NCBI GenBank assembly: GCA_002709385.1
Contig: PAQS01000040.1
Location: 62,001-126,000, forward strand
Length of the DNA: 64,000 nucleotides
Origin: Waddliaceae bacterium
Lineage (GTDB): Bacteria > Chlamydiota > Chlamydiia > Chlamydiales > GCA-2709385
Reading direction: 5' to 3'
Numbering within the stretch: the first letter of the stretch is position 1; the number at the start of each line of letters is the position of its first letter. The notes below the pieces were generated by a model, which had not been told where the DNA came from, made no database searches, and worked only from the letters and a program-made list of their open reading frames with translations. Position numbers and translations under genes: made by a program. Shown here piece by piece: positions 1-64,000 of the stretch.

Positions 1-1
1 A

Positions 2-364
2 GAGTATTTCCGTTCTATAGAAAAGGAAGTAATTCACTCACTTTGTGAGATACAAGGCGTAATCATTGCTACTGGTGGTGGTGCTGTTTTAGATAAAAGA
101 AATAGAGAGCGGTTATCTGAGATAGGAAAAATCATCTATTTAAAAATAGGAAAAGAAATTTTGCTAAAGCGTTTGAGTTCTGATCCAATACCAAGCTATT
201 TGCTTGGACAAGAGATCAATCAGGCGATCGACCGTTTACTTATTGAACGAAGTCCTATTTACGAAGACTGTGCCGATTTTACTTTGGATGTAGATGAGGG
301 AACTCTGGAATCCTTACTAGAAAAACTCTCTATTTGTATGGAGAAAGTAAAAAATTATGGCTAG
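2..364 (+). CDS. aroK: Shikimate kinase, C-terminal part (5' end outside window)
   Basis: The frame is open from base 2 to the stop at 364, so only about the last 120 residues are visible and the P-loop lies off the window. The visible part has the family's IIATGGGAV segment (shikimate-binding GGG) and a later RSPIYEDCADF segment, matching the R-x-P-x-Y-x-E-x-A motif of shikimate kinases. The enzyme phosphorylates shikimate with ATP in chorismate synthesis. An internal ATG at 161 would give only 67 residues, but the homology clearly starts further upstream. The stop overlaps the aroC start by 8 bp, so translation is probably coupled. The gene is called aroL in Chlamydia; the choice between aroK and aroL is only naming. 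Confidence 0.88.
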   Translation, partial: EYFRSIEKEVIHSLCEIQGVIIATGGGAVLDKRNRERLSEIGKIIYLKIGKEILLKRLSSDPIPSYLLGQEINQAIDRLLIERSPIYEDCADFTLDVDEGTLESLLEKLSICMEKVKNYG

Positions 365-1448
365 TAATTCATTTGGAACGATTTTCCGAATCACAACATT
401 TGGAGAATCTCATGGAAAAGCGATTGGTGTTGTGATAGATGGCTGCCCCGCTGGTTTAAAAATTTCCTTAAATGAAATTCAAGCTGCGTTAGATTTACGG
501 GCGCCGGGTAGAAATCCATATACTTCTCCAAGAAAAGAAAAAGATCAGGCAGATATTTTATCGGGAGTTTTCGAAGGGAAAACAACTGGAGCGCCTATTT
601 GTATTATTATTCCAAATAAAGATGCTGATTCAAGCAAGTATGAGCCAATAAAAGATATTTTACGTCCAGGACATGCCAATTTTACTTACACAAAAAAGTA
701 TGGGTGTTTTGACTATAGAGGTGGAGGTCGTTCCTCTGCTCGAGAAACAGCATGTCGCGTGGCAGCTGGAGCTGTGGCACGTAAGTTTCTCGAAAGCCAA
801 GGAGTCAGTTTTTATGCTTATCTAAAGGAACTGGGTTCTGTATGCATGGAATCTAATTTAGAATATGCAGAAAATATACGTGGTAACATTTACGAAAGCG
901 ATGTGTTTTGTCCTGACAAAGCAAGCTCTGCAAAAATGCAGTCTCATTTGTTAGCATTAAAAGAATCAGGTGAATCAACAGGTGGTCTTGTTGAACTTCA
1001 GGTTCATTCTTTGCCAGTAGGGCTAGGTGATCCTGTGTATGAAAAACTCGAGGCAAAACTTGCTTCAGCAATGATGAGTCTTCCTGCGAGCAAGGGGTTT
1101 GAAATTGGTAGTGGGTTTGATGCTACTTCGATGTCTGGTTCAGAGCATAATGATTGCTTCTATTCTGATGGAGATCTTGTGAGAACTCATAGCAATTATG
1201 CAGGAGGTACTTTAGGGGGAATTTCTACAGGAATGCCTTTAAGTTGCAGAGTAGCATTTAAACCGACTTCTAGTATCACTAATGAACAAATCACTTGTGA
1301 TTACTCTGGAAATGAAGTGAGGTTTAATTTACCGAAAGGTTCCCGGCATGATCCTTGTGTTGCTATACGAGCTGTTCCAGTTGTTGAAGCAATGGGTGCT
1401 TTGGTTCTTGCAGATACTTTACTTATGAATAGGTGCGCACGATTATGA
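357..1448 (+). CDS. aroC: Chorismate synthase
   Basis: Converts 5-enolpyruvylshikimate-3-phosphate to chorismate using reduced FMN. The 363-residue length is normal. All three family signatures are visible: GESHG at residues 16-20 with the conserved His19, the block GGGRSSARETACRVAAGAVA near residue 120, and RHDPCVAIRAVPVVEAM starting near residue 330 with the catalytic Asp. The ATG overlaps the shikimate kinase stop by 8 bp and the stop overlaps the aroB start in an ATGA. The gene therefore sits in the middle of a translationally coupled aro operon. The order kinase-aroC-aroB-aroDE is that of Chlamydia. Confidence 0.97.
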   Translation: MASNSFGTIFRITTFGESHGKAIGVVIDGCPAGLKISLNEIQAALDLRAPGRNPYTSPRKEKDQADILSGVFEGKTTGAPICIIIPNKDADSSKYEPIKDILRPGHANFTYTKKYGCFDYRGGGRSSARETACRVAAGAVARKFLESQGVSFYAYLKELGSVCMESNLEYAENIRGNIYESDVFCPDKASSAKMQSHLLALKESGESTGGLVELQVHSLPVGLGDPVYEKLEAKLASAMMSLPASKGFEIGSGFDATSMSGSEHNDCFYSDGDLVRTHSNYAGGTLGGISTGMPLSCRVAFKPTSSITNEQITCDYSGNEVRFNLPKGSRHDPCVAIRAVPVVEAMGALVLADTLLMNRCARL

Positions 1449-2506
1449 GACAGTTATTTTCTTTAGAAAATATTTTAGAAAATACACATTTGGCTGAAAT
1501 TTGTCAGAATTTAGCATCTCGAGCTGTGATCATTACAGATAGTAATGTAGAGAAACTTTATGGGAAGGCAATTAAGAAAGCTCTTGATGCTCCTATTATA
1601 GCATTTCCTGCAGGAGAACAGAGTAAAACTCGAGTGACAAAAGAAATGATTGAAGACCAGATGTTAGAGTCTGGTATGGGACGAGATTCCTGTATTGTAG
1701 CATTAGGAGGGGGAGTCGTTACTGATCTTGCGGGTTATGTAGCTGCTACTTATTGCCGAGGCATTCCTTTTCTTAGTATTCCAACGACATTGCTCGCTAT
1801 GGTTGACGCTTCTATTGGGGGTAAGACCGGAGTGAATGTCCCTCAAGGAAAAAACTTAATTGGTGCGTTTCATCCTGCTCATTCGATCATTATTGATGTG
1901 AAATTTCTGAGAACTCTTTCTTTAGATGAATATCGGAATGGTTTAGCTGAAGTCGTAAAACATGGTCTTATTTGTGATCTTGAATATTTTTCTGAAATAG
2001 AAGCTCATTTAGATGAGATCATGGCACGAGATGAAGCCCGTTTACAATCTATCGTTAAACGAAGCTATGAAATCAAATCAGGAATTGTTTCTGCTGATGA
2101 AAAAGAAGCCGGGTTTCGTCGTATTTTAAACTTTGGGCATACCATAGCTCATGCTATTGAAATCGTCAGCGACTACAAAATTTCTCATGGCCATGCTGTT
2201 GCTATAGGATGTATTGTGGAAGCTTTTCAAGCTATGCGTTTGGGACACTTAGACCAAGATGAATTTCTTCGAATTGTCTGGGTTTTTAAAGCATTAGGCT
2301 TTCCTTTAGATTTGCAACTAAGCCCTGAGCCTTTGTTGAAGGTGATGGGAATGGATAAGAAATCTCTTAAAGGAGTTCCGCGTTTTGTCATGCTAGAAGA
2401 ACTAGGTAAAGTTCTGCCTTTTGATGGAGAATTTTGTACCACGTTGTCTCCTGAATTAGTAGAAGACGCCTTACAGTGGATGTGTCATGATTTGCCTCGT
2501 TATTAG
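1445..2506 (+). CDS. aroB: 3-dehydroquinate synthase
   Basis: NAD- and metal-dependent cyclisation of DAHP to 3-dehydroquinate, step two of the shikimate pathway. Visible motifs are the NAD-binding GGGVVTDLAGYVAATY block, PTTLLAMVDASIGGKTGVN, LAEVVKHGLI, and the zinc-ligand stretches LNFGHTIAHAIE and SHGHAVAIG. I chose the ATG at 1445, which forms an ATGA overlap with the aroC stop and has AGGTG about 10 bases upstream. A GTG at 1433 would add four residues. The length of 353 residues is typical. The 3' end overlaps aroDE by 20 bp. Confidence 0.96.
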   Translation: MRQLFSLENILENTHLAEICQNLASRAVIITDSNVEKLYGKAIKKALDAPIIAFPAGEQSKTRVTKEMIEDQMLESGMGRDSCIVALGGGVVTDLAGYVAATYCRGIPFLSIPTTLLAMVDASIGGKTGVNVPQGKNLIGAFHPAHSIIIDVKFLRTLSLDEYRNGLAEVVKHGLICDLEYFSEIEAHLDEIMARDEARLQSIVKRSYEIKSGIVSADEKEAGFRRILNFGHTIAHAIEIVSDYKISHGHAVAIGCIVEAFQAMRLGHLDQDEFLRIVWVFKALGFPLDLQLSPEPLLKVMGMDKKSLKGVPRFVMLEELGKVLPFDGEFCTTLSPELVEDALQWMCHDLPRY

Positions 2507-3890
2507 TGGTCCTACTTATGAAGATGCTTACAAGCAGATAGTCAATGGACGAGACAAAGCAGATCGTTTGGAGTTTCGTTTAGACCTCTTTCATTTTTCT
2601 TCATTTTCTCAAATCAAAGATTTAATGAAGCTTTCTTCTTTACCAACCCTATTTACTCTGCGTCCTCTGAGCCAAGGTGGAAAGTACAAAGGAAACGAAA
2701 TAGAACGCTTAGAACAATTGAAACTTTTAGCTGATTTGGAACCTAGTTTTCTAGATTTAGAGTATAATGTTTCAGATGACTTTTTAGAGCAACTTAGGAA
2801 AAAGCACCCTTCTGTAAAAATTTTACGCTCTTATCATAATTTTGAAGAAACTCCTTCTAATTTAGATCAATTTTTGTCTTTTGTAGGAGATGAAATCAAA
2901 ATTTCTTGTAAGGCGAATTCCAGTTTGGATAGTTTTCGACTGTTAAATTTTTCTAGAAAGCATCCAAAAGTCATTTCTGTAGCTATGGGAGAATACGGGG
3001 AATTTGCAAGAGTTTTAGCAAGGTCTACCTATGCTTGTAGTGGAAAAAATGATGTGATTGCGCCAGGGCAACTACCTATAGATGAACTTGTTGATTTGTA
3101 TGCTTATCCGTCTATTTCTTCTTCCACTTGTTTTTATGGCCTTCTCGGAGACCCTATTACACAGAGTATTGGACACCTCGTACACAACGATATCTACCAA
3201 AAAGCAAAAATCAACGCAGTGTATGTAAAAATTCGAACAGGGAGAGAAGATCTTGAAAAAGTTTTAAAAAAGGCAATCGAATACGGATTTAAAGGGTTTA
3301 GTATCACTATGCCTTTGAAAGAAGAAATCATTCCTTTTTTAGATCATATAGATGAAAAAGCTAGGGCGATAGGCGCGGTCAACACCGTAACAGTAAAAGA
3401 AAATCTTTTATATGGAACAAATACAGATGCTGATGGAGCTGCAGATGCTCTCGAAAAACAAATACCTTTAGAAGGGAAAGAAATTATTTTGCTTGGAGCA
3501 GGAGGGGCTGCCAAAGCGTTTGCATATGAGGTAATCGCAAGAGGTGCAAAACTTCGAATACTCAATCGTAATGTAGAGCGAGCGAAGCAATTAGCTCATA
3601 CTCTGTCTTGTTCATATGGTGATATTGCTTCTATGTCAGATTATGCAAAAAAGTCTTATGATATTTTAGTTAATAGTACACCTTCGCACATGCCAATAGA
3701 AAAAAAATTAATCCCGTCAGATGCTTTTGTGATGGACATGACAGTAAATCCTGTTGAAACAGATTTTATTTGTGCTGCGAAGGATAAAGGATCTTCTGTT
3801 GTTTATGGACGTGAGATGTTTTTACGGCAGGCATTAGGACAAATCAATTTATGGTTTGGTCAAAATTTCCAAGAGTTTTTTTCAGAATAA
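2487..3890 (+). CDS. aroDE: Bifunctional 3-dehydroquinate dehydratase (type I) / shikimate dehydrogenase
   Basis: Two consecutive pathway enzymes are fused in 467 residues. Residues about 1-205 are a class I dehydroquinase: ADRLEFRLDLF, LFTLRP, the catalytic His in RSYHNFEETP, the Schiff-base Lys in KISCKA, and MGEYGEFARVL. Residues about 215-467 are AroE: YGLLGDPITQSIGHLVHN for shikimate binding, GFSITMPLKEE with the catalytic Lys, a conserved TDADG Asp, the NADP loop LLGAGGAAKAFA and a basic LNRNVERA stretch. The fusion is the form found in Chlamydia and in plants. The start overlaps aroB by 20 bp. No aro gene follows, so this is the operon end. Confidence 0.95.
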   Translation: MICLVISGPTYEDAYKQIVNGRDKADRLEFRLDLFHFSSFSQIKDLMKLSSLPTLFTLRPLSQGGKYKGNEIERLEQLKLLADLEPSFLDLEYNVSDDFLEQLRKKHPSVKILRSYHNFEETPSNLDQFLSFVGDEIKISCKANSSLDSFRLLNFSRKHPKVISVAMGEYGEFARVLARSTYACSGKNDVIAPGQLPIDELVDLYAYPSISSSTCFYGLLGDPITQSIGHLVHNDIYQKAKINAVYVKIRTGREDLEKVLKKAIEYGFKGFSITMPLKEEIIPFLDHIDEKARAIGAVNTVTVKENLLYGTNTDADGAADALEKQIPLEGKEIILLGAGGAAKAFAYEVIARGAKLRILNRNVERAKQLAHTLSCSYGDIASMSDYAKKSYDILVNSTPSHMPIEKKLIPSDAFVMDMTVNPVETDFICAAKDKGSSVVYGREMFLRQALGQINLWFGQNFQEFFSE

Positions 3891-3937
3891 AGACAACGTC
3901 TTGCAAGCATCCTCTTATTGAAATACAATAGGCAGAC

Positions 3938-6106
3938 GTGTTTGATGAAATGGACCAAAATTTAATGATGACTCAATCAGATTTACTAAATCCTGAGCAA
4001 AAAGCTGCAATAGAACATTTTGAAGGACCCTTATTGGTCTTAGCTGGAGCGGGCTCTGGAAAAACGCGAGTAGTCACCCATCGTATTGTAAATTTGATTG
4101 AAATGGGGATTCCTGCATCTGACATTTTAGCTGTTACTTTTACTAATAAAGCTGCAGGAGAGATGAAAGAGCGTGTTCTTTCTCTCACGCATAGTAAAGT
4201 AATGATTTCCACATTTCACAGTCTTGGAGCAAAAATTCTTCGAGAGTCGATCACAGCATTGGGCTACTCTTCTGATTTTACGATTTATGACCAAGAAGAT
4301 GTAATTAAGCTAGTGAAGTCTTTGTTGCTTCCTTTAGGAGTGAAAGAAAAGGGAGAAGCTAAGCAAATTCATTCACTAATTTCACGGCATAAAAATGATT
4401 TTATTGCGCCAAGCGAAGTGAATCATAGTGAATTAACAACCGAAACGGAGATGCGATTTCCTGAGGTCTATGCTCAATACCAGGCAAAATTAAAAGAATA
4501 CAATGCTGTAGATTTTGATGACTTACTGTATTTAGTTGTACGTCTATTTAGAGAATGTCCGGAAGTACTAGAAAAGTACCAACGTCGTTGGTCTTTTGTT
4601 TTGGTGGATGAGTATCAGGATACCAATGTTGTACAGTATATGATGATACGTTGTCTTGTAGAGCGTACGGGAAATTTGATGGTTGTAGGTGATCCAGACC
4701 AATCGATTTACTCTTGGCGTGGGGCGAACATCAATAATATTCTAAATTTTGAGCGAGACTATGCTGGAGCAAAAGTGATTCAGCTAGAGCAAAATTACCG
4801 AAGTACAGAGCATATTCTTTCAGCTGCGAACTCTCTGATTCGTCGAAATGGACATCGTTATGAAAAGCATTTATGGAGTGATCTTGGAGCTGGAGAAAAA
4901 ATTTGTTTGTATCAAGCTCAGAATGAGCATGACGAAGCAGATTATGTTCTAAAGCAAATCAAATATTTTAGCTTGAAGAAATCTATGGCCTATAAAGACA
5001 TGGTCATTTTTTATCGTACCAACTTTCAGTCACGGGTTTTTGAAGATAAGCTCATCCGTGCACAAATACCTTATGTCATTGTAGGTGGTGTATCCTTCTA
5101 CCAGCGTAGAGAAATTAAAGATATTTTAGCTTATTTACGCTTGGTTCATTCAGGAACAGATTTCCTTTCATTTGAGCGCACAGTCAATATGCCTAAGAGA
5201 GGGATTGGTCCAGCCACCATTGATAAAATTCGTCTTGCTTCCATTGAAGCTCAAATGCCAATTGTTGAGTATTGTGAATGGCTTGTCAGTGGATCTAAGC
5301 CAGCTTTTAAAATATCAGCGAAAGTAATGAGTGGTTTGACAGAGTATATTGGAGCGATTCGAAATCTACGAGCTTTAAGTAAAACACTTTCTCTTGCAGA
5401 GCTTGTAGTACAAACGATTGAAAAAGTACGTTATGAAAGTGTTTTGCGTTTGGATATGGAAACGTTTGAAGATCGCAAAGCAAACTTGGACCAGCTAGTA
5501 ACTAAAGCTGCGGAATGGGATTCTCTTGATCAAGAAAAACAGTTAGAAAGTTTTTTACAAGAATTGACGCTTAAAACTGATTTAGATCAGGTAGATGATG
5601 CTCATGATCGTTTGAATTTGATGACGATTCATAATGGTAAAGGTTTAGAATTTCCTCTTGTGTTTATGGTAGGGATGGAAGAAGATTTATTTCCTCATGC
5701 TAATTCTCGTCGAGGAGGAGAAGAAGCATTAGAAGAAGAGCGTCGTCTTTGCTACGTAGGTATTACTCGAGCTAAGCAACAGTTATTCATGACTCATGCA
5801 GACTATCGCTTTTTATGGGGATCTTCCCGTTCAATGAGAAAAAGTCGTTTTCTTAGAGAATTACCTGCCGAACATATTGAAGAAGAAGAAGAATCATATG
5901 AAGAATATGGTGTTGACCTAGGAGAGGAAGGTCTATTAGCTGGGATCTTTGAAGGAGATATGGTTTTTCATAAGGAATTTGGAATAGGTGAAGTTCAAAA
6001 AGTCTTCAAGGGTAGCTTAGGTTTAAGTTATGAAGTCTATTTTCAAAATGATTCATCAATACGTACATTAGTAGCAAAGTATGCAAAACTACGTCGCTTG
6101 GATTAG
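3938..6106 (+). CDS. uvrD: UvrD/PcrA-type superfamily 1 DNA helicase
   Basis: ATP-dependent 3'-5' helicase for nucleotide-excision and mismatch repair or replication-fork clearance. All SF1A motifs are present: Walker A GAGSGKT at residues 37-43, AVTFTNKAAGEMK (Ia), VLVDEYQDTN (II), VVGDPDQSIYSWRGA (III), QLEQNYRST (IV), MTIHNGKGLEFPLVF (V) and EEERRLCYVGITRAK (VI). The C-terminal MVFHKEFGIGEVQKVF segment is the Tudor-like domain seen in PcrA/UvrD that binds RNA polymerase. The length, 722 residues, is typical. GTG 3938 has AGG five bases upstream; ATGs at 3950 and 3965 are alternatives. It follows aroDE by 47 bp. Confidence 0.94.
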   Translation: MFDEMDQNLMMTQSDLLNPEQKAAIEHFEGPLLVLAGAGSGKTRVVTHRIVNLIEMGIPASDILAVTFTNKAAGEMKERVLSLTHSKVMISTFHSLGAKILRESITALGYSSDFTIYDQEDVIKLVKSLLLPLGVKEKGEAKQIHSLISRHKNDFIAPSEVNHSELTTETEMRFPEVYAQYQAKLKEYNAVDFDDLLYLVVRLFRECPEVLEKYQRRWSFVLVDEYQDTNVVQYMMIRCLVERTGNLMVVGDPDQSIYSWRGANINNILNFERDYAGAKVIQLEQNYRSTEHILSAANSLIRRNGHRYEKHLWSDLGAGEKICLYQAQNEHDEADYVLKQIKYFSLKKSMAYKDMVIFYRTNFQSRVFEDKLIRAQIPYVIVGGVSFYQRREIKDILAYLRLVHSGTDFLSFERTVNMPKRGIGPATIDKIRLASIEAQMPIVEYCEWLVSGSKPAFKISAKVMSGLTEYIGAIRNLRALSKTLSLAELVVQTIEKVRYESVLRLDMETFEDRKANLDQLVTKAAEWDSLDQEKQLESFLQELTLKTDLDQVDDAHDRLNLMTIHNGKGLEFPLVFMVGMEEDLFPHANSRRGGEEALEEERRLCYVGITRAKQQLFMTHADYRFLWGSSRSMRKSRFLRELPAEHIEEEEESYEEYGVDLGEEGLLAGIFEGDMVFHKEFGIGEVQKVFKGSLGLSYEVYFQNDSSIRTLVAKYAKLRRLD

Positions 6107-6115
6107 GGAGTAAGC

Positions 6116-6985
6116 ATGGACGCGGTATTAGGGAGGCAGCTAAGTAAAGAACAGCTGCAGAGTTTTAAAAATAATGGATTTCTTTGCTTACCAGAGTTTA
6201 TCAGTGATGATGATTGTGAAATCATGCGAGATCGAGCAGCAAAACTAGTGCAAGAGTACGAAGTACCTAAAGATTGCGCTGTATTTTCAACGGGTCGTGA
6301 TAGTCAAACTCGAGATGAATATTTTGTAAACTCAGCTCGTAAGGTTTCTTTCTTTTTTGATGAGCATGCGTTTGATGAAAATGGGGAATTGTGCCGTTCT
6401 AAAGAGCTTTCGATTAATAAAATTGGACATGCTCTTCACGATTTTGATCCTCTGTTTCGCCGTTTCTCCTATCAAGAAAAAATCAAAAGCCTTTTAGAAG
6501 ATTTAGGATTTTCTTCACCTCAAATCATACAATCGATGTTTGTTTTTAAACAGGCAGGGATTGGTGGTGAGGTTCCTCCTCATCAGGATTCTACATTTAT
6601 CTATACAGATCCTGATACTACAATAGGTTTATGGTTCGCTCTAGAAGATGCCACTGTAGATAATGCGTGTCTCTGGGCTCTTCCTGGAGGGCACAAACAG
6701 CCATTAGCTATGCGTTTCTGTCGACATGAGAATGGAACGTTAGATTGGAATGTATTTGATAAAACTCATTGGGATAAAGATGACATGATTCCTTTAGCTG
6801 TTCCGAAAGGATCGCTCGTCATTTTACATGGTCATTTGCCACATATGAGCTATCCTAACCGCTCGACGTCATCGAGAAATGCTTATACTTTACATTGTAT
6901 TGATCGTAGTAGCCAATACCCCAAAGATAATTGGCTACAAGATACGAGAGAAAGGCCTTTCCAATTATTTGATCTCACTCTATAG
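6116..6985 (+). CDS. Phytanoyl-CoA dioxygenase (PhyH) family Fe(II)/2-oxoglutarate oxygenase
   Basis: The 289-residue protein has the PhyH family layout. An N-terminal LSKEQLQSFKNNGFLCLPEF segment is typical. The iron ligands are His156 and Asp158 (PPHQDSTF) and probably His243 in LPHMSYPNRS, with Arg254 placed to bind the 2-oxoglutarate carboxylate. The WALPGGHK segment is also family-like. Members hydroxylate varied substrates (acyl-CoAs, ectoine, small molecules), and nothing here fixes the substrate. It starts 9 bp after the helicase with a GGGAG ribosome site. Its 3' end overlaps the convergent methyltransferase gene by 6 bp. Family assignment is firm; function is open. Confidence 0.85.
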   Translation: MDAVLGRQLSKEQLQSFKNNGFLCLPEFISDDDCEIMRDRAAKLVQEYEVPKDCAVFSTGRDSQTRDEYFVNSARKVSFFFDEHAFDENGELCRSKELSINKIGHALHDFDPLFRRFSYQEKIKSLLEDLGFSSPQIIQSMFVFKQAGIGGEVPPHQDSTFIYTDPDTTIGLWFALEDATVDNACLWALPGGHKQPLAMRFCRHENGTLDWNVFDKTHWDKDDMIPLAVPKGSLVILHGHLPHMSYPNRSTSSRNAYTLHCIDRSSQYPKDNWLQDTRERPFQLFDLTL

Positions 6986-8149
6986 ATCAATAATTTCTGG
7001 ATAAAGATTCATTTCGTTTAGCATGCTTTCGATTTCATTATGGTAAATCGGATTCATGATGATGACGATATCAGGTTTGTATTCAGCAAGAAAGCTAGGT
7101 GAAACAATACGTTGTCCTGTTCCTGCCATGTATTTGCCATCTTTGTAAGGATTGACATCTACTGCGTAAGAGATTTCGTCGTGAATTCCTAGTCTACTGA
7201 GAAAAGCAACTCCCTTAGAGCCACCACCCCAAATGACGGCTTTTAGTTGCTTTTCTTTAATTTCTTTCAAACGTTCTTTCCATTTTTGAACAAGAGCGCT
7301 ATCTTTTTCTAAAAATTGATTAATTCTTGATTTTGTTTTTTCTAGAGAGTGAGAAGAGCTAGTTTTCATTTTTGTACTAGGAACAGCTTCGATCATAAGA
7401 TATTGATCTTGATAGTCGGTCCATACATCTTTTATTTCAAAACCACAGTCTTCGAAAAGATGTGTAAGTGACTCTTTAGTAAAATAAGAACAATGTTCGT
7501 AATAAATGTCCCAAAATGCAGCCTCATTGAGTACGTAAGACATATTTGGTACCTGGAAAAAGACGAGTGCTTGCTCTGATTGGTTTAAGCTTTTACGAAC
7601 TGTTGTGATAAATTCTTTTGTGTTTGGAATATGTTCTAAAGTCATTTTGCAACAGACAAAATCAGCCTTGTAATCTTGGTATTTTTCACTATAGAAGTCG
7701 ACTACAACTTCCATATTTCCTTTTATTTGTGAAGGTTTGCGATCACTAACATATGCTGGGTCAAATCCTACAACATCGCAGCTACCCAAATCACATAACA
7801 AAGCAAGAAACTCACCTTTACCACAGCCAATTTCAATCACTTTTCTTCCATGAAGCTGGTGTTTTTCTATGAGTGTTTCTGCTAGTTGTTTATGAAAAGC
7901 ACGAAAGGTAGGAGAAAATCCCTGTGTTTCTTCATATTTTTCAGAGTACTGGTGAACAGAAGGATCAAACGCTGTATTATAAATAAAACTACAGTCTTTA
8001 CAAAGGCCCAGTGAAATATCGCCCTTTGGAAACTCTAAAGCTTCTTTCTCACTATCTAAGAGAAGAGTATTGTGAACGGGTGTGTTTTTTACTTCGAAAA
8101 AAGTTTCAATATCGTTTGCAAAGCAATTAGGACATATATATTCGTTCAT
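6980..8149 (-). CDS. SAM-dependent C-methyltransferase of the NovU/TylC3 type (paralogue 1)
   Basis: The 389-residue protein has the three-part layout of deoxysugar C-methyltransferases. An N-terminal zinc-binding-like segment has CxxC at Cys6/9 and Cys50/53. A central class I Rossmann domain carries motif [12 protein letters not shown] near residue 104 and GFDPA. A C-terminal domain has [14 protein letters not shown] and YMAGTGQRI. Related enzymes methylate NDP-4-keto-6-deoxysugars. It is the last gene of a five-gene minus-strand operon, and its ATG overlaps the preceding stop as ATGA. The neighbouring paralogue shares the layout (CxxC pair, KYMAG), pointing to an old duplication. Exact substrate unknown. 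Confidence 0.82.
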
Positions 8150-9378
8150 CCAACGATCCTAGGCTTTGGAATAGGAATAATAAATTTTCCACCTCTCGCG
8201 CGGAATTCCTCTTGTTGTTGCATGATTTCTTCTGCAAAATTCCAAGCTAAATTCAAAAGAAAATCCGGCTTATCTTCTATTAATTTACTTGGATCAAGAA
8301 TAGGAATATGGCACCCAGCCATATACTTTCCATGTTTGAATTCGTTAAGGTCAACGATGTAATCTAAAGTATTTTTATCGATTCCTACATAACTGAGCAT
8401 CGTGCAGGCTTTTGCAGCCGCGCCATATCCGGCTATTCTGTATCCTTTTTGCTTTAAATCACGCAATAATTCAGAAAGTTCGTTCTTGATACCCTGTACT
8501 TTTTTGATAAAGGTATTGTAGTACTTTATATCTTCTATTCCTTGGGCTTTTTCTTCTGCAAGCATTGCTATGACAGTTGAGCTTGTTTCTTCTTTCTTTT
8601 CTATAAATAAACGAAGAGAGCCACCGTGAATACTAGTACGAACAATATGATTCAAATAAAGCCCATGTGAACGTAGTGCTAAATCTAAAGAAGTGACAGA
8701 AAAGTAGCACAGATGTTGATGGTAAATGGTGTCAAATTCTGCCTTATTAATGAGATCCATTAAGTATGGAACTTCGATTACAGCCATTCCTGTCTTTTTC
8801 AAGATAATACTCATGCCTGTAATAAAACCTGAAAGGTTATCCACATGGGCTAAGACATTATTAGCAAGGAACAAATCTGCTTGCATACCATCGTCTTTTA
8901 ACTCTTGTGCAAGCTCTTGATTGAAGAATTTTTGTAGTGTTCGTACTCCTTCAATATTTGCTTTTTTTACAGGGCCTTCTGCTGGATCAATACCAAGAAC
9001 TGGTATACCGTGATTAACGAAATTACGAAGCATACAACCATCGTTACTTGCAGCTTCAACTACAAGGCTATCGCTGGTCAAATTCCGAGATTCAATAAGG
9101 TCTTCTGCACTTGATTTAAAGTGTTGAATAAGTTGGGGAGAAATAGATGAAAAGTACGGGTAGTCACGACAGAATAAAATTTCAGGAGGAAGGGTTTCTG
9201 CAATTTGTACAAGACTACAGTTTTGGCAAAGGTTCACTGTGAGTGGGGCATTATGTTCTTCACAACAGTTAAGTTCTTGTTTGGTAAGAAGATCGTCAGC
9301 TAGAGGAGTAGTTCCTAATGAGATCAGCTCACTAAGATTTTCTGATCCACAAGAACGGCAATGTTTTTCTGTTTTCAT
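8146..9378 (-). CDS. SAM-dependent C-methyltransferase of the NovU/TylC3 type (paralogue 2)
   Basis: The 410-residue protein has the same architecture as the next gene. Cys7/10 and Cys51/54 form two CxxC pairs, [15 protein letters not shown] is motif I with GIDPAEG after it, and the C-terminal domain has [18 protein letters not shown] and [21 protein letters not shown] near residue 22 is characteristic of sugar C-methyltransferases. I chose ATG 9378, which overlaps the SDR stop as ATGA and has GGAG about 10 bases upstream. A start at 9405 would add nine residues inside the upstream gene. It probably acts on the CDP-sugar made by its operon neighbours, but the substrate is inferred. Confidence 0.82.
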
Positions 9379-10418
9379 GATTTTTGCATCTCCTTTTGTG
9401 TCCAATAAAGCTTGGAATCGATGCTGTCTTGCTTGATAAGTTTTTTAATATGTGAAACCCTGCGATAGCGAGGTCCTTCAAATTCATTAAGCTCTAAACC
9501 ATATTCTTTAAACGAATCTAGTAGCTCACCGACTCCTTTATAAGCAGTCCATTGAGGTTGGTAGTTGGGTAAAGCACGATGAATTTTGGTAAAATCTACT
9601 CGGTAGCTTCGTTTGTCTTCTTGTGCATCTGCAGAAAATGTGATTTGACAATCAGGCATATTAAGCTGAACGATCTGAGCAATATCTCTTACCTGAAAAT
9701 TTTCCTCGGTGATGCCAACATTGAAAGCTTCATTATGAATGAGTTCAATTGGAGCTGTTAAAGCCGCTGTAAATGCTCTTGAAATATCCTCTATGTGTAC
9801 AATAGGTCTCCAAGAATTACCTTTACTTTTTAAATGGATATTTCCTGTTGTGTATGCCCAAGCTGTGAGGTTGTTTAAGACTAAATCAAAACGCAAACGA
9901 GGAGAATAACCATAAGCAGTAGCACTACGCATGTAAGTGGGATGGAATGTATCGCAAGCAAGCTTTTGAAGATCTTTTTCAGATAGTACTTTTGAATGTC
10001 CATAAGGAGTAATGGGGTTTAAATTAGATTCTTCTGTGAGCCAATCTTCGCCTGCAGCTCCGTAATTGCTACAGGAGCTTGAAAAAATAAATCGACGAAC
10101 ACCAGCAGCTTTTGCCATTTTTGCAAGATGAATGGTAGCTTCATGATTTAATTCATAAGTGAGAGGTGGATCTAAATCAGAAAGAGGATCATTTGAAAGA
10201 GCCGCTAAGTGTATTACAGCTTCAAAGCCTTTTAAATCTTCTACACGAACATTTCGAATATCTTTAACGATTTCAGGGAATATACTGGGATTTTTCCCAT
10301 ATGTACAAGTGCGATAAAAATCTGTATCCAAACCAACTACATCGCAGCCATGCTCTTTCAGCATGGGGGCAAGAACACAACCAATATATCCATTATGACC
10401 TGTTACTAAGACACGCAT
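9375..10418 (-). CDS. NAD-dependent epimerase/dehydratase (extended SDR), nucleotide-sugar type
   Basis: The extended short-chain dehydrogenase of 347 residues has the NAD loop TGHNGYIG at residues 6-13, HLAALSNDP, the catalytic Ser in FSSSCSNYG near 113, and Tyr139/Lys143 in PYGHSK (YxxxK). Its place after the cytidylyltransferase RfbF suggests it works on a CDP-sugar, as a dehydratase, epimerase or ketoreductase. Sequence inspection alone cannot decide which. It lacks the long insertions I would expect of a typical RfbG CDP-glucose 4,6-dehydratase, but I could not align it. The start overlaps rfbF by 13 bp. Confidence 0.82.
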
Positions 10419-11212
10419 AGTTCATCATCCTGTTTTTTATGTTTCCACAAGGCCCACTCAGCATTCCCTTCTTTCCAAAGTTTCTCTAAAAGTGCTTTAT
10501 CATGAATCGTATCCATACACTGCCAAAAAGAATGGTGATGGTAAGCCATAAGCTGCCCATCTCTAGCAAGATTTTGCATAGGAGATTTTTCCCACTGGGT
10601 TTCGTCGCCTTCTATGTAATCAAAAATGCCAGGCTCAAGCACAAAAAAAGCCCCGTTCACCCAAAGATCTCTAGCCTGAGGTTTTTCTACAAAACCGGAG
10701 ACCATTCCTGTATCAGATATCTTGACGTGTCCGAATCGTGGAGGAGGTTGGACAACTGTCATTGTAGCGAGCTTTCCATGAGAGCGATGAAAACGTAGAA
10801 GATCATCGAGATTTACATTCGATACTCCATCACCCCAAGTAAGCATGAAGGTGTCATTATTTAAATAAGGCTGTAAACGCTTGATTCGTCCACCTGTATT
10901 TGTTTTCAAACCTGTTTCAATAAGATGAATATTCCATTCATTTTGAGGAGGGTCTAATGTTACAGCTGTACGTTCTTTTGTATCGATATGCAGGCTACCT
11001 TCTGTAACATAGTGATCTAGCATGTACTGCTTGATGTATTCTGACTGATAACCTAATGCGATGGTAAAATCATCGTATCCATAGTGAGCATAATGCATCA
11101 TAATATGCCAAAGAACAGGATGCCCGCCAATTTCAACCATAGGTTTAGGGCGTACAGTCGTTTCTTCAGCTAATCTAGTACCATAACCACCGGCGAGAAT
11201 AGCAACTTTCAT
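10406..11212 (-). CDS. rfbF: Glucose-1-phosphate cytidylyltransferase
   Basis: Makes CDP-glucose from CTP and glucose-1-phosphate, the entry to CDP-deoxysugars. The 268-residue protein has the nucleotidyltransferase start MKVAILAGGYGTRLAEET and RPKPMVEIGGHPVLWHIM, then TWGDGVSNVN (metal-binding Asp), VQPPPRFGHVKI and FVEKP. The segment KTNTGGRIKRLQPYL is typical of RfbF and not of RmlA. The start ATG overlaps the glycosyltransferase stop as ATGA. It is the second gene of the minus-strand sugar operon, which explains the neighbouring SDR enzyme and the two methyltransferases. Confidence 0.92.
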   Translation of the reverse strand: MKVAILAGGYGTRLAEETTVRPKPMVEIGGHPVLWHIMMHYAHYGYDDFTIALGYQSEYIKQYMLDHYVTEGSLHIDTKERTAVTLDPPQNEWNIHLIETGLKTNTGGRIKRLQPYLNNDTFMLTWGDGVSNVNLDDLLRFHRSHGKLATMTVVQPPPRFGHVKISDTGMVSGFVEKPQARDLWVNGAFFVLEPGIFDYIEGDETQWEKSPMQNLARDGQLMAYHHHSFWQCMDTIHDKALLEKLWKEGNAEWALWKHKKQDDELCVS

Positions 11213-12129
11213 GATTGCTTCTCCTTTTTATTAAAACGACGATTCCACCAGGTCATGATTGCTACTTTTACATCATTCATCATGCGATGGCGATAACGGC
11301 GTATGTATTGCAAAAGATAAAGCCTGCCAAGGCATTTATCTAGAAAACCTACAGGGCTATTATTTAAGGAACGACGGTAGCCATTAAAAGCCCGCCATTC
11401 AGGGAAAACGATTTTCCCAATTTGAGTCGTATCCCACCATACTGTAGATTGATGTTGTGTTTTGATTGTGTGAGAAAACTGCCCCATGTGACGACGGTTA
11501 TAAAATAGTCGATCAGGATGCTCGTAAAAAGGACCTCTTAAAGCAAGCTGTGCTAGAAGAATACGATCTGATACGGCGTAGTTGCCTATCCCTTCGGTAT
11601 GTATAAGCTCTGATTGGCGAATAAGACCAAATACTTCATTGCAACGATGCCCTTTAGCAAGCATTAGGCTGCTGAAACGCTTAATAGGGTTTTCGTCTCT
11701 GGTCTGTGTTTCAATATCATGATCTTCAACGTACTTGCTATCTTTATCGATTACTTTAACGCGAGGATAACAGAGAACTGCATCGGGGTTTTTATCTAAA
11801 GCATCTATACAGGTTTCTAAAAATTTAGGAGCAATGACGTCGTCATGAGCAGACCATTTGAAATATTCTCCTTCTGACTGTTCCCAAGCAAAGTGAAAAT
11901 TAGGACCAGACCCAATATTCTCATCTTGTCGAAAATAGCGAATACGAGCGTCTTTAGCTGCATACTCACGACAAATAGCCTCAGTCCCATCCGTAGATGC
12001 ATTATCTGATATAATCAGCTCAAAATTTTTATAAGTCTGATTCAAAATGGAGTCCAAGGCTTCTTTTATGTACTGTTCACCGTTGTATACTGGTAAAGCG
12101 ATACTTACTCGCACCGAAGATTCCGGCAT
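11209..12129 (-). CDS. Family 2 glycosyltransferase
   Basis: A GT-A fold glycosyltransferase. VRVSIALPVYNGEQYIKEAL is the typical start, followed by DNASTDGT and SAHDD, a likely metal/sugar-nucleotide-binding acidic motif. I chose ATG 12129 because GGAGGATC lies about eight bases upstream on this strand. Starts at 12144 and a TTG at 12186 would add 5 and 19 residues without a comparable ribosome site. That gives 306 residues. It is the first gene of the five-gene operon running down to 6980, so it probably transfers the CDP-sugar product or a neighbouring sugar to the polysaccharide. No membrane segment is evident. Confidence 0.85.
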   Translation of the reverse strand: MPESSVRVSIALPVYNGEQYIKEALDSILNQTYKNFELIISDNASTDGTEAICREYAAKDARIRYFRQDENIGSGPNFHFAWEQSEGEYFKWSAHDDVIAPKFLETCIDALDKNPDAVLCYPRVKVIDKDSKYVEDHDIETQTRDENPIKRFSSLMLAKGHRCNEVFGLIRQSELIHTEGIGNYAVSDRILLAQLALRGPFYEHPDRLFYNRRHMGQFSHTIKTQHQSTVWWDTTQIGKIVFPEWRAFNGYRRSLNNSPVGFLDKCLGRLYLLQYIRRYRHRMMNDVKVAIMTWWNRRFNKKEKQS

Positions 12130-12338
12130 GTATAGATCCTCCATGAAACGACCGTAAATCCCAAACTTCACAAAAACGCAAAGCAAGTATGGGAAATTAC
12201 TATCTCCTTCTAAGATTGAAATAATTTATTAATGGATTTTTTTGAATAAATTTAGAAATAAAATTGTTTGATTTTATAAGTAGAATAAATGGAGAGGTTA
12301 AGAAGAGTAATTGCTAATGTAAGGTATGTAAAGCTGCT

Positions 12339-13286
12339 TTACTTATCGAGATACTCAACAATACGGTCAGCAACGATAGCTGAAAATTTCTTAGCTGCTC
12401 TATCGTTTAAGTGGCTCTCATCGTAGAACATACTCATGTCTGTGCTAAATCTTGCATCGTCAACGTAATTCCATATAGGAATTTTATATTCTCGAATAAT
12501 TTCTAAGGTTTTTTCTAGAGCAGCTAATTCAAACTTTGGCTGGTAGATTGGTGATACAACAAATACAATATCAACATTTTCTTTTTTTGCTCGCGATACA
12601 AATTCAGCCATAGCTTGAACGAGTTGAGAGTCAATTTCATACTCTAATTCTAATGGTTTCTCATCTAGGTCTTTAGCTAGCATTCTACTACCAATTTTTG
12701 GCATGTAGCCTTTTCGCTCTGGATGGGCATTTAGCAAGGAATTTTTCACAAGAGATAAGATATCAGAATTATAAGGATAAATTTTTGAAAAGAGCTTGAG
12801 AGGTTCATTAGAACTTTTCTTTTCGACCGTTTCTTTAATTTCGGAATACTTTCCGTAGTAGGGCAAAAGATCAGATAATTTATCATAGGTGCTAGGGTCT
12901 TTAATAAACATTTGTGGGTTAATTTCGTATACAATCAAACGCGGTTTATGTCGTTTAAAGAAAACCTTTTGAATAGCGTTATGAAATAAAATGCTTTGAG
13001 CACTTCGACCTGCATTATAGCATGAAGATGCTGTTACTCTTTCAATTACTCGTGGATCGTAATGATGTAAGGCTCGTGAGTCTCCCCATATAATGATTTC
13101 GTCTTTGCTATCGGAAATTAAGTGCAATGTTTGACTATCTTCACCGCTTTTTTGTGTGAAAAAGAGGTGTTCTAATGTTGTTCCTAAAGTCCAATCTACA
13201 CCTATAAGAAGAATCATTAACAAGAGAAATTTCCATACAAAATGTCGGAAATCTTTAGAACTGGAAGTAGATAAATTGTCCGCCAT
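12339..13286 (-). CDS. SGNH-hydrolase-like membrane-anchored protein, partner of the MBOAT acyltransferase
   Basis: The protein of about 315 residues has one N-terminal membrane segment (FVWKFLLLMILLIGVDWTL) and a periplasmic domain with SGNH features: IIWGDSRALHHYD as block I (GDS), and YDESHLND near the C-terminus as the DxxH block. Proteins of this layout next to an AlgI-type MBOAT (AlgJ/AlgX, PatB-like) accept or transfer acetyl groups to polysaccharide. I prefer ATG 13286; GTG 13295 would add three residues. Either start lies inside the upstream MBOAT gene, so the pair is translationally coupled. The following 209 bp (12130-12338) hold no gene. Confidence 0.7.
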   Translation of the reverse strand: MADNLSTSSSKDFRHFVWKFLLLMILLIGVDWTLGTTLEHLFFTQKSGEDSQTLHLISDSKDEIIIWGDSRALHHYDPRVIERVTASSCYNAGRSAQSILFHNAIQKVFFKRHKPRLIVYEINPQMFIKDPSTYDKLSDLLPYYGKYSEIKETVEKKSSNEPLKLFSKIYPYNSDILSLVKNSLLNAHPERKGYMPKIGSRMLAKDLDEKPLELEYEIDSQLVQAMAEFVSRAKKENVDIVFVVSPIYQPKFELAALEKTLEIIREYKIPIWNYVDDARFSTDMSMFYDESHLNDRAAKKFSAIVADRIVEYLDK

Positions 13287-14697
13287 CGAACACACCCAAA
13301 AGTAAAATAAGAATGATTACAGAAACATATGAAATTGATCGTATGAGGTATTGCTCACTTTTAAAAGGAGAGTATTTATAACGAAAATACTCTTGATTAC
13401 TTTCTGCAAGAAAGAGGAGGGTAATGGCTAAAATACCGTTTGCAAAGGCAACGAATGTTCCTATGTATAATGGACCTGAGAACTCTGTGAAAATTTTTGA
13501 ACTGATAAGCCATGCATCGCTTAAAGTATTAGCGCGGAAAAAAATCCAGGCATAACAAACAATAATAAGATTAAAGAGTATGCGACATGGAATAAGTAAA
13601 TGTTGTTTCCACAGTGATTCTTCGATGCGGAGCCACGATTTAAATCTTTCGCGAGGAGAATGTAATAACATACCCATCATGAGATAGAATCCATGTAAAG
13701 CACCCCAAACTACAAAAGTCCAATTTGCTCCGTGCCATAGACCACTGACTAAAAAAACTGTAAAAATATTGAAATAGCGACGTTTTGTATTTACTCGATT
13801 GCCGCCAAGAGGAATATATAGATAATCTCGAAACCAAGTAGATAATGAAATATGCCAACGTCTCCAAAACTCAGAAATCGACTGAGCAAAATAAGGGCGA
13901 CGAAAATTACGCATCAGGTCTACTCCCATCACTCGAGCTGAGCCTATAGCGATATTAGAGTAACCTGAAAAATCACAGTAGATTTGAATAGAAAAAAATA
14001 GAGTAGCAACAGCGAGTGTAAGTCCATTGTGATGGTCAGGATTATTGTATACTGCATCTACGTAGACAGCTAAGCGGTCAGCTACTACACATTTCTTAAA
14101 AAATCCCCAAAGCATGATGCGCATGCCTTCGACAGCATCTCCATAATTAAACTTTTTTTCTTGATGAAATTGGGGAATTAAGTGGCTTGGACGTTCAATA
14201 GGGCCAGCAACAAGTTGAGGAAAGAAAGATACATAAAGTGCAAAAATCCCTAAGTGTCTTTCAGGCTCTTGCTGACCTTTGTATACATCAATGCTGTAGC
14301 TAAGAGTTTGAAAAGTATAAAACGAAATACCAACAGGTAAGAGCAAGTCAAAATGCGGAACGTTATAGAGTAAATTGAAACTATGAAAAACCTCTCTCAA
14401 AGACTCACTAAAGAAGTTGAAGTATTTGAAACCAAATAAGATACCTAAGTTAGAAACAAGACTTATTCCAAGAAAAATCTTTTTCCTTCCGTGTTCTGAG
14501 TGGCTCATTCCAATAGCAGCAAAGTAATCTACTAAAGTAGAAATGATGATGAGAATGATGTACTCGGGTTTCCAGCACATATAAAAATAATAGCTGGCAC
14601 CTAATAGTAGAATCCAGCGTTTTCGATGTGGCAAAGCGTAGTAAGTCATTACCACAAAAATAAAGAAAAAGATGAATTCCAATGAGTTGAATAACAT
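13255..14697 (-). CDS. MBOAT family O-acyltransferase (AlgI/PatA/DltB-like)
   Basis: The 480-residue polytopic membrane protein starts MLFNSLEFIFFFIFVVMTYY, which is close to AlgI-type proteins. It contains ISEFWRRWHISLSTWFRDYLYIPLGGNR and SGLWHGANWTFVVWGALHG, which holds the two conserved MBOAT histidines. The family moves acyl groups, usually acetyl, across the inner membrane to a periplasmic acceptor. With the SGNH partner downstream and polysaccharide genes on both sides, O-acetylation of the exported polysaccharide is the simplest reading. Peptidoglycan O-acetylation (PatA-like) is possible. It is divergent from the flippase gene across 140 bp. Confidence 0.9.
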   Translation of the reverse strand: MLFNSLEFIFFFIFVVMTYYALPHRKRWILLLGASYYFYMCWKPEYIILIIISTLVDYFAAIGMSHSEHGRKKIFLGISLVSNLGILFGFKYFNFFSESLREVFHSFNLLYNVPHFDLLLPVGISFYTFQTLSYSIDVYKGQQEPERHLGIFALYVSFFPQLVAGPIERPSHLIPQFHQEKKFNYGDAVEGMRIMLWGFFKKCVVADRLAVYVDAVYNNPDHHNGLTLAVATLFFSIQIYCDFSGYSNIAIGSARVMGVDLMRNFRRPYFAQSISEFWRRWHISLSTWFRDYLYIPLGGNRVNTKRRYFNIFTVFLVSGLWHGANWTFVVWGALHGFYLMMGMLLHSPRERFKSWLRIEESLWKQHLLIPCRILFNLIIVCYAWIFFRANTLSDAWLISSKIFTEFSGPLYIGTFVAFANGILAITLLFLAESNQEYFRYKYSPFKSEQYLIRSISYVSVIILILLLGVFDGGQFIYFQF

Positions 14698-14731
14698 AGT
14701 AAAAACATCAACTATATAACAGTATTATTCA

Positions 14732-14743
14732 AATCTATAGATT
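14732..14743. promoter_or_regulatory. 12-bp palindrome in the divergent MBOAT/flippase intergenic region
   Basis: AATCTATAGATT is a perfect palindrome about midway in the 140 bp between two divergent polysaccharide operons. The place suits an operator, but a palindrome this AT-rich and short can arise by chance. No convincing -35/-10 pair was seen for either side. Confidence 0.25.
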
Positions 14744-14837
14744 AAAGATTTTTCGTTTGCAAGTAGAGCTATTGAAGAATGGAGGTATTCTGTATGTAGA
14801 AAGATGAATAGATAGTAGAAAGGAGTCGAGTCTTATC

Positions 14838-16367
14838 ATGGCAGAACGTTCGGGTGCTATAGCTCTTAGTACACTAACGAGTTATCTCCGCTTTATGGTC
14901 TCAGTGCTAATTATGTTCTTCCTTGTCCCGTTTATTATTGGGAATTTAGGAGAGGAAGATTACGGACTTTGGGCGCTTGTTTTTTCTATTCTTGGCTTGA
15001 TAGAACTTCTTGATTTAGGTTTTGCCACTGCTGTTGTTAAGTTTGTTGCAGAGTGTAAAGGAGCTCAGAATCCTCAGCAAAGAAACCGTATTGTTAGCAC
15101 TCTTTCCATTGTATATTTACTTCTAGCAAGTATAGCAGCAGTGATTATTGGATTTATTTCTTTCTCATTTGATTGGATGTTTTCAGTTCCAGAAGACTCT
15201 TATGCTAAAGCACAGCTCTTATTATGGATTTTAGGAGGTCGCTTAATTCTATTCGTTTTACCTTTTGGAATTTTTCGCTCAGTCCTCTTTGGTGAACAGA
15301 GAATTAGTGAATTAAATATTGCGCAGTTGATTGCAACGATTGTGTACGGTGTCAGTGCTTATATTATCTTAGTAAATGGCGGTACAATTGTAGATTTAGC
15401 TCTGGTGAATCTTGCTTGTATGGTTCTTGAGTATTTCATGTATATTGTTTTGGCCTGGAAACTAGTGGAGGAGTTTCGAATCTCTTGGGCTTTAGCTGAT
15501 TGGGATATATTAAAAAATGTTTTCTCTTTTAGCTCTGCACAATTTTTGACCAATATATCTGGCTTGATTCTTTTAAGAACGGATTTGATTTTAATAAAAT
15601 TTTACATGAGTTTTGCTGCAGTAGCTATCTATGCAGTAGCTCTCAATATTACGACTCAATTGCACCTTCTGGTGAAGCAGTTTATTAATGTATTCATTTC
15701 TTATATTGCAGAATTGCAAGGGAGAGGAGATAGAGAGAAAATACGTTGGCTTTTGGTAACGGGCACTCGTGTCGCACTCGTTCCTGCTGTAATTCTTAGT
15801 ATTTCAATTTACGTATATGGATATTCAGCAGTACATTTTTGGGTTGGACCAAATTTTGATCAAGCCGCTCTTCTCTTGTATATGTTAATTACGGCAATGC
15901 TTTTTGGCGTGCCTCAAATGGTAGCTTCAGGAATTTTATCAATGACTGGCTCTCATGTATTTGCTTCTAGAGTAACAGCATTGAGTGCTTTAGCAAATAT
16001 CGTTCTTAGCTTAGTTCTTCTTCCTTATTATGGATTAATTGGCGTTGCTATGGGGACCGTATTATCTCGTATTTGTATTGATTTAGTGATTACAGCAACT
16101 CGTGCATTAAAAGAATTTGATATTCGTTTGTTTTATTACATCAGAGAAGGAGTTCTTCCTACAATATATCCAGGATTGGCTCAGTTTGTTTTCCTTTTCT
16201 TTGTAATTGAAGTAATGCCGCCAAAGCATTTACTTGATATTATCCTTCATTGCTCACTTGGAGGAATTTTATATTTAGGAGTTTATATACGCTTTTTTAT
16301 AAGAAAAGAAGAGAAAACTAAAGCTCTTAATAAATTTGCTTTCTTACGCCATATTATTAAGTCTTAG
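14838..16367 (+). CDS. Polysaccharide flippase, Wzx/MATE-like (oligosaccharide transporter)
   Basis: The 509-residue protein has about 12-14 hydrophobic segments and the N-terminal pattern of Wzx/RfbX flippases: FLVPFIIGNLGEEDYGLWALVFSILG, then LDLGFATAVVKFVAECKG. Wzx moves lipid-linked repeat units from the cytoplasmic to the periplasmic face of the inner membrane. A good ribosome site (AAAGGAGTCG) precedes the ATG. It is the first gene of the plus-strand export locus and runs directly into a GT4 gene (7 bp gap). It is the flippase expected to serve the polymerase-like and Wza/Wzc-like proteins downstream. Confidence 0.85.
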   Translation: MAERSGAIALSTLTSYLRFMVSVLIMFFLVPFIIGNLGEEDYGLWALVFSILGLIELLDLGFATAVVKFVAECKGAQNPQQRNRIVSTLSIVYLLLASIAAVIIGFISFSFDWMFSVPEDSYAKAQLLLWILGGRLILFVLPFGIFRSVLFGEQRISELNIAQLIATIVYGVSAYIILVNGGTIVDLALVNLACMVLEYFMYIVLAWKLVEEFRISWALADWDILKNVFSFSSAQFLTNISGLILLRTDLILIKFYMSFAAVAIYAVALNITTQLHLLVKQFINVFISYIAELQGRGDREKIRWLLVTGTRVALVPAVILSISIYVYGYSAVHFWVGPNFDQAALLLYMLITAMLFGVPQMVASGILSMTGSHVFASRVTALSALANIVLSLVLLPYYGLIGVAMGTVLSRICIDLVITATRALKEFDIRLFYYIREGVLPTIYPGLAQFVFLFFVIEVMPPKHLLDIILHCSLGGILYLGVYIRFFIRKEEKTKALNKFAFLRHIIKS

Positions 16368-16374
16368 GTGCGTT

Positions 16375-17553
16375 ATGAAAATCCTCTTGTTACATCAAAA
16401 ATTAGGTTTTCAAGGAGGTGCTGAGCAATATATTTATAATACCGCTCCTAGTATTCGTAAGTACCATCAACTTGAGTTTGCCTATATTGAGAATACAGAT
16501 GTGGGATCAGAGCAATTTATAGAAGCTTTTGATGGGGTACATTGTTTAGCAACATATCACTGGTCTATTCAAAAGTTAGTAGATTCTGTAAAACCAGATC
16601 TTATTTATATACACAATATAGCTAATATTGTGTGTCTCGAAGAACTGCAAAGTATTTCTATTCCTAAAGTGCGCATGATTCATGATCATGAAAGTTACTG
16701 TATGCGGGGATATCGCTATTTTCCTTGGAATCGCAAAGTATGTACAAAAAAAGCGGGTTTTCCTTGTCTGTTTCCTTGTATGGCTCCTATCAAACGCGAT
16801 CGCACGGCAAGACCTTTTGGTTTTCGATGGGAGAGTTGGCGAGATAAAATGCATGAAATTTCTTTGAATCAGAAGTTAGATGCATTTTTTGTTGGCTCAG
16901 AATTTATGAAAAAAGAATTAATTTTACAGGATTTCAATAGCGAAAAAATACAGATTATTCCTCCTGTTCCTCTTCCCGCACAAGGCACAATTCAAAGTTC
17001 TTTTTCTCCTGAAAATATTATTCTGTTTATTGGACAAGTAATTCGAGGTAAGGGTCTAGATTGTTTAATTGAAGCTCTAAATAAAGTTCAAACTCCTTGG
17101 CGCTTATGTGTAATTGGACAAGGAACACACCTTGATTTTTGTAAACAGCGCGCACTTGCGTTAGGGTTAAATGAACGAATTGATTTTGTGGGTTATTTGC
17201 CTCAGACTGAAATATTAGACTATATGTCCGAAGCTACGATGCTTGCAGTTCCTTCTGTATGGCCAGAGCCTTTTGGTGCAGTAGGGCTTGAGGCAATGAG
17301 ACAAGGCTTACCTGTTATTGCATTTGATTCTGGAGGAATTCGAGATTGGCTTATTCATGAGAAAACAGGATATTTAGTTCCAAATCAAGATATTACAACA
17401 TTTGCTCAACGCATAGAAAGTCTTCTTTTAAATAAAGATCAAGCAAAATTGATGGGAGAAGCTGGTAAAAATAGAGCAGATAAAGAGTTCAGTTTTGAAG
17501 AACATATGGATTCTCTTGTCACAAAGTTAGAATCGATATCTAAGCAAATTTAA
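16375..17553 (+). CDS. Family 4 glycosyltransferase
   Basis: The 392-residue GT-B glycosyltransferase begins MKILLLHQKLGFQGGAEQYIYN, the typical GGAE loop of GT4 enzymes. The C-terminal half has ILFIGQVIRGKGLDCLIEAL, VPSVWPEPFGAVGLEAMRQG and PVIAFDSGGIRDWL (the ExxxxxxxE motif region). ATG 16375 has AGGTG upstream and sits after the flippase stop. An in-frame start at 16336 would overlap the flippase by 32 bp. It probably adds a sugar to the lipid-linked repeat unit in the cytoplasm. Donor and acceptor unknown. Confidence 0.9.
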   Translation: MKILLLHQKLGFQGGAEQYIYNTAPSIRKYHQLEFAYIENTDVGSEQFIEAFDGVHCLATYHWSIQKLVDSVKPDLIYIHNIANIVCLEELQSISIPKVRMIHDHESYCMRGYRYFPWNRKVCTKKAGFPCLFPCMAPIKRDRTARPFGFRWESWRDKMHEISLNQKLDAFFVGSEFMKKELILQDFNSEKIQIIPPVPLPAQGTIQSSFSPENIILFIGQVIRGKGLDCLIEALNKVQTPWRLCVIGQGTHLDFCKQRALALGLNERIDFVGYLPQTEILDYMSEATMLAVPSVWPEPFGAVGLEAMRQGLPVIAFDSGGIRDWLIHEKTGYLVPNQDITTFAQRIESLLLNKDQAKLMGEAGKNRADKEFSFEEHMDSLVTKLESISKQI

Positions 17554-17643
17554 AAAATATCTGTACACCCTTCTTTAAAAACTCTATGTAGAAACTAAGT
17601 GGAAATATTTATAAAAAGAGTCAACTCTAGATAGAGAAAAACT

Positions 17644-19116
17644 ATGAGTGGATCTGAAGAGTTTGTAAGTTTAGCTGTTGGAGGAGATCCACACTGGTTT
17701 GCAAAACTATTCGTGTTTTACATGTCGACTTTAGTCGGAGTTCCTCTAGGCATTCTTCTATGTCGTATCGATAAAAGATTTATTCATTTCTTCTTTTGTT
17801 TGATGCTTCTAAGTATTTGTGAGATGGATAGAACTGGCATCAGTTTTATGACTCGTGAACATTATAAAGCTGCCACGAGAGGGCTTGAAATTAGTTTGAC
17901 AGATCTTATTGCTGTCATTCTTTTTGTCTCTATTTTACTCCGACCCAAAGAATTCCCTATAAGAGGCTTGATTCCATTAAGTATTCCTTACTTCTTATAT
18001 TTGACCATTGCGTTTGCATCTTGGGCTTTTTCAGAAAGTTCTTTGCCTATACCAGCTCCCTATCGAACTAGTAAAGGAACATATTACCCTCCCGAACTAT
18101 TCGAATTTGAGTTATGGCTCTACCCTTCTTTTCAGATATTAAAGGTTTTAAAAGGTTTTTTTATTTGTTGGGTAACAGCGAATTTGGTTCGTAATGATAA
18201 ATTCTTACGTACATTTGTCTATTCTATCGCTATCGTGATTGTATACATTACTATCTTAAGTTTACACGAACGTTATATAGGTGGTCGACACAGAGTACGT
18301 ATTAGTATTTCTCACCCAAATGATCTCGCAACATTTATTGCAGCTGCAGGAGCTGTGATTTTCCCTTTTATTTTTGCTGCAAAACAACTTTCTAAATCTC
18401 TGATTGCATGGGTATTGGTGATTTGTGTTTGCATTGTTGAGGTTCTTACAATTTCTCGAGGCGGTTTACTTGCTTTTGCTTTTGTTATGCTAATGAGCAG
18501 TATATTTATTTTCCGTCGCTACCTATGTATGCGGAATGTTCTTTTAGTTGCTTTAGCTGTTCTTATGGGGCTTGTTATCAGTTTTCGAGCAAAAGATACT
18601 CTCTTCCAACGTTTTACTGAAGAAGTCTCTGTTGAAGGAAGTGTCAATGAACGAACAGATATGTCAAAACAAGCTGTTTTGATGGCGAATGAACATTTCC
18701 TAGGAGTAGGGCTTGGAAACTTCTCTGCTTGGGCGTGGCACGGGTACGCTGAACGAGCAAATCCAGAACTCGAGCCAGGTTTACCCATCCATAATATATG
18801 GGCTTTGAATCTATCTGAGTTAGGATGGCTAGGGCTTTTCGCTTTTGTTTGTATTTGGGTGCGTTATTACTCATTAAGCTTAATGACTTGGTTCGGAAAA
18901 AATAGTGAATTAGCAGGCTTATTACTAGTTGGATGTACAACAGGAACTGTCGCTATCCATATTCAAAGTTTAGTCCACTTTTCTTACAGACAACAAGCTG
19001 TCTTTGCTCTTATGCAAGTGATGATGGGTGTTTGTATGGGAATAGTTTGCTTAAAACGAGAACAAGAAAAAAAAGAAAGGCTACATAGACAAGCCTTAGC
19101 TTATCAAATGGGATAA
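17644..19116 (+). CDS. O-antigen ligase/polymerase-like membrane protein (Wzy/WaaL family)
   Basis: The 490-residue protein has about ten hydrophobic segments and the Wzy_C type core. HPNDLATFIAAAGAVIFPFI is followed by LTISRGGLLAFAFV, a long periplasmic-type loop with FLGVGLGNFSAWAW and PIHNIWALNLSELGWLGLF, whose H-N pair is typical of this family. Such proteins polymerise repeat units in the periplasm or ligate them to a lipid carrier, and the sequence does not separate the two. Between flippase and co-polymerase genes, the polymerase role is favoured. It is preceded by a 90-bp gap with a weak ribosome site. Confidence 0.82.
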   Translation: MSGSEEFVSLAVGGDPHWFAKLFVFYMSTLVGVPLGILLCRIDKRFIHFFFCLMLLSICEMDRTGISFMTREHYKAATRGLEISLTDLIAVILFVSILLRPKEFPIRGLIPLSIPYFLYLTIAFASWAFSESSLPIPAPYRTSKGTYYPPELFEFELWLYPSFQILKVLKGFFICWVTANLVRNDKFLRTFVYSIAIVIVYITILSLHERYIGGRHRVRISISHPNDLATFIAAAGAVIFPFIFAAKQLSKSLIAWVLVICVCIVEVLTISRGGLLAFAFVMLMSSIFIFRRYLCMRNVLLVALAVLMGLVISFRAKDTLFQRFTEEVSVEGSVNERTDMSKQAVLMANEHFLGVGLGNFSAWAWHGYAERANPELEPGLPIHNIWALNLSELGWLGLFAFVCIWVRYYSLSLMTWFGKNSELAGLLLVGCTTGTVAIHIQSLVHFSYRQQAVFALMQVMMGVCMGIVCLKREQEKKERLHRQALAYQMG

Positions 19117-19211
19117 GTACTTATAAATCAGATAGAAAAGAATAGTTTAAATAATCTTGCAAAAGAAGGTTTTATAAGCTATTTATTGGGTGAATTAGTT
19201 TAATGTGATTA

Positions 19212-19264
19212 CTTAAACCTTTTATTAAGAGGTTAAGGTTCGGCTTACTTTATATATTGGTAAG
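19212..19264 (+). promoter_or_regulatory. Two small inverted repeats in the leader of the Wzc-like gene
   Basis: The 177-bp gap before the co-polymerase gene holds CTTAAACCT (19212-19220) facing AGGTTAAG (19230-19237, one bulged A) and CTTAC (19244-19248) facing GTAAG (19260-19264). The first could be a weak terminator or attenuator, but neither is followed by a T run. Promoter boxes were not convincing. Confidence 0.25.
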
Positions 19265-19293
19265 TTGATCATTTAGGGGGCCGTAGGCTGACT

Positions 19294-21516
19294 ATGAAAA
19301 AAAAGCTAGCAGTGAGTAAAAGAACGGATAGTGTTACTGGTCAGGGTTATTCTTCTGATATGGAGCAGGATGCTTTATTGGGGCATGATGAAAATTGGGA
19401 GGGTGATGAAGGTTCTGCTGGCACTTCTTCTGGAAGAACGCATAGACGTTTCGCTGTTCCACCAATTGTGAAAGATGAAAGTGTACAGGCGATATTTGAT
19501 CAATTAGATGTACGTAAAATCTATTTAGGTCTTAGACGTCGTCTATGGTTGATGGTGAGTTCGGGGATTATGCTTGGGCTAATATTCACTGTCATATCCT
19601 ATATGTTTCTTAATAAATACAATTCCACAGCTCTACTTTTACATGTTCAAAATGCGACTGAAAGAAGCAATACAGCCTACAATCCGCCTAAATTCAACTC
19701 TCAAACAATAGTGGAAATGTTGCGTCAACCACAACACTTTCAAGCTGCAAAATCTATATTAGGTCTTGATTTAACCGTTGCAGAAGTTGCCTCAATGGTG
19801 AATCTACGCTCTACCCGAACATCTAATTTACTTGCATTGACTGTAACTGCGGATAACCCGAGTTTAACTGTAGATTTAGTGAATACTCTTGCTCAAGTTG
19901 CTGTAAAGAGCAGTAAAGATCTCCATTTTCGTCAGGCTCAATCAGCTTATGAGTATTTTACCAATGAGTCTGAAGAAGTACGCAAAAAGCTTTTAGATTT
20001 GGGTAGACAAATCAATGAATATAAGTCAGAGCATAAGCTTTTTGAGGTGGATGCAGAAGGTCAAATGGCATCAGGCCTTTTCTCCTTACAGAAAGAGTTG
20101 CAGCAAGCAAACATTGATTTTCAAACTTTATCAGTTGAGTTTGAAAACCTTGAGCGTGAAATTACTAATATGCCCGACATGATTGTTCGTTATGAGTATG
20201 AGCAAAGCCCGCTCAAAGGACGAATTTCTAGTACAGAAATGAGTTTATTAGATGCACGTACAAAATATGGTCCAGATAACCCTAAAGTACTCCAGGTTGA
20301 AGAAGAATTACGCCAATTGCGTCGTTTAGCTTCTGAAGGGCAGCACGGTGAGAACAGTCAACAAGTATACGAGAAAAATCTTCTAAAAGAAGATCTCAGT
20401 GTACAGTTGATGCATTTAGAAGGTAAAGTGCGCGCTGCTAAAAAGCGTCGAGATACAGTTAAAGAAGATTTAGAAACAGCTCTTATGAGCTATGATGATA
20501 TTCCTCGCGAGCAAATGATGCTAGCTCAGCTTGTTCAACGTCGCGAAGCAGTAAAAAATGAACTTGGTTCATTGGAAGATGCACGTCGTGCTGCTGAAGT
20601 TTCTATGGAAACTCGTCGTGGTGATTTAGAAATTTATCAAGCTGCAGAAAAAGCAACACCTGTTGGTGGCTTCATGATCCGTTACTTTCCTTTTGTAGGA
20701 TTTGTATTAGGATTTGCTGCGGTAGCATTTTTTATTCTTCTCTTTGAATTATTTGATCGACGAGCTCGAACTACAAAGCAGTTAACGCTCAGCTATACGG
20801 TGCCTTGTATTCTTGGAATACCAAACTTGCCTGGTTTAACTGACGATAATAGTGATGACACCTTCTTATTTTTTACTCGTTCTTTAGCTGAACGTTTAGA
20901 AAGAAATATCCATCGTAAGCACATAAAATCTATTACATTTACTAGTGCGACCTCTGGAGAAGGAAAGACATCACTTTCATATCACTTGGCTCGTTACTAT
21001 AACCGCTTAGGGATCAAGACAGTCTTTGTTGAGTTTGACTATCGAAAGAATCGTTACTCAGAGAATGAAGCTGCTGAGACAGCACAAATTAGCCGCTACC
21101 TTCGAGGTGAAGCTGCATTAGCAGATATTATCGTTCCTGGTAACCCTGATTCTCTTAAGGCTGGATTTGACAGCGAAATGAAAGAACTTGTGCAGTCTGG
21201 ATATATGGAAAGACTATGGGAATCGTTAAACGAATCCTATGACCTAATCATTATCGATGGACCTGCAATGATTGATGATGACTATGCAGTGAATATTGCT
21301 GAGCTCACAGATGAATGTGTTTTTGTTATGAACTCTAGCAAAACACAAAAAGCGTATGCAGACGAAAGTTTACGTATATTAGAGCAAAGTGGGGTGCGAC
21401 CATGTGGGATCGTACTTAATGAAATGTTACCACTGTATATTGAAGATCCGCGAGTCAAACGGCAATGGGAAAGAGATCGATGGAATCGAAAATCTGGTAT
21501 TTTTCCTTGGAGCTAA
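19294..21516 (+). CDS. Wzc-like polysaccharide co-polymerase with BY-kinase-type ATPase domain
   Basis: The 740-residue inner-membrane protein has two membrane segments (about 86-108 and 463-485) around a periplasmic Wzz domain with long coiled coil. A cytoplasmic CpsD/Wzc-type domain follows: Walker A TSATSGEGKTS near residue 552, Walker A' VFVEFDYRKN, and Walker B LIIIDGPA. Such proteins control chain length and open the Wza channel. The C-terminus lacks the tyrosine cluster of classical BY-kinases: the last 40 or so residues have one Tyr. The Walker A' region is also unusual (EFDYRKN, not DxDxRxP). Kinase activity is therefore uncertain. The Wza-like gene follows immediately. Confidence 0.85.
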   Translation: MKKKLAVSKRTDSVTGQGYSSDMEQDALLGHDENWEGDEGSAGTSSGRTHRRFAVPPIVKDESVQAIFDQLDVRKIYLGLRRRLWLMVSSGIMLGLIFTVISYMFLNKYNSTALLLHVQNATERSNTAYNPPKFNSQTIVEMLRQPQHFQAAKSILGLDLTVAEVASMVNLRSTRTSNLLALTVTADNPSLTVDLVNTLAQVAVKSSKDLHFRQAQSAYEYFTNESEEVRKKLLDLGRQINEYKSEHKLFEVDAEGQMASGLFSLQKELQQANIDFQTLSVEFENLEREITNMPDMIVRYEYEQSPLKGRISSTEMSLLDARTKYGPDNPKVLQVEEELRQLRRLASEGQHGENSQQVYEKNLLKEDLSVQLMHLEGKVRAAKKRRDTVKEDLETALMSYDDIPREQMMLAQLVQRREAVKNELGSLEDARRAAEVSMETRRGDLEIYQAAEKATPVGGFMIRYFPFVGFVLGFAAVAFFILLFELFDRRARTTKQLTLSYTVPCILGIPNLPGLTDDNSDDTFLFFTRSLAERLERNIHRKHIKSITFTSATSGEGKTSLSYHLARYYNRLGIKTVFVEFDYRKNRYSENEAAETAQISRYLRGEAALADIIVPGNPDSLKAGFDSEMKELVQSGYMERLWESLNESYDLIIIDGPAMIDDDYAVNIAELTDECVFVMNSSKTQKAYADESLRILEQSGVRPCGIVLNEMLPLYIEDPRVKRQWERDRWNRKSGIFPWS

Positions 21517-21543
21517 AACGTGGTAGTTAAGGAGGCTGATCTA

Positions 21544-22659
21544 GTGAGAGATCGAATTGGATCCCCAATGAAAGAAAAAATATCTAGGCTCTTTAGCACA
21601 CAAATATTTTGCGTTATGCTTTGCTTTTTCATGGTAGGATGCCACCCTCCAAGTAAAAAGTCTGCCGTATTGCTAAACACTCCTGAAAGAAAAGTAGAAA
21701 AGCCAGTTGCGATAGAAAAGAAAAAAGAGCTTGAAGTAGCTACTGAGTTACCCGAATCTTATTTTCTATCTTATGACCCTAAAGAATACTTGGTATCTGT
21801 AGGAGATGTTTTAGAAATCTCTATATTTGGACACCCAGATACGATCGTAGAACAGGTTCCTGTAGCTCCAGATGGCTTTCTCTATTATATGTTTTCAGAT
21901 GGAATTTATGCCGAAGGACATACTTTAGATGAGTTGAGTGATGATATAGAAAGAAGAGTACGTCATCTTTTCTCTAACCCAGAAGTTACTGTGATTCCTC
22001 GACGTATTGCATCAGCACGCTATGTTGTTTTAGGTAAAGTAAGAGCTCCAGGTGAGTATGAACTTTTTTCATCGGTTACTCTTCGTCAGGCAATTGCAGA
22101 AGCAGGTGGCTTAGAAAGCGCTTTGGTTGAGGGGACTTCTATACAGGCGGCATCTCTTAGCCAGTCTTTTATTATTCGTGATGGAAAAAGACTTCCTATC
22201 GACTTTGAAAAAGTCATGAATACTGGTGATAACAGTCATAATATTTATATAAGGCCAGGTGATTACATCCATATTGCATCAGCATTATCACAGCAAGTAT
22301 ATCGCCTTGGTGCAGTGAGAGAGCAAAGACCTGTTCCATATAAAGATGGAATGACAGTAATTGGTCTTTTGTCAGGATCGACCGATGGTAGTGGAGGCTT
22401 AATTCCAGATTCAGCAAAAGGTCGTGTCGTTATTTTACGCGGTATAAAAAATAACCCTACTCCAATCCCTGTTGATGTATCTGCAATTTTAGCGGGTACA
22501 GCTACAGATGTCTATTTAATGCCTGGAGATGTGGTTTATGTTCCACCTAAGCGCTTTTTGTTCATGAGAACATTAGTTCGCTTGGCTATAGAGACTTTTG
22601 TAAGAGCGTTTGGTTCTTCTGCAGGTCTTTATTATGTGGGTGATGAGTTGCTTAAATGA
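21544..22659 (+). CDS. Wza-like outer-membrane polysaccharide export lipoprotein
   Basis: The roughly 371-residue protein begins with a signal peptide and the lipobox FFMVGC, so it is probably a lipoprotein. A Poly_export domain follows (YLVSVGDVLEISIFGHPD to the VTVIPRR region), then two SLBB domains (YVVLGKVRAPGEYELFSS and VYRLGAVREQRPV) and a C-terminal amphipathic segment (LVRLAIETFVRAFG), as in Wza. I chose GTG 21544 because GGAGG lies eight bases upstream. GTG 21520 and ATG 21568 are weaker. It forms the outer-membrane exit for the polymer with the Wzc-like protein encoded just upstream. Confidence 0.9.
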   Translation: MRDRIGSPMKEKISRLFSTQIFCVMLCFFMVGCHPPSKKSAVLLNTPERKVEKPVAIEKKKELEVATELPESYFLSYDPKEYLVSVGDVLEISIFGHPDTIVEQVPVAPDGFLYYMFSDGIYAEGHTLDELSDDIERRVRHLFSNPEVTVIPRRIASARYVVLGKVRAPGEYELFSSVTLRQAIAEAGGLESALVEGTSIQAASLSQSFIIRDGKRLPIDFEKVMNTGDNSHNIYIRPGDYIHIASALSQQVYRLGAVREQRPVPYKDGMTVIGLLSGSTDGSGGLIPDSAKGRVVILRGIKNNPTPIPVDVSAILAGTATDVYLMPGDVVYVPPKRFLFMRTLVRLAIETFVRAFGSSAGLYYVGDELLK

Positions 22660-22679
22660 TGCAAGAGGAATGAATTCCA

Positions 22680-25478
22680 ATGAGTACGGAAATGAACAAA
22701 TACAAAATTTTAGCTCCGTTATTGTGGCTCTTGTTTTCACTTCATGCTCTTAATGGAGATGAAAGCTCTCTTTCTCAAGATGAAAGTTTTTGGGAAGGAG
22801 TACCAAGTTTTGATGAAATTATGGAAGAAGTCATTGAAAAAAACCTAGATCAGGTTGAGTCAAAACCTCTTGCAAAAGAACAAATAAATAAATCTGAAAA
22901 TTCTACAGAAGAAATACTGGTAGAGTCACAAGAAAATGATGAAGAAACAGAAAATTTAGATGATGAGAGTTTAGAGCTTAATGAGACAGCTGAAACAAAT
23001 AATGATGAAGTAAATACAAACATCAAAGAAGAAAAAATAGAGCCACTTGTTGAATCTGAACTTATAAATGACAATGTTATCATAGACGCTGAAGAAATAG
23101 ATAACGCACCACTTGCAGGTTCTCAAGTACCTTCAGAAATTTTTATAGAAGCAGAACATATTTCTCATGAAATGGGCATCGCAGAAACCCAGATTAATAC
23201 AAAAGAAGAGCTAACAGCCGATTCAATTAGCGATATAGAAAACAAAGAAGAGTTAATAGAGCCTTCTGCTAAAAAAGATAATGAAGATCTGTTGAAAGAT
23301 ACAATCGCTTCCGATTTAGAAGAAATCGATCAAGAAGCATTTAGCAAAGCATTATGGATGAGTGGAGCAAATGAAGCTTGGGATAATCTTGTCTCTTCTC
23401 TACTAAACCTCAATACTTCATTAACGAAACTCTACATGGAAGCCCCAGAAGAAAAAGATTTTCTTCAAGAAAATATAGATGAACCAAAGATAGAGAGCTT
23501 CATCACAGAAGAAGCACAATTTAATAATGAAGAACTTTTAGTAGAAGTCAGTGATACAATAAGTCCAACAGATTCTTTTATAGAGTCTTTTGAAGATAAT
23601 CATCTAGATCTTGAAAATATCGAAAATATCGAATTAGTAGTCGATGAAACAATTCTTGAAATGACAGAAGGTCTAGAGGAAGAAATTTTATCTTCTATAA
23701 ATGAAGAAATACAAGAAGAAGAAATAGAACTTCTTACCAATGAATTAGAATCTATTAATGAAGACTTAGATCAAGAACTTACAAATTCTTTAGTGATAAA
23801 GAATGAAGGTTCTGTAGTTACTATAGACAATCAAAATAAAGAGGATTTTCTGATTGAGAGTGAAATCGCATCTCTTGAAGAAATAATAGTAGAGCCTTCT
23901 TTGGAGAATTTTAATGAAGAAAATTTAATCACTACTATTGATTCTCAACTGATTGATGAGCTTTTCTTAGAAGAAGATATAGATAGTAAAAGCACGATCT
24001 CTGAATTAATAGAAAATACTGAATTGCCTTCAGAGCTTGTAATTGATGATTTACTCATAGATCTTAGCGATGAGTTAAGTGCCGAAGTTACTACCATCTC
24101 CAGCGATGATACTGATCGTTTACTTACAGAGACAGAAACTCAAGCAATTTCAAGTGAAGAAAAAATAGTGAAAAATCAGGACGAGCAAATAGATGCAAAT
24201 CCGATCATCGATAATGATAAAACCAATCAAAGTTCTTCGGGTACTTTCTTTCTTATTGGAGAAGAAATTGAAGAAGAAGAAAAAAGTTTACTTTCCGAAG
24301 GTAGTAAAAAAGAAGAAATTTTTGATTCCGCTGAAGAAGGTGTAATTGAGTTAGAGAATCTTCAATTACCAAATGATCTTGCAGATGTAGATTCTGAGGC
24401 AGACAATAATGACTCCGATATTGATTTAGCCACTCAGAGTGTAATTGAGGAGGAAGTAAGTAATGAACCTGACCCAGAGTTATTAAATATTGAGCTAGCA
24501 GAGTCTGTAGATCGTAGAAATTTTGATGTATTTGACTCTTCAAGTATTGTTGAGCAGGAACAAGATGCACCCGAGCAGTATAAACTTCGAGTAGGAGATA
24601 CTTTATTTATCTCCATGTATGGAGAAACTGATAGCGGAAGAACTGTAACAATTGATTCATATGGTTCGATTACATATCCCCTTGCAGGAAGGATTTTAGC
24701 TGTTGATTTGACAATTGATGAACTCAAACAGAAGTTAAATACTCTTGTTACTGAACAGTATAAATTTGCGATGATTAATGTTGTTCCAGTGTATTTTGGA
24801 GGGCAACAATATACGATTCTTGGGATGATACAGAGCCCTGGAAAAAAGATGTTAAATGGGCGAACCAACTTGCTGAATGCTATTAGTCAGGGTGGAGGTT
24901 TTGTTACAGGGTCTCATCGAAATAATGCCGTTGATCTTGCTGATTTAACACATGCTTTTGTTGCTCGCGATGGCGAATATGTTGCTGTTGATTTTGAAAA
25001 CTTAGTGGAAAAAGGTGATTTCAGCAATAACATCGAAATATGTAATGGGGACTATATATTTATACCAAACGCTCTTGTAAGAGATGTGTATATATTAGGT
25101 GAAGTATTGGCTCCTTCCACATTAGGATATAGAGCAAATGTTACTTTGATTGAGGCTATTGCTCAAGCTCGCGGCATGGCTCCTACAGCGGGAACTTATG
25201 CACATATCATTCGAGGATCTTTAACTTCTCCTAAAAGAATTAAGGTAAATTATTTCGATATTCTTTCTGGGCGCTTAGCAGATGTTGTTTTGCAACCTGG
25301 AGATATTGTCTATGTTCCACCACGACGTATGCTTGATGCAGAAGAGATCTTACAAGGAGCAATTAGGGCTTTTATGGGAGCTGCATCTGCAGAAGCTGGA
25401 AAACATTACTTTGAAGAATTGGAACCAGATGCTGCTGATGATAGTCGTAAGGGTATCGACTCGGTAATTCTGTTCTAG
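22680..25478 (+). CDS. Polysaccharide-export (OPX) protein with very long acidic N-terminal region
   Basis: Of 932 residues, about 1-24 look like a signal peptide (ILAPLLWLLFSLHALNG) with no lipobox. Residues about 28-620 are low-complexity, dominated by Glu, Asp, Ser, Asn, Ile and Leu, with almost no Cys, Trp or Arg. From about 635 a normal Poly_export domain (YKLRVGDTLFISMYGETD) and two SLBB domains (YTILGMIQSPGKKML, VYILGEVLAPST) follow, with a C-terminal tail like that of the preceding Wza-like protein (IVYVPPRRMLDAEEIL). The export part is firm. The acidic part resembles no domain I know and may be a periplasmic spacer, cation buffer or surface-exposed chain. It is 20 bp downstream of the first Wza-like gene. 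Confidence 0.82.
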   Translation: MSTEMNKYKILAPLLWLLFSLHALNGDESSLSQDESFWEGVPSFDEIMEEVIEKNLDQVESKPLAKEQINKSENSTEEILVESQENDEETENLDDESLELNETAETNNDEVNTNIKEEKIEPLVESELINDNVIIDAEEIDNAPLAGSQVPSEIFIEAEHISHEMGIAETQINTKEELTADSISDIENKEELIEPSAKKDNEDLLKDTIASDLEEIDQEAFSKALWMSGANEAWDNLVSSLLNLNTSLTKLYMEAPEEKDFLQENIDEPKIESFITEEAQFNNEELLVEVSDTISPTDSFIESFEDNHLDLENIENIELVVDETILEMTEGLEEEILSSINEEIQEEEIELLTNELESINEDLDQELTNSLVIKNEGSVVTIDNQNKEDFLIESEIASLEEIIVEPSLENFNEENLITTIDSQLIDELFLEEDIDSKSTISELIENTELPSELVIDDLLIDLSDELSAEVTTISSDDTDRLLTETETQAISSEEKIVKNQDEQIDANPIIDNDKTNQSSSGTFFLIGEEIEEEEKSLLSEGSKKEEIFDSAEEGVIELENLQLPNDLADVDSEADNNDSDIDLATQSVIEEEVSNEPDPELLNIELAESVDRRNFDVFDSSSIVEQEQDAPEQYKLRVGDTLFISMYGETDSGRTVTIDSYGSITYPLAGRILAVDLTIDELKQKLNTLVTEQYKFAMINVVPVYFGGQQYTILGMIQSPGKKMLNGRTNLLNAISQGGGFVTGSHRNNAVDLADLTHAFVARDGEYVAVDFENLVEKGDFSNNIEICNGDYIFIPNALVRDVYILGEVLAPSTLGYRANVTLIEAIAQARGMAPTAGTYAHIIRGSLTSPKRIKVNYFDILSGRLADVVLQPGDIVYVPPRRMLDAEEILQGAIRAFMGAASAEAGKHYFEELEPDAADDSRKGIDSVILF

Positions 25479-25511
25479 TAAGGAGTAAAGAACCTTATAG
25501 AGGGCTGGCTT

Positions 25512-26393
25512 ATGGATGAGCTTCAGCAGCATAAAGACATCGCTGTGATTATGCGCTCAAAAGATGAGCAGCCTTATATAGAGCACGCTTTGTGTAATCT
25601 AAATAAGCAAAGGAGTCAACATTTTACTCTGTATAATGTTGACTCTGGATCAACAGATGGTAGCTACGAAGCTGCCTTACGTTTTAATTCCAAGCCAGAA
25701 AATGTCTTTCAAATCCGACCTGAAGATTATATTCCAGGTAAAGTATTGAATGACATGATCGCAAAGACTAGAGAGCGGATCATAGTCTTTCTCAATGCAG
25801 ATGCTATTCCTCAAGATGAAAACTGGCTCGAATCACTCATTCAGCCAATTATTGAAGGAAAAGCTGATGCTACAATGAGTAAGCAAATAGCTCGGCCGTC
25901 GGCCTATTTTATTGTTAATTATGATTATGAACGAGCTTATGACTCGAAAAATATAGGTGGAGATAAGAACCCTTATTTCTTTTCAGCTGTTGCTTGTGCT
26001 TTTCGGCGAGATCTATGGGAGAATACCAAGTTTTATACAAAAGGTTTTTCAGAAGATATTCTTTGGTGCCAAGAGTGTAAAAGCAAAGGATATCGATTTA
26101 TGTATGTGCCTGATTCAATCGTCGAACATTCTCATAACTACACCTTGCGCCAGCTTTACAAAAGAAAGCTTATTGAAGGTGAAGCTGAGGTATTAATTTA
26201 TGGGAGTAAAGCATCAGCTCGACGTCAAACATATCTTTGTATTAGAGAGCTCACAAGAGATCTTCTCTATACTTTCAAGAATATAAAACTCCAAAAAGTG
26301 CCTTATAATATTTTATATCGTGTAGTTGCTCATCTAGGGTTCTATGCTGGGCATAAACGGGGGGCAGAAAAAATCAGACATGCAAAAAAGTAA
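25512..26393 (+). CDS. Family 2 glycosyltransferase
   Basis: The 293-residue GT-A enzyme begins with IAVIMRSKDEQPYIEHAL, then VDSGSTDGS and IVFLNADAIPQDENWLE, where NADA holds the likely DxD-type Asp. The pattern resembles rhamnosyltransferase-like GT2 proteins, with WCQECKSKGYRFMYVPDSIVEHSH towards the end. It closes the export locus and is 33 bp after the acidic OPX gene. Its 3' end overlaps the sensor-kinase frame by 14 bp if that gene starts at 26380. Donor sugar unknown. Confidence 0.85.
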   Translation: MDELQQHKDIAVIMRSKDEQPYIEHALCNLNKQRSQHFTLYNVDSGSTDGSYEAALRFNSKPENVFQIRPEDYIPGKVLNDMIAKTRERIIVFLNADAIPQDENWLESLIQPIIEGKADATMSKQIARPSAYFIVNYDYERAYDSKNIGGDKNPYFFSAVACAFRRDLWENTKFYTKGFSEDILWCQECKSKGYRFMYVPDSIVEHSHNYTLRQLYKRKLIEGEAEVLIYGSKASARRQTYLCIRELTRDLLYTFKNIKLQKVPYNILYRVVAHLGFYAGHKRGAEKIRHAKK

Positions 26394-29202
26394 AAATAAA
26401 GGAAGATATGTGACACTAATAAGAGCATTAAAGCTGTTAGGGGTTTTTACTAGTACTGCATGTTGCGTAATTGCTTTTGGATATTGGCAAGGGTCAATAT
26501 ATGTCCAAAAAGTAGCTCTTGGAGAAAGCTTAGCGCAAATAGGAGAAAATTCATTCCATGAATTAAAAGAAACATTAAATAATACTGAAGAATTTATCTA
26601 TTCACGTAATCTTGAAACAGAAAAAAATTTAGCTCCAACTGTTCAAAAAATACTTGGTTCAGGAACAGGTGTAGAAGGTTTTATTTTTTTGCGAAATCGA
26701 TCAAAAGAGTTTCGTGATCTACAAGGAGTAGAGTTGCACTACTGGGCTAATGACGAAAAAAGTGAGATTCGTGAAATAGCTCAAAAATTATCAAAAGAAC
26801 TGAAACGTTTCTTGGATATTTTTACACAAAAGAAAAGCTCCCATGAATTCACCTTTATTCCAATAGAAAATAGTCGTTTCTATTGGGTTTTGACACCGCA
26901 AGCAAGTATTGATAATGGTGTTTTTATTACAGTTTGGGATCCTATAGATTTTTTTCTATCTAGTATGAAAAAAAAGAAGATTACTCTAAGTTCTGTTGCT
27001 CCTTTTAATGGAAATCAAACGAAATTTATCAACAGAGTTCAGTCTATCCTTACCCTTCCAGATTTAGATCAACAATGGGAGCTTACAGCAAGAGCTGAAG
27101 GATTTCCGAAACCTTTAAGAAAAGGATCTATGATTCCTTTTATCTTAGCTCTTTTTGCGAATGTATCTTATATAATGCTCTTATTTTTAAAATCAAAGAA
27201 AGAAAAGGTTATAAAAACTGTAGTACAAAAAACAGAAGGTATTGGGGCTGAAGAGCGACTACAACTTATGTCTGATCTCAGCCGTGAAATTCGTATTCCT
27301 ATGGCGAGTATAATAGGATTGAATCATTTGCTTCTAAATAGCTCTTTAAATGCAGAACAAAGACTCTCTATCAATTTGATGCTAGATGCTGGAAAGGTAT
27401 TAATGGGATCTACTCGACACATACTTGATAGCATGATGCTAAATATGGGAGAGATAAAACCCAAATCAGAAGAGGTAAACGTTAGAGCTTTAATAAAAGA
27501 AGAGCTTGAGTATTGGGTTTATCAAGCACGAGAAAAAAATATAGAGCTGATTTTTGATTATCCTTACAGTATTCCTTCAACTTTTTTAAGTGATGAAAGT
27601 ATTTTAAGATGCATCATAAACTGTGCACTAAGTAATGCAATAAAATTTACTAGTGACGGTAATGTCAGAATACAAATTAGAAAAGGAAAAGGAGATGGTC
27701 TCAATATTCAAATACAAGATACAGGAATTGGAATAGATCCAAGCCGTATGGAAAACCTGTTTGATGAGAAATCTGAGGCCTATCAAGAAACAGTAAAGCT
27801 TTATGGAGGGAAAGGACAAAGCCTTTCTCAATGCCACAAGTTACTTCGAACAATTCAAGGAAATATCCAGGTTCACTCTATTCAAGATGAGGGATGTAGG
27901 GTCGAAATTGAAATACCCCTTTCTATTCTTAAACAAAACATAGATAAAAGACAAAAAATTCCAGAGCTAATTGATCGACGAGTTCTTATCATTGATGCAT
28001 GTGAAGAAGCTGCTTATGTTTTAAAAAATCTCTGTATGGATCTTGGTATTCTTGCAGAAGAAACAAATAATCCAATGATAGCATTGAAAATGATGCGCAA
28101 AGCTGTTGCTAATGATCAGCCTTACGATTTTGTTATGATTGATTACCACACTAATGGGTCTGTAGGAAAAGGCTTAGCAGGAATGATCCAAGCAAATCAA
28201 AAACTATGTAGTAGTTTTCTCGTTTTAACTACAGCACAGAGTATCTATAATTTACCTGATTCTATGAAAAATTTAGGATTCTCTTGTGTTTTGACTAAAC
28301 CAATTGACCTAGATGAGTTAAGTCATCATTTATTAGAATTAATCAACGAAAAAAATAGTGAAAATTCAGAATTTGAATCAAGTAAGATCTTTAAAAAATC
28401 CTTTTCAGGATATAAACCTATCATTGTTGCTGATAACAACAGAATGAATAGATTAACTATTAAAAGTATGCTGCAGGCACAAGGTTGCACTGTAATTGAG
28501 GCGAAATCAGGACGTGAAGTACTCGAAATTATAAAAAATGAAAAAGTAAGTTTGATTCTTATGAGTTGTTCTATGCCAGACATAGATGGCTTTGAAGCAA
28601 CAAGGCAAATTCGTGAAAGTGAACATGATATATCTAATAGAATTCCAGTTATTGCACTAACAACAGAAAATCAAAAAGAACACAGAGATACATGTATACA
28701 ATCTGGAATGGACGATTTCTTAAATAAACCTATAGAACCCTTATCTCTGATAGCTATTCTCAATAAATGGGTGCTAGAAACAAAAAAAATTAACATTGTT
28801 CATCCAATTTCTTTCATGACAGCGTCGAAAAGTGAAATGTTGGAAGCTTTCAAAAAAGATAAAATACTCAATCAGAACACTTTCAAATCGATTTGTCAGA
28901 AAGGACAATTCAAAGAAAATGAATCCTCTATACAGTTTATTCATTCTCTTCAGGAGTTAATGACAGAGCTTCATCAAGCAATAAAAGAACAAAATAAAGA
29001 AGACCTTGTCAGGCTTTGTCATGCTATAAAAGCTGCTTGTATATTTGTAGGAGCAGAAAGAATGGGACATATTGCTAAAGCACTTGAAGAGTGTGCAAAA
29101 GAAGAAAATTTTGAGCAATTTGTGATTCTTATGAATATGCTTGAAGAACACTTTGTTGAATTAGAAAGCGAATTTGATACGGTAACTTCTCCGACGATCT
29201 AG
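26380..29202 (+). CDS. Degenerate hybrid histidine kinase (HK-REC-REC-HPt)
   Basis: The protein of about 940 residues has two membrane segments around a periplasmic sensor region, a dimerisation helix pair, an HATPase domain (N-box NAIKFT, DTGIGI), two receiver domains and a C-terminal HPt. The H-box reads LSREIRIPM, with Arg (codon 27283-27285) where the acceptor His is expected. Receiver 1 keeps its Asp (28141-28143). Receiver 2 has Ser (28564-28566) in LMSCSMPDIDGFE at the Asp position. The HPt His (29020-29022, CHAIKAAC) is kept. It may be a phosphotransfer or allosteric protein, not an autokinase. ATG 26380 lacks a good ribosome site; GTG 26410, with AAAGGAAG just upstream, is a strong alternative. 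Confidence 0.85.
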   Translation: MQKSKNKGRYVTLIRALKLLGVFTSTACCVIAFGYWQGSIYVQKVALGESLAQIGENSFHELKETLNNTEEFIYSRNLETEKNLAPTVQKILGSGTGVEGFIFLRNRSKEFRDLQGVELHYWANDEKSEIREIAQKLSKELKRFLDIFTQKKSSHEFTFIPIENSRFYWVLTPQASIDNGVFITVWDPIDFFLSSMKKKKITLSSVAPFNGNQTKFINRVQSILTLPDLDQQWELTARAEGFPKPLRKGSMIPFILALFANVSYIMLLFLKSKKEKVIKTVVQKTEGIGAEERLQLMSDLSREIRIPMASIIGLNHLLLNSSLNAEQRLSINLMLDAGKVLMGSTRHILDSMMLNMGEIKPKSEEVNVRALIKEELEYWVYQAREKNIELIFDYPYSIPSTFLSDESILRCIINCALSNAIKFTSDGNVRIQIRKGKGDGLNIQIQDTGIGIDPSRMENLFDEKSEAYQETVKLYGGKGQSLSQCHKLLRTIQGNIQVHSIQDEGCRVEIEIPLSILKQNIDKRQKIPELIDRRVLIIDACEEAAYVLKNLCMDLGILAEETNNPMIALKMMRKAVANDQPYDFVMIDYHTNGSVGKGLAGMIQANQKLCSSFLVLTTAQSIYNLPDSMKNLGFSCVLTKPIDLDELSHHLLELINEKNSENSEFESSKIFKKSFSGYKPIIVADNNRMNRLTIKSMLQAQGCTVIEAKSGREVLEIIKNEKVSLILMSCSMPDIDGFEATRQIRESEHDISNRIPVIALTTENQKEHRDTCIQSGMDDFLNKPIEPLSLIAILNKWVLETKKINIVHPISFMTASKSEMLEAFKKDKILNQNTFKSICQKGQFKENESSIQFIHSLQELMTELHQAIKEQNKEDLVRLCHAIKAACIFVGAERMGHIAKALEECAKEENFEQFVILMNMLEEHFVELESEFDTVTSPTI

Positions 29203-29222
29203 CCTAGTAATGTGATATTAAC

Positions 29223-29265
29223 TTACCCTTTGCTCAGTAAAGATACCGAGCAAAGGATTAGGTAA
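29223..29265. terminator. Hairpin between convergent genes, possible bidirectional terminator
   Basis: CCTTTGCTC (29227-29235) faces GAGCAAAGG (29248-29256), a perfect 9-bp stem with a 12-base loop. An outer TTACC/GGTAA pair (29223-29227, 29261-29265) overlaps the stem base by one base. It fills the 80 bp between the convergent kinase and coiled-coil genes. There is no T run on either side, so intrinsic termination is not certain. Confidence 0.45.
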
Positions 29266-29282
29266 CTATTGGAGGCTAGAGC

Positions 29283-32200
29283 TTAGAATAAGCTATCTTT
29301 CACACGATTGTTATTTTTCCCTTCTCCACTACTTGTAGCAAAAAGGCTAGGTTCACCTTTGTTCTTATCAGAAGACTTTGTTTTATCTTCAGGAAGGTTA
29401 TCGTCGAAAGAAATAGCTGTCTTTTCTGTTTCTATATTAGTTACGGGAACTGCAATCGCTTCTGCTTGTTCCATAAGTTGTTCGGCAGCTCCAGAGGAAC
29501 CCAAGTTATGGTTTACAAACGTACCTAGATTAGAGAGTAGCGATTGCATTTTTTCATAGTTAGCTTGAAGCTTTTGAAACTCTACAATACGTGTTTCATT
29601 TGCTTTCCACTTATCATACATTTCAAAATACTTTTTCTCCCATTTACTTACTTGGGATTCAGCACTTTTTATACTTTCATTTAATAAGTCTTGTAATCGT
29701 TGTTCTTGTTTACGTTGTAGCTCGAGTGCATTATGTAGTTCATTTTGCTTAGCTTTTTGCTCATTCATCGTATTTTGTAACTCAATTCCTTGCATTCTTT
29801 GCTGCTCTAGCAAATCGCGAAGAACGGTTGTCTCTTTTACCTTTTTAGCAAGATGTTGCTGAAGGACTTTAATACGATTTTCTCTCTCATCCAATTCTTT
29901 TTTTGTTGATGAAAGAAGAGTTTCGTTTTCTTCTAAAGCTTCTCGGCATGTTTGCAACTCTCCTTGAACTTGAGATGCTGACTGACTTTGTTCATCCAAC
30001 ATTTCCTGTAAATTGAGAGCTTTTTCTTCACATTCTTTACGGAACTCAATGCTTTCTTCAAGCTGCTCTTCCAAATGATCGTATTCTTCTTGTAAAGAGC
30101 TATATTTATCGTCTAATACTTGTTTTTCTTCAGCCAGAGCCTTTCCTTCTTCAATGACAGACTCCAAAGAAGCAATTTGTGATTCAAAATCATGAATCAT
30201 TTGATTCTTTGCTTGAGTTTCTTCTTCTATCAATGCCTTTTGTGACTCTTTAAACTGAGCGTACTCTACTTTTACTTCTGCGAGCTGATCTCTGAGAGGT
30301 TCAAGTGATTCAACTTTTTCTTGAAGATTTGTTTTTTGTTTTTCTAATTCAGTTTTTTCTTCGCCTAAAGTATTTAGCTTTGTTTCTAGTTTGTCTCTTT
30401 CCTGATTTGCATCACGATAGTCATTTTCAATTTGACTCAAACGTTCTTTAAGAGTGCTATTATGAGAACTTAAGCTTTCATTGGTTTGGTGAAGGTCTTC
30501 TAAACGGCTTTTTAAAGAATGATCGTTAGTCTCTGCAGCTTCAAGTTGAATGCGTAAAGCCTTGATTTCTTTACCGCGTTCTTCAAGATGCTGAGTGAGC
30601 TGATGGCACTTGTTACTAATTGAAACTTTTTCTGATACAGTTTCAAAGTAGCGTTCTTCAAGATCTTTGCTTTCACGAACAGCACGAACAAGAGTTTGCT
30701 TAACAACATCAATTTCTTTTTCAATATCACTGAAAGCTTGGGCACGTCTTGTAAGCGCAGCTTGAGTATCTTCCAGTTCTTTTTGAAGTTTTGTCGATTT
30801 TTCTTCTTCTTCAGAAAGTTTCGTGGTTTCTACTTTAAGCCTTTCTTCAAGTGACAATTTCAACTCTTGAAGTTCATCACGCTCGTTTACAATTTGTTGT
30901 ATATATAATTCTTGATCTTTTAAGCTGCGTGTTACTTTTGTGATTTCACTATCATTACTTTCTTTTGTAGACTCAAGGTCAGCTAATTGTTTTTCAAGGC
31001 AAGCAACATTATTTATTGAAGAATCAAGCTCTTCTTTCAGAGCTTTCTTTTCATCATTATGTTGGGCAATTTCTTCTCTTAAATTTTCGACGATAGATTT
31101 TTGTTCGTTTAAATCTTCTGTAGATTGGGCATATTTCTCTTGAAGATGATTAAGAGTATTTTTTAACTCTGTTTGCTCTAACTCTCTACCTCCAATTTCT
31201 TTTTCCATCTCGCGTTTTTGATCAGCAAGTTTCTTATAACCATATTCATACTTGCTTAACTCGCTGATTCGAGTATCACGCTCACGAATACCTTTCAGTA
31301 GTTTATCTACACGTTGCTTATTCAAAACAATTTGCTCTTGAGATGCTACAAGGCGCTTACGCAACTCAGCCATCTCTTTTGTTTTATGCTCTACATCCGT
31401 ATTTAAAGTGCTACGTTCTTCATGAACTTTCTGAAGCTCCGAAACAGAGTCTTGTAGGTGATTTTCTAGCTGTGTTCGGATAATATCACGTTCTTCTTCA
31501 ACAATTTTATAGTCAGATCTTGACTGTTCAAGTTGATGAGTAAGCTCGTTTTTACTTTCAGTAAGGTTCTGTTTATCGGCATTAAGTTCTTCAATACGGC
31601 CTTGAAGTTGATAAAGGTTATCTTTTAATTGCTGTAGCTCAAGCTCTTTTGATTCAAGAGACTGTTTGCTTATTTGTAACTCATCACTTGCATCTTTGTT
31701 CTCTGAATATAAAGCTTCTAATGTTTCTAGACGTTCAGTTGTTTCATGATCTCTTTTCCTTAAAGTCTCTAGCTCTGATTGCGCTAATTCAAGGCTCTCT
31801 TCAGCTTGAGTCTTTTCACTTTCTAATCTAAGATTTTTTTCTTCCAACTTTGAGCAAGCATCGTGAACATAATGAAGTTTTTCATTAGCTTCAGAAAGAC
31901 GAAGTTTTGTTAATTCAGCTTCAGATTGGCTTTCATTGAATTGAGGCTCTACACCAGCCAAACGAGTTTTTAATTCTTGGCATTTTTGTGTATATTCACT
32001 TGCACGCTGACTTAATTGCTTATTTTGCTCTTCTTTCTCAAATAATTCAGCTTTAAGTAATTCACTTTCTTGTTTAACAGTCTCTAAACGAGCTTTAAGC
32101 TCACAAGTACTTAAAGTATCTTCTGCGGCATCTCCTTCAAGTGACTGCATTTGTTCCTGTAAAGAGTCAACAAGGTTATGTGCACGTCTCAGCTCTTCTT

Positions 32201-32888
32201 CAAGCTCTTTTATTTGATTTTGAGCTAAATCAGTTTCTTGCTGACTATTACTTAATGCCTCTTCTAAAGTACTGAGTACTTGCTCTTTTTCATGTAATTT
32301 TTGTTCAAGAGCTTGAATTTGCTCTAAAAGAGCATCTCTTTCAGCCTCTAAATTTTTTATTTTTCCACTATGATTTTCTTCTTTATTTTCTTTAAGTTCA
32401 TTCAGCTCTAATTGAATGGCATCGTGCTTTTTCTTTAAAAGAACAAGTGTCTTTTTTAAACGAATGTTTTCTTCAAAAGAATGAGAAGTCTCATGGTTAT
32501 CTGAGTGATCTCTTAGATTATTTAACTCATTTTCTGATTGTTGAACCTTCTCTTGCATCTCTTCAAGAAGTTCTGTTTTTTCTCGCAAATGAATACTCAT
32601 TTCTGAAAGACGCTGCTGCAAAGTATCCCAACTTTCTTGAGTATTTTCAGAAGAATTCTCTTTTAATCTGTCGAGAGCTTCAATAAGTTCAGGATCATCT
32701 AAAGAAAGATTTTTTAATGGAGTTTGTACTTGAACTTCTTTTAGATGCTGCAAATGAGTCTCAAGCTCTTCGCGCTCTTCTCCCATTTCCTGGAGCTTTT
32801 TTTGTAACTCTTTCACTTTCTTTTTCTCAATGAAGAGAGTCTTGAGAACCTTTTTTATATCCTCATCTGTATATGTTGTCTTGCTCAA
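29283..32888 (-). CDS. Large coiled-coil protein, 1201 residues, unknown function
   Basis: From about residue 15 to 1110 the sequence is nearly unbroken heptad-type coiled coil, rich in Glu, Lys, Gln and Leu, with no Pro-rich breaks, membrane segment or signal peptide. The first 20 residues (MSKTTYTDEDIKKVLKTLF) and the last 90 or so (from about NLGTFVNHNLGSSGAAEQL, Ser/Lys/Asn-rich at the end) are not coiled coil. I recognise no enzyme motif; there is no SMC Walker A or signature motif. It stands alone, convergent with the kinase gene and divergent from fliF. A cytoskeletal, polar-scaffold or secreted host-directed role is conceivable but not shown. Similarity searches will be dominated by generic coiled-coil hits. 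Confidence 0.8.
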   Translation of the reverse strand: MSKTTYTDEDIKKVLKTLFIEKKKVKELQKKLQEMGEEREELETHLQHLKEVQVQTPLKNLSLDDPELIEALDRLKENSSENTQESWDTLQQRLSEMSIHLREKTELLEEMQEKVQQSENELNNLRDHSDNHETSHSFEENIRLKKTLVLLKKKHDAIQLELNELKENKEENHSGKIKNLEAERDALLEQIQALEQKLHEKEQVLSTLEEALSNSQQETDLAQNQIKELEEELRRAHNLVDSLQEQMQSLEGDAAEDTLSTCELKARLETVKQESELLKAELFEKEEQNKQLSQRASEYTQKCQELKTRLAGVEPQFNESQSEAELTKLRLSEANEKLHYVHDACSKLEEKNLRLESEKTQAEESLELAQSELETLRKRDHETTERLETLEALYSENKDASDELQISKQSLESKELELQQLKDNLYQLQGRIEELNADKQNLTESKNELTHQLEQSRSDYKIVEEERDIIRTQLENHLQDSVSELQKVHEERSTLNTDVEHKTKEMAELRKRLVASQEQIVLNKQRVDKLLKGIRERDTRISELSKYEYGYKKLADQKREMEKEIGGRELEQTELKNTLNHLQEKYAQSTEDLNEQKSIVENLREEIAQHNDEKKALKEELDSSINNVACLEKQLADLESTKESNDSEITKVTRSLKDQELYIQQIVNERDELQELKLSLEERLKVETTKLSEEEEKSTKLQKELEDTQAALTRRAQAFSDIEKEIDVVKQTLVRAVRESKDLEERYFETVSEKVSISNKCHQLTQHLEERGKEIKALRIQLEAAETNDHSLKSRLEDLHQTNESLSSHNSTLKERLSQIENDYRDANQERDKLETKLNTLGEEKTELEKQKTNLQEKVESLEPLRDQLAEVKVEYAQFKESQKALIEEETQAKNQMIHDFESQIASLESVIEEGKALAEEKQVLDDKYSSLQEEYDHLEEQLEESIEFRKECEEKALNLQEMLDEQSQSASQVQGELQTCREALEENETLLSSTKKELDERENRIKVLQQHLAKKVKETTVLRDLLEQQRMQGIELQNTMNEQKAKQNELHNALELQRKQEQRLQDLLNESIKSAESQVSKWEKKYFEMYDKWKANETRIVEFQKLQANYEKMQSLLSNLGTFVNHNLGSSGAAEQLMEQAEAIAVPVTNIETEKTAISFDDNLPEDKTKSSDKNKGEPSLFATSSGEGKNNNRVKDSLF

Positions 32889-33227
32889 CTTTACTACCCC
32901 AGATTTTCTATAATAAACCTACTAATGGTTACGATAATGATTTCTTTCTAAAGTGTACAGAGCAAGACAACGTTTTTCCAAGAGAGAAGTAGAAATATTG
33001 ACTGTCTTTTCTACTGTTAGGCTGTAATCAACCCTCAGTTGATTCAAAAGCATTAGAAAGGTTTTGATTTCTATAGCGACTTATTATACACCAACAATTG
33101 AGAGAGAGTGTATTAATGGAATGTAACTGTAATTAATATAAATTAAATGCATCTAACAGAGTTACAGTTATTAATGTTCTATTACCTTTTTCAAAGTGAA
33201 AATCGTTCCCACATATAGGTCAGGAAG
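32889..33227. other. 339-bp divergent intergenic region between coiled-coil gene and fliF
   Basis: No gene is visible. AACTGTAA (33125-33132) faces TTACAGTT (33162-33169), an 8-bp inverted repeat with 29 bases between, about 60 bases before fliF. TTGAGA (33098-33103) with TGTAAC 18 bases further is a weak sigma-70-like promoter candidate for fliF. No sigma-28 or sigma-54 type site was convincing. The region must contain promoters in both directions. Confidence 0.4.
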
Positions 33228-34850
33228 ATGGACTTAGAGAGTATTAAGAATATAGGGCGACAGTTGGCTAAAGTTTGGAAGGATATAAAGACCTACCAAA
33301 AATTTACAGTTGTTATGGTCGCTCTTACGCTATTGGCTACAATGGCGGTTTTGGTCTTCAACGCTGCTGCCAATAATTACACTCCTTTATTTCCAGCAGG
33401 GCGTTTATCTATCACTGATGCAGCTGATATTAAAGGCTATTTAGATAGTGCTCGCATTAACTATAAAATACGATCAGACACTTTGATTATGGTGAATGAG
33501 AAAGATGTGCACCGTGTGCGTATGGATCTCGCTACCGTAGGTATTCCTAAACAAAATGCCAGTAAAGGATTTGAACTCTTTGATACAAATACATGGATTA
33601 AAGGGGAGAAGGAACTACAAGTTCTTGAAATGAGGGCTTTAATTGGGCAATTAGAGCAGGATATCACTGAATATGAAAGTATTCGAGGGGCAAGTGTCAT
33701 GTTAGATATTGCACCTCCTCGTCCTTTTGGTGGTGCTATGTATAAGAGTAAGGCTTCTGTGATTCTTACACTTATGCCAGGAGGAAGGATAAGTGCATCC
33801 CAGCTTAGAGCGATTACTTATCACGTATCTGGCTCTGTTCGCGGTTTGATGCCTAACATGGTTGCAATATCAGATAATACAGGGAAGCTTTATCAAGCTT
33901 TAGATCCCGATGGTAATGCAGACATGCTTCGAAGTGCTGAATTTTCTTTGGAAGAGCGCTTAAAGTCTAAAATCGATGGCATGCTTGCAATGATTGTAGG
34001 GCATGGCAATTTCTATAGTACAGTACAGGTTTCCATGAATCGCGATAAAACGATTCGTGAAAGAAAGGTTTTTAGTGGTGAAGTGGATGGCGTTCAGCTG
34101 GGAGAAGCTGTAGTTCAAAGTGTTACCGAATCTGGTTCTCAGATGACTGAACGCGAAAGAATGGAGATGGGAACGCCAGGCTCTAATACCGAAGCTGTGG
34201 CTGGAGCTGTGGCTGGAGAAGGTGGACAAGTTCTCAATCGCGATGAAAGTCGGAATCAACAAGTTCGGCAAATGGCTGTTCCTATAGATCATGTTAAAAC
34301 CAATACGACTCCAGGGACAATTGAGAATATTTCTATTGGTGTGATGGTGGATAAGACAATTACTGTAGATAGTCTTGCCGATATCCCTGAAAGTGAAATT
34401 CAAAATGGTCTACGCGGAACTGAAATTTTAAGAACAGAAATAGAAAGTCAGTTAGCAAAAATTTTGGAAGGTTATGGGCTTCGTGCACAGCCGGCTGTAG
34501 ATTTCGTAGAGTTTGATCATACCCGTGTGATGAAGCAAGCAGCGGAAGAATCTTGGGGTTCAATGTTAGCTATGGCAACACAAATAGCAACAATCATTTT
34601 TGTTTTAATTACAGTATTTGGAATGTTCTGGAGTTTTAATCGCTTCTGGCGCCGTCATATGCTTCGTCCTCCAACTCTTGAACAAGATGAAGAAGATATA
34701 GATATGCACTTTATTGAAGAACCTTCTTTAGTTGAAGTGGAAGCAATGGTGGAAGCAATTAAAACTCGTTTCCAAAATGACCCACATACTGTTGTTGAAA
34801 CAGTTCGTGATTGGTTAGTAGATCAAGATCAAACAGTAAATAAATTCTAG
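33228..34850 (+). CDS. fliF: Flagellar MS-ring protein
   Basis: The 540-residue protein forms the inner-membrane MS ring that carries the rotor and export gate. Membrane segment 1 is about residues 27-46, and the ring-building domain with YTPLFPAGRLSITDAADI and GFELFDTNTWIKGEKEL follows. Segment 2 is about residues 447-468. The C-terminal tail ends in FQNDPHTVVETVRDWLVDQ, matching the FliG-binding tail of true FliF. The injectisome homologue SctJ is much shorter (about 250-330 residues) and lacks this tail. It is first in the operon fliF-fliG-fliH-fliI-fliJ-motE; fliE and the rod genes are not in the window. Confidence 0.95.
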   Translation: MDLESIKNIGRQLAKVWKDIKTYQKFTVVMVALTLLATMAVLVFNAAANNYTPLFPAGRLSITDAADIKGYLDSARINYKIRSDTLIMVNEKDVHRVRMDLATVGIPKQNASKGFELFDTNTWIKGEKELQVLEMRALIGQLEQDITEYESIRGASVMLDIAPPRPFGGAMYKSKASVILTLMPGGRISASQLRAITYHVSGSVRGLMPNMVAISDNTGKLYQALDPDGNADMLRSAEFSLEERLKSKIDGMLAMIVGHGNFYSTVQVSMNRDKTIRERKVFSGEVDGVQLGEAVVQSVTESGSQMTERERMEMGTPGSNTEAVAGAVAGEGGQVLNRDESRNQQVRQMAVPIDHVKTNTTPGTIENISIGVMVDKTITVDSLADIPESEIQNGLRGTEILRTEIESQLAKILEGYGLRAQPAVDFVEFDHTRVMKQAAEESWGSMLAMATQIATIIFVLITVFGMFWSFNRFWRRHMLRPPTLEQDEEDIDMHFIEEPSLVEVEAMVEAIKTRFQNDPHTVVETVRDWLVDQDQTVNKF

Positions 34851-34871
34851 GCCCACTAGTAGGAGATAATT

Positions 34872-35912
34872 ATGCCTGATATGACTGGGCAAATAGATTT
34901 TAATAATATGGATCAGTCGCAAAAAGCTGCTCTACTTATGATTGCCTTAGGCCACAAGTGGGCAACAGAAATTATGCGCCTCCTTAAACCAGCAGAGGTA
35001 AAAAAGGTTTCTTACTGGGTAAGTCAAGTCAATTATGTACCTCAAGAAGTTACAGAAGCGGTAATAAGAGAGTTTTATGAATCATTAGTGCGTAAAACGT
35101 CTTTATCTTCGACTGGAGGAAGAGATTATCTACTAGAAGTTCTCACTGGACTTATGGGAACAAATAAAGCAAGAGAATTAGTAGATGATATTGTAACTCA
35201 AGAAGATGCTGAAGTATTCCGTATCTTGAAAAAGGTTGATCCAAAACAGCTTGCTGCTCATTTAAAGCAAGAGCAGCCACAGACAGTTGCTCTCATGATG
35301 AGTTACTTAGAGCCAAGGCGTTCTGCCGCAATCATCGCAGAGTTTCAACAAGACATACAAACAGAAATTCTTCTTCGTTTAGCCAAGCTAGAAGAGACGG
35401 ATCCAGATGTAATTGGAGTAATGGAACGCTCATTACAAGATAGTTTAGGTTCTGTAGCAGCAGGTAAACAAATGAAGAAAATTGGTGGTATTAAAGTCGT
35501 AGCAGAGATTCTAAATAATGTAAGTAAAGATATTGAAAAATCTATCATGGATGACATTGGAGATAGAGATTTTGATCTTGCTACTGAAATTAAAGATCTT
35601 ATGTTCGTATTTGAAGATTTGGTGCTACTGGATGATAAATCAATTCAGACAGTACTGAAAGATGTTGAACAAAGTGATCTTGTGATGTCTTTAAAAGGTG
35701 CTACAGAAGGAGTACAAGAGAAGATTTTCCGCAATATATCCAAGCGACAAGTTGATTCTATCAATGACGAACTTGCATTCCTTGGACCTGTAAAGTCTTC
35801 TAGTGTCCATGACGCACAGCAAAAAGTGATCAACATCATCCGTAAATTGGATGAAGAAGGAAAAATCTTGATCCAAGGTAAAGGTGGTGGTGGAGATGAA
35901 ATCATCAACTAA
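34872..35912 (+). CDS. fliG: Flagellar motor switch protein
   Basis: The 346-residue rotor protein binds FliF, FliM and the stator. The N-terminal domain starts near MDQSQKAALLMIALGHKWA. The middle domain holds EQPQTVALMMSYLEPRRSAAIIAEF (the EHPQ-like motif reads EQPQ). The C-terminal torque domain aligns by eye with E. coli from FEDLVLLDDKSIQ onward. The charged torque residues are kept or conservatively changed: Lys in SLKGA, Arg in SKRQVD, Asp-Glu in INDELA, and Lys for Arg in GPVK. This argues for a working rotary motor. AGGAGAT lies just upstream of the ATG, 21 bp after fliF. Confidence 0.96.
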   Translation: MPDMTGQIDFNNMDQSQKAALLMIALGHKWATEIMRLLKPAEVKKVSYWVSQVNYVPQEVTEAVIREFYESLVRKTSLSSTGGRDYLLEVLTGLMGTNKARELVDDIVTQEDAEVFRILKKVDPKQLAAHLKQEQPQTVALMMSYLEPRRSAAIIAEFQQDIQTEILLRLAKLEETDPDVIGVMERSLQDSLGSVAAGKQMKKIGGIKVVAEILNNVSKDIEKSIMDDIGDRDFDLATEIKDLMFVFEDLVLLDDKSIQTVLKDVEQSDLVMSLKGATEGVQEKIFRNISKRQVDSINDELAFLGPVKSSSVHDAQQKVINIIRKLDEEGKILIQGKGGGGDEIIN

Positions 35913-36669
35913 TAAGATTATTCGAGACTCGCGTGTAGAGGGAGTTGTATTTTGCTCACCTGGCGGTCAAATCGAACGGGAAGATACAACGAAAAAGCGG
36001 GATGCTGAAAGTCTGAAAGCATTAGAAGATTTTTGGTACCATAAAGGACTTCAAGAAGGAAAAAAGCAAGGTTTTGATGAAGGACTTGCTGAAGGACTAA
36101 GTGATGGTTATCGAAAAGGACAGGCTGAAGGAAAAGAATTAGGAGATAAAGAAGGCTTTGAACGAGGAAAGTCTGAAGGGCTAAATGAAGGAAGAGCTGA
36201 AAAAGAAGCTGAATTAAGAGAAGCTATAGATAAAGTATTAAAACTAGCTGATTCCTTTGTAATTAAAATTGAAGAAGTAATGGACGAAGCAAAGCCTGAA
36301 ATCCTTCGTTACTGTAGTGCTCTTTGTGAACAAGTAATCGGAAGAGAATTAGAAAACCCTCAGCTTTTAGCAGAGATTGTAACAAAGCTGGTAAAGAAGA
36401 CACAAACAGTTGTTCGATCTGAGCCTCTTACAGTTTTTTTACCTAGTGTAGATTTTATTGTGGTTCATGATGCCATTACTAAACGCATAGAAGAAGCTTC
36501 AATTAAAGCCCAATTAGAAATTATTGAAGATGAGCATATGGGGCCAGGACGTTGTTTAATCCAGAGTTCTATGGGCGCGTTCTCTTTTGATGTTAATCGG
36601 CAAATTCAAGAACTTGAAAGGCTTGCGTTTGAAGTGAAGGAAGAAGACAAGACTGAGGACCAAAATTAA
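35896..36669 (+). CDS. fliH: Flagellar export ATPase regulator FliH
   Basis: The protein of about 257 residues is the FliI-binding stator of the export ATPase. From about residue 50 there is an uninterrupted run of 13 glycines spaced exactly four apart (G-LQE-G-KKQ-G-FDE-G and so on), the GxxxG helix repeat typical of FliH/SctL. A C-terminal domain similar to the V-ATPase E subunit follows (LRYCSALCEQVIGRELENP, EDEHMGPGRCLIQSSMGAF). I chose ATG 35896 with GGTGG upstream; GTG 35884 would add four residues. It overlaps fliG by 17 bp, and its TAA shares a base with the fliI ATG. Confidence 0.92.
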   Translation: MKSSTNKIIRDSRVEGVVFCSPGGQIEREDTTKKRDAESLKALEDFWYHKGLQEGKKQGFDEGLAEGLSDGYRKGQAEGKELGDKEGFERGKSEGLNEGRAEKEAELREAIDKVLKLADSFVIKIEEVMDEAKPEILRYCSALCEQVIGRELENPQLLAEIVTKLVKKTQTVVRSEPLTVFLPSVDFIVVHDAITKRIEEASIKAQLEIIEDEHMGPGRCLIQSSMGAFSFDVNRQIQELERLAFEVKEEDKTEDQN

Positions 36670-37979
36670 TGGGATTTTGTCTTGATAAGGAAGTAAAAGC
36701 TATCCAGAGCTGGTCGGGGATCAAAATGAGTGGGCGAGTCAGTCAAATTATTGGCCTTCTCGTTGAGTCTGTTGGTCCTAATGTTCATATGGGTGAGATG
36801 TGTCTCATTTATAACAGAGATGGAGAGGCAATTCCTTGTGAGGTTGTAGGGTTTAAAGATAATAAAGTTCTTTTGATGACCTTAGGAGAAATGCGACGTA
36901 TTGCTCCAGGATCAGAGGTTTATCCTACTGGTGATGTACATATGGTTTCCGTTGGTGAAGCTCTCTGTGGTCGAGTGATTGATGCCATGGGAAACCCAAT
37001 TGATGGAAAAGGTCCCATAGCGAGAAAAAAGCTTTATCCAGTAGAAGCAGCTCCTCCAGAAGCATTAAAACGAAATCGTATTCGAGATGTCTTAAGAACG
37101 GGAGTTCGTGCTATTGATGGCACATGCACTGCTGGAAAAGGTCAGCGCTTTGGTATTTTTGCTGGCTCTGGTGTAGGTAAATCTACTCTAATGGGAATGA
37201 TTGCAAAGATGTCAGAAGCAGATATCAATGTAATTGGACTTATTGGTGAACGGGGAAGGGAAGTTCGTGAATTTATTGAACGAGAACTTGGGCCAGAAGG
37301 ATTAGCAAAATCTATTGTAGTTGTTGTAACTTCTGACCAACCAGCTCTTTTAAGAGCAAGAGGACCAAACGTAGCGACTGCAATAGCTGAGTATTTTCGA
37401 GACCAAGGAAAAAATGTTGTTCTCATGATGGACTCCATCACTCGCTATTGTATGGCTTTAAGAGAAATTGGTCTTGCAGTAGGAGAGCCTCCAACGACCA
37501 AAGGTTATACCCCTTCTGTGTTTGCGATGATGCCTAAAGTACTAGAACGGGCTGGAAACTCTGATAAAGGATCGATTACAGGCATCTATACAATTCTAGT
37601 GGAAGGTGATGATATGAATGATCCCATCGCCGATACAGCACGATCGATTTTAGATGGACATATTGTATTATCTAGAAAATTAGCTGCCGCTAACCATTTT
37701 CCAGCCATAAGTGTTTTAGATAGCTTATCTCGTGTAATGTCAGATGTAGGATCTTCTGATTTGATTGATCATGCTGGAAATTTGCGTGATTTATTGCAGG
37801 TTTACGCTGAAGCAGAAGATTTAATCAATATTGGCGCATATGCCGCAGGATCCAACTCTAAAATTGACAGAGCAATTGATCGAATCGATAAAATTAAAGA
37901 ATTTTTACAGCAAAAATCTGATGAACATACCGCCTTCGAAGAAACAAGTGATTGGATGAAAAAGGTAGTAAGTGAGTGA
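36669..37979 (+). CDS. fliI: Flagellar export ATPase
   Basis: The 436-residue F1-beta-like ATPase energises unfolding and entry of export substrates. Visible motifs are Walker A GIFAGSGVGKST, LIGERGREVREFIE, Walker B NVVLMMDSITRYCMALREIGLA, EPPTTKGYTPSVFA and TVLVEGDDMNDPIAD-type text (ILVEGDDMNDPIADTARSIL). An SctN assignment cannot be excluded from motifs alone. The neighbours fliG, fliH and fliJ make FliI the clear call. Its position matches CT717 in the Chlamydia trachomatis remnant. Start and stop overlap both neighbours (TAATG and GTGA), so translation is coupled. Confidence 0.95.
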   Translation: MGFCLDKEVKAIQSWSGIKMSGRVSQIIGLLVESVGPNVHMGEMCLIYNRDGEAIPCEVVGFKDNKVLLMTLGEMRRIAPGSEVYPTGDVHMVSVGEALCGRVIDAMGNPIDGKGPIARKKLYPVEAAPPEALKRNRIRDVLRTGVRAIDGTCTAGKGQRFGIFAGSGVGKSTLMGMIAKMSEADINVIGLIGERGREVREFIERELGPEGLAKSIVVVVTSDQPALLRARGPNVATAIAEYFRDQGKNVVLMMDSITRYCMALREIGLAVGEPPTTKGYTPSVFAMMPKVLERAGNSDKGSITGIYTILVEGDDMNDPIADTARSILDGHIVLSRKLAAANHFPAISVLDSLSRVMSDVGSSDLIDHAGNLRDLLQVYAEAEDLINIGAYAAGSNSKIDRAIDRIDKIKEFLQQKSDEHTAFEETSDWMKKVVSE

Positions 37980-38440
37980 AACGATTTCGTTTTAGATTAG
38001 AAAATGTCTTGTCCGTTCGAAAGACTGAAGAAAAAGAAGCAATGAAAGAAGTTTCAATTGCTAAGATGCATTATGACGGAATTCGAGAGAGATTACGTAA
38101 GTTAGAGCTGGATGGAAAAAGAACAGAAGAAGAAATACGGGTAGCGCAGCTAAATCGAATACAGATTGAACAGATAACAGCAGGGCACGAATTTCTAAAA
38201 GCTTTGAAGCGGAAAATACAAGAAGGACTAGAAGAACTGCATGAAGCAGATAAAATATTAAAATCTAAACAAGCTATATTAGTAGAAAAGACTCAAGAAA
38301 GGAAAACTCTTGAACGTCTAAAAGAAAAAAAATATGAAGAATGGTTGAAGAACTTGAAATGGCAAGAATCTGTCGAAATTGATGAAATTGCATCTACACG
38401 TTATTTAAGGAAGCAAGGAGAAATAAAAAATGAATTTTAG
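37976..38440 (+). CDS. fliJ: Flagellar export chaperone/stalk protein FliJ
   Basis: The 154-residue, almost wholly helical coiled-coil protein begins KRFRFRLENVLSVRKTEEKEAM, the usual FliJ start (F-x-LE-x-VL-x-xR). FliJ inserts into the FliI hexamer as a central stalk and escorts chaperones. The GTG start overlaps the fliI stop as GTGA. The 3' end overlaps the next gene by 11 bp. Position in the operon is as strong as the sequence evidence, because FliJ proteins diverge widely. Confidence 0.85.
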   Translation: MKRFRFRLENVLSVRKTEEKEAMKEVSIAKMHYDGIRERLRKLELDGKRTEEEIRVAQLNRIQIEQITAGHEFLKALKRKIQEGLEELHEADKILKSKQAILVEKTQERKTLERLKEKKYEEWLKNLKWQESVEIDEIASTRYLRKQGEIKNEF

Positions 38441-39080
38441 AATAATTGGAACTCTATCCTTGATCATATTAGTAGTTGCAGGACTTATCGCTGTTGCTTT
38501 TTATTTTGGAAGCAAGCGTGGAGCACAACAATTTGCACTTCAATCTTCTATTGCAGGAGTCCCACAAGCAAGCACGAGTGTAGGATTTGTTGAAACAGTA
38601 CCAGAGGCATCACCAGTTCAAGCAGAATTAGATCAGCTTTCAGAACAAATGATCGCTGATTTAAGAGCAGAAAACCGACTAAATTTAAATATGTTAGCAC
38701 AACTTCGTTCTTATCAAGAAATGCTTCGTCAAATTGAAGGGTATGCAAAGAAAGTAGAGAAAGACCTTACTCTTCTAGAAGAAATTTCAAAAGATGAGTT
38801 TCAAGAAGATGTACAGCTACAAGCTGCACTATTCGGTGGAAAAAAGCCTGAGCTAGTGGCTAAGCACTTAGAAGAATTCCGAGCAGGGAGAGTGGGTGCC
38901 ATTCTTTCTAAAATGAAAGACAAGGAAGCAAGCGCTGTTCTCGATGTTTGGGCAAAACAAAAAAGTCCTAAAGTCAGCGCTTTTTATCGAGAAGTCACAT
39001 CGGCTTACTTAAATAACAAAAGAAGGGATTTACACCCTGAACTCTTCAAAGAATTTAGCGCTGAAGCTGATAAAAAATAA
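38430..39080 (+). CDS. MotE-like flagellar protein (membrane-anchored, MgtE-N-like domain)
   Basis: The 216-residue protein has one N-terminal membrane segment (IIGTLSLIILVVAGLIAVAFYFG), a coiled coil at about residues 60-120, and a C-terminal FRAGRVGAILSKMKDKEASAVLDVWAKQ segment. That segment resembles the magnesium-transporter N domain found in MotE proteins. MotE genes usually follow fliJ, and the family stabilises periplasmic stator components in alphaproteobacteria. The exact role here is inferred. It overlaps fliJ by 11 bp and is the last gene of the flagellar operon. No motA or motB is in the window. Confidence 0.72.
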   Translation: MNFRIIGTLSLIILVVAGLIAVAFYFGSKRGAQQFALQSSIAGVPQASTSVGFVETVPEASPVQAELDQLSEQMIADLRAENRLNLNMLAQLRSYQEMLRQIEGYAKKVEKDLTLLEEISKDEFQEDVQLQAALFGGKKPELVAKHLEEFRAGRVGAILSKMKDKEASAVLDVWAKQKSPKVSAFYREVTSAYLNNKRRDLHPELFKEFSAEADKK

Positions 39081-39165
39081 ATAATCAAAGCTCAGCCTTA
39101 TTGTCTTACTCGGTAAAGTTTTGGCATCTCTGATGCGTTTCTTTCACCATGTTCGTACCTTATTC

Positions 39166-39268
39166 TTTCTTAGCTCGTGAATAGAAAAGTTCACGGGACG
39201 GTTTTTCCTTAGCTAAGAAAAAAACTCCAATAAGAAGTACAAGCAGAAAATACGAGTAAGCTAGCTTA
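39166..39268. promoter_or_regulatory. Nested hairpin and palindromes between the flagellar and chemosensory operons
   Basis: TTTCTTAGCT (39166-39175) faces AGCTAAGAAA (39211-39220), a perfect 10-bp repeat. It encloses CGTGAA (39176-39181) facing TTCACG (39190-39195). CTTAGCTAAG (39208-39217) is itself a 10-bp palindrome, and TAAGCTAGCTTA (39257-39268) is a 12-bp palindrome 11 bases before the cheW-like start. The nested hairpin could end the flagellar transcript, and the palindromes could be operators of the che operon. Confidence 0.4.
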
Positions 39269-39279
39269 GGGAAGAGATC

Positions 39280-39702
39280 ATGGCTGAAGAGCAATACCTC
39301 ATTTTTAAATCACATGGGAGTAATTCAGCGGTATCGATTGAATTTGTAGATCGAGTTGTTCATGCCTCTGCAATTATCGAAAATCCAAATAGACAAGGAC
39401 GTATCGGTTTCATCAATTTAGCTGGTGAAGTCACTCCTGTTTATGACATTGATACTGAACAAATTTTTCATCATTCTCAAGAACCAATAAAACCTGAACA
39501 AAAATTTATTATTCTTTCTTCTCCTAGACTAAAGTTGATACTTCTAATAGACGAAATAATAGAAATAGATTCGCTTGAAGTGAATCAAAGGTCAATAGAG
39601 GAAGGACCTTATTTTTTATCTAGTTACCGTAATGGAATGATTAAGGTAATTAATCACAATTGGTTGTTTGGTTTACAAGATCATGAGCTTAGAGTTTTCT
39701 AG
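39280..39702 (+). CDS. CheW-domain adaptor protein (first of two)
   Basis: The 140-residue protein matches a single CheW-like SH3-type domain: EQYLIFKSHGSNSAVSIEFVDRVV, GFINLAGEVTPVYDIDTE (the usual N-x-RG-x-V-x-P-VxD segment here reads N-LAGEVTPVYD), and LILLIDEIIEIDSL. CheW proteins couple receptors to CheA. This one is more diverged than the second CheW at 41048, so it may serve a different receptor or pole. It is the first gene of the chemosensory operon and overlaps cheR by 20 bp. Confidence 0.75.
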   Translation: MAEEQYLIFKSHGSNSAVSIEFVDRVVHASAIIENPNRQGRIGFINLAGEVTPVYDIDTEQIFHHSQEPIKPEQKFIILSSPRLKLILLIDEIIEIDSLEVNQRSIEEGPYFLSSYRNGMIKVINHNWLFGLQDHELRVF

Positions 39703-41017
39703 TAGTAATGGATTTGACTGTATAGCAGAGAAAATCAGTGAACGTATTGGTTTGGATAAAAACCTTATTCGTTGGGAAAAGCTGATAACAGAGCTACGCG
39801 ATGTAACAAGCAAACCCTTTGAAGAAGCGGTTACGTGGTTAGTAGAAGATCGCTGGTCTCCAGAACACTCCTGTATACTGGCTCAAAGCCTTATTCCTTC
39901 GACAAGTAAATTTTTTCGAAATAAACGTTTACATCAACTCATAGAAAAATGCCCTATCCACGAGTGGTTAAATCGTTCGTATTTAGATCATTCTATCATT
40001 AAGGTTTGGTCTGCAGGATGTAGTACTGGAGAAGAACTGTATTCTATAATGATGCAATTACAAGAGCTATATCCTCAGTACCACTATGAATTTTTTGGTA
40101 GTGATATCAATATGAATTCTTTGCAAAAAGCAAGATGTGGAAGATATAAAGCCGATGCATTTCCTCAAAGATACAAGAACTTGCGCGATAAATATTGTGA
40201 TCATGTTGATGGGGAATATTTAGTAAAAAAAGAATTTCGAAATCGAGTGAATTTTTTTCAGCACAATTTAGTCTATGAAGCACTTCCAAAGTTTTTAAGA
40301 AATGTAGATATTATATTATGCCAAAATGTATTGATTTACTTTTCCGATAAAGCACTAGATTTTGTTGTTCAGAAATTTTGTTCTAGCCTATCTAACAAAG
40401 GGGTACTTATTACTTCTCCTTTTGAGTTATCTCGAGTTCAAGAACTTAAGTACCTGCACAGTTTAGTAGAATATGATTTATCTTTATTTCGTCATAAGCC
40501 TCTCCCTCCTTCCAGAAAAAAAAGCAAACATCAAAAGTTTCATCATTTAGACCGTTTTCAAATCAAAATAGAATCCATAAAAGAAAAAGAACTTAGTCCT
40601 AATTTTTCTTCTGACAGAGAAAAAATAGACAAACTCTATAAGAATTTAGAGAAAGAGAATGCAAAAGATAAGAAAAAAAATTTGGAAAAAATAGCTCAAG
40701 AGTTCCCTCTAAACTACTACGCTTATTATTTAAAAGGGATTCATCTACGAGAATCTGATTGTTTGAGAGAAGCTCTGGATGCTTTTAATGCCTGTCTTTA
40801 TTTAAAACCTGACTGCTATTTAGCGTTATTTATGTTGGGAAATATTCTGTATCAGAAAGGAACTTACCAGGAAGGAGAGCGAACGATATCACATCTTGTA
40901 GAATTATTAAGTAAGAAAAATAAAGATGAGCATTTACCAGAAGATCCTAATTGTACTCTAGGAGATTTAAAGTCACTTGCTAAGCAACTACTAGACATAT
41001 GGAGCAATGTTTCTTAG
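39683..41017 (+). CDS. cheR: CheR chemoreceptor methyltransferase with C-terminal TPR
   Basis: The 444-residue protein adds methyl groups from SAM to receptor glutamates. The N-terminal CheR helical domain has FFRNKRLHQLIEKC. The Rossmann domain has IKVWSAGCSTGEELYSIMM, FFGSDINMNSLQKAR and the VDIILCQNVLIYFSD stretch. About residues 335-444 contain TPR-like repeats (YLKGIHLRESDCLREALDAFNACLYL), as in CheR proteins of alternative chemosensory systems and some flagellar ones. I prefer ATG 39683 over a TTG at 39668. It overlaps the CheW-like gene by 20 bp. Confidence 0.9.
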   Translation: MSLEFSSSNGFDCIAEKISERIGLDKNLIRWEKLITELRDVTSKPFEEAVTWLVEDRWSPEHSCILAQSLIPSTSKFFRNKRLHQLIEKCPIHEWLNRSYLDHSIIKVWSAGCSTGEELYSIMMQLQELYPQYHYEFFGSDINMNSLQKARCGRYKADAFPQRYKNLRDKYCDHVDGEYLVKKEFRNRVNFFQHNLVYEALPKFLRNVDIILCQNVLIYFSDKALDFVVQKFCSSLSNKGVLITSPFELSRVQELKYLHSLVEYDLSLFRHKPLPPSRKKSKHQKFHHLDRFQIKIESIKEKELSPNFSSDREKIDKLYKNLEKENAKDKKKNLEKIAQEFPLNYYAYYLKGIHLRESDCLREALDAFNACLYLKPDCYLALFMLGNILYQKGTYQEGERTISHLVELLSKKNKDEHLPEDPNCTLGDLKSLAKQLLDIWSNVS

Positions 41018-41047
41018 ATGATGGCTATCTTGAGAGTAAGGTAAAAA

Positions 41048-41578
41048 ATGCATAGAGAAGAAAAAGCACAATCTGATGCAGAGATTTTACAGTATAGAGC
41101 TGAAGAACTCGCACGAGCTATAGACTCTTTTGAAGAAAAGAATCAAAACAGTCCAGAATATGTCTATTTTTATTTAGGAGAACATTGCTTCGCTATAGAA
41201 GGAAAATGGATCGAATTCATTTGTCCTTATAGCCATGTTTATCCTTTTCCTATGCTGCCGCAAATGCTTTTTGGAGTTCATTACCGACAAGGGCAGCTAT
41301 ACCCCGTATTTGACACAGCGAAACTTTTAGGTCTAGATCTGAGTAAGGAAGACTATCAATCCATGATATTTATTGATCATGCCGAACTCGGAGGGGTTTC
41401 TTTAGCAGTATCTAGTATCAGAGGATATATAGCTTTAGGGTCAAATGAAATACAAACAGAAGATTATCAAATACCTATTGAACAAGATAGGTATTGTTGT
41501 GGAGTAATGAAAGAAAATGGAGTCCCTATTCTAGATGGGAATAAATTATTGAGAAGTAACAAGGTTGGCCCTCATTAA
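41048..41578 (+). CDS. cheW: CheW-domain adaptor protein (second)
   Basis: The 176-residue protein has about 35 leading polar residues and then a CheW domain: EYVYFYLGEHCFAIEGKWIEFIC, PQMLFGVHYRQGQLYPVFDTAKLLGL (fits the G-x-xxxRG-x-xxPVxD pattern), and SLAVSSIRGYIAL. It links the MCP encoded next to it with CheA. It lies 30 bp after cheR and 25 bp before the MCP gene. Two CheW-type proteins with one MCP in the operon suggest that further receptors lie elsewhere in the genome. Confidence 0.82.
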   Translation: MHREEKAQSDAEILQYRAEELARAIDSFEEKNQNSPEYVYFYLGEHCFAIEGKWIEFICPYSHVYPFPMLPQMLFGVHYRQGQLYPVFDTAKLLGLDLSKEDYQSMIFIDHAELGGVSLAVSSIRGYIALGSNEIQTEDYQIPIEQDRYCCGVMKENGVPILDGNKLLRSNKVGPH

Positions 41579-41603
41579 ATAGAGTTGGGTAAGGAGTACG
41601 AAG

Positions 41604-43592
41604 ATGAAAGATCTTAATATAAAGTGGAGGCTACGAATACTAGTAGCAGTACCAATTATCGCTTTTCTACTTTTTGCCAGCTTTGTTCTAAATCATATGT
41701 GGAATGTATACAGCCAATCTAAAAAAGAAAATCTTAATATATTAGCCTCTCTACATATTTCTGAACTTATTTTAGGTTTGCAAGAGGAAAGAGGAGCAAG
41801 TGCAGGTTTGCTTTCTGATAGAAAAAATAGAAGCTTAACAGAAATAGGAATCAGTAGAAGAGCTGTTGATGATGTACTAAGTGAATTACATAACGTTGCA
41901 GTATCTATGTTGTCTATAGGTGAAAATAGCGATATAAACAGAGCTATACTACAAGAAGAGCGAATAAAAGTTTTGCGAAAACAAGTAGATACAGGAACCA
42001 TTACAGCTTCTGCTGTATTGGCCAGTTATGAGTCAGTGATTCATGTCTTATTAGGTATTATTAAGCGTTTGTCTTTGGCTCAGAATGTAGAGGGGCTTAA
42101 AACAACATCATTGGCACCTTTAATGGAACAAGTTGAAGTTCATGCTTTAGAGCGTGGTATTTTATACAGTATTGCAAATGGTACAGAAGGTAATGAAGAA
42201 AGGCTTACAATTTCTGAACTTCATAAAAGTCACCATAATCTAGAGTACGTAACAAATAAATTTCTTGATGAAGTGTTACCTACGACAATAAATACATATA
42301 AATCTATTGCCATGGGAGCAAGTTATTTAGAAAATGAGAAATTAACAAAAAAAATATTTGATGATGGGGATGGTGAGATAGAAAAAAGGATTCGAGATAT
42401 CGGACCTACCATAATTTGGGAAACAAAAACGGCTTACATACGCTCTATAAAAGAAGTATTTGATAAAATTTCAGAAAATTTTATTGTCCTGATGGCATCT
42501 CGCCAAGAAGAAGCATATAAATATGCTATTTTCACAGTAATCACAACTTTCCTTGTTTTAGTGATTGTCTTTACCCTCACTATTTTGAATATAAACGCTC
42601 TGAGCAAACCTCTCCGTGATGTCGTTACTGTTGTAGGGAGAATAGCAGACAAGAAACTGAATATTGTGGTTCCCCACACAGACAGGCTTGATGAGGTAGG
42701 AGATGTTTCTCGTGCTATTCAGAAAATGGTAGATAACTTAAACGAGTTAACCCAAGAAATCGTATCAGGCACGCAACTCATTACAGAAACATCCAGTGAA
42801 TTATTAGATTCTGTAAGTGAAACAGCTAATACATCCTCTGATACAGCAACAGGAATTAATGAAGTTTCGGTCAATATTCATCAGCTTACAGCTAGTTTTC
42901 AAGCAATAAAAGAGATGGCAGAATCTGTTAATGAGCTTGCTAAGAGCTCCGTTTCAGTTTCTCAGAGAGGAGAACAAACTGTTCAGGAAACTGTCAGCAG
43001 TATTGAAGGAATCCAGAGAAGAATGAGTAATGTAGGCCAAAGTATTAGTGAACTTAGCCAAAAAATGACGGATATTGGTGAAATCATTGAAAGCGTAAAC
43101 AAACTATCGGAGCAATCCAATTTACTTGCTGTAAATGCTGCCATCGAAGCTTCTAAAGTAGGAGAGCAAGGAAGAGGGTTTTCTGTTGTTGCCGGAGAAA
43201 TGAAAGTTCTATCTGATCAATCCAGTCAAGCAACCATAAGAGTTAAAAAAATTCTTAATGAAATCCAACAACTGACTAGCTCTGTTGTAATGGCAATGGA
43301 GAAGAGTGATAAAACTGTAGAAGATAGTATCGTAAACGCACAAACCGCTTCTCAATCTTTTAAAGACTTGTTTGTTTGCGTTCAAGAGACAGCAGATGCA
43401 ATGGGACAAATCTATCGCTCTACAGATGAACAACTAGATGGTGTAAGCCAAGTAATGGAGGCTATCCAAAGTATAGGTGCAGCATCAGAACAAAACAAAG
43501 AAAATACACGCTATGTACAAAATGCAAATACGAAGCTTTATGATCTAGGAGTTAATCTTAAGGGCTTAGTTAGCACATATGAACTGAATTAA
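41604..43592 (+). CDS. Methyl-accepting chemotaxis protein with NIT-type sensor domain
   Basis: The 662-residue receptor has membrane segments at about 10-30 and 307-330. Between them is an all-helical periplasmic domain beginning LILGLQEERGASAGLLSDR, which fits the nitrate/nitrite-sensing NIT domain (Q-x-ERG-x-S motif). A HAMP domain (LSKPLRDVVTVVGRIADKKL) and a signalling hairpin follow. The hairpin tip reads ESVNKLSEQSNLLAVNAAIE and ASKVGEQGRGFSVVAGEMK. Ligand identity is not proven, since NIT domains may bind other small anions. No C-terminal pentapeptide for CheR/CheB docking is visible. AAGGAG precedes the ATG. Confidence 0.92.
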   Translation: MKDLNIKWRLRILVAVPIIAFLLFASFVLNHMWNVYSQSKKENLNILASLHISELILGLQEERGASAGLLSDRKNRSLTEIGISRRAVDDVLSELHNVAVSMLSIGENSDINRAILQEERIKVLRKQVDTGTITASAVLASYESVIHVLLGIIKRLSLAQNVEGLKTTSLAPLMEQVEVHALERGILYSIANGTEGNEERLTISELHKSHHNLEYVTNKFLDEVLPTTINTYKSIAMGASYLENEKLTKKIFDDGDGEIEKRIRDIGPTIIWETKTAYIRSIKEVFDKISENFIVLMASRQEEAYKYAIFTVITTFLVLVIVFTLTILNINALSKPLRDVVTVVGRIADKKLNIVVPHTDRLDEVGDVSRAIQKMVDNLNELTQEIVSGTQLITETSSELLDSVSETANTSSDTATGINEVSVNIHQLTASFQAIKEMAESVNELAKSSVSVSQRGEQTVQETVSSIEGIQRRMSNVGQSISELSQKMTDIGEIIESVNKLSEQSNLLAVNAAIEASKVGEQGRGFSVVAGEMKVLSDQSSQATIRVKKILNEIQQLTSSVVMAMEKSDKTVEDSIVNAQTASQSFKDLFVCVQETADAMGQIYRSTDEQLDGVSQVMEAIQSIGAASEQNKENTRYVQNANTKLYDLGVNLKGLVSTYELN

Positions 43593-43602
43593 GGAGAGCC
43601 TT

Positions 43603-45897
43603 ATGGATGCTTCATTCCGTGCACAACTAACTAAAGTATTTATTCAAGATACTTATGATAGCTTACTTGATTTATCCAATAGATTTGCCTTATTGGACTC
43701 CGTTAGCGAAAATGTATATCAAGAAAGTTTGCTTGATTTATACCGTGACATTCATGGGATCAAGGGTGCTGCAGCGTGTGTTGAGTGGGAACGGACAAAT
43801 AGAATATGTCATTTATTAGAGTCCAAGTTCCATACAATTTGTGAGCACAGTATTAAATTAGATGAAGAGCAAATCGTTTTTTTTAATCAGATTTTTCGCT
43901 ACCTCGTTGATTGCTTTCAAAAAGCGCACAATTCTACCGATGATCATCCTTTAGAAGAAGAATACATTTCAGATCCCAAATATACTTGCTTACTTGATTT
44001 GCTAGAAAATTATGGGAATAGTGGAGCAAGTAGCTTTCCTGGGACACTCCAAGAGAATTGTAAGGTTGAAAAAAGAGAAGAAGCTGGAAAATATTTGATC
44101 TCGTCTGAAAAGGCAATTGAACAGTCTCAAAATACTGATTCTTACAAAGAAGGTTTATCTTCCACTTCAAATTCGAGTAGCTTCTTGGCTGATTTGACAG
44201 ACGGAAGCACCATTACATTTGCGGAGAAAACAACGATTTCATTTGAAAAATTAGATAAGCTTCTACTTTGTGTTGAAAAACTGTCTCTATTCCAAAGTGG
44301 TTTTGATGACTATCTCAGTACTTTAGAAACGATGAAGCAACGTGTTTTGGAATTCAAAGATCCAATTCTGCAAGAAATTCAAGATGTTTTACATGGATTT
44401 TCCTCTCTCAAACAAGAGCTTTCGGAAAAACAACGACTTGCTAGTCAGCTTCACAAATCTATAGAAAAAACAATGGAAGAAGTGTTGATGCTTCCTTTAA
44501 GTCTTTTTCTACAGGGGTTTTCGTCTTGGACAAAAAGCCTTGCTGAAAGACTGGGAAAAAAGGTCAAACTTTCTATAGCTGAAACAAATATTCAAGTAGA
44601 TAAACGCGTACTAGACACGATTAAAGAGCCTTTATTACATCTCTTAAGAAATGCCCTAGATCATGGTTTAGAATCTCCTACTGCACGAATTCGTTTAGGT
44701 AAAGATGCGTGTGGAGAAATTACAATTGTATGTGAACAAACAGAACAACATAGATTAAAAATCACAGTAGCTGATGATGGGAAAGGATTAGATCTAGATA
44801 GTATTCGAAAGACAGCTCTCGAAAAAGGCCTCTATGAGCGACAAGAAATAGATAAGCTAAGTACAGAAGAACTCAAACAGCTCATATTTACGCCCCATTT
44901 TTCTACTTCAAATGTCATTACCGATATTTCGGGTAGAGGCGTTGGTATGCATGCGGTAAAAGCAGCAGTTCAAAGACTTCAAGGTAATCTCCAACTTAGT
45001 TCAGTTGCACAGCAAGGTACTTGCTTTAACATAGAAGTACCCTTGTCTGTGACAGCAATTAAAGGAACCGTTGTTGGGACAGAAAAAGCCTCAGCTCTTA
45101 TTTTATTTCAACACACTCAAAAAGTGATCGAAATTTCACCATCAGAAGTCATAAGAAACAAAAACTTACTTTCATTTAAGTATGAAGGTATGAATGTTCC
45201 TCTTTTACCCCTACATAATATTTTTGGTGAAACGTTTGATGTAGATAAGAAGGAAAGAATCATTATTGTGGTTGTTTCTATTAATGATAAATTACTGGGT
45301 ATAGCAGTTTCTAAGTTGTTATCACAAACTGAGGTGTATATGAAAAAGCTTACACCACAGTTAGAAAAAACTCCGTTTGTATTTGGTTACGCTGTTTTAG
45401 GGAGTCAAAAGGTCATTCCGATTCTTAATTGCAAAGAGCTTGTTTTAAATAAGCGTTATGAACTTATTGATGAAGAGATAGAAGTTCTTACTCACTCCGA
45501 AATTCCTCAAGAAAAAAAGCAAAAAACAAGCACAAAAACGATATTGGTAGTCGAAGATAATTTGACTCCAAGAATGGTTCTCATCTCTCTTTTACAAAGC
45601 GCGGGATATAAAACTCTTTCTGCAGTAGATGGTTTAGAAGGTTTGAGTATTCTCCAGTCAGAAAAAAATATAGATATGGTCATTACAGATATAGAAATGC
45701 CCAATATGAATGGTTTTGAGCTTATTGAAAAAATTCGGTCAAAGCATAGAAAACCAAACATCCCAATTATCATTGTGAGTACTTTGGAGTCTTCAGAATA
45801 CAAGAAAAAAGGCTTGGATTATGGAGCAAACGCGTTTGTAGTGAAAGGAAAATTTGAAGAAGAATCGCTTCTAAATATTGTTAGAAACTGGGTTTAA
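43603..45897 (+). CDS. cheA: CheA histidine kinase fused to a receiver domain (CheA-Y hybrid)
   Basis: The 764-residue protein has an HPt domain with His51 (LYRDIHGIKGAAACVEW), a dimerisation segment, and an HATPase domain with LLRNALDHGLESP (N-box), VADDGKGLD and the GRGVGMHAVKAAVQRLQG lid. A CheW-like domain (about 490-625) and a C-terminal receiver with VVEDN, the acceptor Asp in ITDIEMPNMNGFE (about residue 696) and Lys in VVKGK follow. All key residues for both kinase and receiver are kept. The fused receiver may act as a phosphate sink or as the output in place of CheY. AAGGAG precedes the ATG, 10 bp after the MCP gene. Confidence 0.94.
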   Translation: MDASFRAQLTKVFIQDTYDSLLDLSNRFALLDSVSENVYQESLLDLYRDIHGIKGAAACVEWERTNRICHLLESKFHTICEHSIKLDEEQIVFFNQIFRYLVDCFQKAHNSTDDHPLEEEYISDPKYTCLLDLLENYGNSGASSFPGTLQENCKVEKREEAGKYLISSEKAIEQSQNTDSYKEGLSSTSNSSSFLADLTDGSTITFAEKTTISFEKLDKLLLCVEKLSLFQSGFDDYLSTLETMKQRVLEFKDPILQEIQDVLHGFSSLKQELSEKQRLASQLHKSIEKTMEEVLMLPLSLFLQGFSSWTKSLAERLGKKVKLSIAETNIQVDKRVLDTIKEPLLHLLRNALDHGLESPTARIRLGKDACGEITIVCEQTEQHRLKITVADDGKGLDLDSIRKTALEKGLYERQEIDKLSTEELKQLIFTPHFSTSNVITDISGRGVGMHAVKAAVQRLQGNLQLSSVAQQGTCFNIEVPLSVTAIKGTVVGTEKASALILFQHTQKVIEISPSEVIRNKNLLSFKYEGMNVPLLPLHNIFGETFDVDKKERIIIVVVSINDKLLGIAVSKLLSQTEVYMKKLTPQLEKTPFVFGYAVLGSQKVIPILNCKELVLNKRYELIDEEIEVLTHSEIPQEKKQKTSTKTILVVEDNLTPRMVLISLLQSAGYKTLSAVDGLEGLSILQSEKNIDMVITDIEMPNMNGFELIEKIRSKHRKPNIPIIIVSTLESSEYKKKGLDYGANAFVVKGKFEEESLLNIVRNWV

Positions 45898-45903
45898 AGC
45901 GTT

Positions 45904-46884
45904 ATGATAAGAACCCTCCTCATTGATCACTCATCATTATGCCAAGCGTTCTTAGCTTCTTTGAAATCATTAGAAAAAGAACTAAGACTAGTAGAACTTG
46001 TTCAAAACTCCCATGAAGCTCTAGAAATTTTAGAACATTCAGCTATTGATTTAGTTGTTGCAAAACAAGGTTTATGCAAAGAACTTCAAGATAAAAAATG
46101 CTTTTCTAAGGTGGTAGCAATTGAACTTGATGATCTAGATGAACAAGGCAAAATCTCTTTGAGAGCTTTTCAAATTTCGGATTGTGATCAGAAAAACATT
46201 TGCTTAAAAAAAATGTTGCAAGCAGTAGATCACGGATTTATCTATACAAAAGAAAAGAAATTTATAAATTTACCTGGAATCTATTTTGATTCAAAAATTC
46301 TAAATTGGAATCCACAAAAAGATCGTTTTATCTGTATAGGAGCATCTACTGGTGGAGTAGAAGCAATCAGTTCGATCATTAAATCATTACCACCACTTTT
46401 ATCTGTTCCTCTTATTATTATTTTACATATTCCAGAAGCATATACAAAAAATCTCTTAGAGCAATGGCAACGAATTTCTTCTATTCCAGTATTAGGGATC
46501 AGGCATAACGATGTTTTGAAAAAAAATAAAATTTATATTGCGTTGACACATCGACATGTAAAAATTTCCACAGAAGGGAAATTTCAATTTGACTCATCTA
46601 TTCCTGTTAATAATTTTTGCCCCTCAATTTCGACATTATTTCTTTCTGTAATAGAAAGTGGATTATCAAAAAACTGCATGGCTATTTTGCTTACGGGTTT
46701 AGGCTATGATGGTGCTCATGAGCTCGTAGAAATCAAAAAAAAGGGTGGAAAAACTCTCGTACAAGAAAAAGAAAGTTGTGCTGTATTTGGGCTGGGAGCA
46801 AGTGCTATGGCTAAAGGACAACCTACATATTATGCGCCATTAAAAGATATTCCAGAAATCATCAAGTCTTTTTCAAGGAATTAA
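45904..46884 (+). CDS. cheB: CheB-type receptor methylesterase with degenerate receiver domain
   Basis: The 326-residue protein ends in a CheB catalytic domain (about 138-326) with the nucleophile Ser in GASTGGVEA, His in ILHIPEAY and Asp in LTGLGYDGAHEL, so the triad is complete. It removes receptor methyl groups or deamidates glutamines. The N-terminal part of about 115 residues has receiver length and begins TLLIDHSS. At the phospho-Asp place it reads DLVVAKQGL, with Lys54 (codon 46063-46065) where Asp is expected. Phosphorylation control by CheA is therefore probably lost. The gene is 6 bp after cheA. Confidence 0.9.
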   Translation: MIRTLLIDHSSLCQAFLASLKSLEKELRLVELVQNSHEALEILEHSAIDLVVAKQGLCKELQDKKCFSKVVAIELDDLDEQGKISLRAFQISDCDQKNICLKKMLQAVDHGFIYTKEKKFINLPGIYFDSKILNWNPQKDRFICIGASTGGVEAISSIIKSLPPLLSVPLIIILHIPEAYTKNLLEQWQRISSIPVLGIRHNDVLKKNKIYIALTHRHVKISTEGKFQFDSSIPVNNFCPSISTLFLSVIESGLSKNCMAILLTGLGYDGAHELVEIKKKGGKTLVQEKESCAVFGLGASAMAKGQPTYYAPLKDIPEIIKSFSRN

Positions 46885-46889
46885 GATAA

Positions 46890-48143
46890 ATGGAAGATAG
46901 TACTTTACCTAATAAAAATATTTTGATTGTTGAGGATACAGCAACTCAAAGACTTTACCTTGAAAATATATTAGAACGATTTTCTTGTATTGTAACATCA
47001 GCAAAGAATGGAAAAGAAGGCTGGGAAGCTTTTCAGAAAGGAAATTTTGACTTAGTCATTAGCGATGTTCTCATGCCTGAAATGAGTGGTTTTGAACTTT
47101 GTCACAGAATTAAAAGTACAGACAAAGGGAGAAAGACCCCAGTCATGTTGTTGACAACTTTAAAATCACCACTGGATGTGATTCAAGGAATTGAATGCCA
47201 AGCTGACAATTTTGTAATGAAACCTTTTGATGAAGAATTCATCATACTGCGCGCATCTTCTTTGATGAAAACGCAAGAGTTACGAACACAGGAGCATTTT
47301 CTAGTAAATAATACATTTATAGAAGTACCCGTCATTGCAGAACACCATGCTATAGCATTACATTCGCACCCAATTAGTTCATTGGATCTACTTCTTTCTG
47401 TCTACGAAAACGCAGTATTAAATAATCAGAAGTTAGCACAGATGTATAGCAAAGCTGAAAAGCTTAATCATGAACTGGCGATTGAAAAAGAGAAGAACGA
47501 TCGCATCTTAAGAGTAACTCTTCCTGAAGAAATTTTAGATGAACTAAAAATGAATGGAGTTGTTGCTCCTAAGCAATACAATAATGTTGCGATTCTTTTT
47601 GTCGATATTGTGAATTTTTCACAGTATTGCGATACACATTCAGTTGCCGAGCTAACGTTTTGTTTGCAGAAATTGATCAAGCACTATGAAGAGATTAGCC
47701 AAAAATTTGGAATGCGTAAAATTAAAACTATTGGTGATGAATTTATGGCTGCAGGAGGTTTATTTGACCAACCTGAAAATATTTGTCTCCAAGCTGTTCG
47801 TTGTGCTTTCTCGATGAGAGAAATTACAGCGACTCTTCCTCCTGGATGGGAAGTTCGTATTGGGATTCATTTTGGCTCAGTTATAGGAGGCGTGATAGGA
47901 AATCAACAGTATGCCTTCGATATTTGGGGAAGAGATGTGAATGTTGCTTCGAGGATAGAACATTTCTCTGCACCCAATGAAATATTAGTAAGCGATGCTG
48001 TGTGGAATCAGGTAATGTTTAATTATCAGAAAGCAAGTTCAAAGGAAGTTGAACTCAAGGGTTGTGGAAGATACCTCATCCACAGCATCAGCTCTGATCA
48101 AGTAGATAAGATACCTGTAATGGAGGAGGAATTAAAAACGTAA
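46890..48143 (+). CDS. Receiver domain fused to class III adenylate cyclase
   Basis: Of 417 residues, about 1-130 are a full receiver: LIVEDT, acceptor Asp in VISDVLMPEMSGFE, Thr in LLTTLK and Lys in VMKPFD. A helical linker follows (about 145-215), then a GGDEF-unrelated class III cyclase catalytic domain. It has AILFVDIVNFS and KTIGDEFMAAGG (metal-binding Asp pair, with Lys fitting ATP use), IGIHFGSVIGGVIG, and DIWGRDVNVASRIE with the Asn and Arg of the transition-state site. All catalytic residues seem present, so cAMP synthesis is likely. It lies 5 bp after cheB and closes the operon, so CheA-dependent phosphorylation may control it. Confidence 0.92.
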   Translation: MEDSTLPNKNILIVEDTATQRLYLENILERFSCIVTSAKNGKEGWEAFQKGNFDLVISDVLMPEMSGFELCHRIKSTDKGRKTPVMLLTTLKSPLDVIQGIECQADNFVMKPFDEEFIILRASSLMKTQELRTQEHFLVNNTFIEVPVIAEHHAIALHSHPISSLDLLLSVYENAVLNNQKLAQMYSKAEKLNHELAIEKEKNDRILRVTLPEEILDELKMNGVVAPKQYNNVAILFVDIVNFSQYCDTHSVAELTFCLQKLIKHYEEISQKFGMRKIKTIGDEFMAAGGLFDQPENICLQAVRCAFSMREITATLPPGWEVRIGIHFGSVIGGVIGNQQYAFDIWGRDVNVASRIEHFSAPNEILVSDAVWNQVMFNYQKASSKEVELKGCGRYLIHSISSDQVDKIPVMEEELKT

Positions 48144-48527
48144 CCAAGTAAAATGTTTGTCTGTCTTTATGGTTCGCATGTTTCGTTTCAACTTTGAAAC
48201 TCTTCCCGAATAGGTCTTACAATCCTGAGATGCTTGCAAAACCGTCGATTTTTTTCTGGTGTTTTTCCTTATCTTAAACAATGTCATTCCAATATTTCAT
48301 GAGTATTTTCAGTAGGAAAAATATTTAAAAAAGTAAGCTCAAGCTTAGAGAAAGGAATTGATAGAGTATATTGTATTTTCATAGGAAACAACTAAATGAT
48401 TGATTTATGGGTTTTTTTGAATAATACTCTTTATAAAAGAGCCTGTTTTCGATAAAATTGATATGTTTGTTTTATTATAAAGATATCCAGACCAAGAGCT
48501 GTTTAACAAAGGAAGAGGTTGTGATTC
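48144..48527. other. 384-bp intergenic region after the chemosensory operon
   Basis: No coding frame of note. GTTTCAA (48185-48191) and TTGAAAC (48194-48200) form a compact inverted repeat about 40 bases after the cyclase stop; this may be a weak terminator, but no T run follows directly. TAAGCT (48334-48339) and AGCTTA (48342-48347) form a second palindrome, resembling TAAGCTAGCTTA before the che operon. AGGAAGAGG near 48510 is the ribosome site of the next gene. No tRNA or other RNA fold was recognised. Confidence 0.35.
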
Positions 48528-49871
48528 ATGAATGATATAGAGCATCATGTAGAATCTGAAAGTCTTTTGTGTCGCTATCCTCAATTTTCATCTCTTATAA
48601 AAAAACAAATTTCGAATATTGATCCTGTTTTGTTTCGTCAGCAAAAGCTATTGTGTGGTGAAAATACAGAGAAGATTGCAGCAACAATTTCTCCTTTTAA
48701 TTCTTATGAAATGGCACAAGAGCAGAGCAGTACTCTTGGGGAGTCTTTACTTAAAAAAGGGAAATTAGCTTGTTTATTGGTTGCAGGCGGACAAGGCTCC
48801 CGTTTAGGATTTAAAGGACCTAAAGGAAAATTTCCACTTACGACAGAAAAAAATAAAAGTCTTTTCCAGTATTTTGCAGAAAAAGTTCTCGCTGCAAGTA
48901 GACAGGTAGAAAGAGACCTGCATATTGCGATCATGACTTCTGAGCAAAATCATGAAGAAACCCTTGAGTTTTTCCAGAAGCATAAATACTTTGGTTTGAA
49001 AAAAGAACAAATTGATTTTTTTACACAAAAAAGTCTACCTCTTCTGAATACGGAAAAACAATTATTTTTATCTGCTCCTGGCCAAATTGCAATGGGGGCT
49101 GCTGGCAATGGAACCGCATTGTATGACCTTACTCAGGCTGGAATCACCCAAAGATGGAAAAATCTTGGCATAGAGTATGTGCACTTTATTCAGGTGGACA
49201 ATCCACTGAGCGATCCTTTTGATGCAAAACTTTTGAGTTTTCATGTTTCAAAAGAGCTCGATATTTCCGTTAAATGTGCTTTAAGAAAAGATCCAGAAGA
49301 AAGTGTTGGAATTTTAGTAGAAAAAGACAACAGAGTAGCAGTAGTAGAATATAGTGAAATAGATGAGAGAGAACGAAAGCTTTGTGATGGAAAAGGACAA
49401 CTTATCCATCGTTGTGCAAATCTTAGCCAATTTTGTTTTAATCTCGACTTTATCTTAAAAGTTGCTGGGCAAGGCTTAGCAACTATGCCGTTACATATTG
49501 CATCGAAGACAAGTCTTTCTTGGGAAAAAGAAAGTAATGAGAAAAAAATAGCAGTATGGAAATCAGAATACTTCATTTTTGATGTAATGGCTTACTCTAG
49601 TAAAGTAGCAGCTTTGCTTTATTCAAGAAAAGATTGTTTTGCTCCCTTAAAAAATGCATCAGGAAGAGATAGCATTGAAGAGGTTCGCAACGCCTTATTA
49701 CAGTCTGATCGCAAAGCATATGAAGCTCTAAGTGGGTGTTCTGCTCCATCTAGAGTATTCGAGTTAGCTCTCGACTTTTACTATCCTAGTCCAAAAATGG
49801 CAGCTTATTGGTGGGGTAGATCATTACCAGAGCGTCCTTATATCGACGCATTTATTGACATGCAGCTTTAA
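48528..49871 (+). CDS. UDP-sugar pyrophosphorylase, eukaryote-type UDP-N-acetylhexosamine pyrophosphorylase family
   Basis: The 447-residue protein has the UAP1/UGPase motif LLVAGGQGSRLGFKGPKGKFPL near residue 83. Further matches are SLFQYFAEKV, IAIMTSEQNHEETLEFF, APGQIAMGAAGNGTALYDL and VHFIQVDNPLSDPFD, typical of eukaryotic UAP1/AGX1. It should make UDP-GlcNAc or UDP-GalNAc from UTP and the sugar-1-phosphate, which feeds cell-envelope synthesis and the amino-sugar genes downstream. Chlamydia carries the same eukaryote-like family at CT715, directly before gpsA (CT714), as here. Exact sugar specificity cannot be read from sequence alone. Confidence 0.88.
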   Translation: MNDIEHHVESESLLCRYPQFSSLIKKQISNIDPVLFRQQKLLCGENTEKIAATISPFNSYEMAQEQSSTLGESLLKKGKLACLLVAGGQGSRLGFKGPKGKFPLTTEKNKSLFQYFAEKVLAASRQVERDLHIAIMTSEQNHEETLEFFQKHKYFGLKKEQIDFFTQKSLPLLNTEKQLFLSAPGQIAMGAAGNGTALYDLTQAGITQRWKNLGIEYVHFIQVDNPLSDPFDAKLLSFHVSKELDISVKCALRKDPEESVGILVEKDNRVAVVEYSEIDERERKLCDGKGQLIHRCANLSQFCFNLDFILKVAGQGLATMPLHIASKTSLSWEKESNEKKIAVWKSEYFIFDVMAYSSKVAALLYSRKDCFAPLKNASGRDSIEEVRNALLQSDRKAYEALSGCSAPSRVFELALDFYYPSPKMAAYWWGRSLPERPYIDAFIDMQL

Positions 49872-49900
49872 CTTGCGTAGCGTAGATACAGGAGGATCTT

Positions 49901-50899
49901 ATGAAAATTGCTTATCTTGGTGCAGGAACATGGGGATTTGCCCTAGCAACATTACTCGCTCGCAAAGGGCATCAGGTAATGTTGTGGACAAATAGGTCTG
50001 ATTTAAAAAAATACATTACAGAGAAGCGTGAACACCCTAAATTACCTGGCTACTCTTTTGAAGGAGATCTACGCGTTACATTAGATATGGCTGAAGCGTT
50101 AGATCATGCTGAATGTATAGCGGAAGCTGTTACCTCAGCAGGTATTCGACCTGTTTTTACACAAGTATCTCAAATTCAAAAACCCCAGTGTCCCATTGTT
50201 CTCACGTCAAAAGGAATTGAGCAAAAAACAAGCTTATTTCTTCCAGAAGTCGTTCTCGATGTGCTAGGAGAAGAATTACAGCCGTTTGTAGCTTGTTTAA
50301 GTGGACCTAGTCACGCAGAAGAAGTCATTCGATCCTTACCTAGTTCTGTTGTGTGTGCTGCCTATGATCCTTCTGTTCGAAATGCGGTATGTTCTCTATT
50401 TAGTACAGAGAGTTTTCGAGTCTACCCTAATAGTGACCTAAGAGGAGTTGCTCTAGGAGGAGCCTTGAAAAATGTGATTGCCATCGCATGTGGAATTTCT
50501 GATGGACTTGGTTTTGGAGACAATACTAAAGCTGCTTTGATGACACGAGGACTACACGAAATTCACAAGCTCGCTCAAACCCTAGATTGTGAAACGAGCA
50601 CTCTTATGGGACTCTCAGGTATGGGAGATCTGGCGGTAACGTGTTGGTCTGAGCATGGAAGAAATTATCGCTTTGGAAAATTACTAGCAAAATACGGTGA
50701 CGCTAAAAAAGCTAAAGAAGAAATTGGTATGGCAATTGAAGGAATTTATTGTTGCGTTTCAGCACATGAATTAGCCCAAGTGAAGCAAGTTCCTATGCCT
50801 ATTACAGAAAATGTATATAAAATCCTCTATAAAGGCATAGATGCAAAAGATGCTGTTGTAGCACTGATGCAGAGAGAAGTCAAAGAGGAGCATTTGTAA
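49901..50899 (+). CDS. gpsA: Glycerol-3-phosphate dehydrogenase [NAD(P)+]
   Basis: Reduces dihydroxyacetone phosphate to sn-glycerol-3-phosphate for phospholipid synthesis. The 332-residue protein begins MKIAYLGAGTWGFALATLLA (GxGxWG dinucleotide loop) and continues with VLTSKGIEQ, ACLSGPSHAEEV, GVALGGALKNVIAIACGISDGLGFGDNTKAAL (substrate site with the catalytic Lys) and LSGMGDLAVTCWSEHGRNYRFG. AGGAGG lies six bases before the ATG. It follows the pyrophosphorylase gene by 29 bp and is one base from the next gene. Confidence 0.97.
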   Translation: MKIAYLGAGTWGFALATLLARKGHQVMLWTNRSDLKKYITEKREHPKLPGYSFEGDLRVTLDMAEALDHAECIAEAVTSAGIRPVFTQVSQIQKPQCPIVLTSKGIEQKTSLFLPEVVLDVLGEELQPFVACLSGPSHAEEVIRSLPSSVVCAAYDPSVRNAVCSLFSTESFRVYPNSDLRGVALGGALKNVIAIACGISDGLGFGDNTKAALMTRGLHEIHKLAQTLDCETSTLMGLSGMGDLAVTCWSEHGRNYRFGKLLAKYGDAKKAKEEIGMAIEGIYCCVSAHELAQVKQVPMPITENVYKILYKGIDAKDAVVALMQREVKEEHL

Positions 50900-50900
50900 A

Positions 50901-52445
50901 ATGCATATAGTGTCAGCAGAGGAAATGGTACGAATTGAAGCTCTCGCATATGCTGACGGTTTTCAAGAAGCAGACTTTATGGAAGAAGCGGGGAGAGGAG
51001 TTGCAGAACTTGCTTTAGATGTTTTAAGTAATACCTCTAACCCGATAAAAGTTCTCTTGCTTTGCGGAAAAGGAAATAATGCAGGAGATGCTTACGTAGC
51101 AGGATCCTATATTCTACGGCATAATATAGATGTTACAGCACACCAGCTTGTACCATTGGAAGCTGCAAGCCCCTTATGTAGAGAAAATATTCATCGTTTT
51201 ACAGGAGATGGGGGAAAAGTCCTATATGAAAATACTCTTCTCACAGACGATCTTTCACAATATGACTTAATTTTAGATGGTTTATTAGGTATAGGTGCTC
51301 GTGGTGAGATACAAGGCTTATATAAGACAGTCATTGAAAAAGTGAATCAATCAGAAGTTCCTGTCTTAGCAATTGATATTCCTTCTGGAATCAATGGAAG
51401 TACTGGTGAGAATTTAGGAATTGCAATACAAGCAGTAGCGACCGTATTTCTAGGTCTCCCTAAAATAGGCTTTTTTCTTCGCGATGCTTGGAATCATACA
51501 GGAGCTCTGCACTATGTATTCTTTGGATTAGAGGGTAAATATACTCAAGAAGCAGTAAGTAATATTGAGCTTTTAGACCAATATCACTTGTTACCTTCTT
51601 TACCTAAAATTATACGTAAGCGACATAAATACCAAGCCGGGTATGTGCTGGCCTTAGCTGGTTCTCCTGGAATGTTTGGAGCTGCTATTCTAGCATGTAA
51701 AGCAGCTTTACGTAGTGGGGCAGGGATTGTACGTTGTTTGCTTTCTCAAGGAATGGAAAACGAATCATTAAAAGCTCCATACGAGTTGATTACCCAATCC
51801 TATGATAGAGATAATTTAGATGAGGTTTGGAGTGAAACACGAAGAGCTTCTGCTTGTTTAATTGGTCCGGGATTAGGGCGTACAGGACTAGGTATAGAGC
51901 TTCTCGATGAATTTTTAAATCAATTAAGTTCCCCCGTAGTTATTGATGCTGATGCTTTAACTTATTTAGCTTTGAGTTCCGACCCTAAATTTCCTAAGAA
52001 TGCAGTACTTACTCCGCATATAGGAGAAATGTGTCGACTATTAGGCATAATTTCAGTAAGTGAGGTAGATGGAGCCTTTCTTCAACGTTGTCAAGATTAT
52101 GCCGAAGAGTATGGTGTGACCATTGTACTGAAAGGAGGACCGACCTTTATTTTACATCCAGGTTGTAGAATTCAGGTATGTTCTCGAGGTTGTCCAGGTA
52201 TGGCAACTGCAGGTAGTGGAGATGTTTTATCTGGGGTGATTGCCGCTTTATTAGCTCAAAGAATGTCGCCTCGAGATGCTGCCGCATTAGGGGTGTATTT
52301 ACATGCACTAGCTGGTGAAGAAGCTTCCTTGAAGTACACCGATTATGGTGTTATGGCAGGTGATATTATTGATTCTATTGCTATTGCAATCAAGGAGTTA
52401 GTGAATTATGGCGGAAGCGGTCAGTATACTGAACTGCAAAATTGA
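50901..52445 (+). CDS. nnrE/nnrD: Bifunctional NAD(P)H-hydrate epimerase / ADP- or ATP-dependent NAD(P)H-hydrate dehydratase
   Basis: A metabolite-repair enzyme that restores hydrated NAD(P)H. Residues about 1-215 are the YjeF_N epimerase (VLLLCGKGNNAGDAYVAGSYI, LILDGLLGIGARGEI, LAIDIPSGINGSTGE). Residues about 235-510 are the ribokinase-like dehydratase (LALAGSPGMFGAAILACKAAL, RSGAGIVRC, VIDADALTYL, TPHIGEMCRLL, TAGSGDVLSGVIAALLAQ). The fusion, 514 residues, is the common bacterial form. The start is one base after gpsA, and the 3' end overlaps the TagA-type gene by 38 bp, all in one transcription unit. Confidence 0.95.
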   Translation: MHIVSAEEMVRIEALAYADGFQEADFMEEAGRGVAELALDVLSNTSNPIKVLLLCGKGNNAGDAYVAGSYILRHNIDVTAHQLVPLEAASPLCRENIHRFTGDGGKVLYENTLLTDDLSQYDLILDGLLGIGARGEIQGLYKTVIEKVNQSEVPVLAIDIPSGINGSTGENLGIAIQAVATVFLGLPKIGFFLRDAWNHTGALHYVFFGLEGKYTQEAVSNIELLDQYHLLPSLPKIIRKRHKYQAGYVLALAGSPGMFGAAILACKAALRSGAGIVRCLLSQGMENESLKAPYELITQSYDRDNLDEVWSETRRASACLIGPGLGRTGLGIELLDEFLNQLSSPVVIDADALTYLALSSDPKFPKNAVLTPHIGEMCRLLGIISVSEVDGAFLQRCQDYAEEYGVTIVLKGGPTFILHPGCRIQVCSRGCPGMATAGSGDVLSGVIAALLAQRMSPRDAAALGVYLHALAGEEASLKYTDYGVMAGDIIDSIAIAIKELVNYGGSGQYTELQN

Positions 52446-53160
52446 TAACATCACACTTGAGCAGCTTTTAAAGACTTTAAGCGAAGGCGTTGTATTTACT
52501 CCTAATGTAGATCATCTCGTTCGTTTGCAAGAAGATATTGAATTTTATCACTTTTATTCCACTGCTGATTATCGTATTTGCGATAGTAAAATCCTTCAGA
52601 TATCTTCAAAATTTTTGAAAATACCTATTTGTGAAAAAATATCCGGCTCAGACTTTTTTCCATCATTTTGCTCTTTTCATAAAAATAATTCAGAAGTCAC
52701 AGTGTTTCTTCTAGGTTCCAAAGACCAAAGTATTGTCAGTAAAGCCCAAGAAAAAGTGAATAAGAAAGTTGGTAGAACAATTGTTATTGAGGCTCTTAGT
52801 CCTTCTTTTGGATTTGAAAAAATCGAAGAAGAATGTTTGGATATTGTGCAAAAAATCAATGCTTCAAAAGCAACAGTTTTAGCGGTTGGTGTTGGTTCTC
52901 CTAAACAAGAAAAGTGGATTATGAAGTATAAGCATCTTATGCCCAATATCAAAATTTTTATGGGAATAGGAGCTACTATTGATTTTGAAGCAGGGGCAAT
53001 AAAAAGAGCACCTAAGTGGATGAGTTATGTAGGGCTAGAGTGGTTGTATAGATTATTATGTGAACCTAGAAGATTATGGAAGCGTTACCTTAAAAATATT
53101 GTATTTTTCTTCCTAATTTTTAAGCAAAAACTAGGGTTTTATAGAAACCCATGGGTATAA
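52408..53160 (+). CDS. WecG/TagA/CpsF family (GT26) glycosyltransferase
   Basis: The 250-residue protein has the family pattern: FTPNVDHLVRLQEDIEFYHFYSTADYRICDS, where the usual P-DG motif ends as CDS, then KISGSDFFPSFC (usually R-x-x-G-x-D), VFLLGSKDQ, VLAVGVGSPKQEKWI and GIGATIDFEAGAIKRAPKWM. Members transfer ManNAc or related UDP-sugars to lipid-linked acceptors (ECA, wall teichoic acid, capsule). The target here is unknown. The Gly-to-Ser change in the DG motif is unusual. The start lies 38 bp inside the nnr gene, and 3 bp separate it from the HAD gene. Confidence 0.85.
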   Translation: MAEAVSILNCKIDNITLEQLLKTLSEGVVFTPNVDHLVRLQEDIEFYHFYSTADYRICDSKILQISSKFLKIPICEKISGSDFFPSFCSFHKNNSEVTVFLLGSKDQSIVSKAQEKVNKKVGRTIVIEALSPSFGFEKIEEECLDIVQKINASKATVLAVGVGSPKQEKWIMKYKHLMPNIKIFMGIGATIDFEAGAIKRAPKWMSYVGLEWLYRLLCEPRRLWKRYLKNIVFFFLIFKQKLGFYRNPWV

Positions 53161-53163
53161 ATC

Positions 53164-53781
53164 ATGGCAAATGAAAAAAAATCGGTAATTGCTTTCTTTG
53201 ATTTTGATGGAACGATTACATATGGTGATACGTTCCGTCATTTTTTACGTTTTTCTGTGGGATGGCCTCGCTTTATTTTCAATATGCTAACGGTATCGCC
53301 TTATTTATTACTCTATTTGTTGAATATAGTTTCCAGGCAAAAAGTGAAAGAGAAGGTGATTAGTCGCTTCTATCAGAAAATGTTGTACTGTGATTTAAAA
53401 GTGAAGGCCGATGCGTTTGTTGATTCTGAATTAGATCAGCATCTTCGTCCTGAAGCTCTTCGACGAATCGCTTGGCATCAAAAACAAGGGCACCGTTGTA
53501 TTCTTGTGAGTGCATCACCGGAAGTATATTTAAACATTTGGGCAAAAAACAAAGGCTTCAGTGATATTTTAGCAACTCGTTTGGCTTTAACCAAGCATGG
53601 AAGTATCTTAGGGGAAATTAAAGGAAAAAACTGTTGGGGACCAGAAAAAGTAAGTCGAATTGAAGAATTGCTCGGTTCTCGCAAAGAATTTGTATTTTAC
53701 GCCTATGGAGACAGTAAAGGCGATAAAGAAATGCTCTCTATCGCCGATTACCCTTTTTATAGGCATATGCCTAAAGACTAG
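53164..53781 (+). CDS. HAD superfamily (subclass IB, PSPase-like) phosphatase
   Basis: The 205-residue protein has the four HAD motifs: FFDFDGTITYGDT (nucleophile Asp and acid/base Asp), ILVSASPE (Ser), Lys in the KGKNCWGPEKV region, and YAYGDSKGDKEML (acidic pair). A hydrophobic cap-like insert (FIFNMLTVSPYLLLYLLNIV) follows motif I and is characteristic of IB family members acting on phosphoserine- or lipid-like phosphates. The substrate cannot be named. It directly follows the TagA-type gene in the same operon and converges on metK with 19 bp between stops. Confidence 0.83.
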   Translation: MANEKKSVIAFFDFDGTITYGDTFRHFLRFSVGWPRFIFNMLTVSPYLLLYLLNIVSRQKVKEKVISRFYQKMLYCDLKVKADAFVDSELDQHLRPEALRRIAWHQKQGHRCILVSASPEVYLNIWAKNKGFSDILATRLALTKHGSILGEIKGKNCWGPEKVSRIEELLGSRKEFVFYAYGDSKGDKEMLSIADYPFYRHMPKD

Positions 53782-53800
53782 GATTGCCTTGAAAAGTTAA

Positions 53801-55000
53801 CTAGTTTGAAACGCTACTTTGAATAGCAGATACTGGCACATTTTCTATAAGCTTAAGTAATTCATCTGTCTTATTAATTTGTTCCCAAGGAAGATCAATA
53901 TCAGTTCTTCCAAAGTGTCCGCCACTAGCTGTTTTCAAATAGATCGGCTGTTTTAGATTTAGCATTTTCACCATTCCTGATGCGCTTAGATCAAACAACT
54001 CAGGAATTATGCGTTCTAATACACGTTCTTCGATTGTTGAGGTACCAAAGGTGTCTACTTTAATGCTAATCGGATGAGGAACCCCTATCGCGTATGAGAG
54101 TTGTACTTCACAACGTCTAGCTAAACCAGCTGCTACAATATTTTTTGCTACATAGCGAGCAGCGTAAGAAGCAGAGCGGTCAACTTTTGAAGGATCCTTA
54201 CCGCTGAACGCCCCACCACCGTGATGGCCCATTCCGCCGTAAGTATCGACAATTGTCTTACGTCCAGTAAGTCCACAGTCGCCAACTGGTCCACCAATCA
54301 CAAAACGACCCGTTGGATTGATATAAAATAAGGTCTCTTCTGTTAGAAGCTCTTGAGGTAAAACACGATGAATAAGCTCCATCATGTCTTTTTTGATTAA
54401 ATCGTAGCTGACAGATTCTGCATGTTGAGTAGAAAGAACCACCGTATGGATACTTAAAGGGTGGTGGTCTTCACTATACTCTACCGTTACCTGTGTTTTT
54501 GCATCAGGTCGCAAATACGGTAATTCCCCAGCTTTTCGAACACGCTCAAGTTCAGAATTAAGACGATGAGATAAAGTAATAGGTAAAGGCATAAACTCAC
54601 TTGTTTCATCACAAGCAAAACCAAACATGATACCTTGATCACCAGCCCCTTGGGCTGTAAAAATACCTGTTCCTACATCAACACCTAATGCAATATCTTG
54701 TGATTGCTTGTTGATTAAGTTGATCACTCCACAAGTACGGCCATCGAAGCCCAGCTCTGCATGATTGTAACCAATTTCTTCAATGGTATCACGCACAATG
54801 GCCTGGTAATCCAAAGTTGCAGAAGTTGTAATCTCACCTGCCAATACGACAATCCCTGGGCAAACCATGACTTCACACGCAACCCTAGATTCAGCATCTT
54901 CAGCTAAACACGCATCTAGTACAGCGTCTGAGATTTGGTCAGCAATCTTATCAGGGTGACCACTGGCAACAGATTCGGAAGTAAACAAGTAAGTATTCAT
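53801..55000 (-). CDS. metK: S-adenosylmethionine synthetase
   Basis: Makes SAM from ATP and methionine. The 399-residue protein has the diagnostic loops: [22 protein letters not shown] at the ATP site, [37 protein letters not shown] and [17 protein letters not shown], with full-length C-terminal core. It is a single-gene minus-strand unit. SAM supply suits the two C-methyltransferases and CheR in the window. To my knowledge Chlamydiaceae lack metK and import SAM, so presence here points to a less host-dependent lineage. A perfect TATAAT lies on this strand at 55083-55078, but no -35 goes with it. Confidence 0.97.
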
Positions 55001-55319
55001 ATGATTAATTTCGACACCTTATAGATTGGCTTCATGCTTTTCTCACTGCAAGCAACAAACCCTCGCTTAAATCCCTAATTATAAGCTTGCACTTGACAGA
55101 GAATTTTTTCGTTTAAAGCCTCAAATTGTAAAGAAGAAAGAGCTTGAAGTAAAGTTAAAATTACGGATATTACTAATGCTGAGGTGTTTGATTTCGGTAT
55201 ACAATAAAAAATTCACTGTTTATTTCTCAGTTAATGAAATTTTTGTTCTTAGTAAATAGAATGAAGGCGTGTTTGCAAAATAAGTAACACTGACGGTTTG
55301 AGTTAAGTAAGGAAAAACT
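55001..55319. other. 319-bp divergent intergenic region, metK / inositol-phosphatase gene
   Basis: No gene, tRNA or clear riboswitch fold was recognised. On the minus strand TATAAT (55083-55078) is a possible metK -10 box without a matching -35. On the plus strand TTGACA (55093-55098) has no good -10 at 16-18 bases. AAGGA just before 55320 is the ribosome site of the next gene. A SAM-responsive leader for metK would be expected on this strand in some bacteria, but I cannot show one by eye. Confidence 0.3.
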
Positions 55320-56123
55320 ATGTTGTCCCAAAGCGAACTTCGAGAAGCATTAGATGTTGCAAGTTTGGCTGCCTCAGAAGCTGCCGATGTGCTTCGGAAA
55401 TACTGGAAACAATTAAGTTCTGTAAGTTCTAAAACTTATCCAGGGGATTTGGTTAGTGAAGCTGATAAGGAGGCAGAAGAGGTAGCTATTGCCTGTTTGC
55501 ACCGCCATTTTCCGACTTATGCGATTTTAGCTGAGGAATCAGGACTAAGAGAAGGAAAAGATCATGATTTTCAATGGGTAATAGATCCACTTGATGGAAC
55601 ATGTAACTATGTCCATAGTTTTCCTATTTATGCTTGTTCGATTGCTCTTTGTTATAAACGAAAACCCATACTAGGTGTGATCGAAGATCCACAGCATGAT
55701 CGAATTTTTTATGCAGCTAAAGGGTTAGGTGCTCGATGCAATGGTTCGCTTATACAAGTAAGTAAAGCAAAAAATTTAAGTGATGCCTTATTACTCACTG
55801 GATTTGCAAGAAATCATCCCGAGCAAATGGAGTACTCTTGCGTAGAATCGAGTAAAATGTTGCAAGTCGGACATGGCATTCGACATATTGGTTCCGCTGT
55901 AATGAGTTTAGCTTACATAGCAAATGGTATGGCTGATGTTTTTTGGCATAGAGGACTTCAGCCTTGGGATTTTGCAGCAGGGGCTGTCATCATTGAAGAA
56001 GCTGGAGGAAGAGTATCTGACTTGGATGGTAAAGATATCACTCTTGATTCTTTATCTGTTTTCGCCACCAATGGATGTTTTCATGAAAGTGTACTAGAAA
56101 CAATCCGTCACTGTTGTTGTTGA
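55320..56123 (+). CDS. Inositol monophosphatase family protein
   Basis: The 267-residue protein has the family's metal sites: GDLVSEADKEAEE, AEESG (Glu-Glu), WVIDPLDGTCNY (DPLDGT) and LQPWDFAAGAVIIEEAGG (WDxAAG). The family also contains CysQ-type PAP phosphatases and fructose-1,6-bisphosphatase-like members; the overall pattern is nearest SuhB/inositol monophosphatase. It acts in the cytoplasm on sugar or polyol phosphates, substrate unproven. AAGGA lies a few bases before the ATG. Next downstream, after 56 bp, is a 2OG oxygenase whose start is covered by an inverted repeat. Confidence 0.9.
   Translation: MLSQSELREALDVASLAASEAADVLRKYWKQLSSVSSKTYPGDLVSEADKEAEEVAIACLHRHFPTYAILAEESGLREGKDHDFQWVIDPLDGTCNYVHSFPIYACSIALCYKRKPILGVIEDPQHDRIFYAAKGLGARCNGSLIQVSKAKNLSDALLLTGFARNHPEQMEYSCVESSKMLQVGHGIRHIGSAVMSLAYIANGMADVFWHRGLQPWDFAAGAVIIEEAGGRVSDLDGKDITLDSLSVFATNGCFHESVLETIRHCCC

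Positions 56124-64000: not shown

Follow-up and report, generated by a model that had tools for sequence, protein, structure and literature searches.

An unfused flagellar basal-body locus with an adjoining che operon in a Waddliaceae bacterium makes the chlamydial FliF-FliG fusion look derived

In the Chlamydiaceae, FliF and FliG are fused, and the fusion has been regarded as possibly ancestral, with its FliG domain proposed to dock SctQ (Bergeron 2016, PMC4768692); the role of the Chlamydia flagellar genes has been described as unknown (PMC2830194, PMC4682100). Flagella and chemotaxis genes are known in marine chlamydiae, whose ancestor was inferred to be motile (Collingro 2017, as cited in PMC5826181, PMC8242063 and PMC9816063), and the flagellar genes of one family (f9) have been suggested in print as a means to reach hosts. 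Che operons are also known in unflagellated chlamydiae (Pillonel 2018, PMC5826181); several of these have, in our comparison, the order CheW-CheR-CheW-MCP/CheA-CheB-REC output, the output being REC-HK, REC-SpoIIE or REC-cyclase. The fusion itself is therefore already known, and the contribution here is its unfused state at the locus.

The window is a 64,000-nucleotide stretch of a Waddliaceae assembly placed among the Chlamydiota (G000; 3.15 Mb, 49 contigs, 97% complete). Its gene order is FliF, FliG, FliH, FliI, FliJ, an unnamed membrane protein, seven che genes, a pyrophosphorylase and GpsA; each gene named in the preliminary description sits where that description placed it, with a Pfam family match for all but one. 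The features of the region are as follows.

29283–32888, −: long coiled-coil protein, encoded divergently to the left of fliF (N-terminal likeness by eye)
33228–34850, +: fliF, MS-ring protein, 540 aa, full length, without a FliG domain (Pfam YscJ_FliF 130 bits, YscJ_FliF_C 42 bits; TIGR00206 152.8, over cut-off)
34872–35912, +: fliG, separate full-length rotor/switch protein, 346 aa (Pfam FliG N/M/C 103/85/142 bits; TIGR00207 317 bits)
35884–36669, +: fliH, export ATPase regulator (Pfam FliH 40.4 bits)
36669–37979, +: fliI, export ATPase (Pfam ATPase 297 bits; TIGR03497 FliI_clade2 645.6, over cut-off; tree)
37976–38440, +: fliJ (Pfam FliJ 45 bits; TIGR02473 68.6, over cut-off)
38430–39080, +: conserved membrane protein after fliJ ('MotE-like'), without family match (G042 and G060 have homologues in this position)
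39174–39197, +: terminator-like hairpin at the boundary of flagellar block and che operon (pattern scan; weak on its own)
39280–39702, +: cheW-1 (Pfam CheW 45.7 bits)
39668–41017, +: cheR with weak C-terminal TPR matches (Pfam CheR 125.8; TPR_16 21.8 and TPR_2 20.2, both below cut-off)
41048–41578, +: cheW-2 (Pfam CheW 49.2)
41604–43592, +: methyl-accepting chemoreceptor with NIT sensor domain and HAMP (Pfam NIT 65.6, HAMP 38.4, MCPsignal 111)
43603–45897, +: cheA-REC hybrid kinase, His-51 in IHGIKG (Pfam Hpt, HATPase, CheW, Response_reg; residue read; tree)
45904–46884, +: cheB methylesterase (Pfam CheB_methylest only; sequence read by eye)
46890–48143, +: che operon output, a REC-class III nucleotide cyclase predicted to be an adenylate cyclase (Pfam Response_reg 88.7, Guanylate_cyc 133; alignment to AC5/8/9)
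48528–49871, +: UDPGP-family pyrophosphorylase (UAP), right flank (Pfam UDPGP 112.9)
49901–50899, +: gpsA, right flank (Pfam; tree)
50901–52445, +: nnrDE-type NAD(P)HX repair protein, continuing the conserved frame after gpsA (Pfam YjeF_N, Carb_kinase)

NCBIfam names FliF, FliG, FliI (clade 2) and FliJ over curated cut-offs. The chlamydial gene frame proposed for the block holds: it lies upstream of UAP-gpsA, and the families of G042 and G060 show the same flagellar order, a recurrence that leaves no room for chance as the source of the arrangement. Both families keep the same block in the same frame, so that the reading of the window as a fuller state of the locus is borne out for the flagellar genes. 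UAP is matched in 228 of the 232 genomes of our phylum sample, the nnrDE-type gene also directly follows GpsA in G078, G092, G058, G032 and G057, and all seven loci holding FliF relatives in named records are chlamydial. At the left end the described aroL-C-B-DE order is confirmed and is preceded by aroA, giving aroA-aroL-aroC-aroB-aroDE (aroC, aroB and aroDE by Pfam; aroA and aroL by eye). We note that genes near fliF in G042 and G078 have an N-terminus similar to that of the coiled-coil neighbour (31 and 119 bits).

The gene after fliJ, earlier called MotE-like, is present and conserved, with homologues at the same position in G042 (149 bits) and G060 (185 bits); the MotE identity draws only on an N-terminal hydrophobic stretch and on its place. 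It has no Pfam or NCBIfam match at the thresholds used (one chance-level Pfam line, E 0.29), and because no MotE model appears among the results from these libraries, a library gap is possible. Hairpins in the region number 11 by pattern scan, against 8.3 (s.d. 3.1) in shuffles, which is no more than chance would give, and sigma-70-like sites are fewer than in shuffles (28 against 49.6). A candidate sigma-28 promoter in the 199-bp gap before the che operon was dropped, as the -35-like half alone is present.

Other flagellar genes, on which the preliminary description made its reading depend, are present in the genome, which encodes rod, hook, rings, stator, switch, export gate, sigma-28 and flagellins. 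FlgC, FlgF/G-type proteins, FlgD, FlgH, FlgI, FlgK, FlgL and flagellins match over cut-offs and FlgB just below; FlgE is assigned by PF00460 and length only. The MS ring, a separate FliG with torque domain, FliM and FliN are all encoded, as are FlhA, FlhB and FliP of the export gate and the stator proteins MotA and MotB, with FliQ and FliR assigned by position and length only. From the components listed here, the genome is predicted to encode a nearly complete flagellum.

The seven-gene che operon is present between the flagellar block and the pyrophosphorylase, as described, and by Pfam consists of CheW, CheR, CheW, NIT-MCP, CheA-REC, CheB and REC-cyclase. It is flanked by gaps of 199 and 384 bp; the GC content of the che block is 0.350, against 0.391 and 0.393, and the two blocks are not clearly separated by GC3. 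CheR has 449 aa, with TPR matches (E 3e-4 and 6e-4) below the Pfam cut-off, and the receiver-like N-terminal part of CheB has no receiver match and no phospho-acceptor motif by Pfam and reading by eye. The operon output is a multidomain response regulator, REC-cyclase. Aligned to AC5/8/9, the cyclase motif positions are D239, K279, D283, D344, N351 and R355, which we take to be the two metal-binding Asp, the Lys/Asp pair for adenine, and the Asn/Arg pair, and by these residues it is predicted to be a class III adenylate cyclase.

Among the closest described counterparts is the Wsp pathway, which likewise has two CheW, a CheA-REC and a CheB. A REC-GGDEF output (WspR) is absent from the operon, and a class III cyclase stands in its place, whereas the Wsp output is a diguanylate cyclase. 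Pathways with alternative functions share with the window a multidomain response regulator, and their CheR-TPR may have a counterpart in the window CheR with its sub-cut-off TPR matches; mononucleotidyl cyclases are among the domains named in the published analysis of these pathways (PMC3447774), so the kind is known. The operons of unflagellated chlamydiae share the gene order in several cases but do not occur at the UAP stretches searched, and the window CheA is at most 34% identical to theirs. Like the marine chlamydiae of Collingro 2017, the window belongs to Chlamydiota with flagellar and che genes, but its che operon falls into the alternative-function type, a kind found linked to flagellar genes in none of the other stretches searched.

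Whether this operon controls swimming of the window flagellum, having been recruited to the locus for joint work, turns on several features. It is linked to the flagellar block and holds the only CheA in the genome at E≤1e-30 (4 of 41 candidate places, window included, scored), so that it may serve the flagellum if the flagellum is chemotactic; the genome also has three MCP matches, several short single-receiver proteins encoded elsewhere, and a FliN beginning MDELSNEEVDSLSNAM, which we take to resemble a CheY-binding peptide. Yet the operon lacks a stand-alone cheY, none of its seven genes being a single receiver, its output is a REC-cyclase, and FliM, which starts after an in-frame stop, is without what we assume to be the usual N-terminal peptide. 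The operon type is moreover widespread among chlamydiae that have no rod genes, and 24 of 26 genomes with related CheA have no rod domains. We regard swimming control as an unlikely role, though the strongest of the alternatives.

The che genes had further been proposed as part of an ancestral locus, lost with fliG by Chlamydia, which would imply loss by the other relatives too, and this finds no support here. The operon does lie inside a conserved frame, and the window CheA joins other chlamydial CheA with weak support (87/76), next to the class that has REC-HK outputs, its sister in the tree, on a very long branch (2.84; tree of the window, 32 other chlamydial CheAs on fetched loci and five outgroups, pQBR103 left out); with phmmer scores of the CheA core region up to 316 bits for chlamydial copies and 234 for the best non-chlamydial one, a source outside the phylum is not required. 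But the motE-like gene adjoins UAP without che in G042 and G060, FliJ is the gene before UAP in the six f9 genomes where it was matched, and the seven che queries gave no match in the 62 stretches searched near UAP or FliF in other chlamydiae, many of them short and several from one genome. The che genes of G042 belong to another class and lie on different contigs, and several independent losses would be needed against one insertion, so we consider an ancestral che operon quite improbable. The insertion is seen in one genome, family f1 having no other member in the sample, and repeated che loss in other lineages may explain the pattern instead. The operon looks like a separate insertion, and by its CheA-REC, weak CheR-TPR and REC-cyclase output it resembles pathways with alternative functions.

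Recent horizontal transfer of the flagellar block to the locus would fit the rarity of separate fliG, found in 4 of 232 genomes, among which G087 has a FliF of another kind, but is very improbable: FliF is about 60% identical across three families sharing the right flank, remnants occupy the same frame in f9, f4, G078, G032 and G095, and all chlamydial FliI fall on one side of the outgroup branch (91/91; window, 15 fetched stretches holding FliI and four outgroups, G078 and G087 having no FliI on the stretch). None of the trees of FliI, FliF and GpsA conflicts with vertical descent. In the GpsA tree the window lies near protist-infecting families and not with G060 (92/88; 98/97 for a wider set; the G042 GpsA is cut off), and the UAP tree resolves too poorly to place it. 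With FliG columns removed, fused and separate FliF form the two sides of one branch (100/99 without G087, 62/0 with it; 74/35 with the columns kept), and a single origin of the fused FliF is compatible with this tree.

The statement that Chlamydia lost fliG needs correcting in detail: the gene was not simply lost, as its middle domain is kept on the Chlamydia FliF. FliF ends in this domain in 3/3 Chlamydia-type genomes profiled (of 19 in family f4 with a FliF match) and in all ten of f9. Pfam FliG_M is found in 14/14 fused-type FliFs profiled (E≤5e-4; 11 over cut-off, the exceptions G078, G046 and G047 still scoring above all shuffles) and in none of four separate ones, and against FliG all 14 fused tails score above all 200 shuffles, the separate ones 0/4; the window FliF has no FliG_M and scores at shuffle level. 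G078 and G032 keep more of FliG than f9 and the Chlamydia-type, the FliG profile covering FliG 99–247 and 142–327, respectively (profile fu2 contains both, and so scores both by construction; fu contains G078 and not G032; fg holds separate FliGs only), and it matches 15/15 f4 loci fetched (L055–L069). The predicted structure of one f9 tail (pLDDT 77.5, pTM 0.47) has FliG middle-domain crystals as top matches (0.6 Å over 48 columns, best E 0.006). NCBIfam NF004606, the Chlamydiaceae FliF-FliG fusion, splits over two adjacent window genes, its positions 55–176 matching FliF and 288–337 FliG, both below the whole-protein cut-off, and the single fused protein is absent here.

Locus order is FliF-FliH-FliI-(FliJ)-UAP-GpsA in f9 and f4 and FliF-UAP-GpsA in G078, and no FliG-C, rod or flagellin match was found in the ten f9 genomes. 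When the interval from the glycosyltransferase-like gene to UAP was examined for remains of fliF-fliG, G095 gave a broken copy, with nothing convincing in G092, G094, G098, G099, G102, G061 and G093. Weak FliG_C matches in 14 further genomes were rejected as FliG in 13: twelve are one family with a protein matching MgtE structures (L013, E 2e-43; the other 11 match L013), and the G223 match is a different gene, of 279 aa, lying within a type III secretion cluster; the remaining genome, G032, has FliF-FliG. G189 has a flagellin match at E 4e-4, below cut-off.

Compared with the Chlamydiaceae fusion (PMC4768692), the domains and, in Chlamydia-type genomes, the gene place are the same, with the FliG middle domain at the FliF C-terminus; the window genes are separate and complete, whereas the fused forms of f9, G078, G032 and G095 keep differing amounts of FliG and ring domains. 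These comparisons make the fusion look derived, with the window locus supplying the unfused state. An ancestral fusion, as suggested in PMC4768692, with separate genes formed by fission, would suit the wider spread of the fused form among sampled chlamydiae but is the least credible alternative, since the separate genes carry FliG-N and a FliF tail missing from fused forms, which a split could not recreate, and separate fliF and fliG are the rule in flagellated bacteria.

We consider it likely that this is a chlamydial flagellar basal-body locus, unfused and in a genome encoding a nearly complete flagellum, that FliF and FliG were joined by deletion in ancestors of Chlamydia and relatives, and that a separate che operon of alternative function was inserted between the flagellar genes and the pyrophosphorylase. 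In the window, FliF would form the MS ring, the separate FliG would bind the FliF tail and carry torque, and FliH, FliI and FliJ would feed the export gate. In those ancestors, a deletion in the adjacent pair may have eliminated the FliF tail and FliG-N, so that the membrane part of FliF ran on in frame into the FliG middle. The remainder of FliG, along with the genes for rod, hook, stator and filament, would have disappeared to varying extents, and the ring left behind, with its built-in FliG middle domain, could act as a non-rotating mount for a C-ring protein such as SctQ. The che operon probably has an alternative cellular function, in which the NIT receptor would control CheA-REC, this would phosphorylate REC-cyclase, and the cAMP made may be read by cNMP-binding proteins encoded elsewhere.

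On balance we favor a more specific history, in which the fusion was one in-frame event of adjacent fliF and fliG, predating the divergence of the Chlamydiaceae/Sororchlamydiaceae branch from the protist-infecting chlamydiae. This event would have abolished the FliF-FliG interface and left, in place of a rotor, a fixed ring with its own C-ring adaptor, the Chlamydia flagellar remnants being the product of that one datable accident. Its stages would survive as unfused genes (window, G042, G060), fusions that retain both FliG M and C (G032), M with a portion of C (G078), or M alone, either with export genes kept (f9) or with a shortened ring (Chlamydia), a broken copy (G095) and an empty site, and f9 would then have a flagellum-derived secretion system rather than a flagellum.

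The intact locus and the graded fused forms suggest that the Chlamydia flagellar genes are a dismantled motor whose ring kept its FliG adaptor. Their function thereby becomes testable, as the question of whether the FliG domain holds SctQ, and these forms may help to place the loss of swimming in time against the divergence of animal from protist chlamydiae. They also cast doubt on the suggestion that the sponge-associated Sororchlamydiaceae reach their hosts with flagellar genes.

The source assembly of the window (G000; 3.15 Mb, 97% complete) is placed among the Chlamydiota. Open reading frames and Pfam and NCBIfam profiles confirm the order fliF-fliG-fliH-fliI-fliJ, then che genes, then UAP (a UDPGP-family pyrophosphorylase) and gpsA; the che genes are arranged as cheW-cheR-cheW-mcp-cheA-cheB-REC.cyclase, and the 3' flank is UAP-gpsA-nnrDE. 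No Pfam or NCBIfam profile matches the sixth gene of the flagellar block, which is called MotE-like only by its place and shape. The left end of the window is aroA-aroL-aroC-aroB-aroDE (aroA and aroL identified by eye), and positions 6980-26393 hold a large surface-polysaccharide cluster, with Wzz-like, SLBB exporter, Wzy, MatE flippase, MBOAT and glycosyltransferase genes. Divergent from fliF, to its left, is a long gene:

Window 29283-32888, minus strand: coiled-coil gene, 1201 aa, without a Pfam match

Likely homologues of 1480 and 665 aa lie near a ruvC-like gene in two other chlamydial genomes, G042 and G078; they too are divergent to fliF, from which a glycosyltransferase-like gene separates them.

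Gene order around FliF was compared in 17 genomes. G042 (family f8) and G060 (f16) have FliF-FliG-FliH-FliI-FliJ-motE-like-UAP-GpsA, without che. All ten f9 genomes have FliF-FliH-FliI, with FliJ matched in six and UAP-GpsA in nine (the G047 contig stops after FliI); the three f4 genomes have FliF-FliH-FliI-UAP-GpsA, with FliH unmatched in G025, and the order in G078 is FliF-UAP-GpsA-NnrDE. UAP is absent from the FliF-FliG stretch of G087. The preliminary description was therefore right to see a fuller flagellar state of the locus in the window, given the same block within the UAP-GpsA frame in G042 and G060 and its remnants in f9, f4 and G078. Family f4 is taken as Chlamydia-type, partly on gene order (CT719-CT714 in Chlamydia). 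Family f9, which clusters with f4 at 98/97 support when GpsA is used for the tree, is taken as Candidatus Sororchlamydiaceae, known from sponge, sediment and fungal-mycelium MAGs and sister to Chlamydiaceae (PMC9666466). The glycosyltransferase-like gene just mentioned for G042 and G078, identified by eye and with a RMPNW.GD-type start, lies directly before UAP in 10 of 30 UAP loci (including G078 and G032, and some whose length leaves no room for a neighbouring gene); where it adjoins UAP, the site is empty.

The rest of G000 was proposed as the place to seek further flagellar genes, and rod, hook, ring, export, stator, switch and flagellin genes are all found there. They include FlgF/G-type rod proteins, FlgA, FlgH, FlgI, a rod-binding protein, FlgN, FlgK, FlgL, FliW, FliK, FlgD, FlbD, MotA, MotB, FliM, FliN, FliE, FlgC, FlhB, FlhA, an FlhF-like GTPase, two of the flagellins and an FlgE-type hook gene, with FliL below and FlgB just below cut-off. 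FliP is accompanied by genes that by eye resemble FliO, FliQ and FliR and by a CsrA-like ORF, likewise identified by eye, and a sigma-28-type factor is assigned by its place and sigma regions. There are ten Flagellin_N matches on several contigs: FlgL, four of ~250-270 aa, four of ~560-615 aa and one that stays under the cut-off. This is a large number for a chlamydia. The order flhB-flhA-flhF-x-sigma28 (L160 5896-11949; L174, L175) is common to G000, G042 and G060, in the latter two by eye; flhA adjoins the sigma-28 gene in Chlamydia, and the order may be another conserved frame like that of the flagellar locus.

Across 232 sampled genomes, full FliG occurs in four (G000, G042, G060 and G087), and rod domains and flagellin over the cut-off each in three, G000, G042 and G060. 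The FliF of G087 is of a different type (27% identity to window FliF):

L072 (G087:C107:25000-44999) 8030-18101: second, unrelated flagellar-type cluster, with FliF, full FliG, FlhA and an FlgE-type hook gene

The hook gene matches FlgE_D2 (38.9 bits), and FliH- and FliN-like genes are seen there by eye; in the G087 genome, whose assembly contamination is 6%, rod domains (at E<=0.001), flagellin and MCPs all go unmatched.

The statement that Chlamydia lost fliG is wrong in detail: a FliG segment is fused to FliF and not just lost. In the FliF alignment, the tail is replaced by a FliG-like segment in f9, f4 and G078. Pfam FliG_M, the FliG middle domain, is found in FliF of all ten f9 genomes at E<=5e-4 (eight over the 25-bit cut-off), of all three f4 genomes over the cut-off and of G078 (21.9 bits), and in none of the four separate FliFs (window, G042, G060 and G087). 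A profile built from the four separate FliGs covers FliG 99-247 in G078 (E 7e-15) and about 107-177 in most f9 genomes (weakest in G047, E 0.002), and matches 15 of 15 short f4 loci (L055-L069; whole-protein E 2e-7 to 1e-4). Locally aligned to window FliG, 14/14 fused tails beat all 200 shuffles, versus 0/4 separate tails. The top structural matches of an AlphaFold model of one f9 tail (pLDDT 77.5, pTM 0.47) are FliG middle domains, with 0.6 A over 48 columns to 4qrm_D and a best E-value of 0.006 for this short piece; NCBIfam NF004606 is split over window FliF and FliG and forms a single stretch on the f9 protein.

More diverged or broken forms also adjoin UAP. In G032 (f5), the 526-aa ORF directly before UAP is a FliF with FliG 142-327 (E 2e-15); a FliF profile built without G032 recognises this ORF as well (E 9e-14). 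In G095, a 151-aa ORF before UAP matches FliG 112-181 (E 3e-7) and the upstream FliF part is broken by stops; other genes are broken in this assembly too, so the stops may come from either decay or sequencing error. The first ring-building part of FliF appears from the alignment to be missing in the f9 subgroup G050-G052, G078 and f4, perhaps through separate losses. A gene with weak likeness to FliG lies in a secretion cluster:

L021 (genome G223) 1090-1929: 279-aa gene in a type III secretion cluster, flanked by SctJ-like and SctL-like genes (neighbours by eye)

Its FliG_C match is weak (20.2 bits, below cut-off), and the protein is possibly an adaptor of rotor origin in the position of SctK.

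Separate fliF-fliG pairs have FliG-N and a FliF tail, and the fused forms are without both. As a split could not restore these parts, we infer that fusion is the derived state. When the FliG columns are left out of the FliF tree, a single branch divides the fused from the separate FliFs, supported at 100/99 without G087 and at 62/0 with it. The FliI tree has the outgroups on one side of a branch (91/91) and separates f9 and the long-branched f4 from the window, G042, G060 and outgroups (100/99). As the fusion is present in f4, f9, f5 and f21, it may predate the split of Chlamydiales and Amoebachlamydiales (PMC9816063). Bergeron 2016 (PMC4768692) already describes a FliF-FliG fusion in Chlamydiaceae; no later treatment of the Chlamydia fusion or CT719 was found in the largely open-access literature covered. 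According to two further papers, the C. pneumoniae FliF C-terminus binds FlhA and FliI binds CdsL and CopN (Stone 2010, PMC2830194), and fliF, fliI and flhA are among the genes falling after sigma-factor knock-down (2023 study, PMC10597470).

The flagellar genes of Sororchlamydiaceae could serve to encounter new sponge hosts (PMC9666466). None of the ten f9 genomes, seven of them at least 90% complete, has a FliG_C, rod or flagellin match at E<=0.001. G049 retains an additional FliP, which has FliO/Q/R-like neighbours and lies next to three genes of the kind also found there in G000; the f9 data, which for FliP cover G049 only, show parts of an export apparatus and no motor.

The idea that the che genes were ancestral to the locus and then lost by Chlamydia is unsupported: G042 and G060 have none at this site, and the seven che queries found no match in 62 stretches of chlamydiae (17 FliF stretches, 29 short UAP loci and 16 longer, several from one genome). 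Gaps of 199 and 384 bp bound the operon, a terminator-like hairpin lies at its left, and its GC is 0.350 versus 0.391 for fli and 0.393 for UAP-nnrDE. Of the 232 genomes, 26 hold a match to window CheA at E<=1e-30, none but its own exceeding 34% identity, and only two of the 26, G000 and G042, have rod domains; we consider it rather unlikely that the operon steers the G000 flagellum.

Among 20 of these CheA loci, 12 show CheR, CheA and CheB side by side in the same locus, and nine of the 12 also have an MCP, preceding CheA in two, as in the window, and following it in seven. Ten candidate outputs were profiled (five REC-HK, three REC-SpoIIE, one REC-cyclase and one unrelated dehydrogenase), and five f21 genomes have a full-length REC-cyclase relative no more than about 1.1 kb from a CheA. 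The CheA tree makes the window sister to the class holding REC-HK operons (87/76; branch length 2.84) and apart from the other cyclase operons, with G042 grouping with SpoIIE operons; the window operon is therefore a core of the REC-HK-operon class with a cyclase output. Its CheA has the canonical His, the receiver-like part of CheB is degenerate, and the cyclase carries the residues of ATP-using class III enzymes. Four cNMP-binding domains are encoded in G000. A second REC-cyclase in this genome (L089, G000:C19:196000-215999, 1-3222) directly follows a gene weakly like the window histidine kinase (57 bits), and a third match is on contig C29. A che pathway with a mononucleotidyl cyclase output is of a known kind, since such cyclases are named among the domains in the PMC3447774 analysis.

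Flagella, che genes and the FliF-FliG fusion are thus each already known in Chlamydiota; the interest lies in the explanation that the unfused locus, taken with the graded fused forms, gives for how the Chlamydia flagellar remnants arose.
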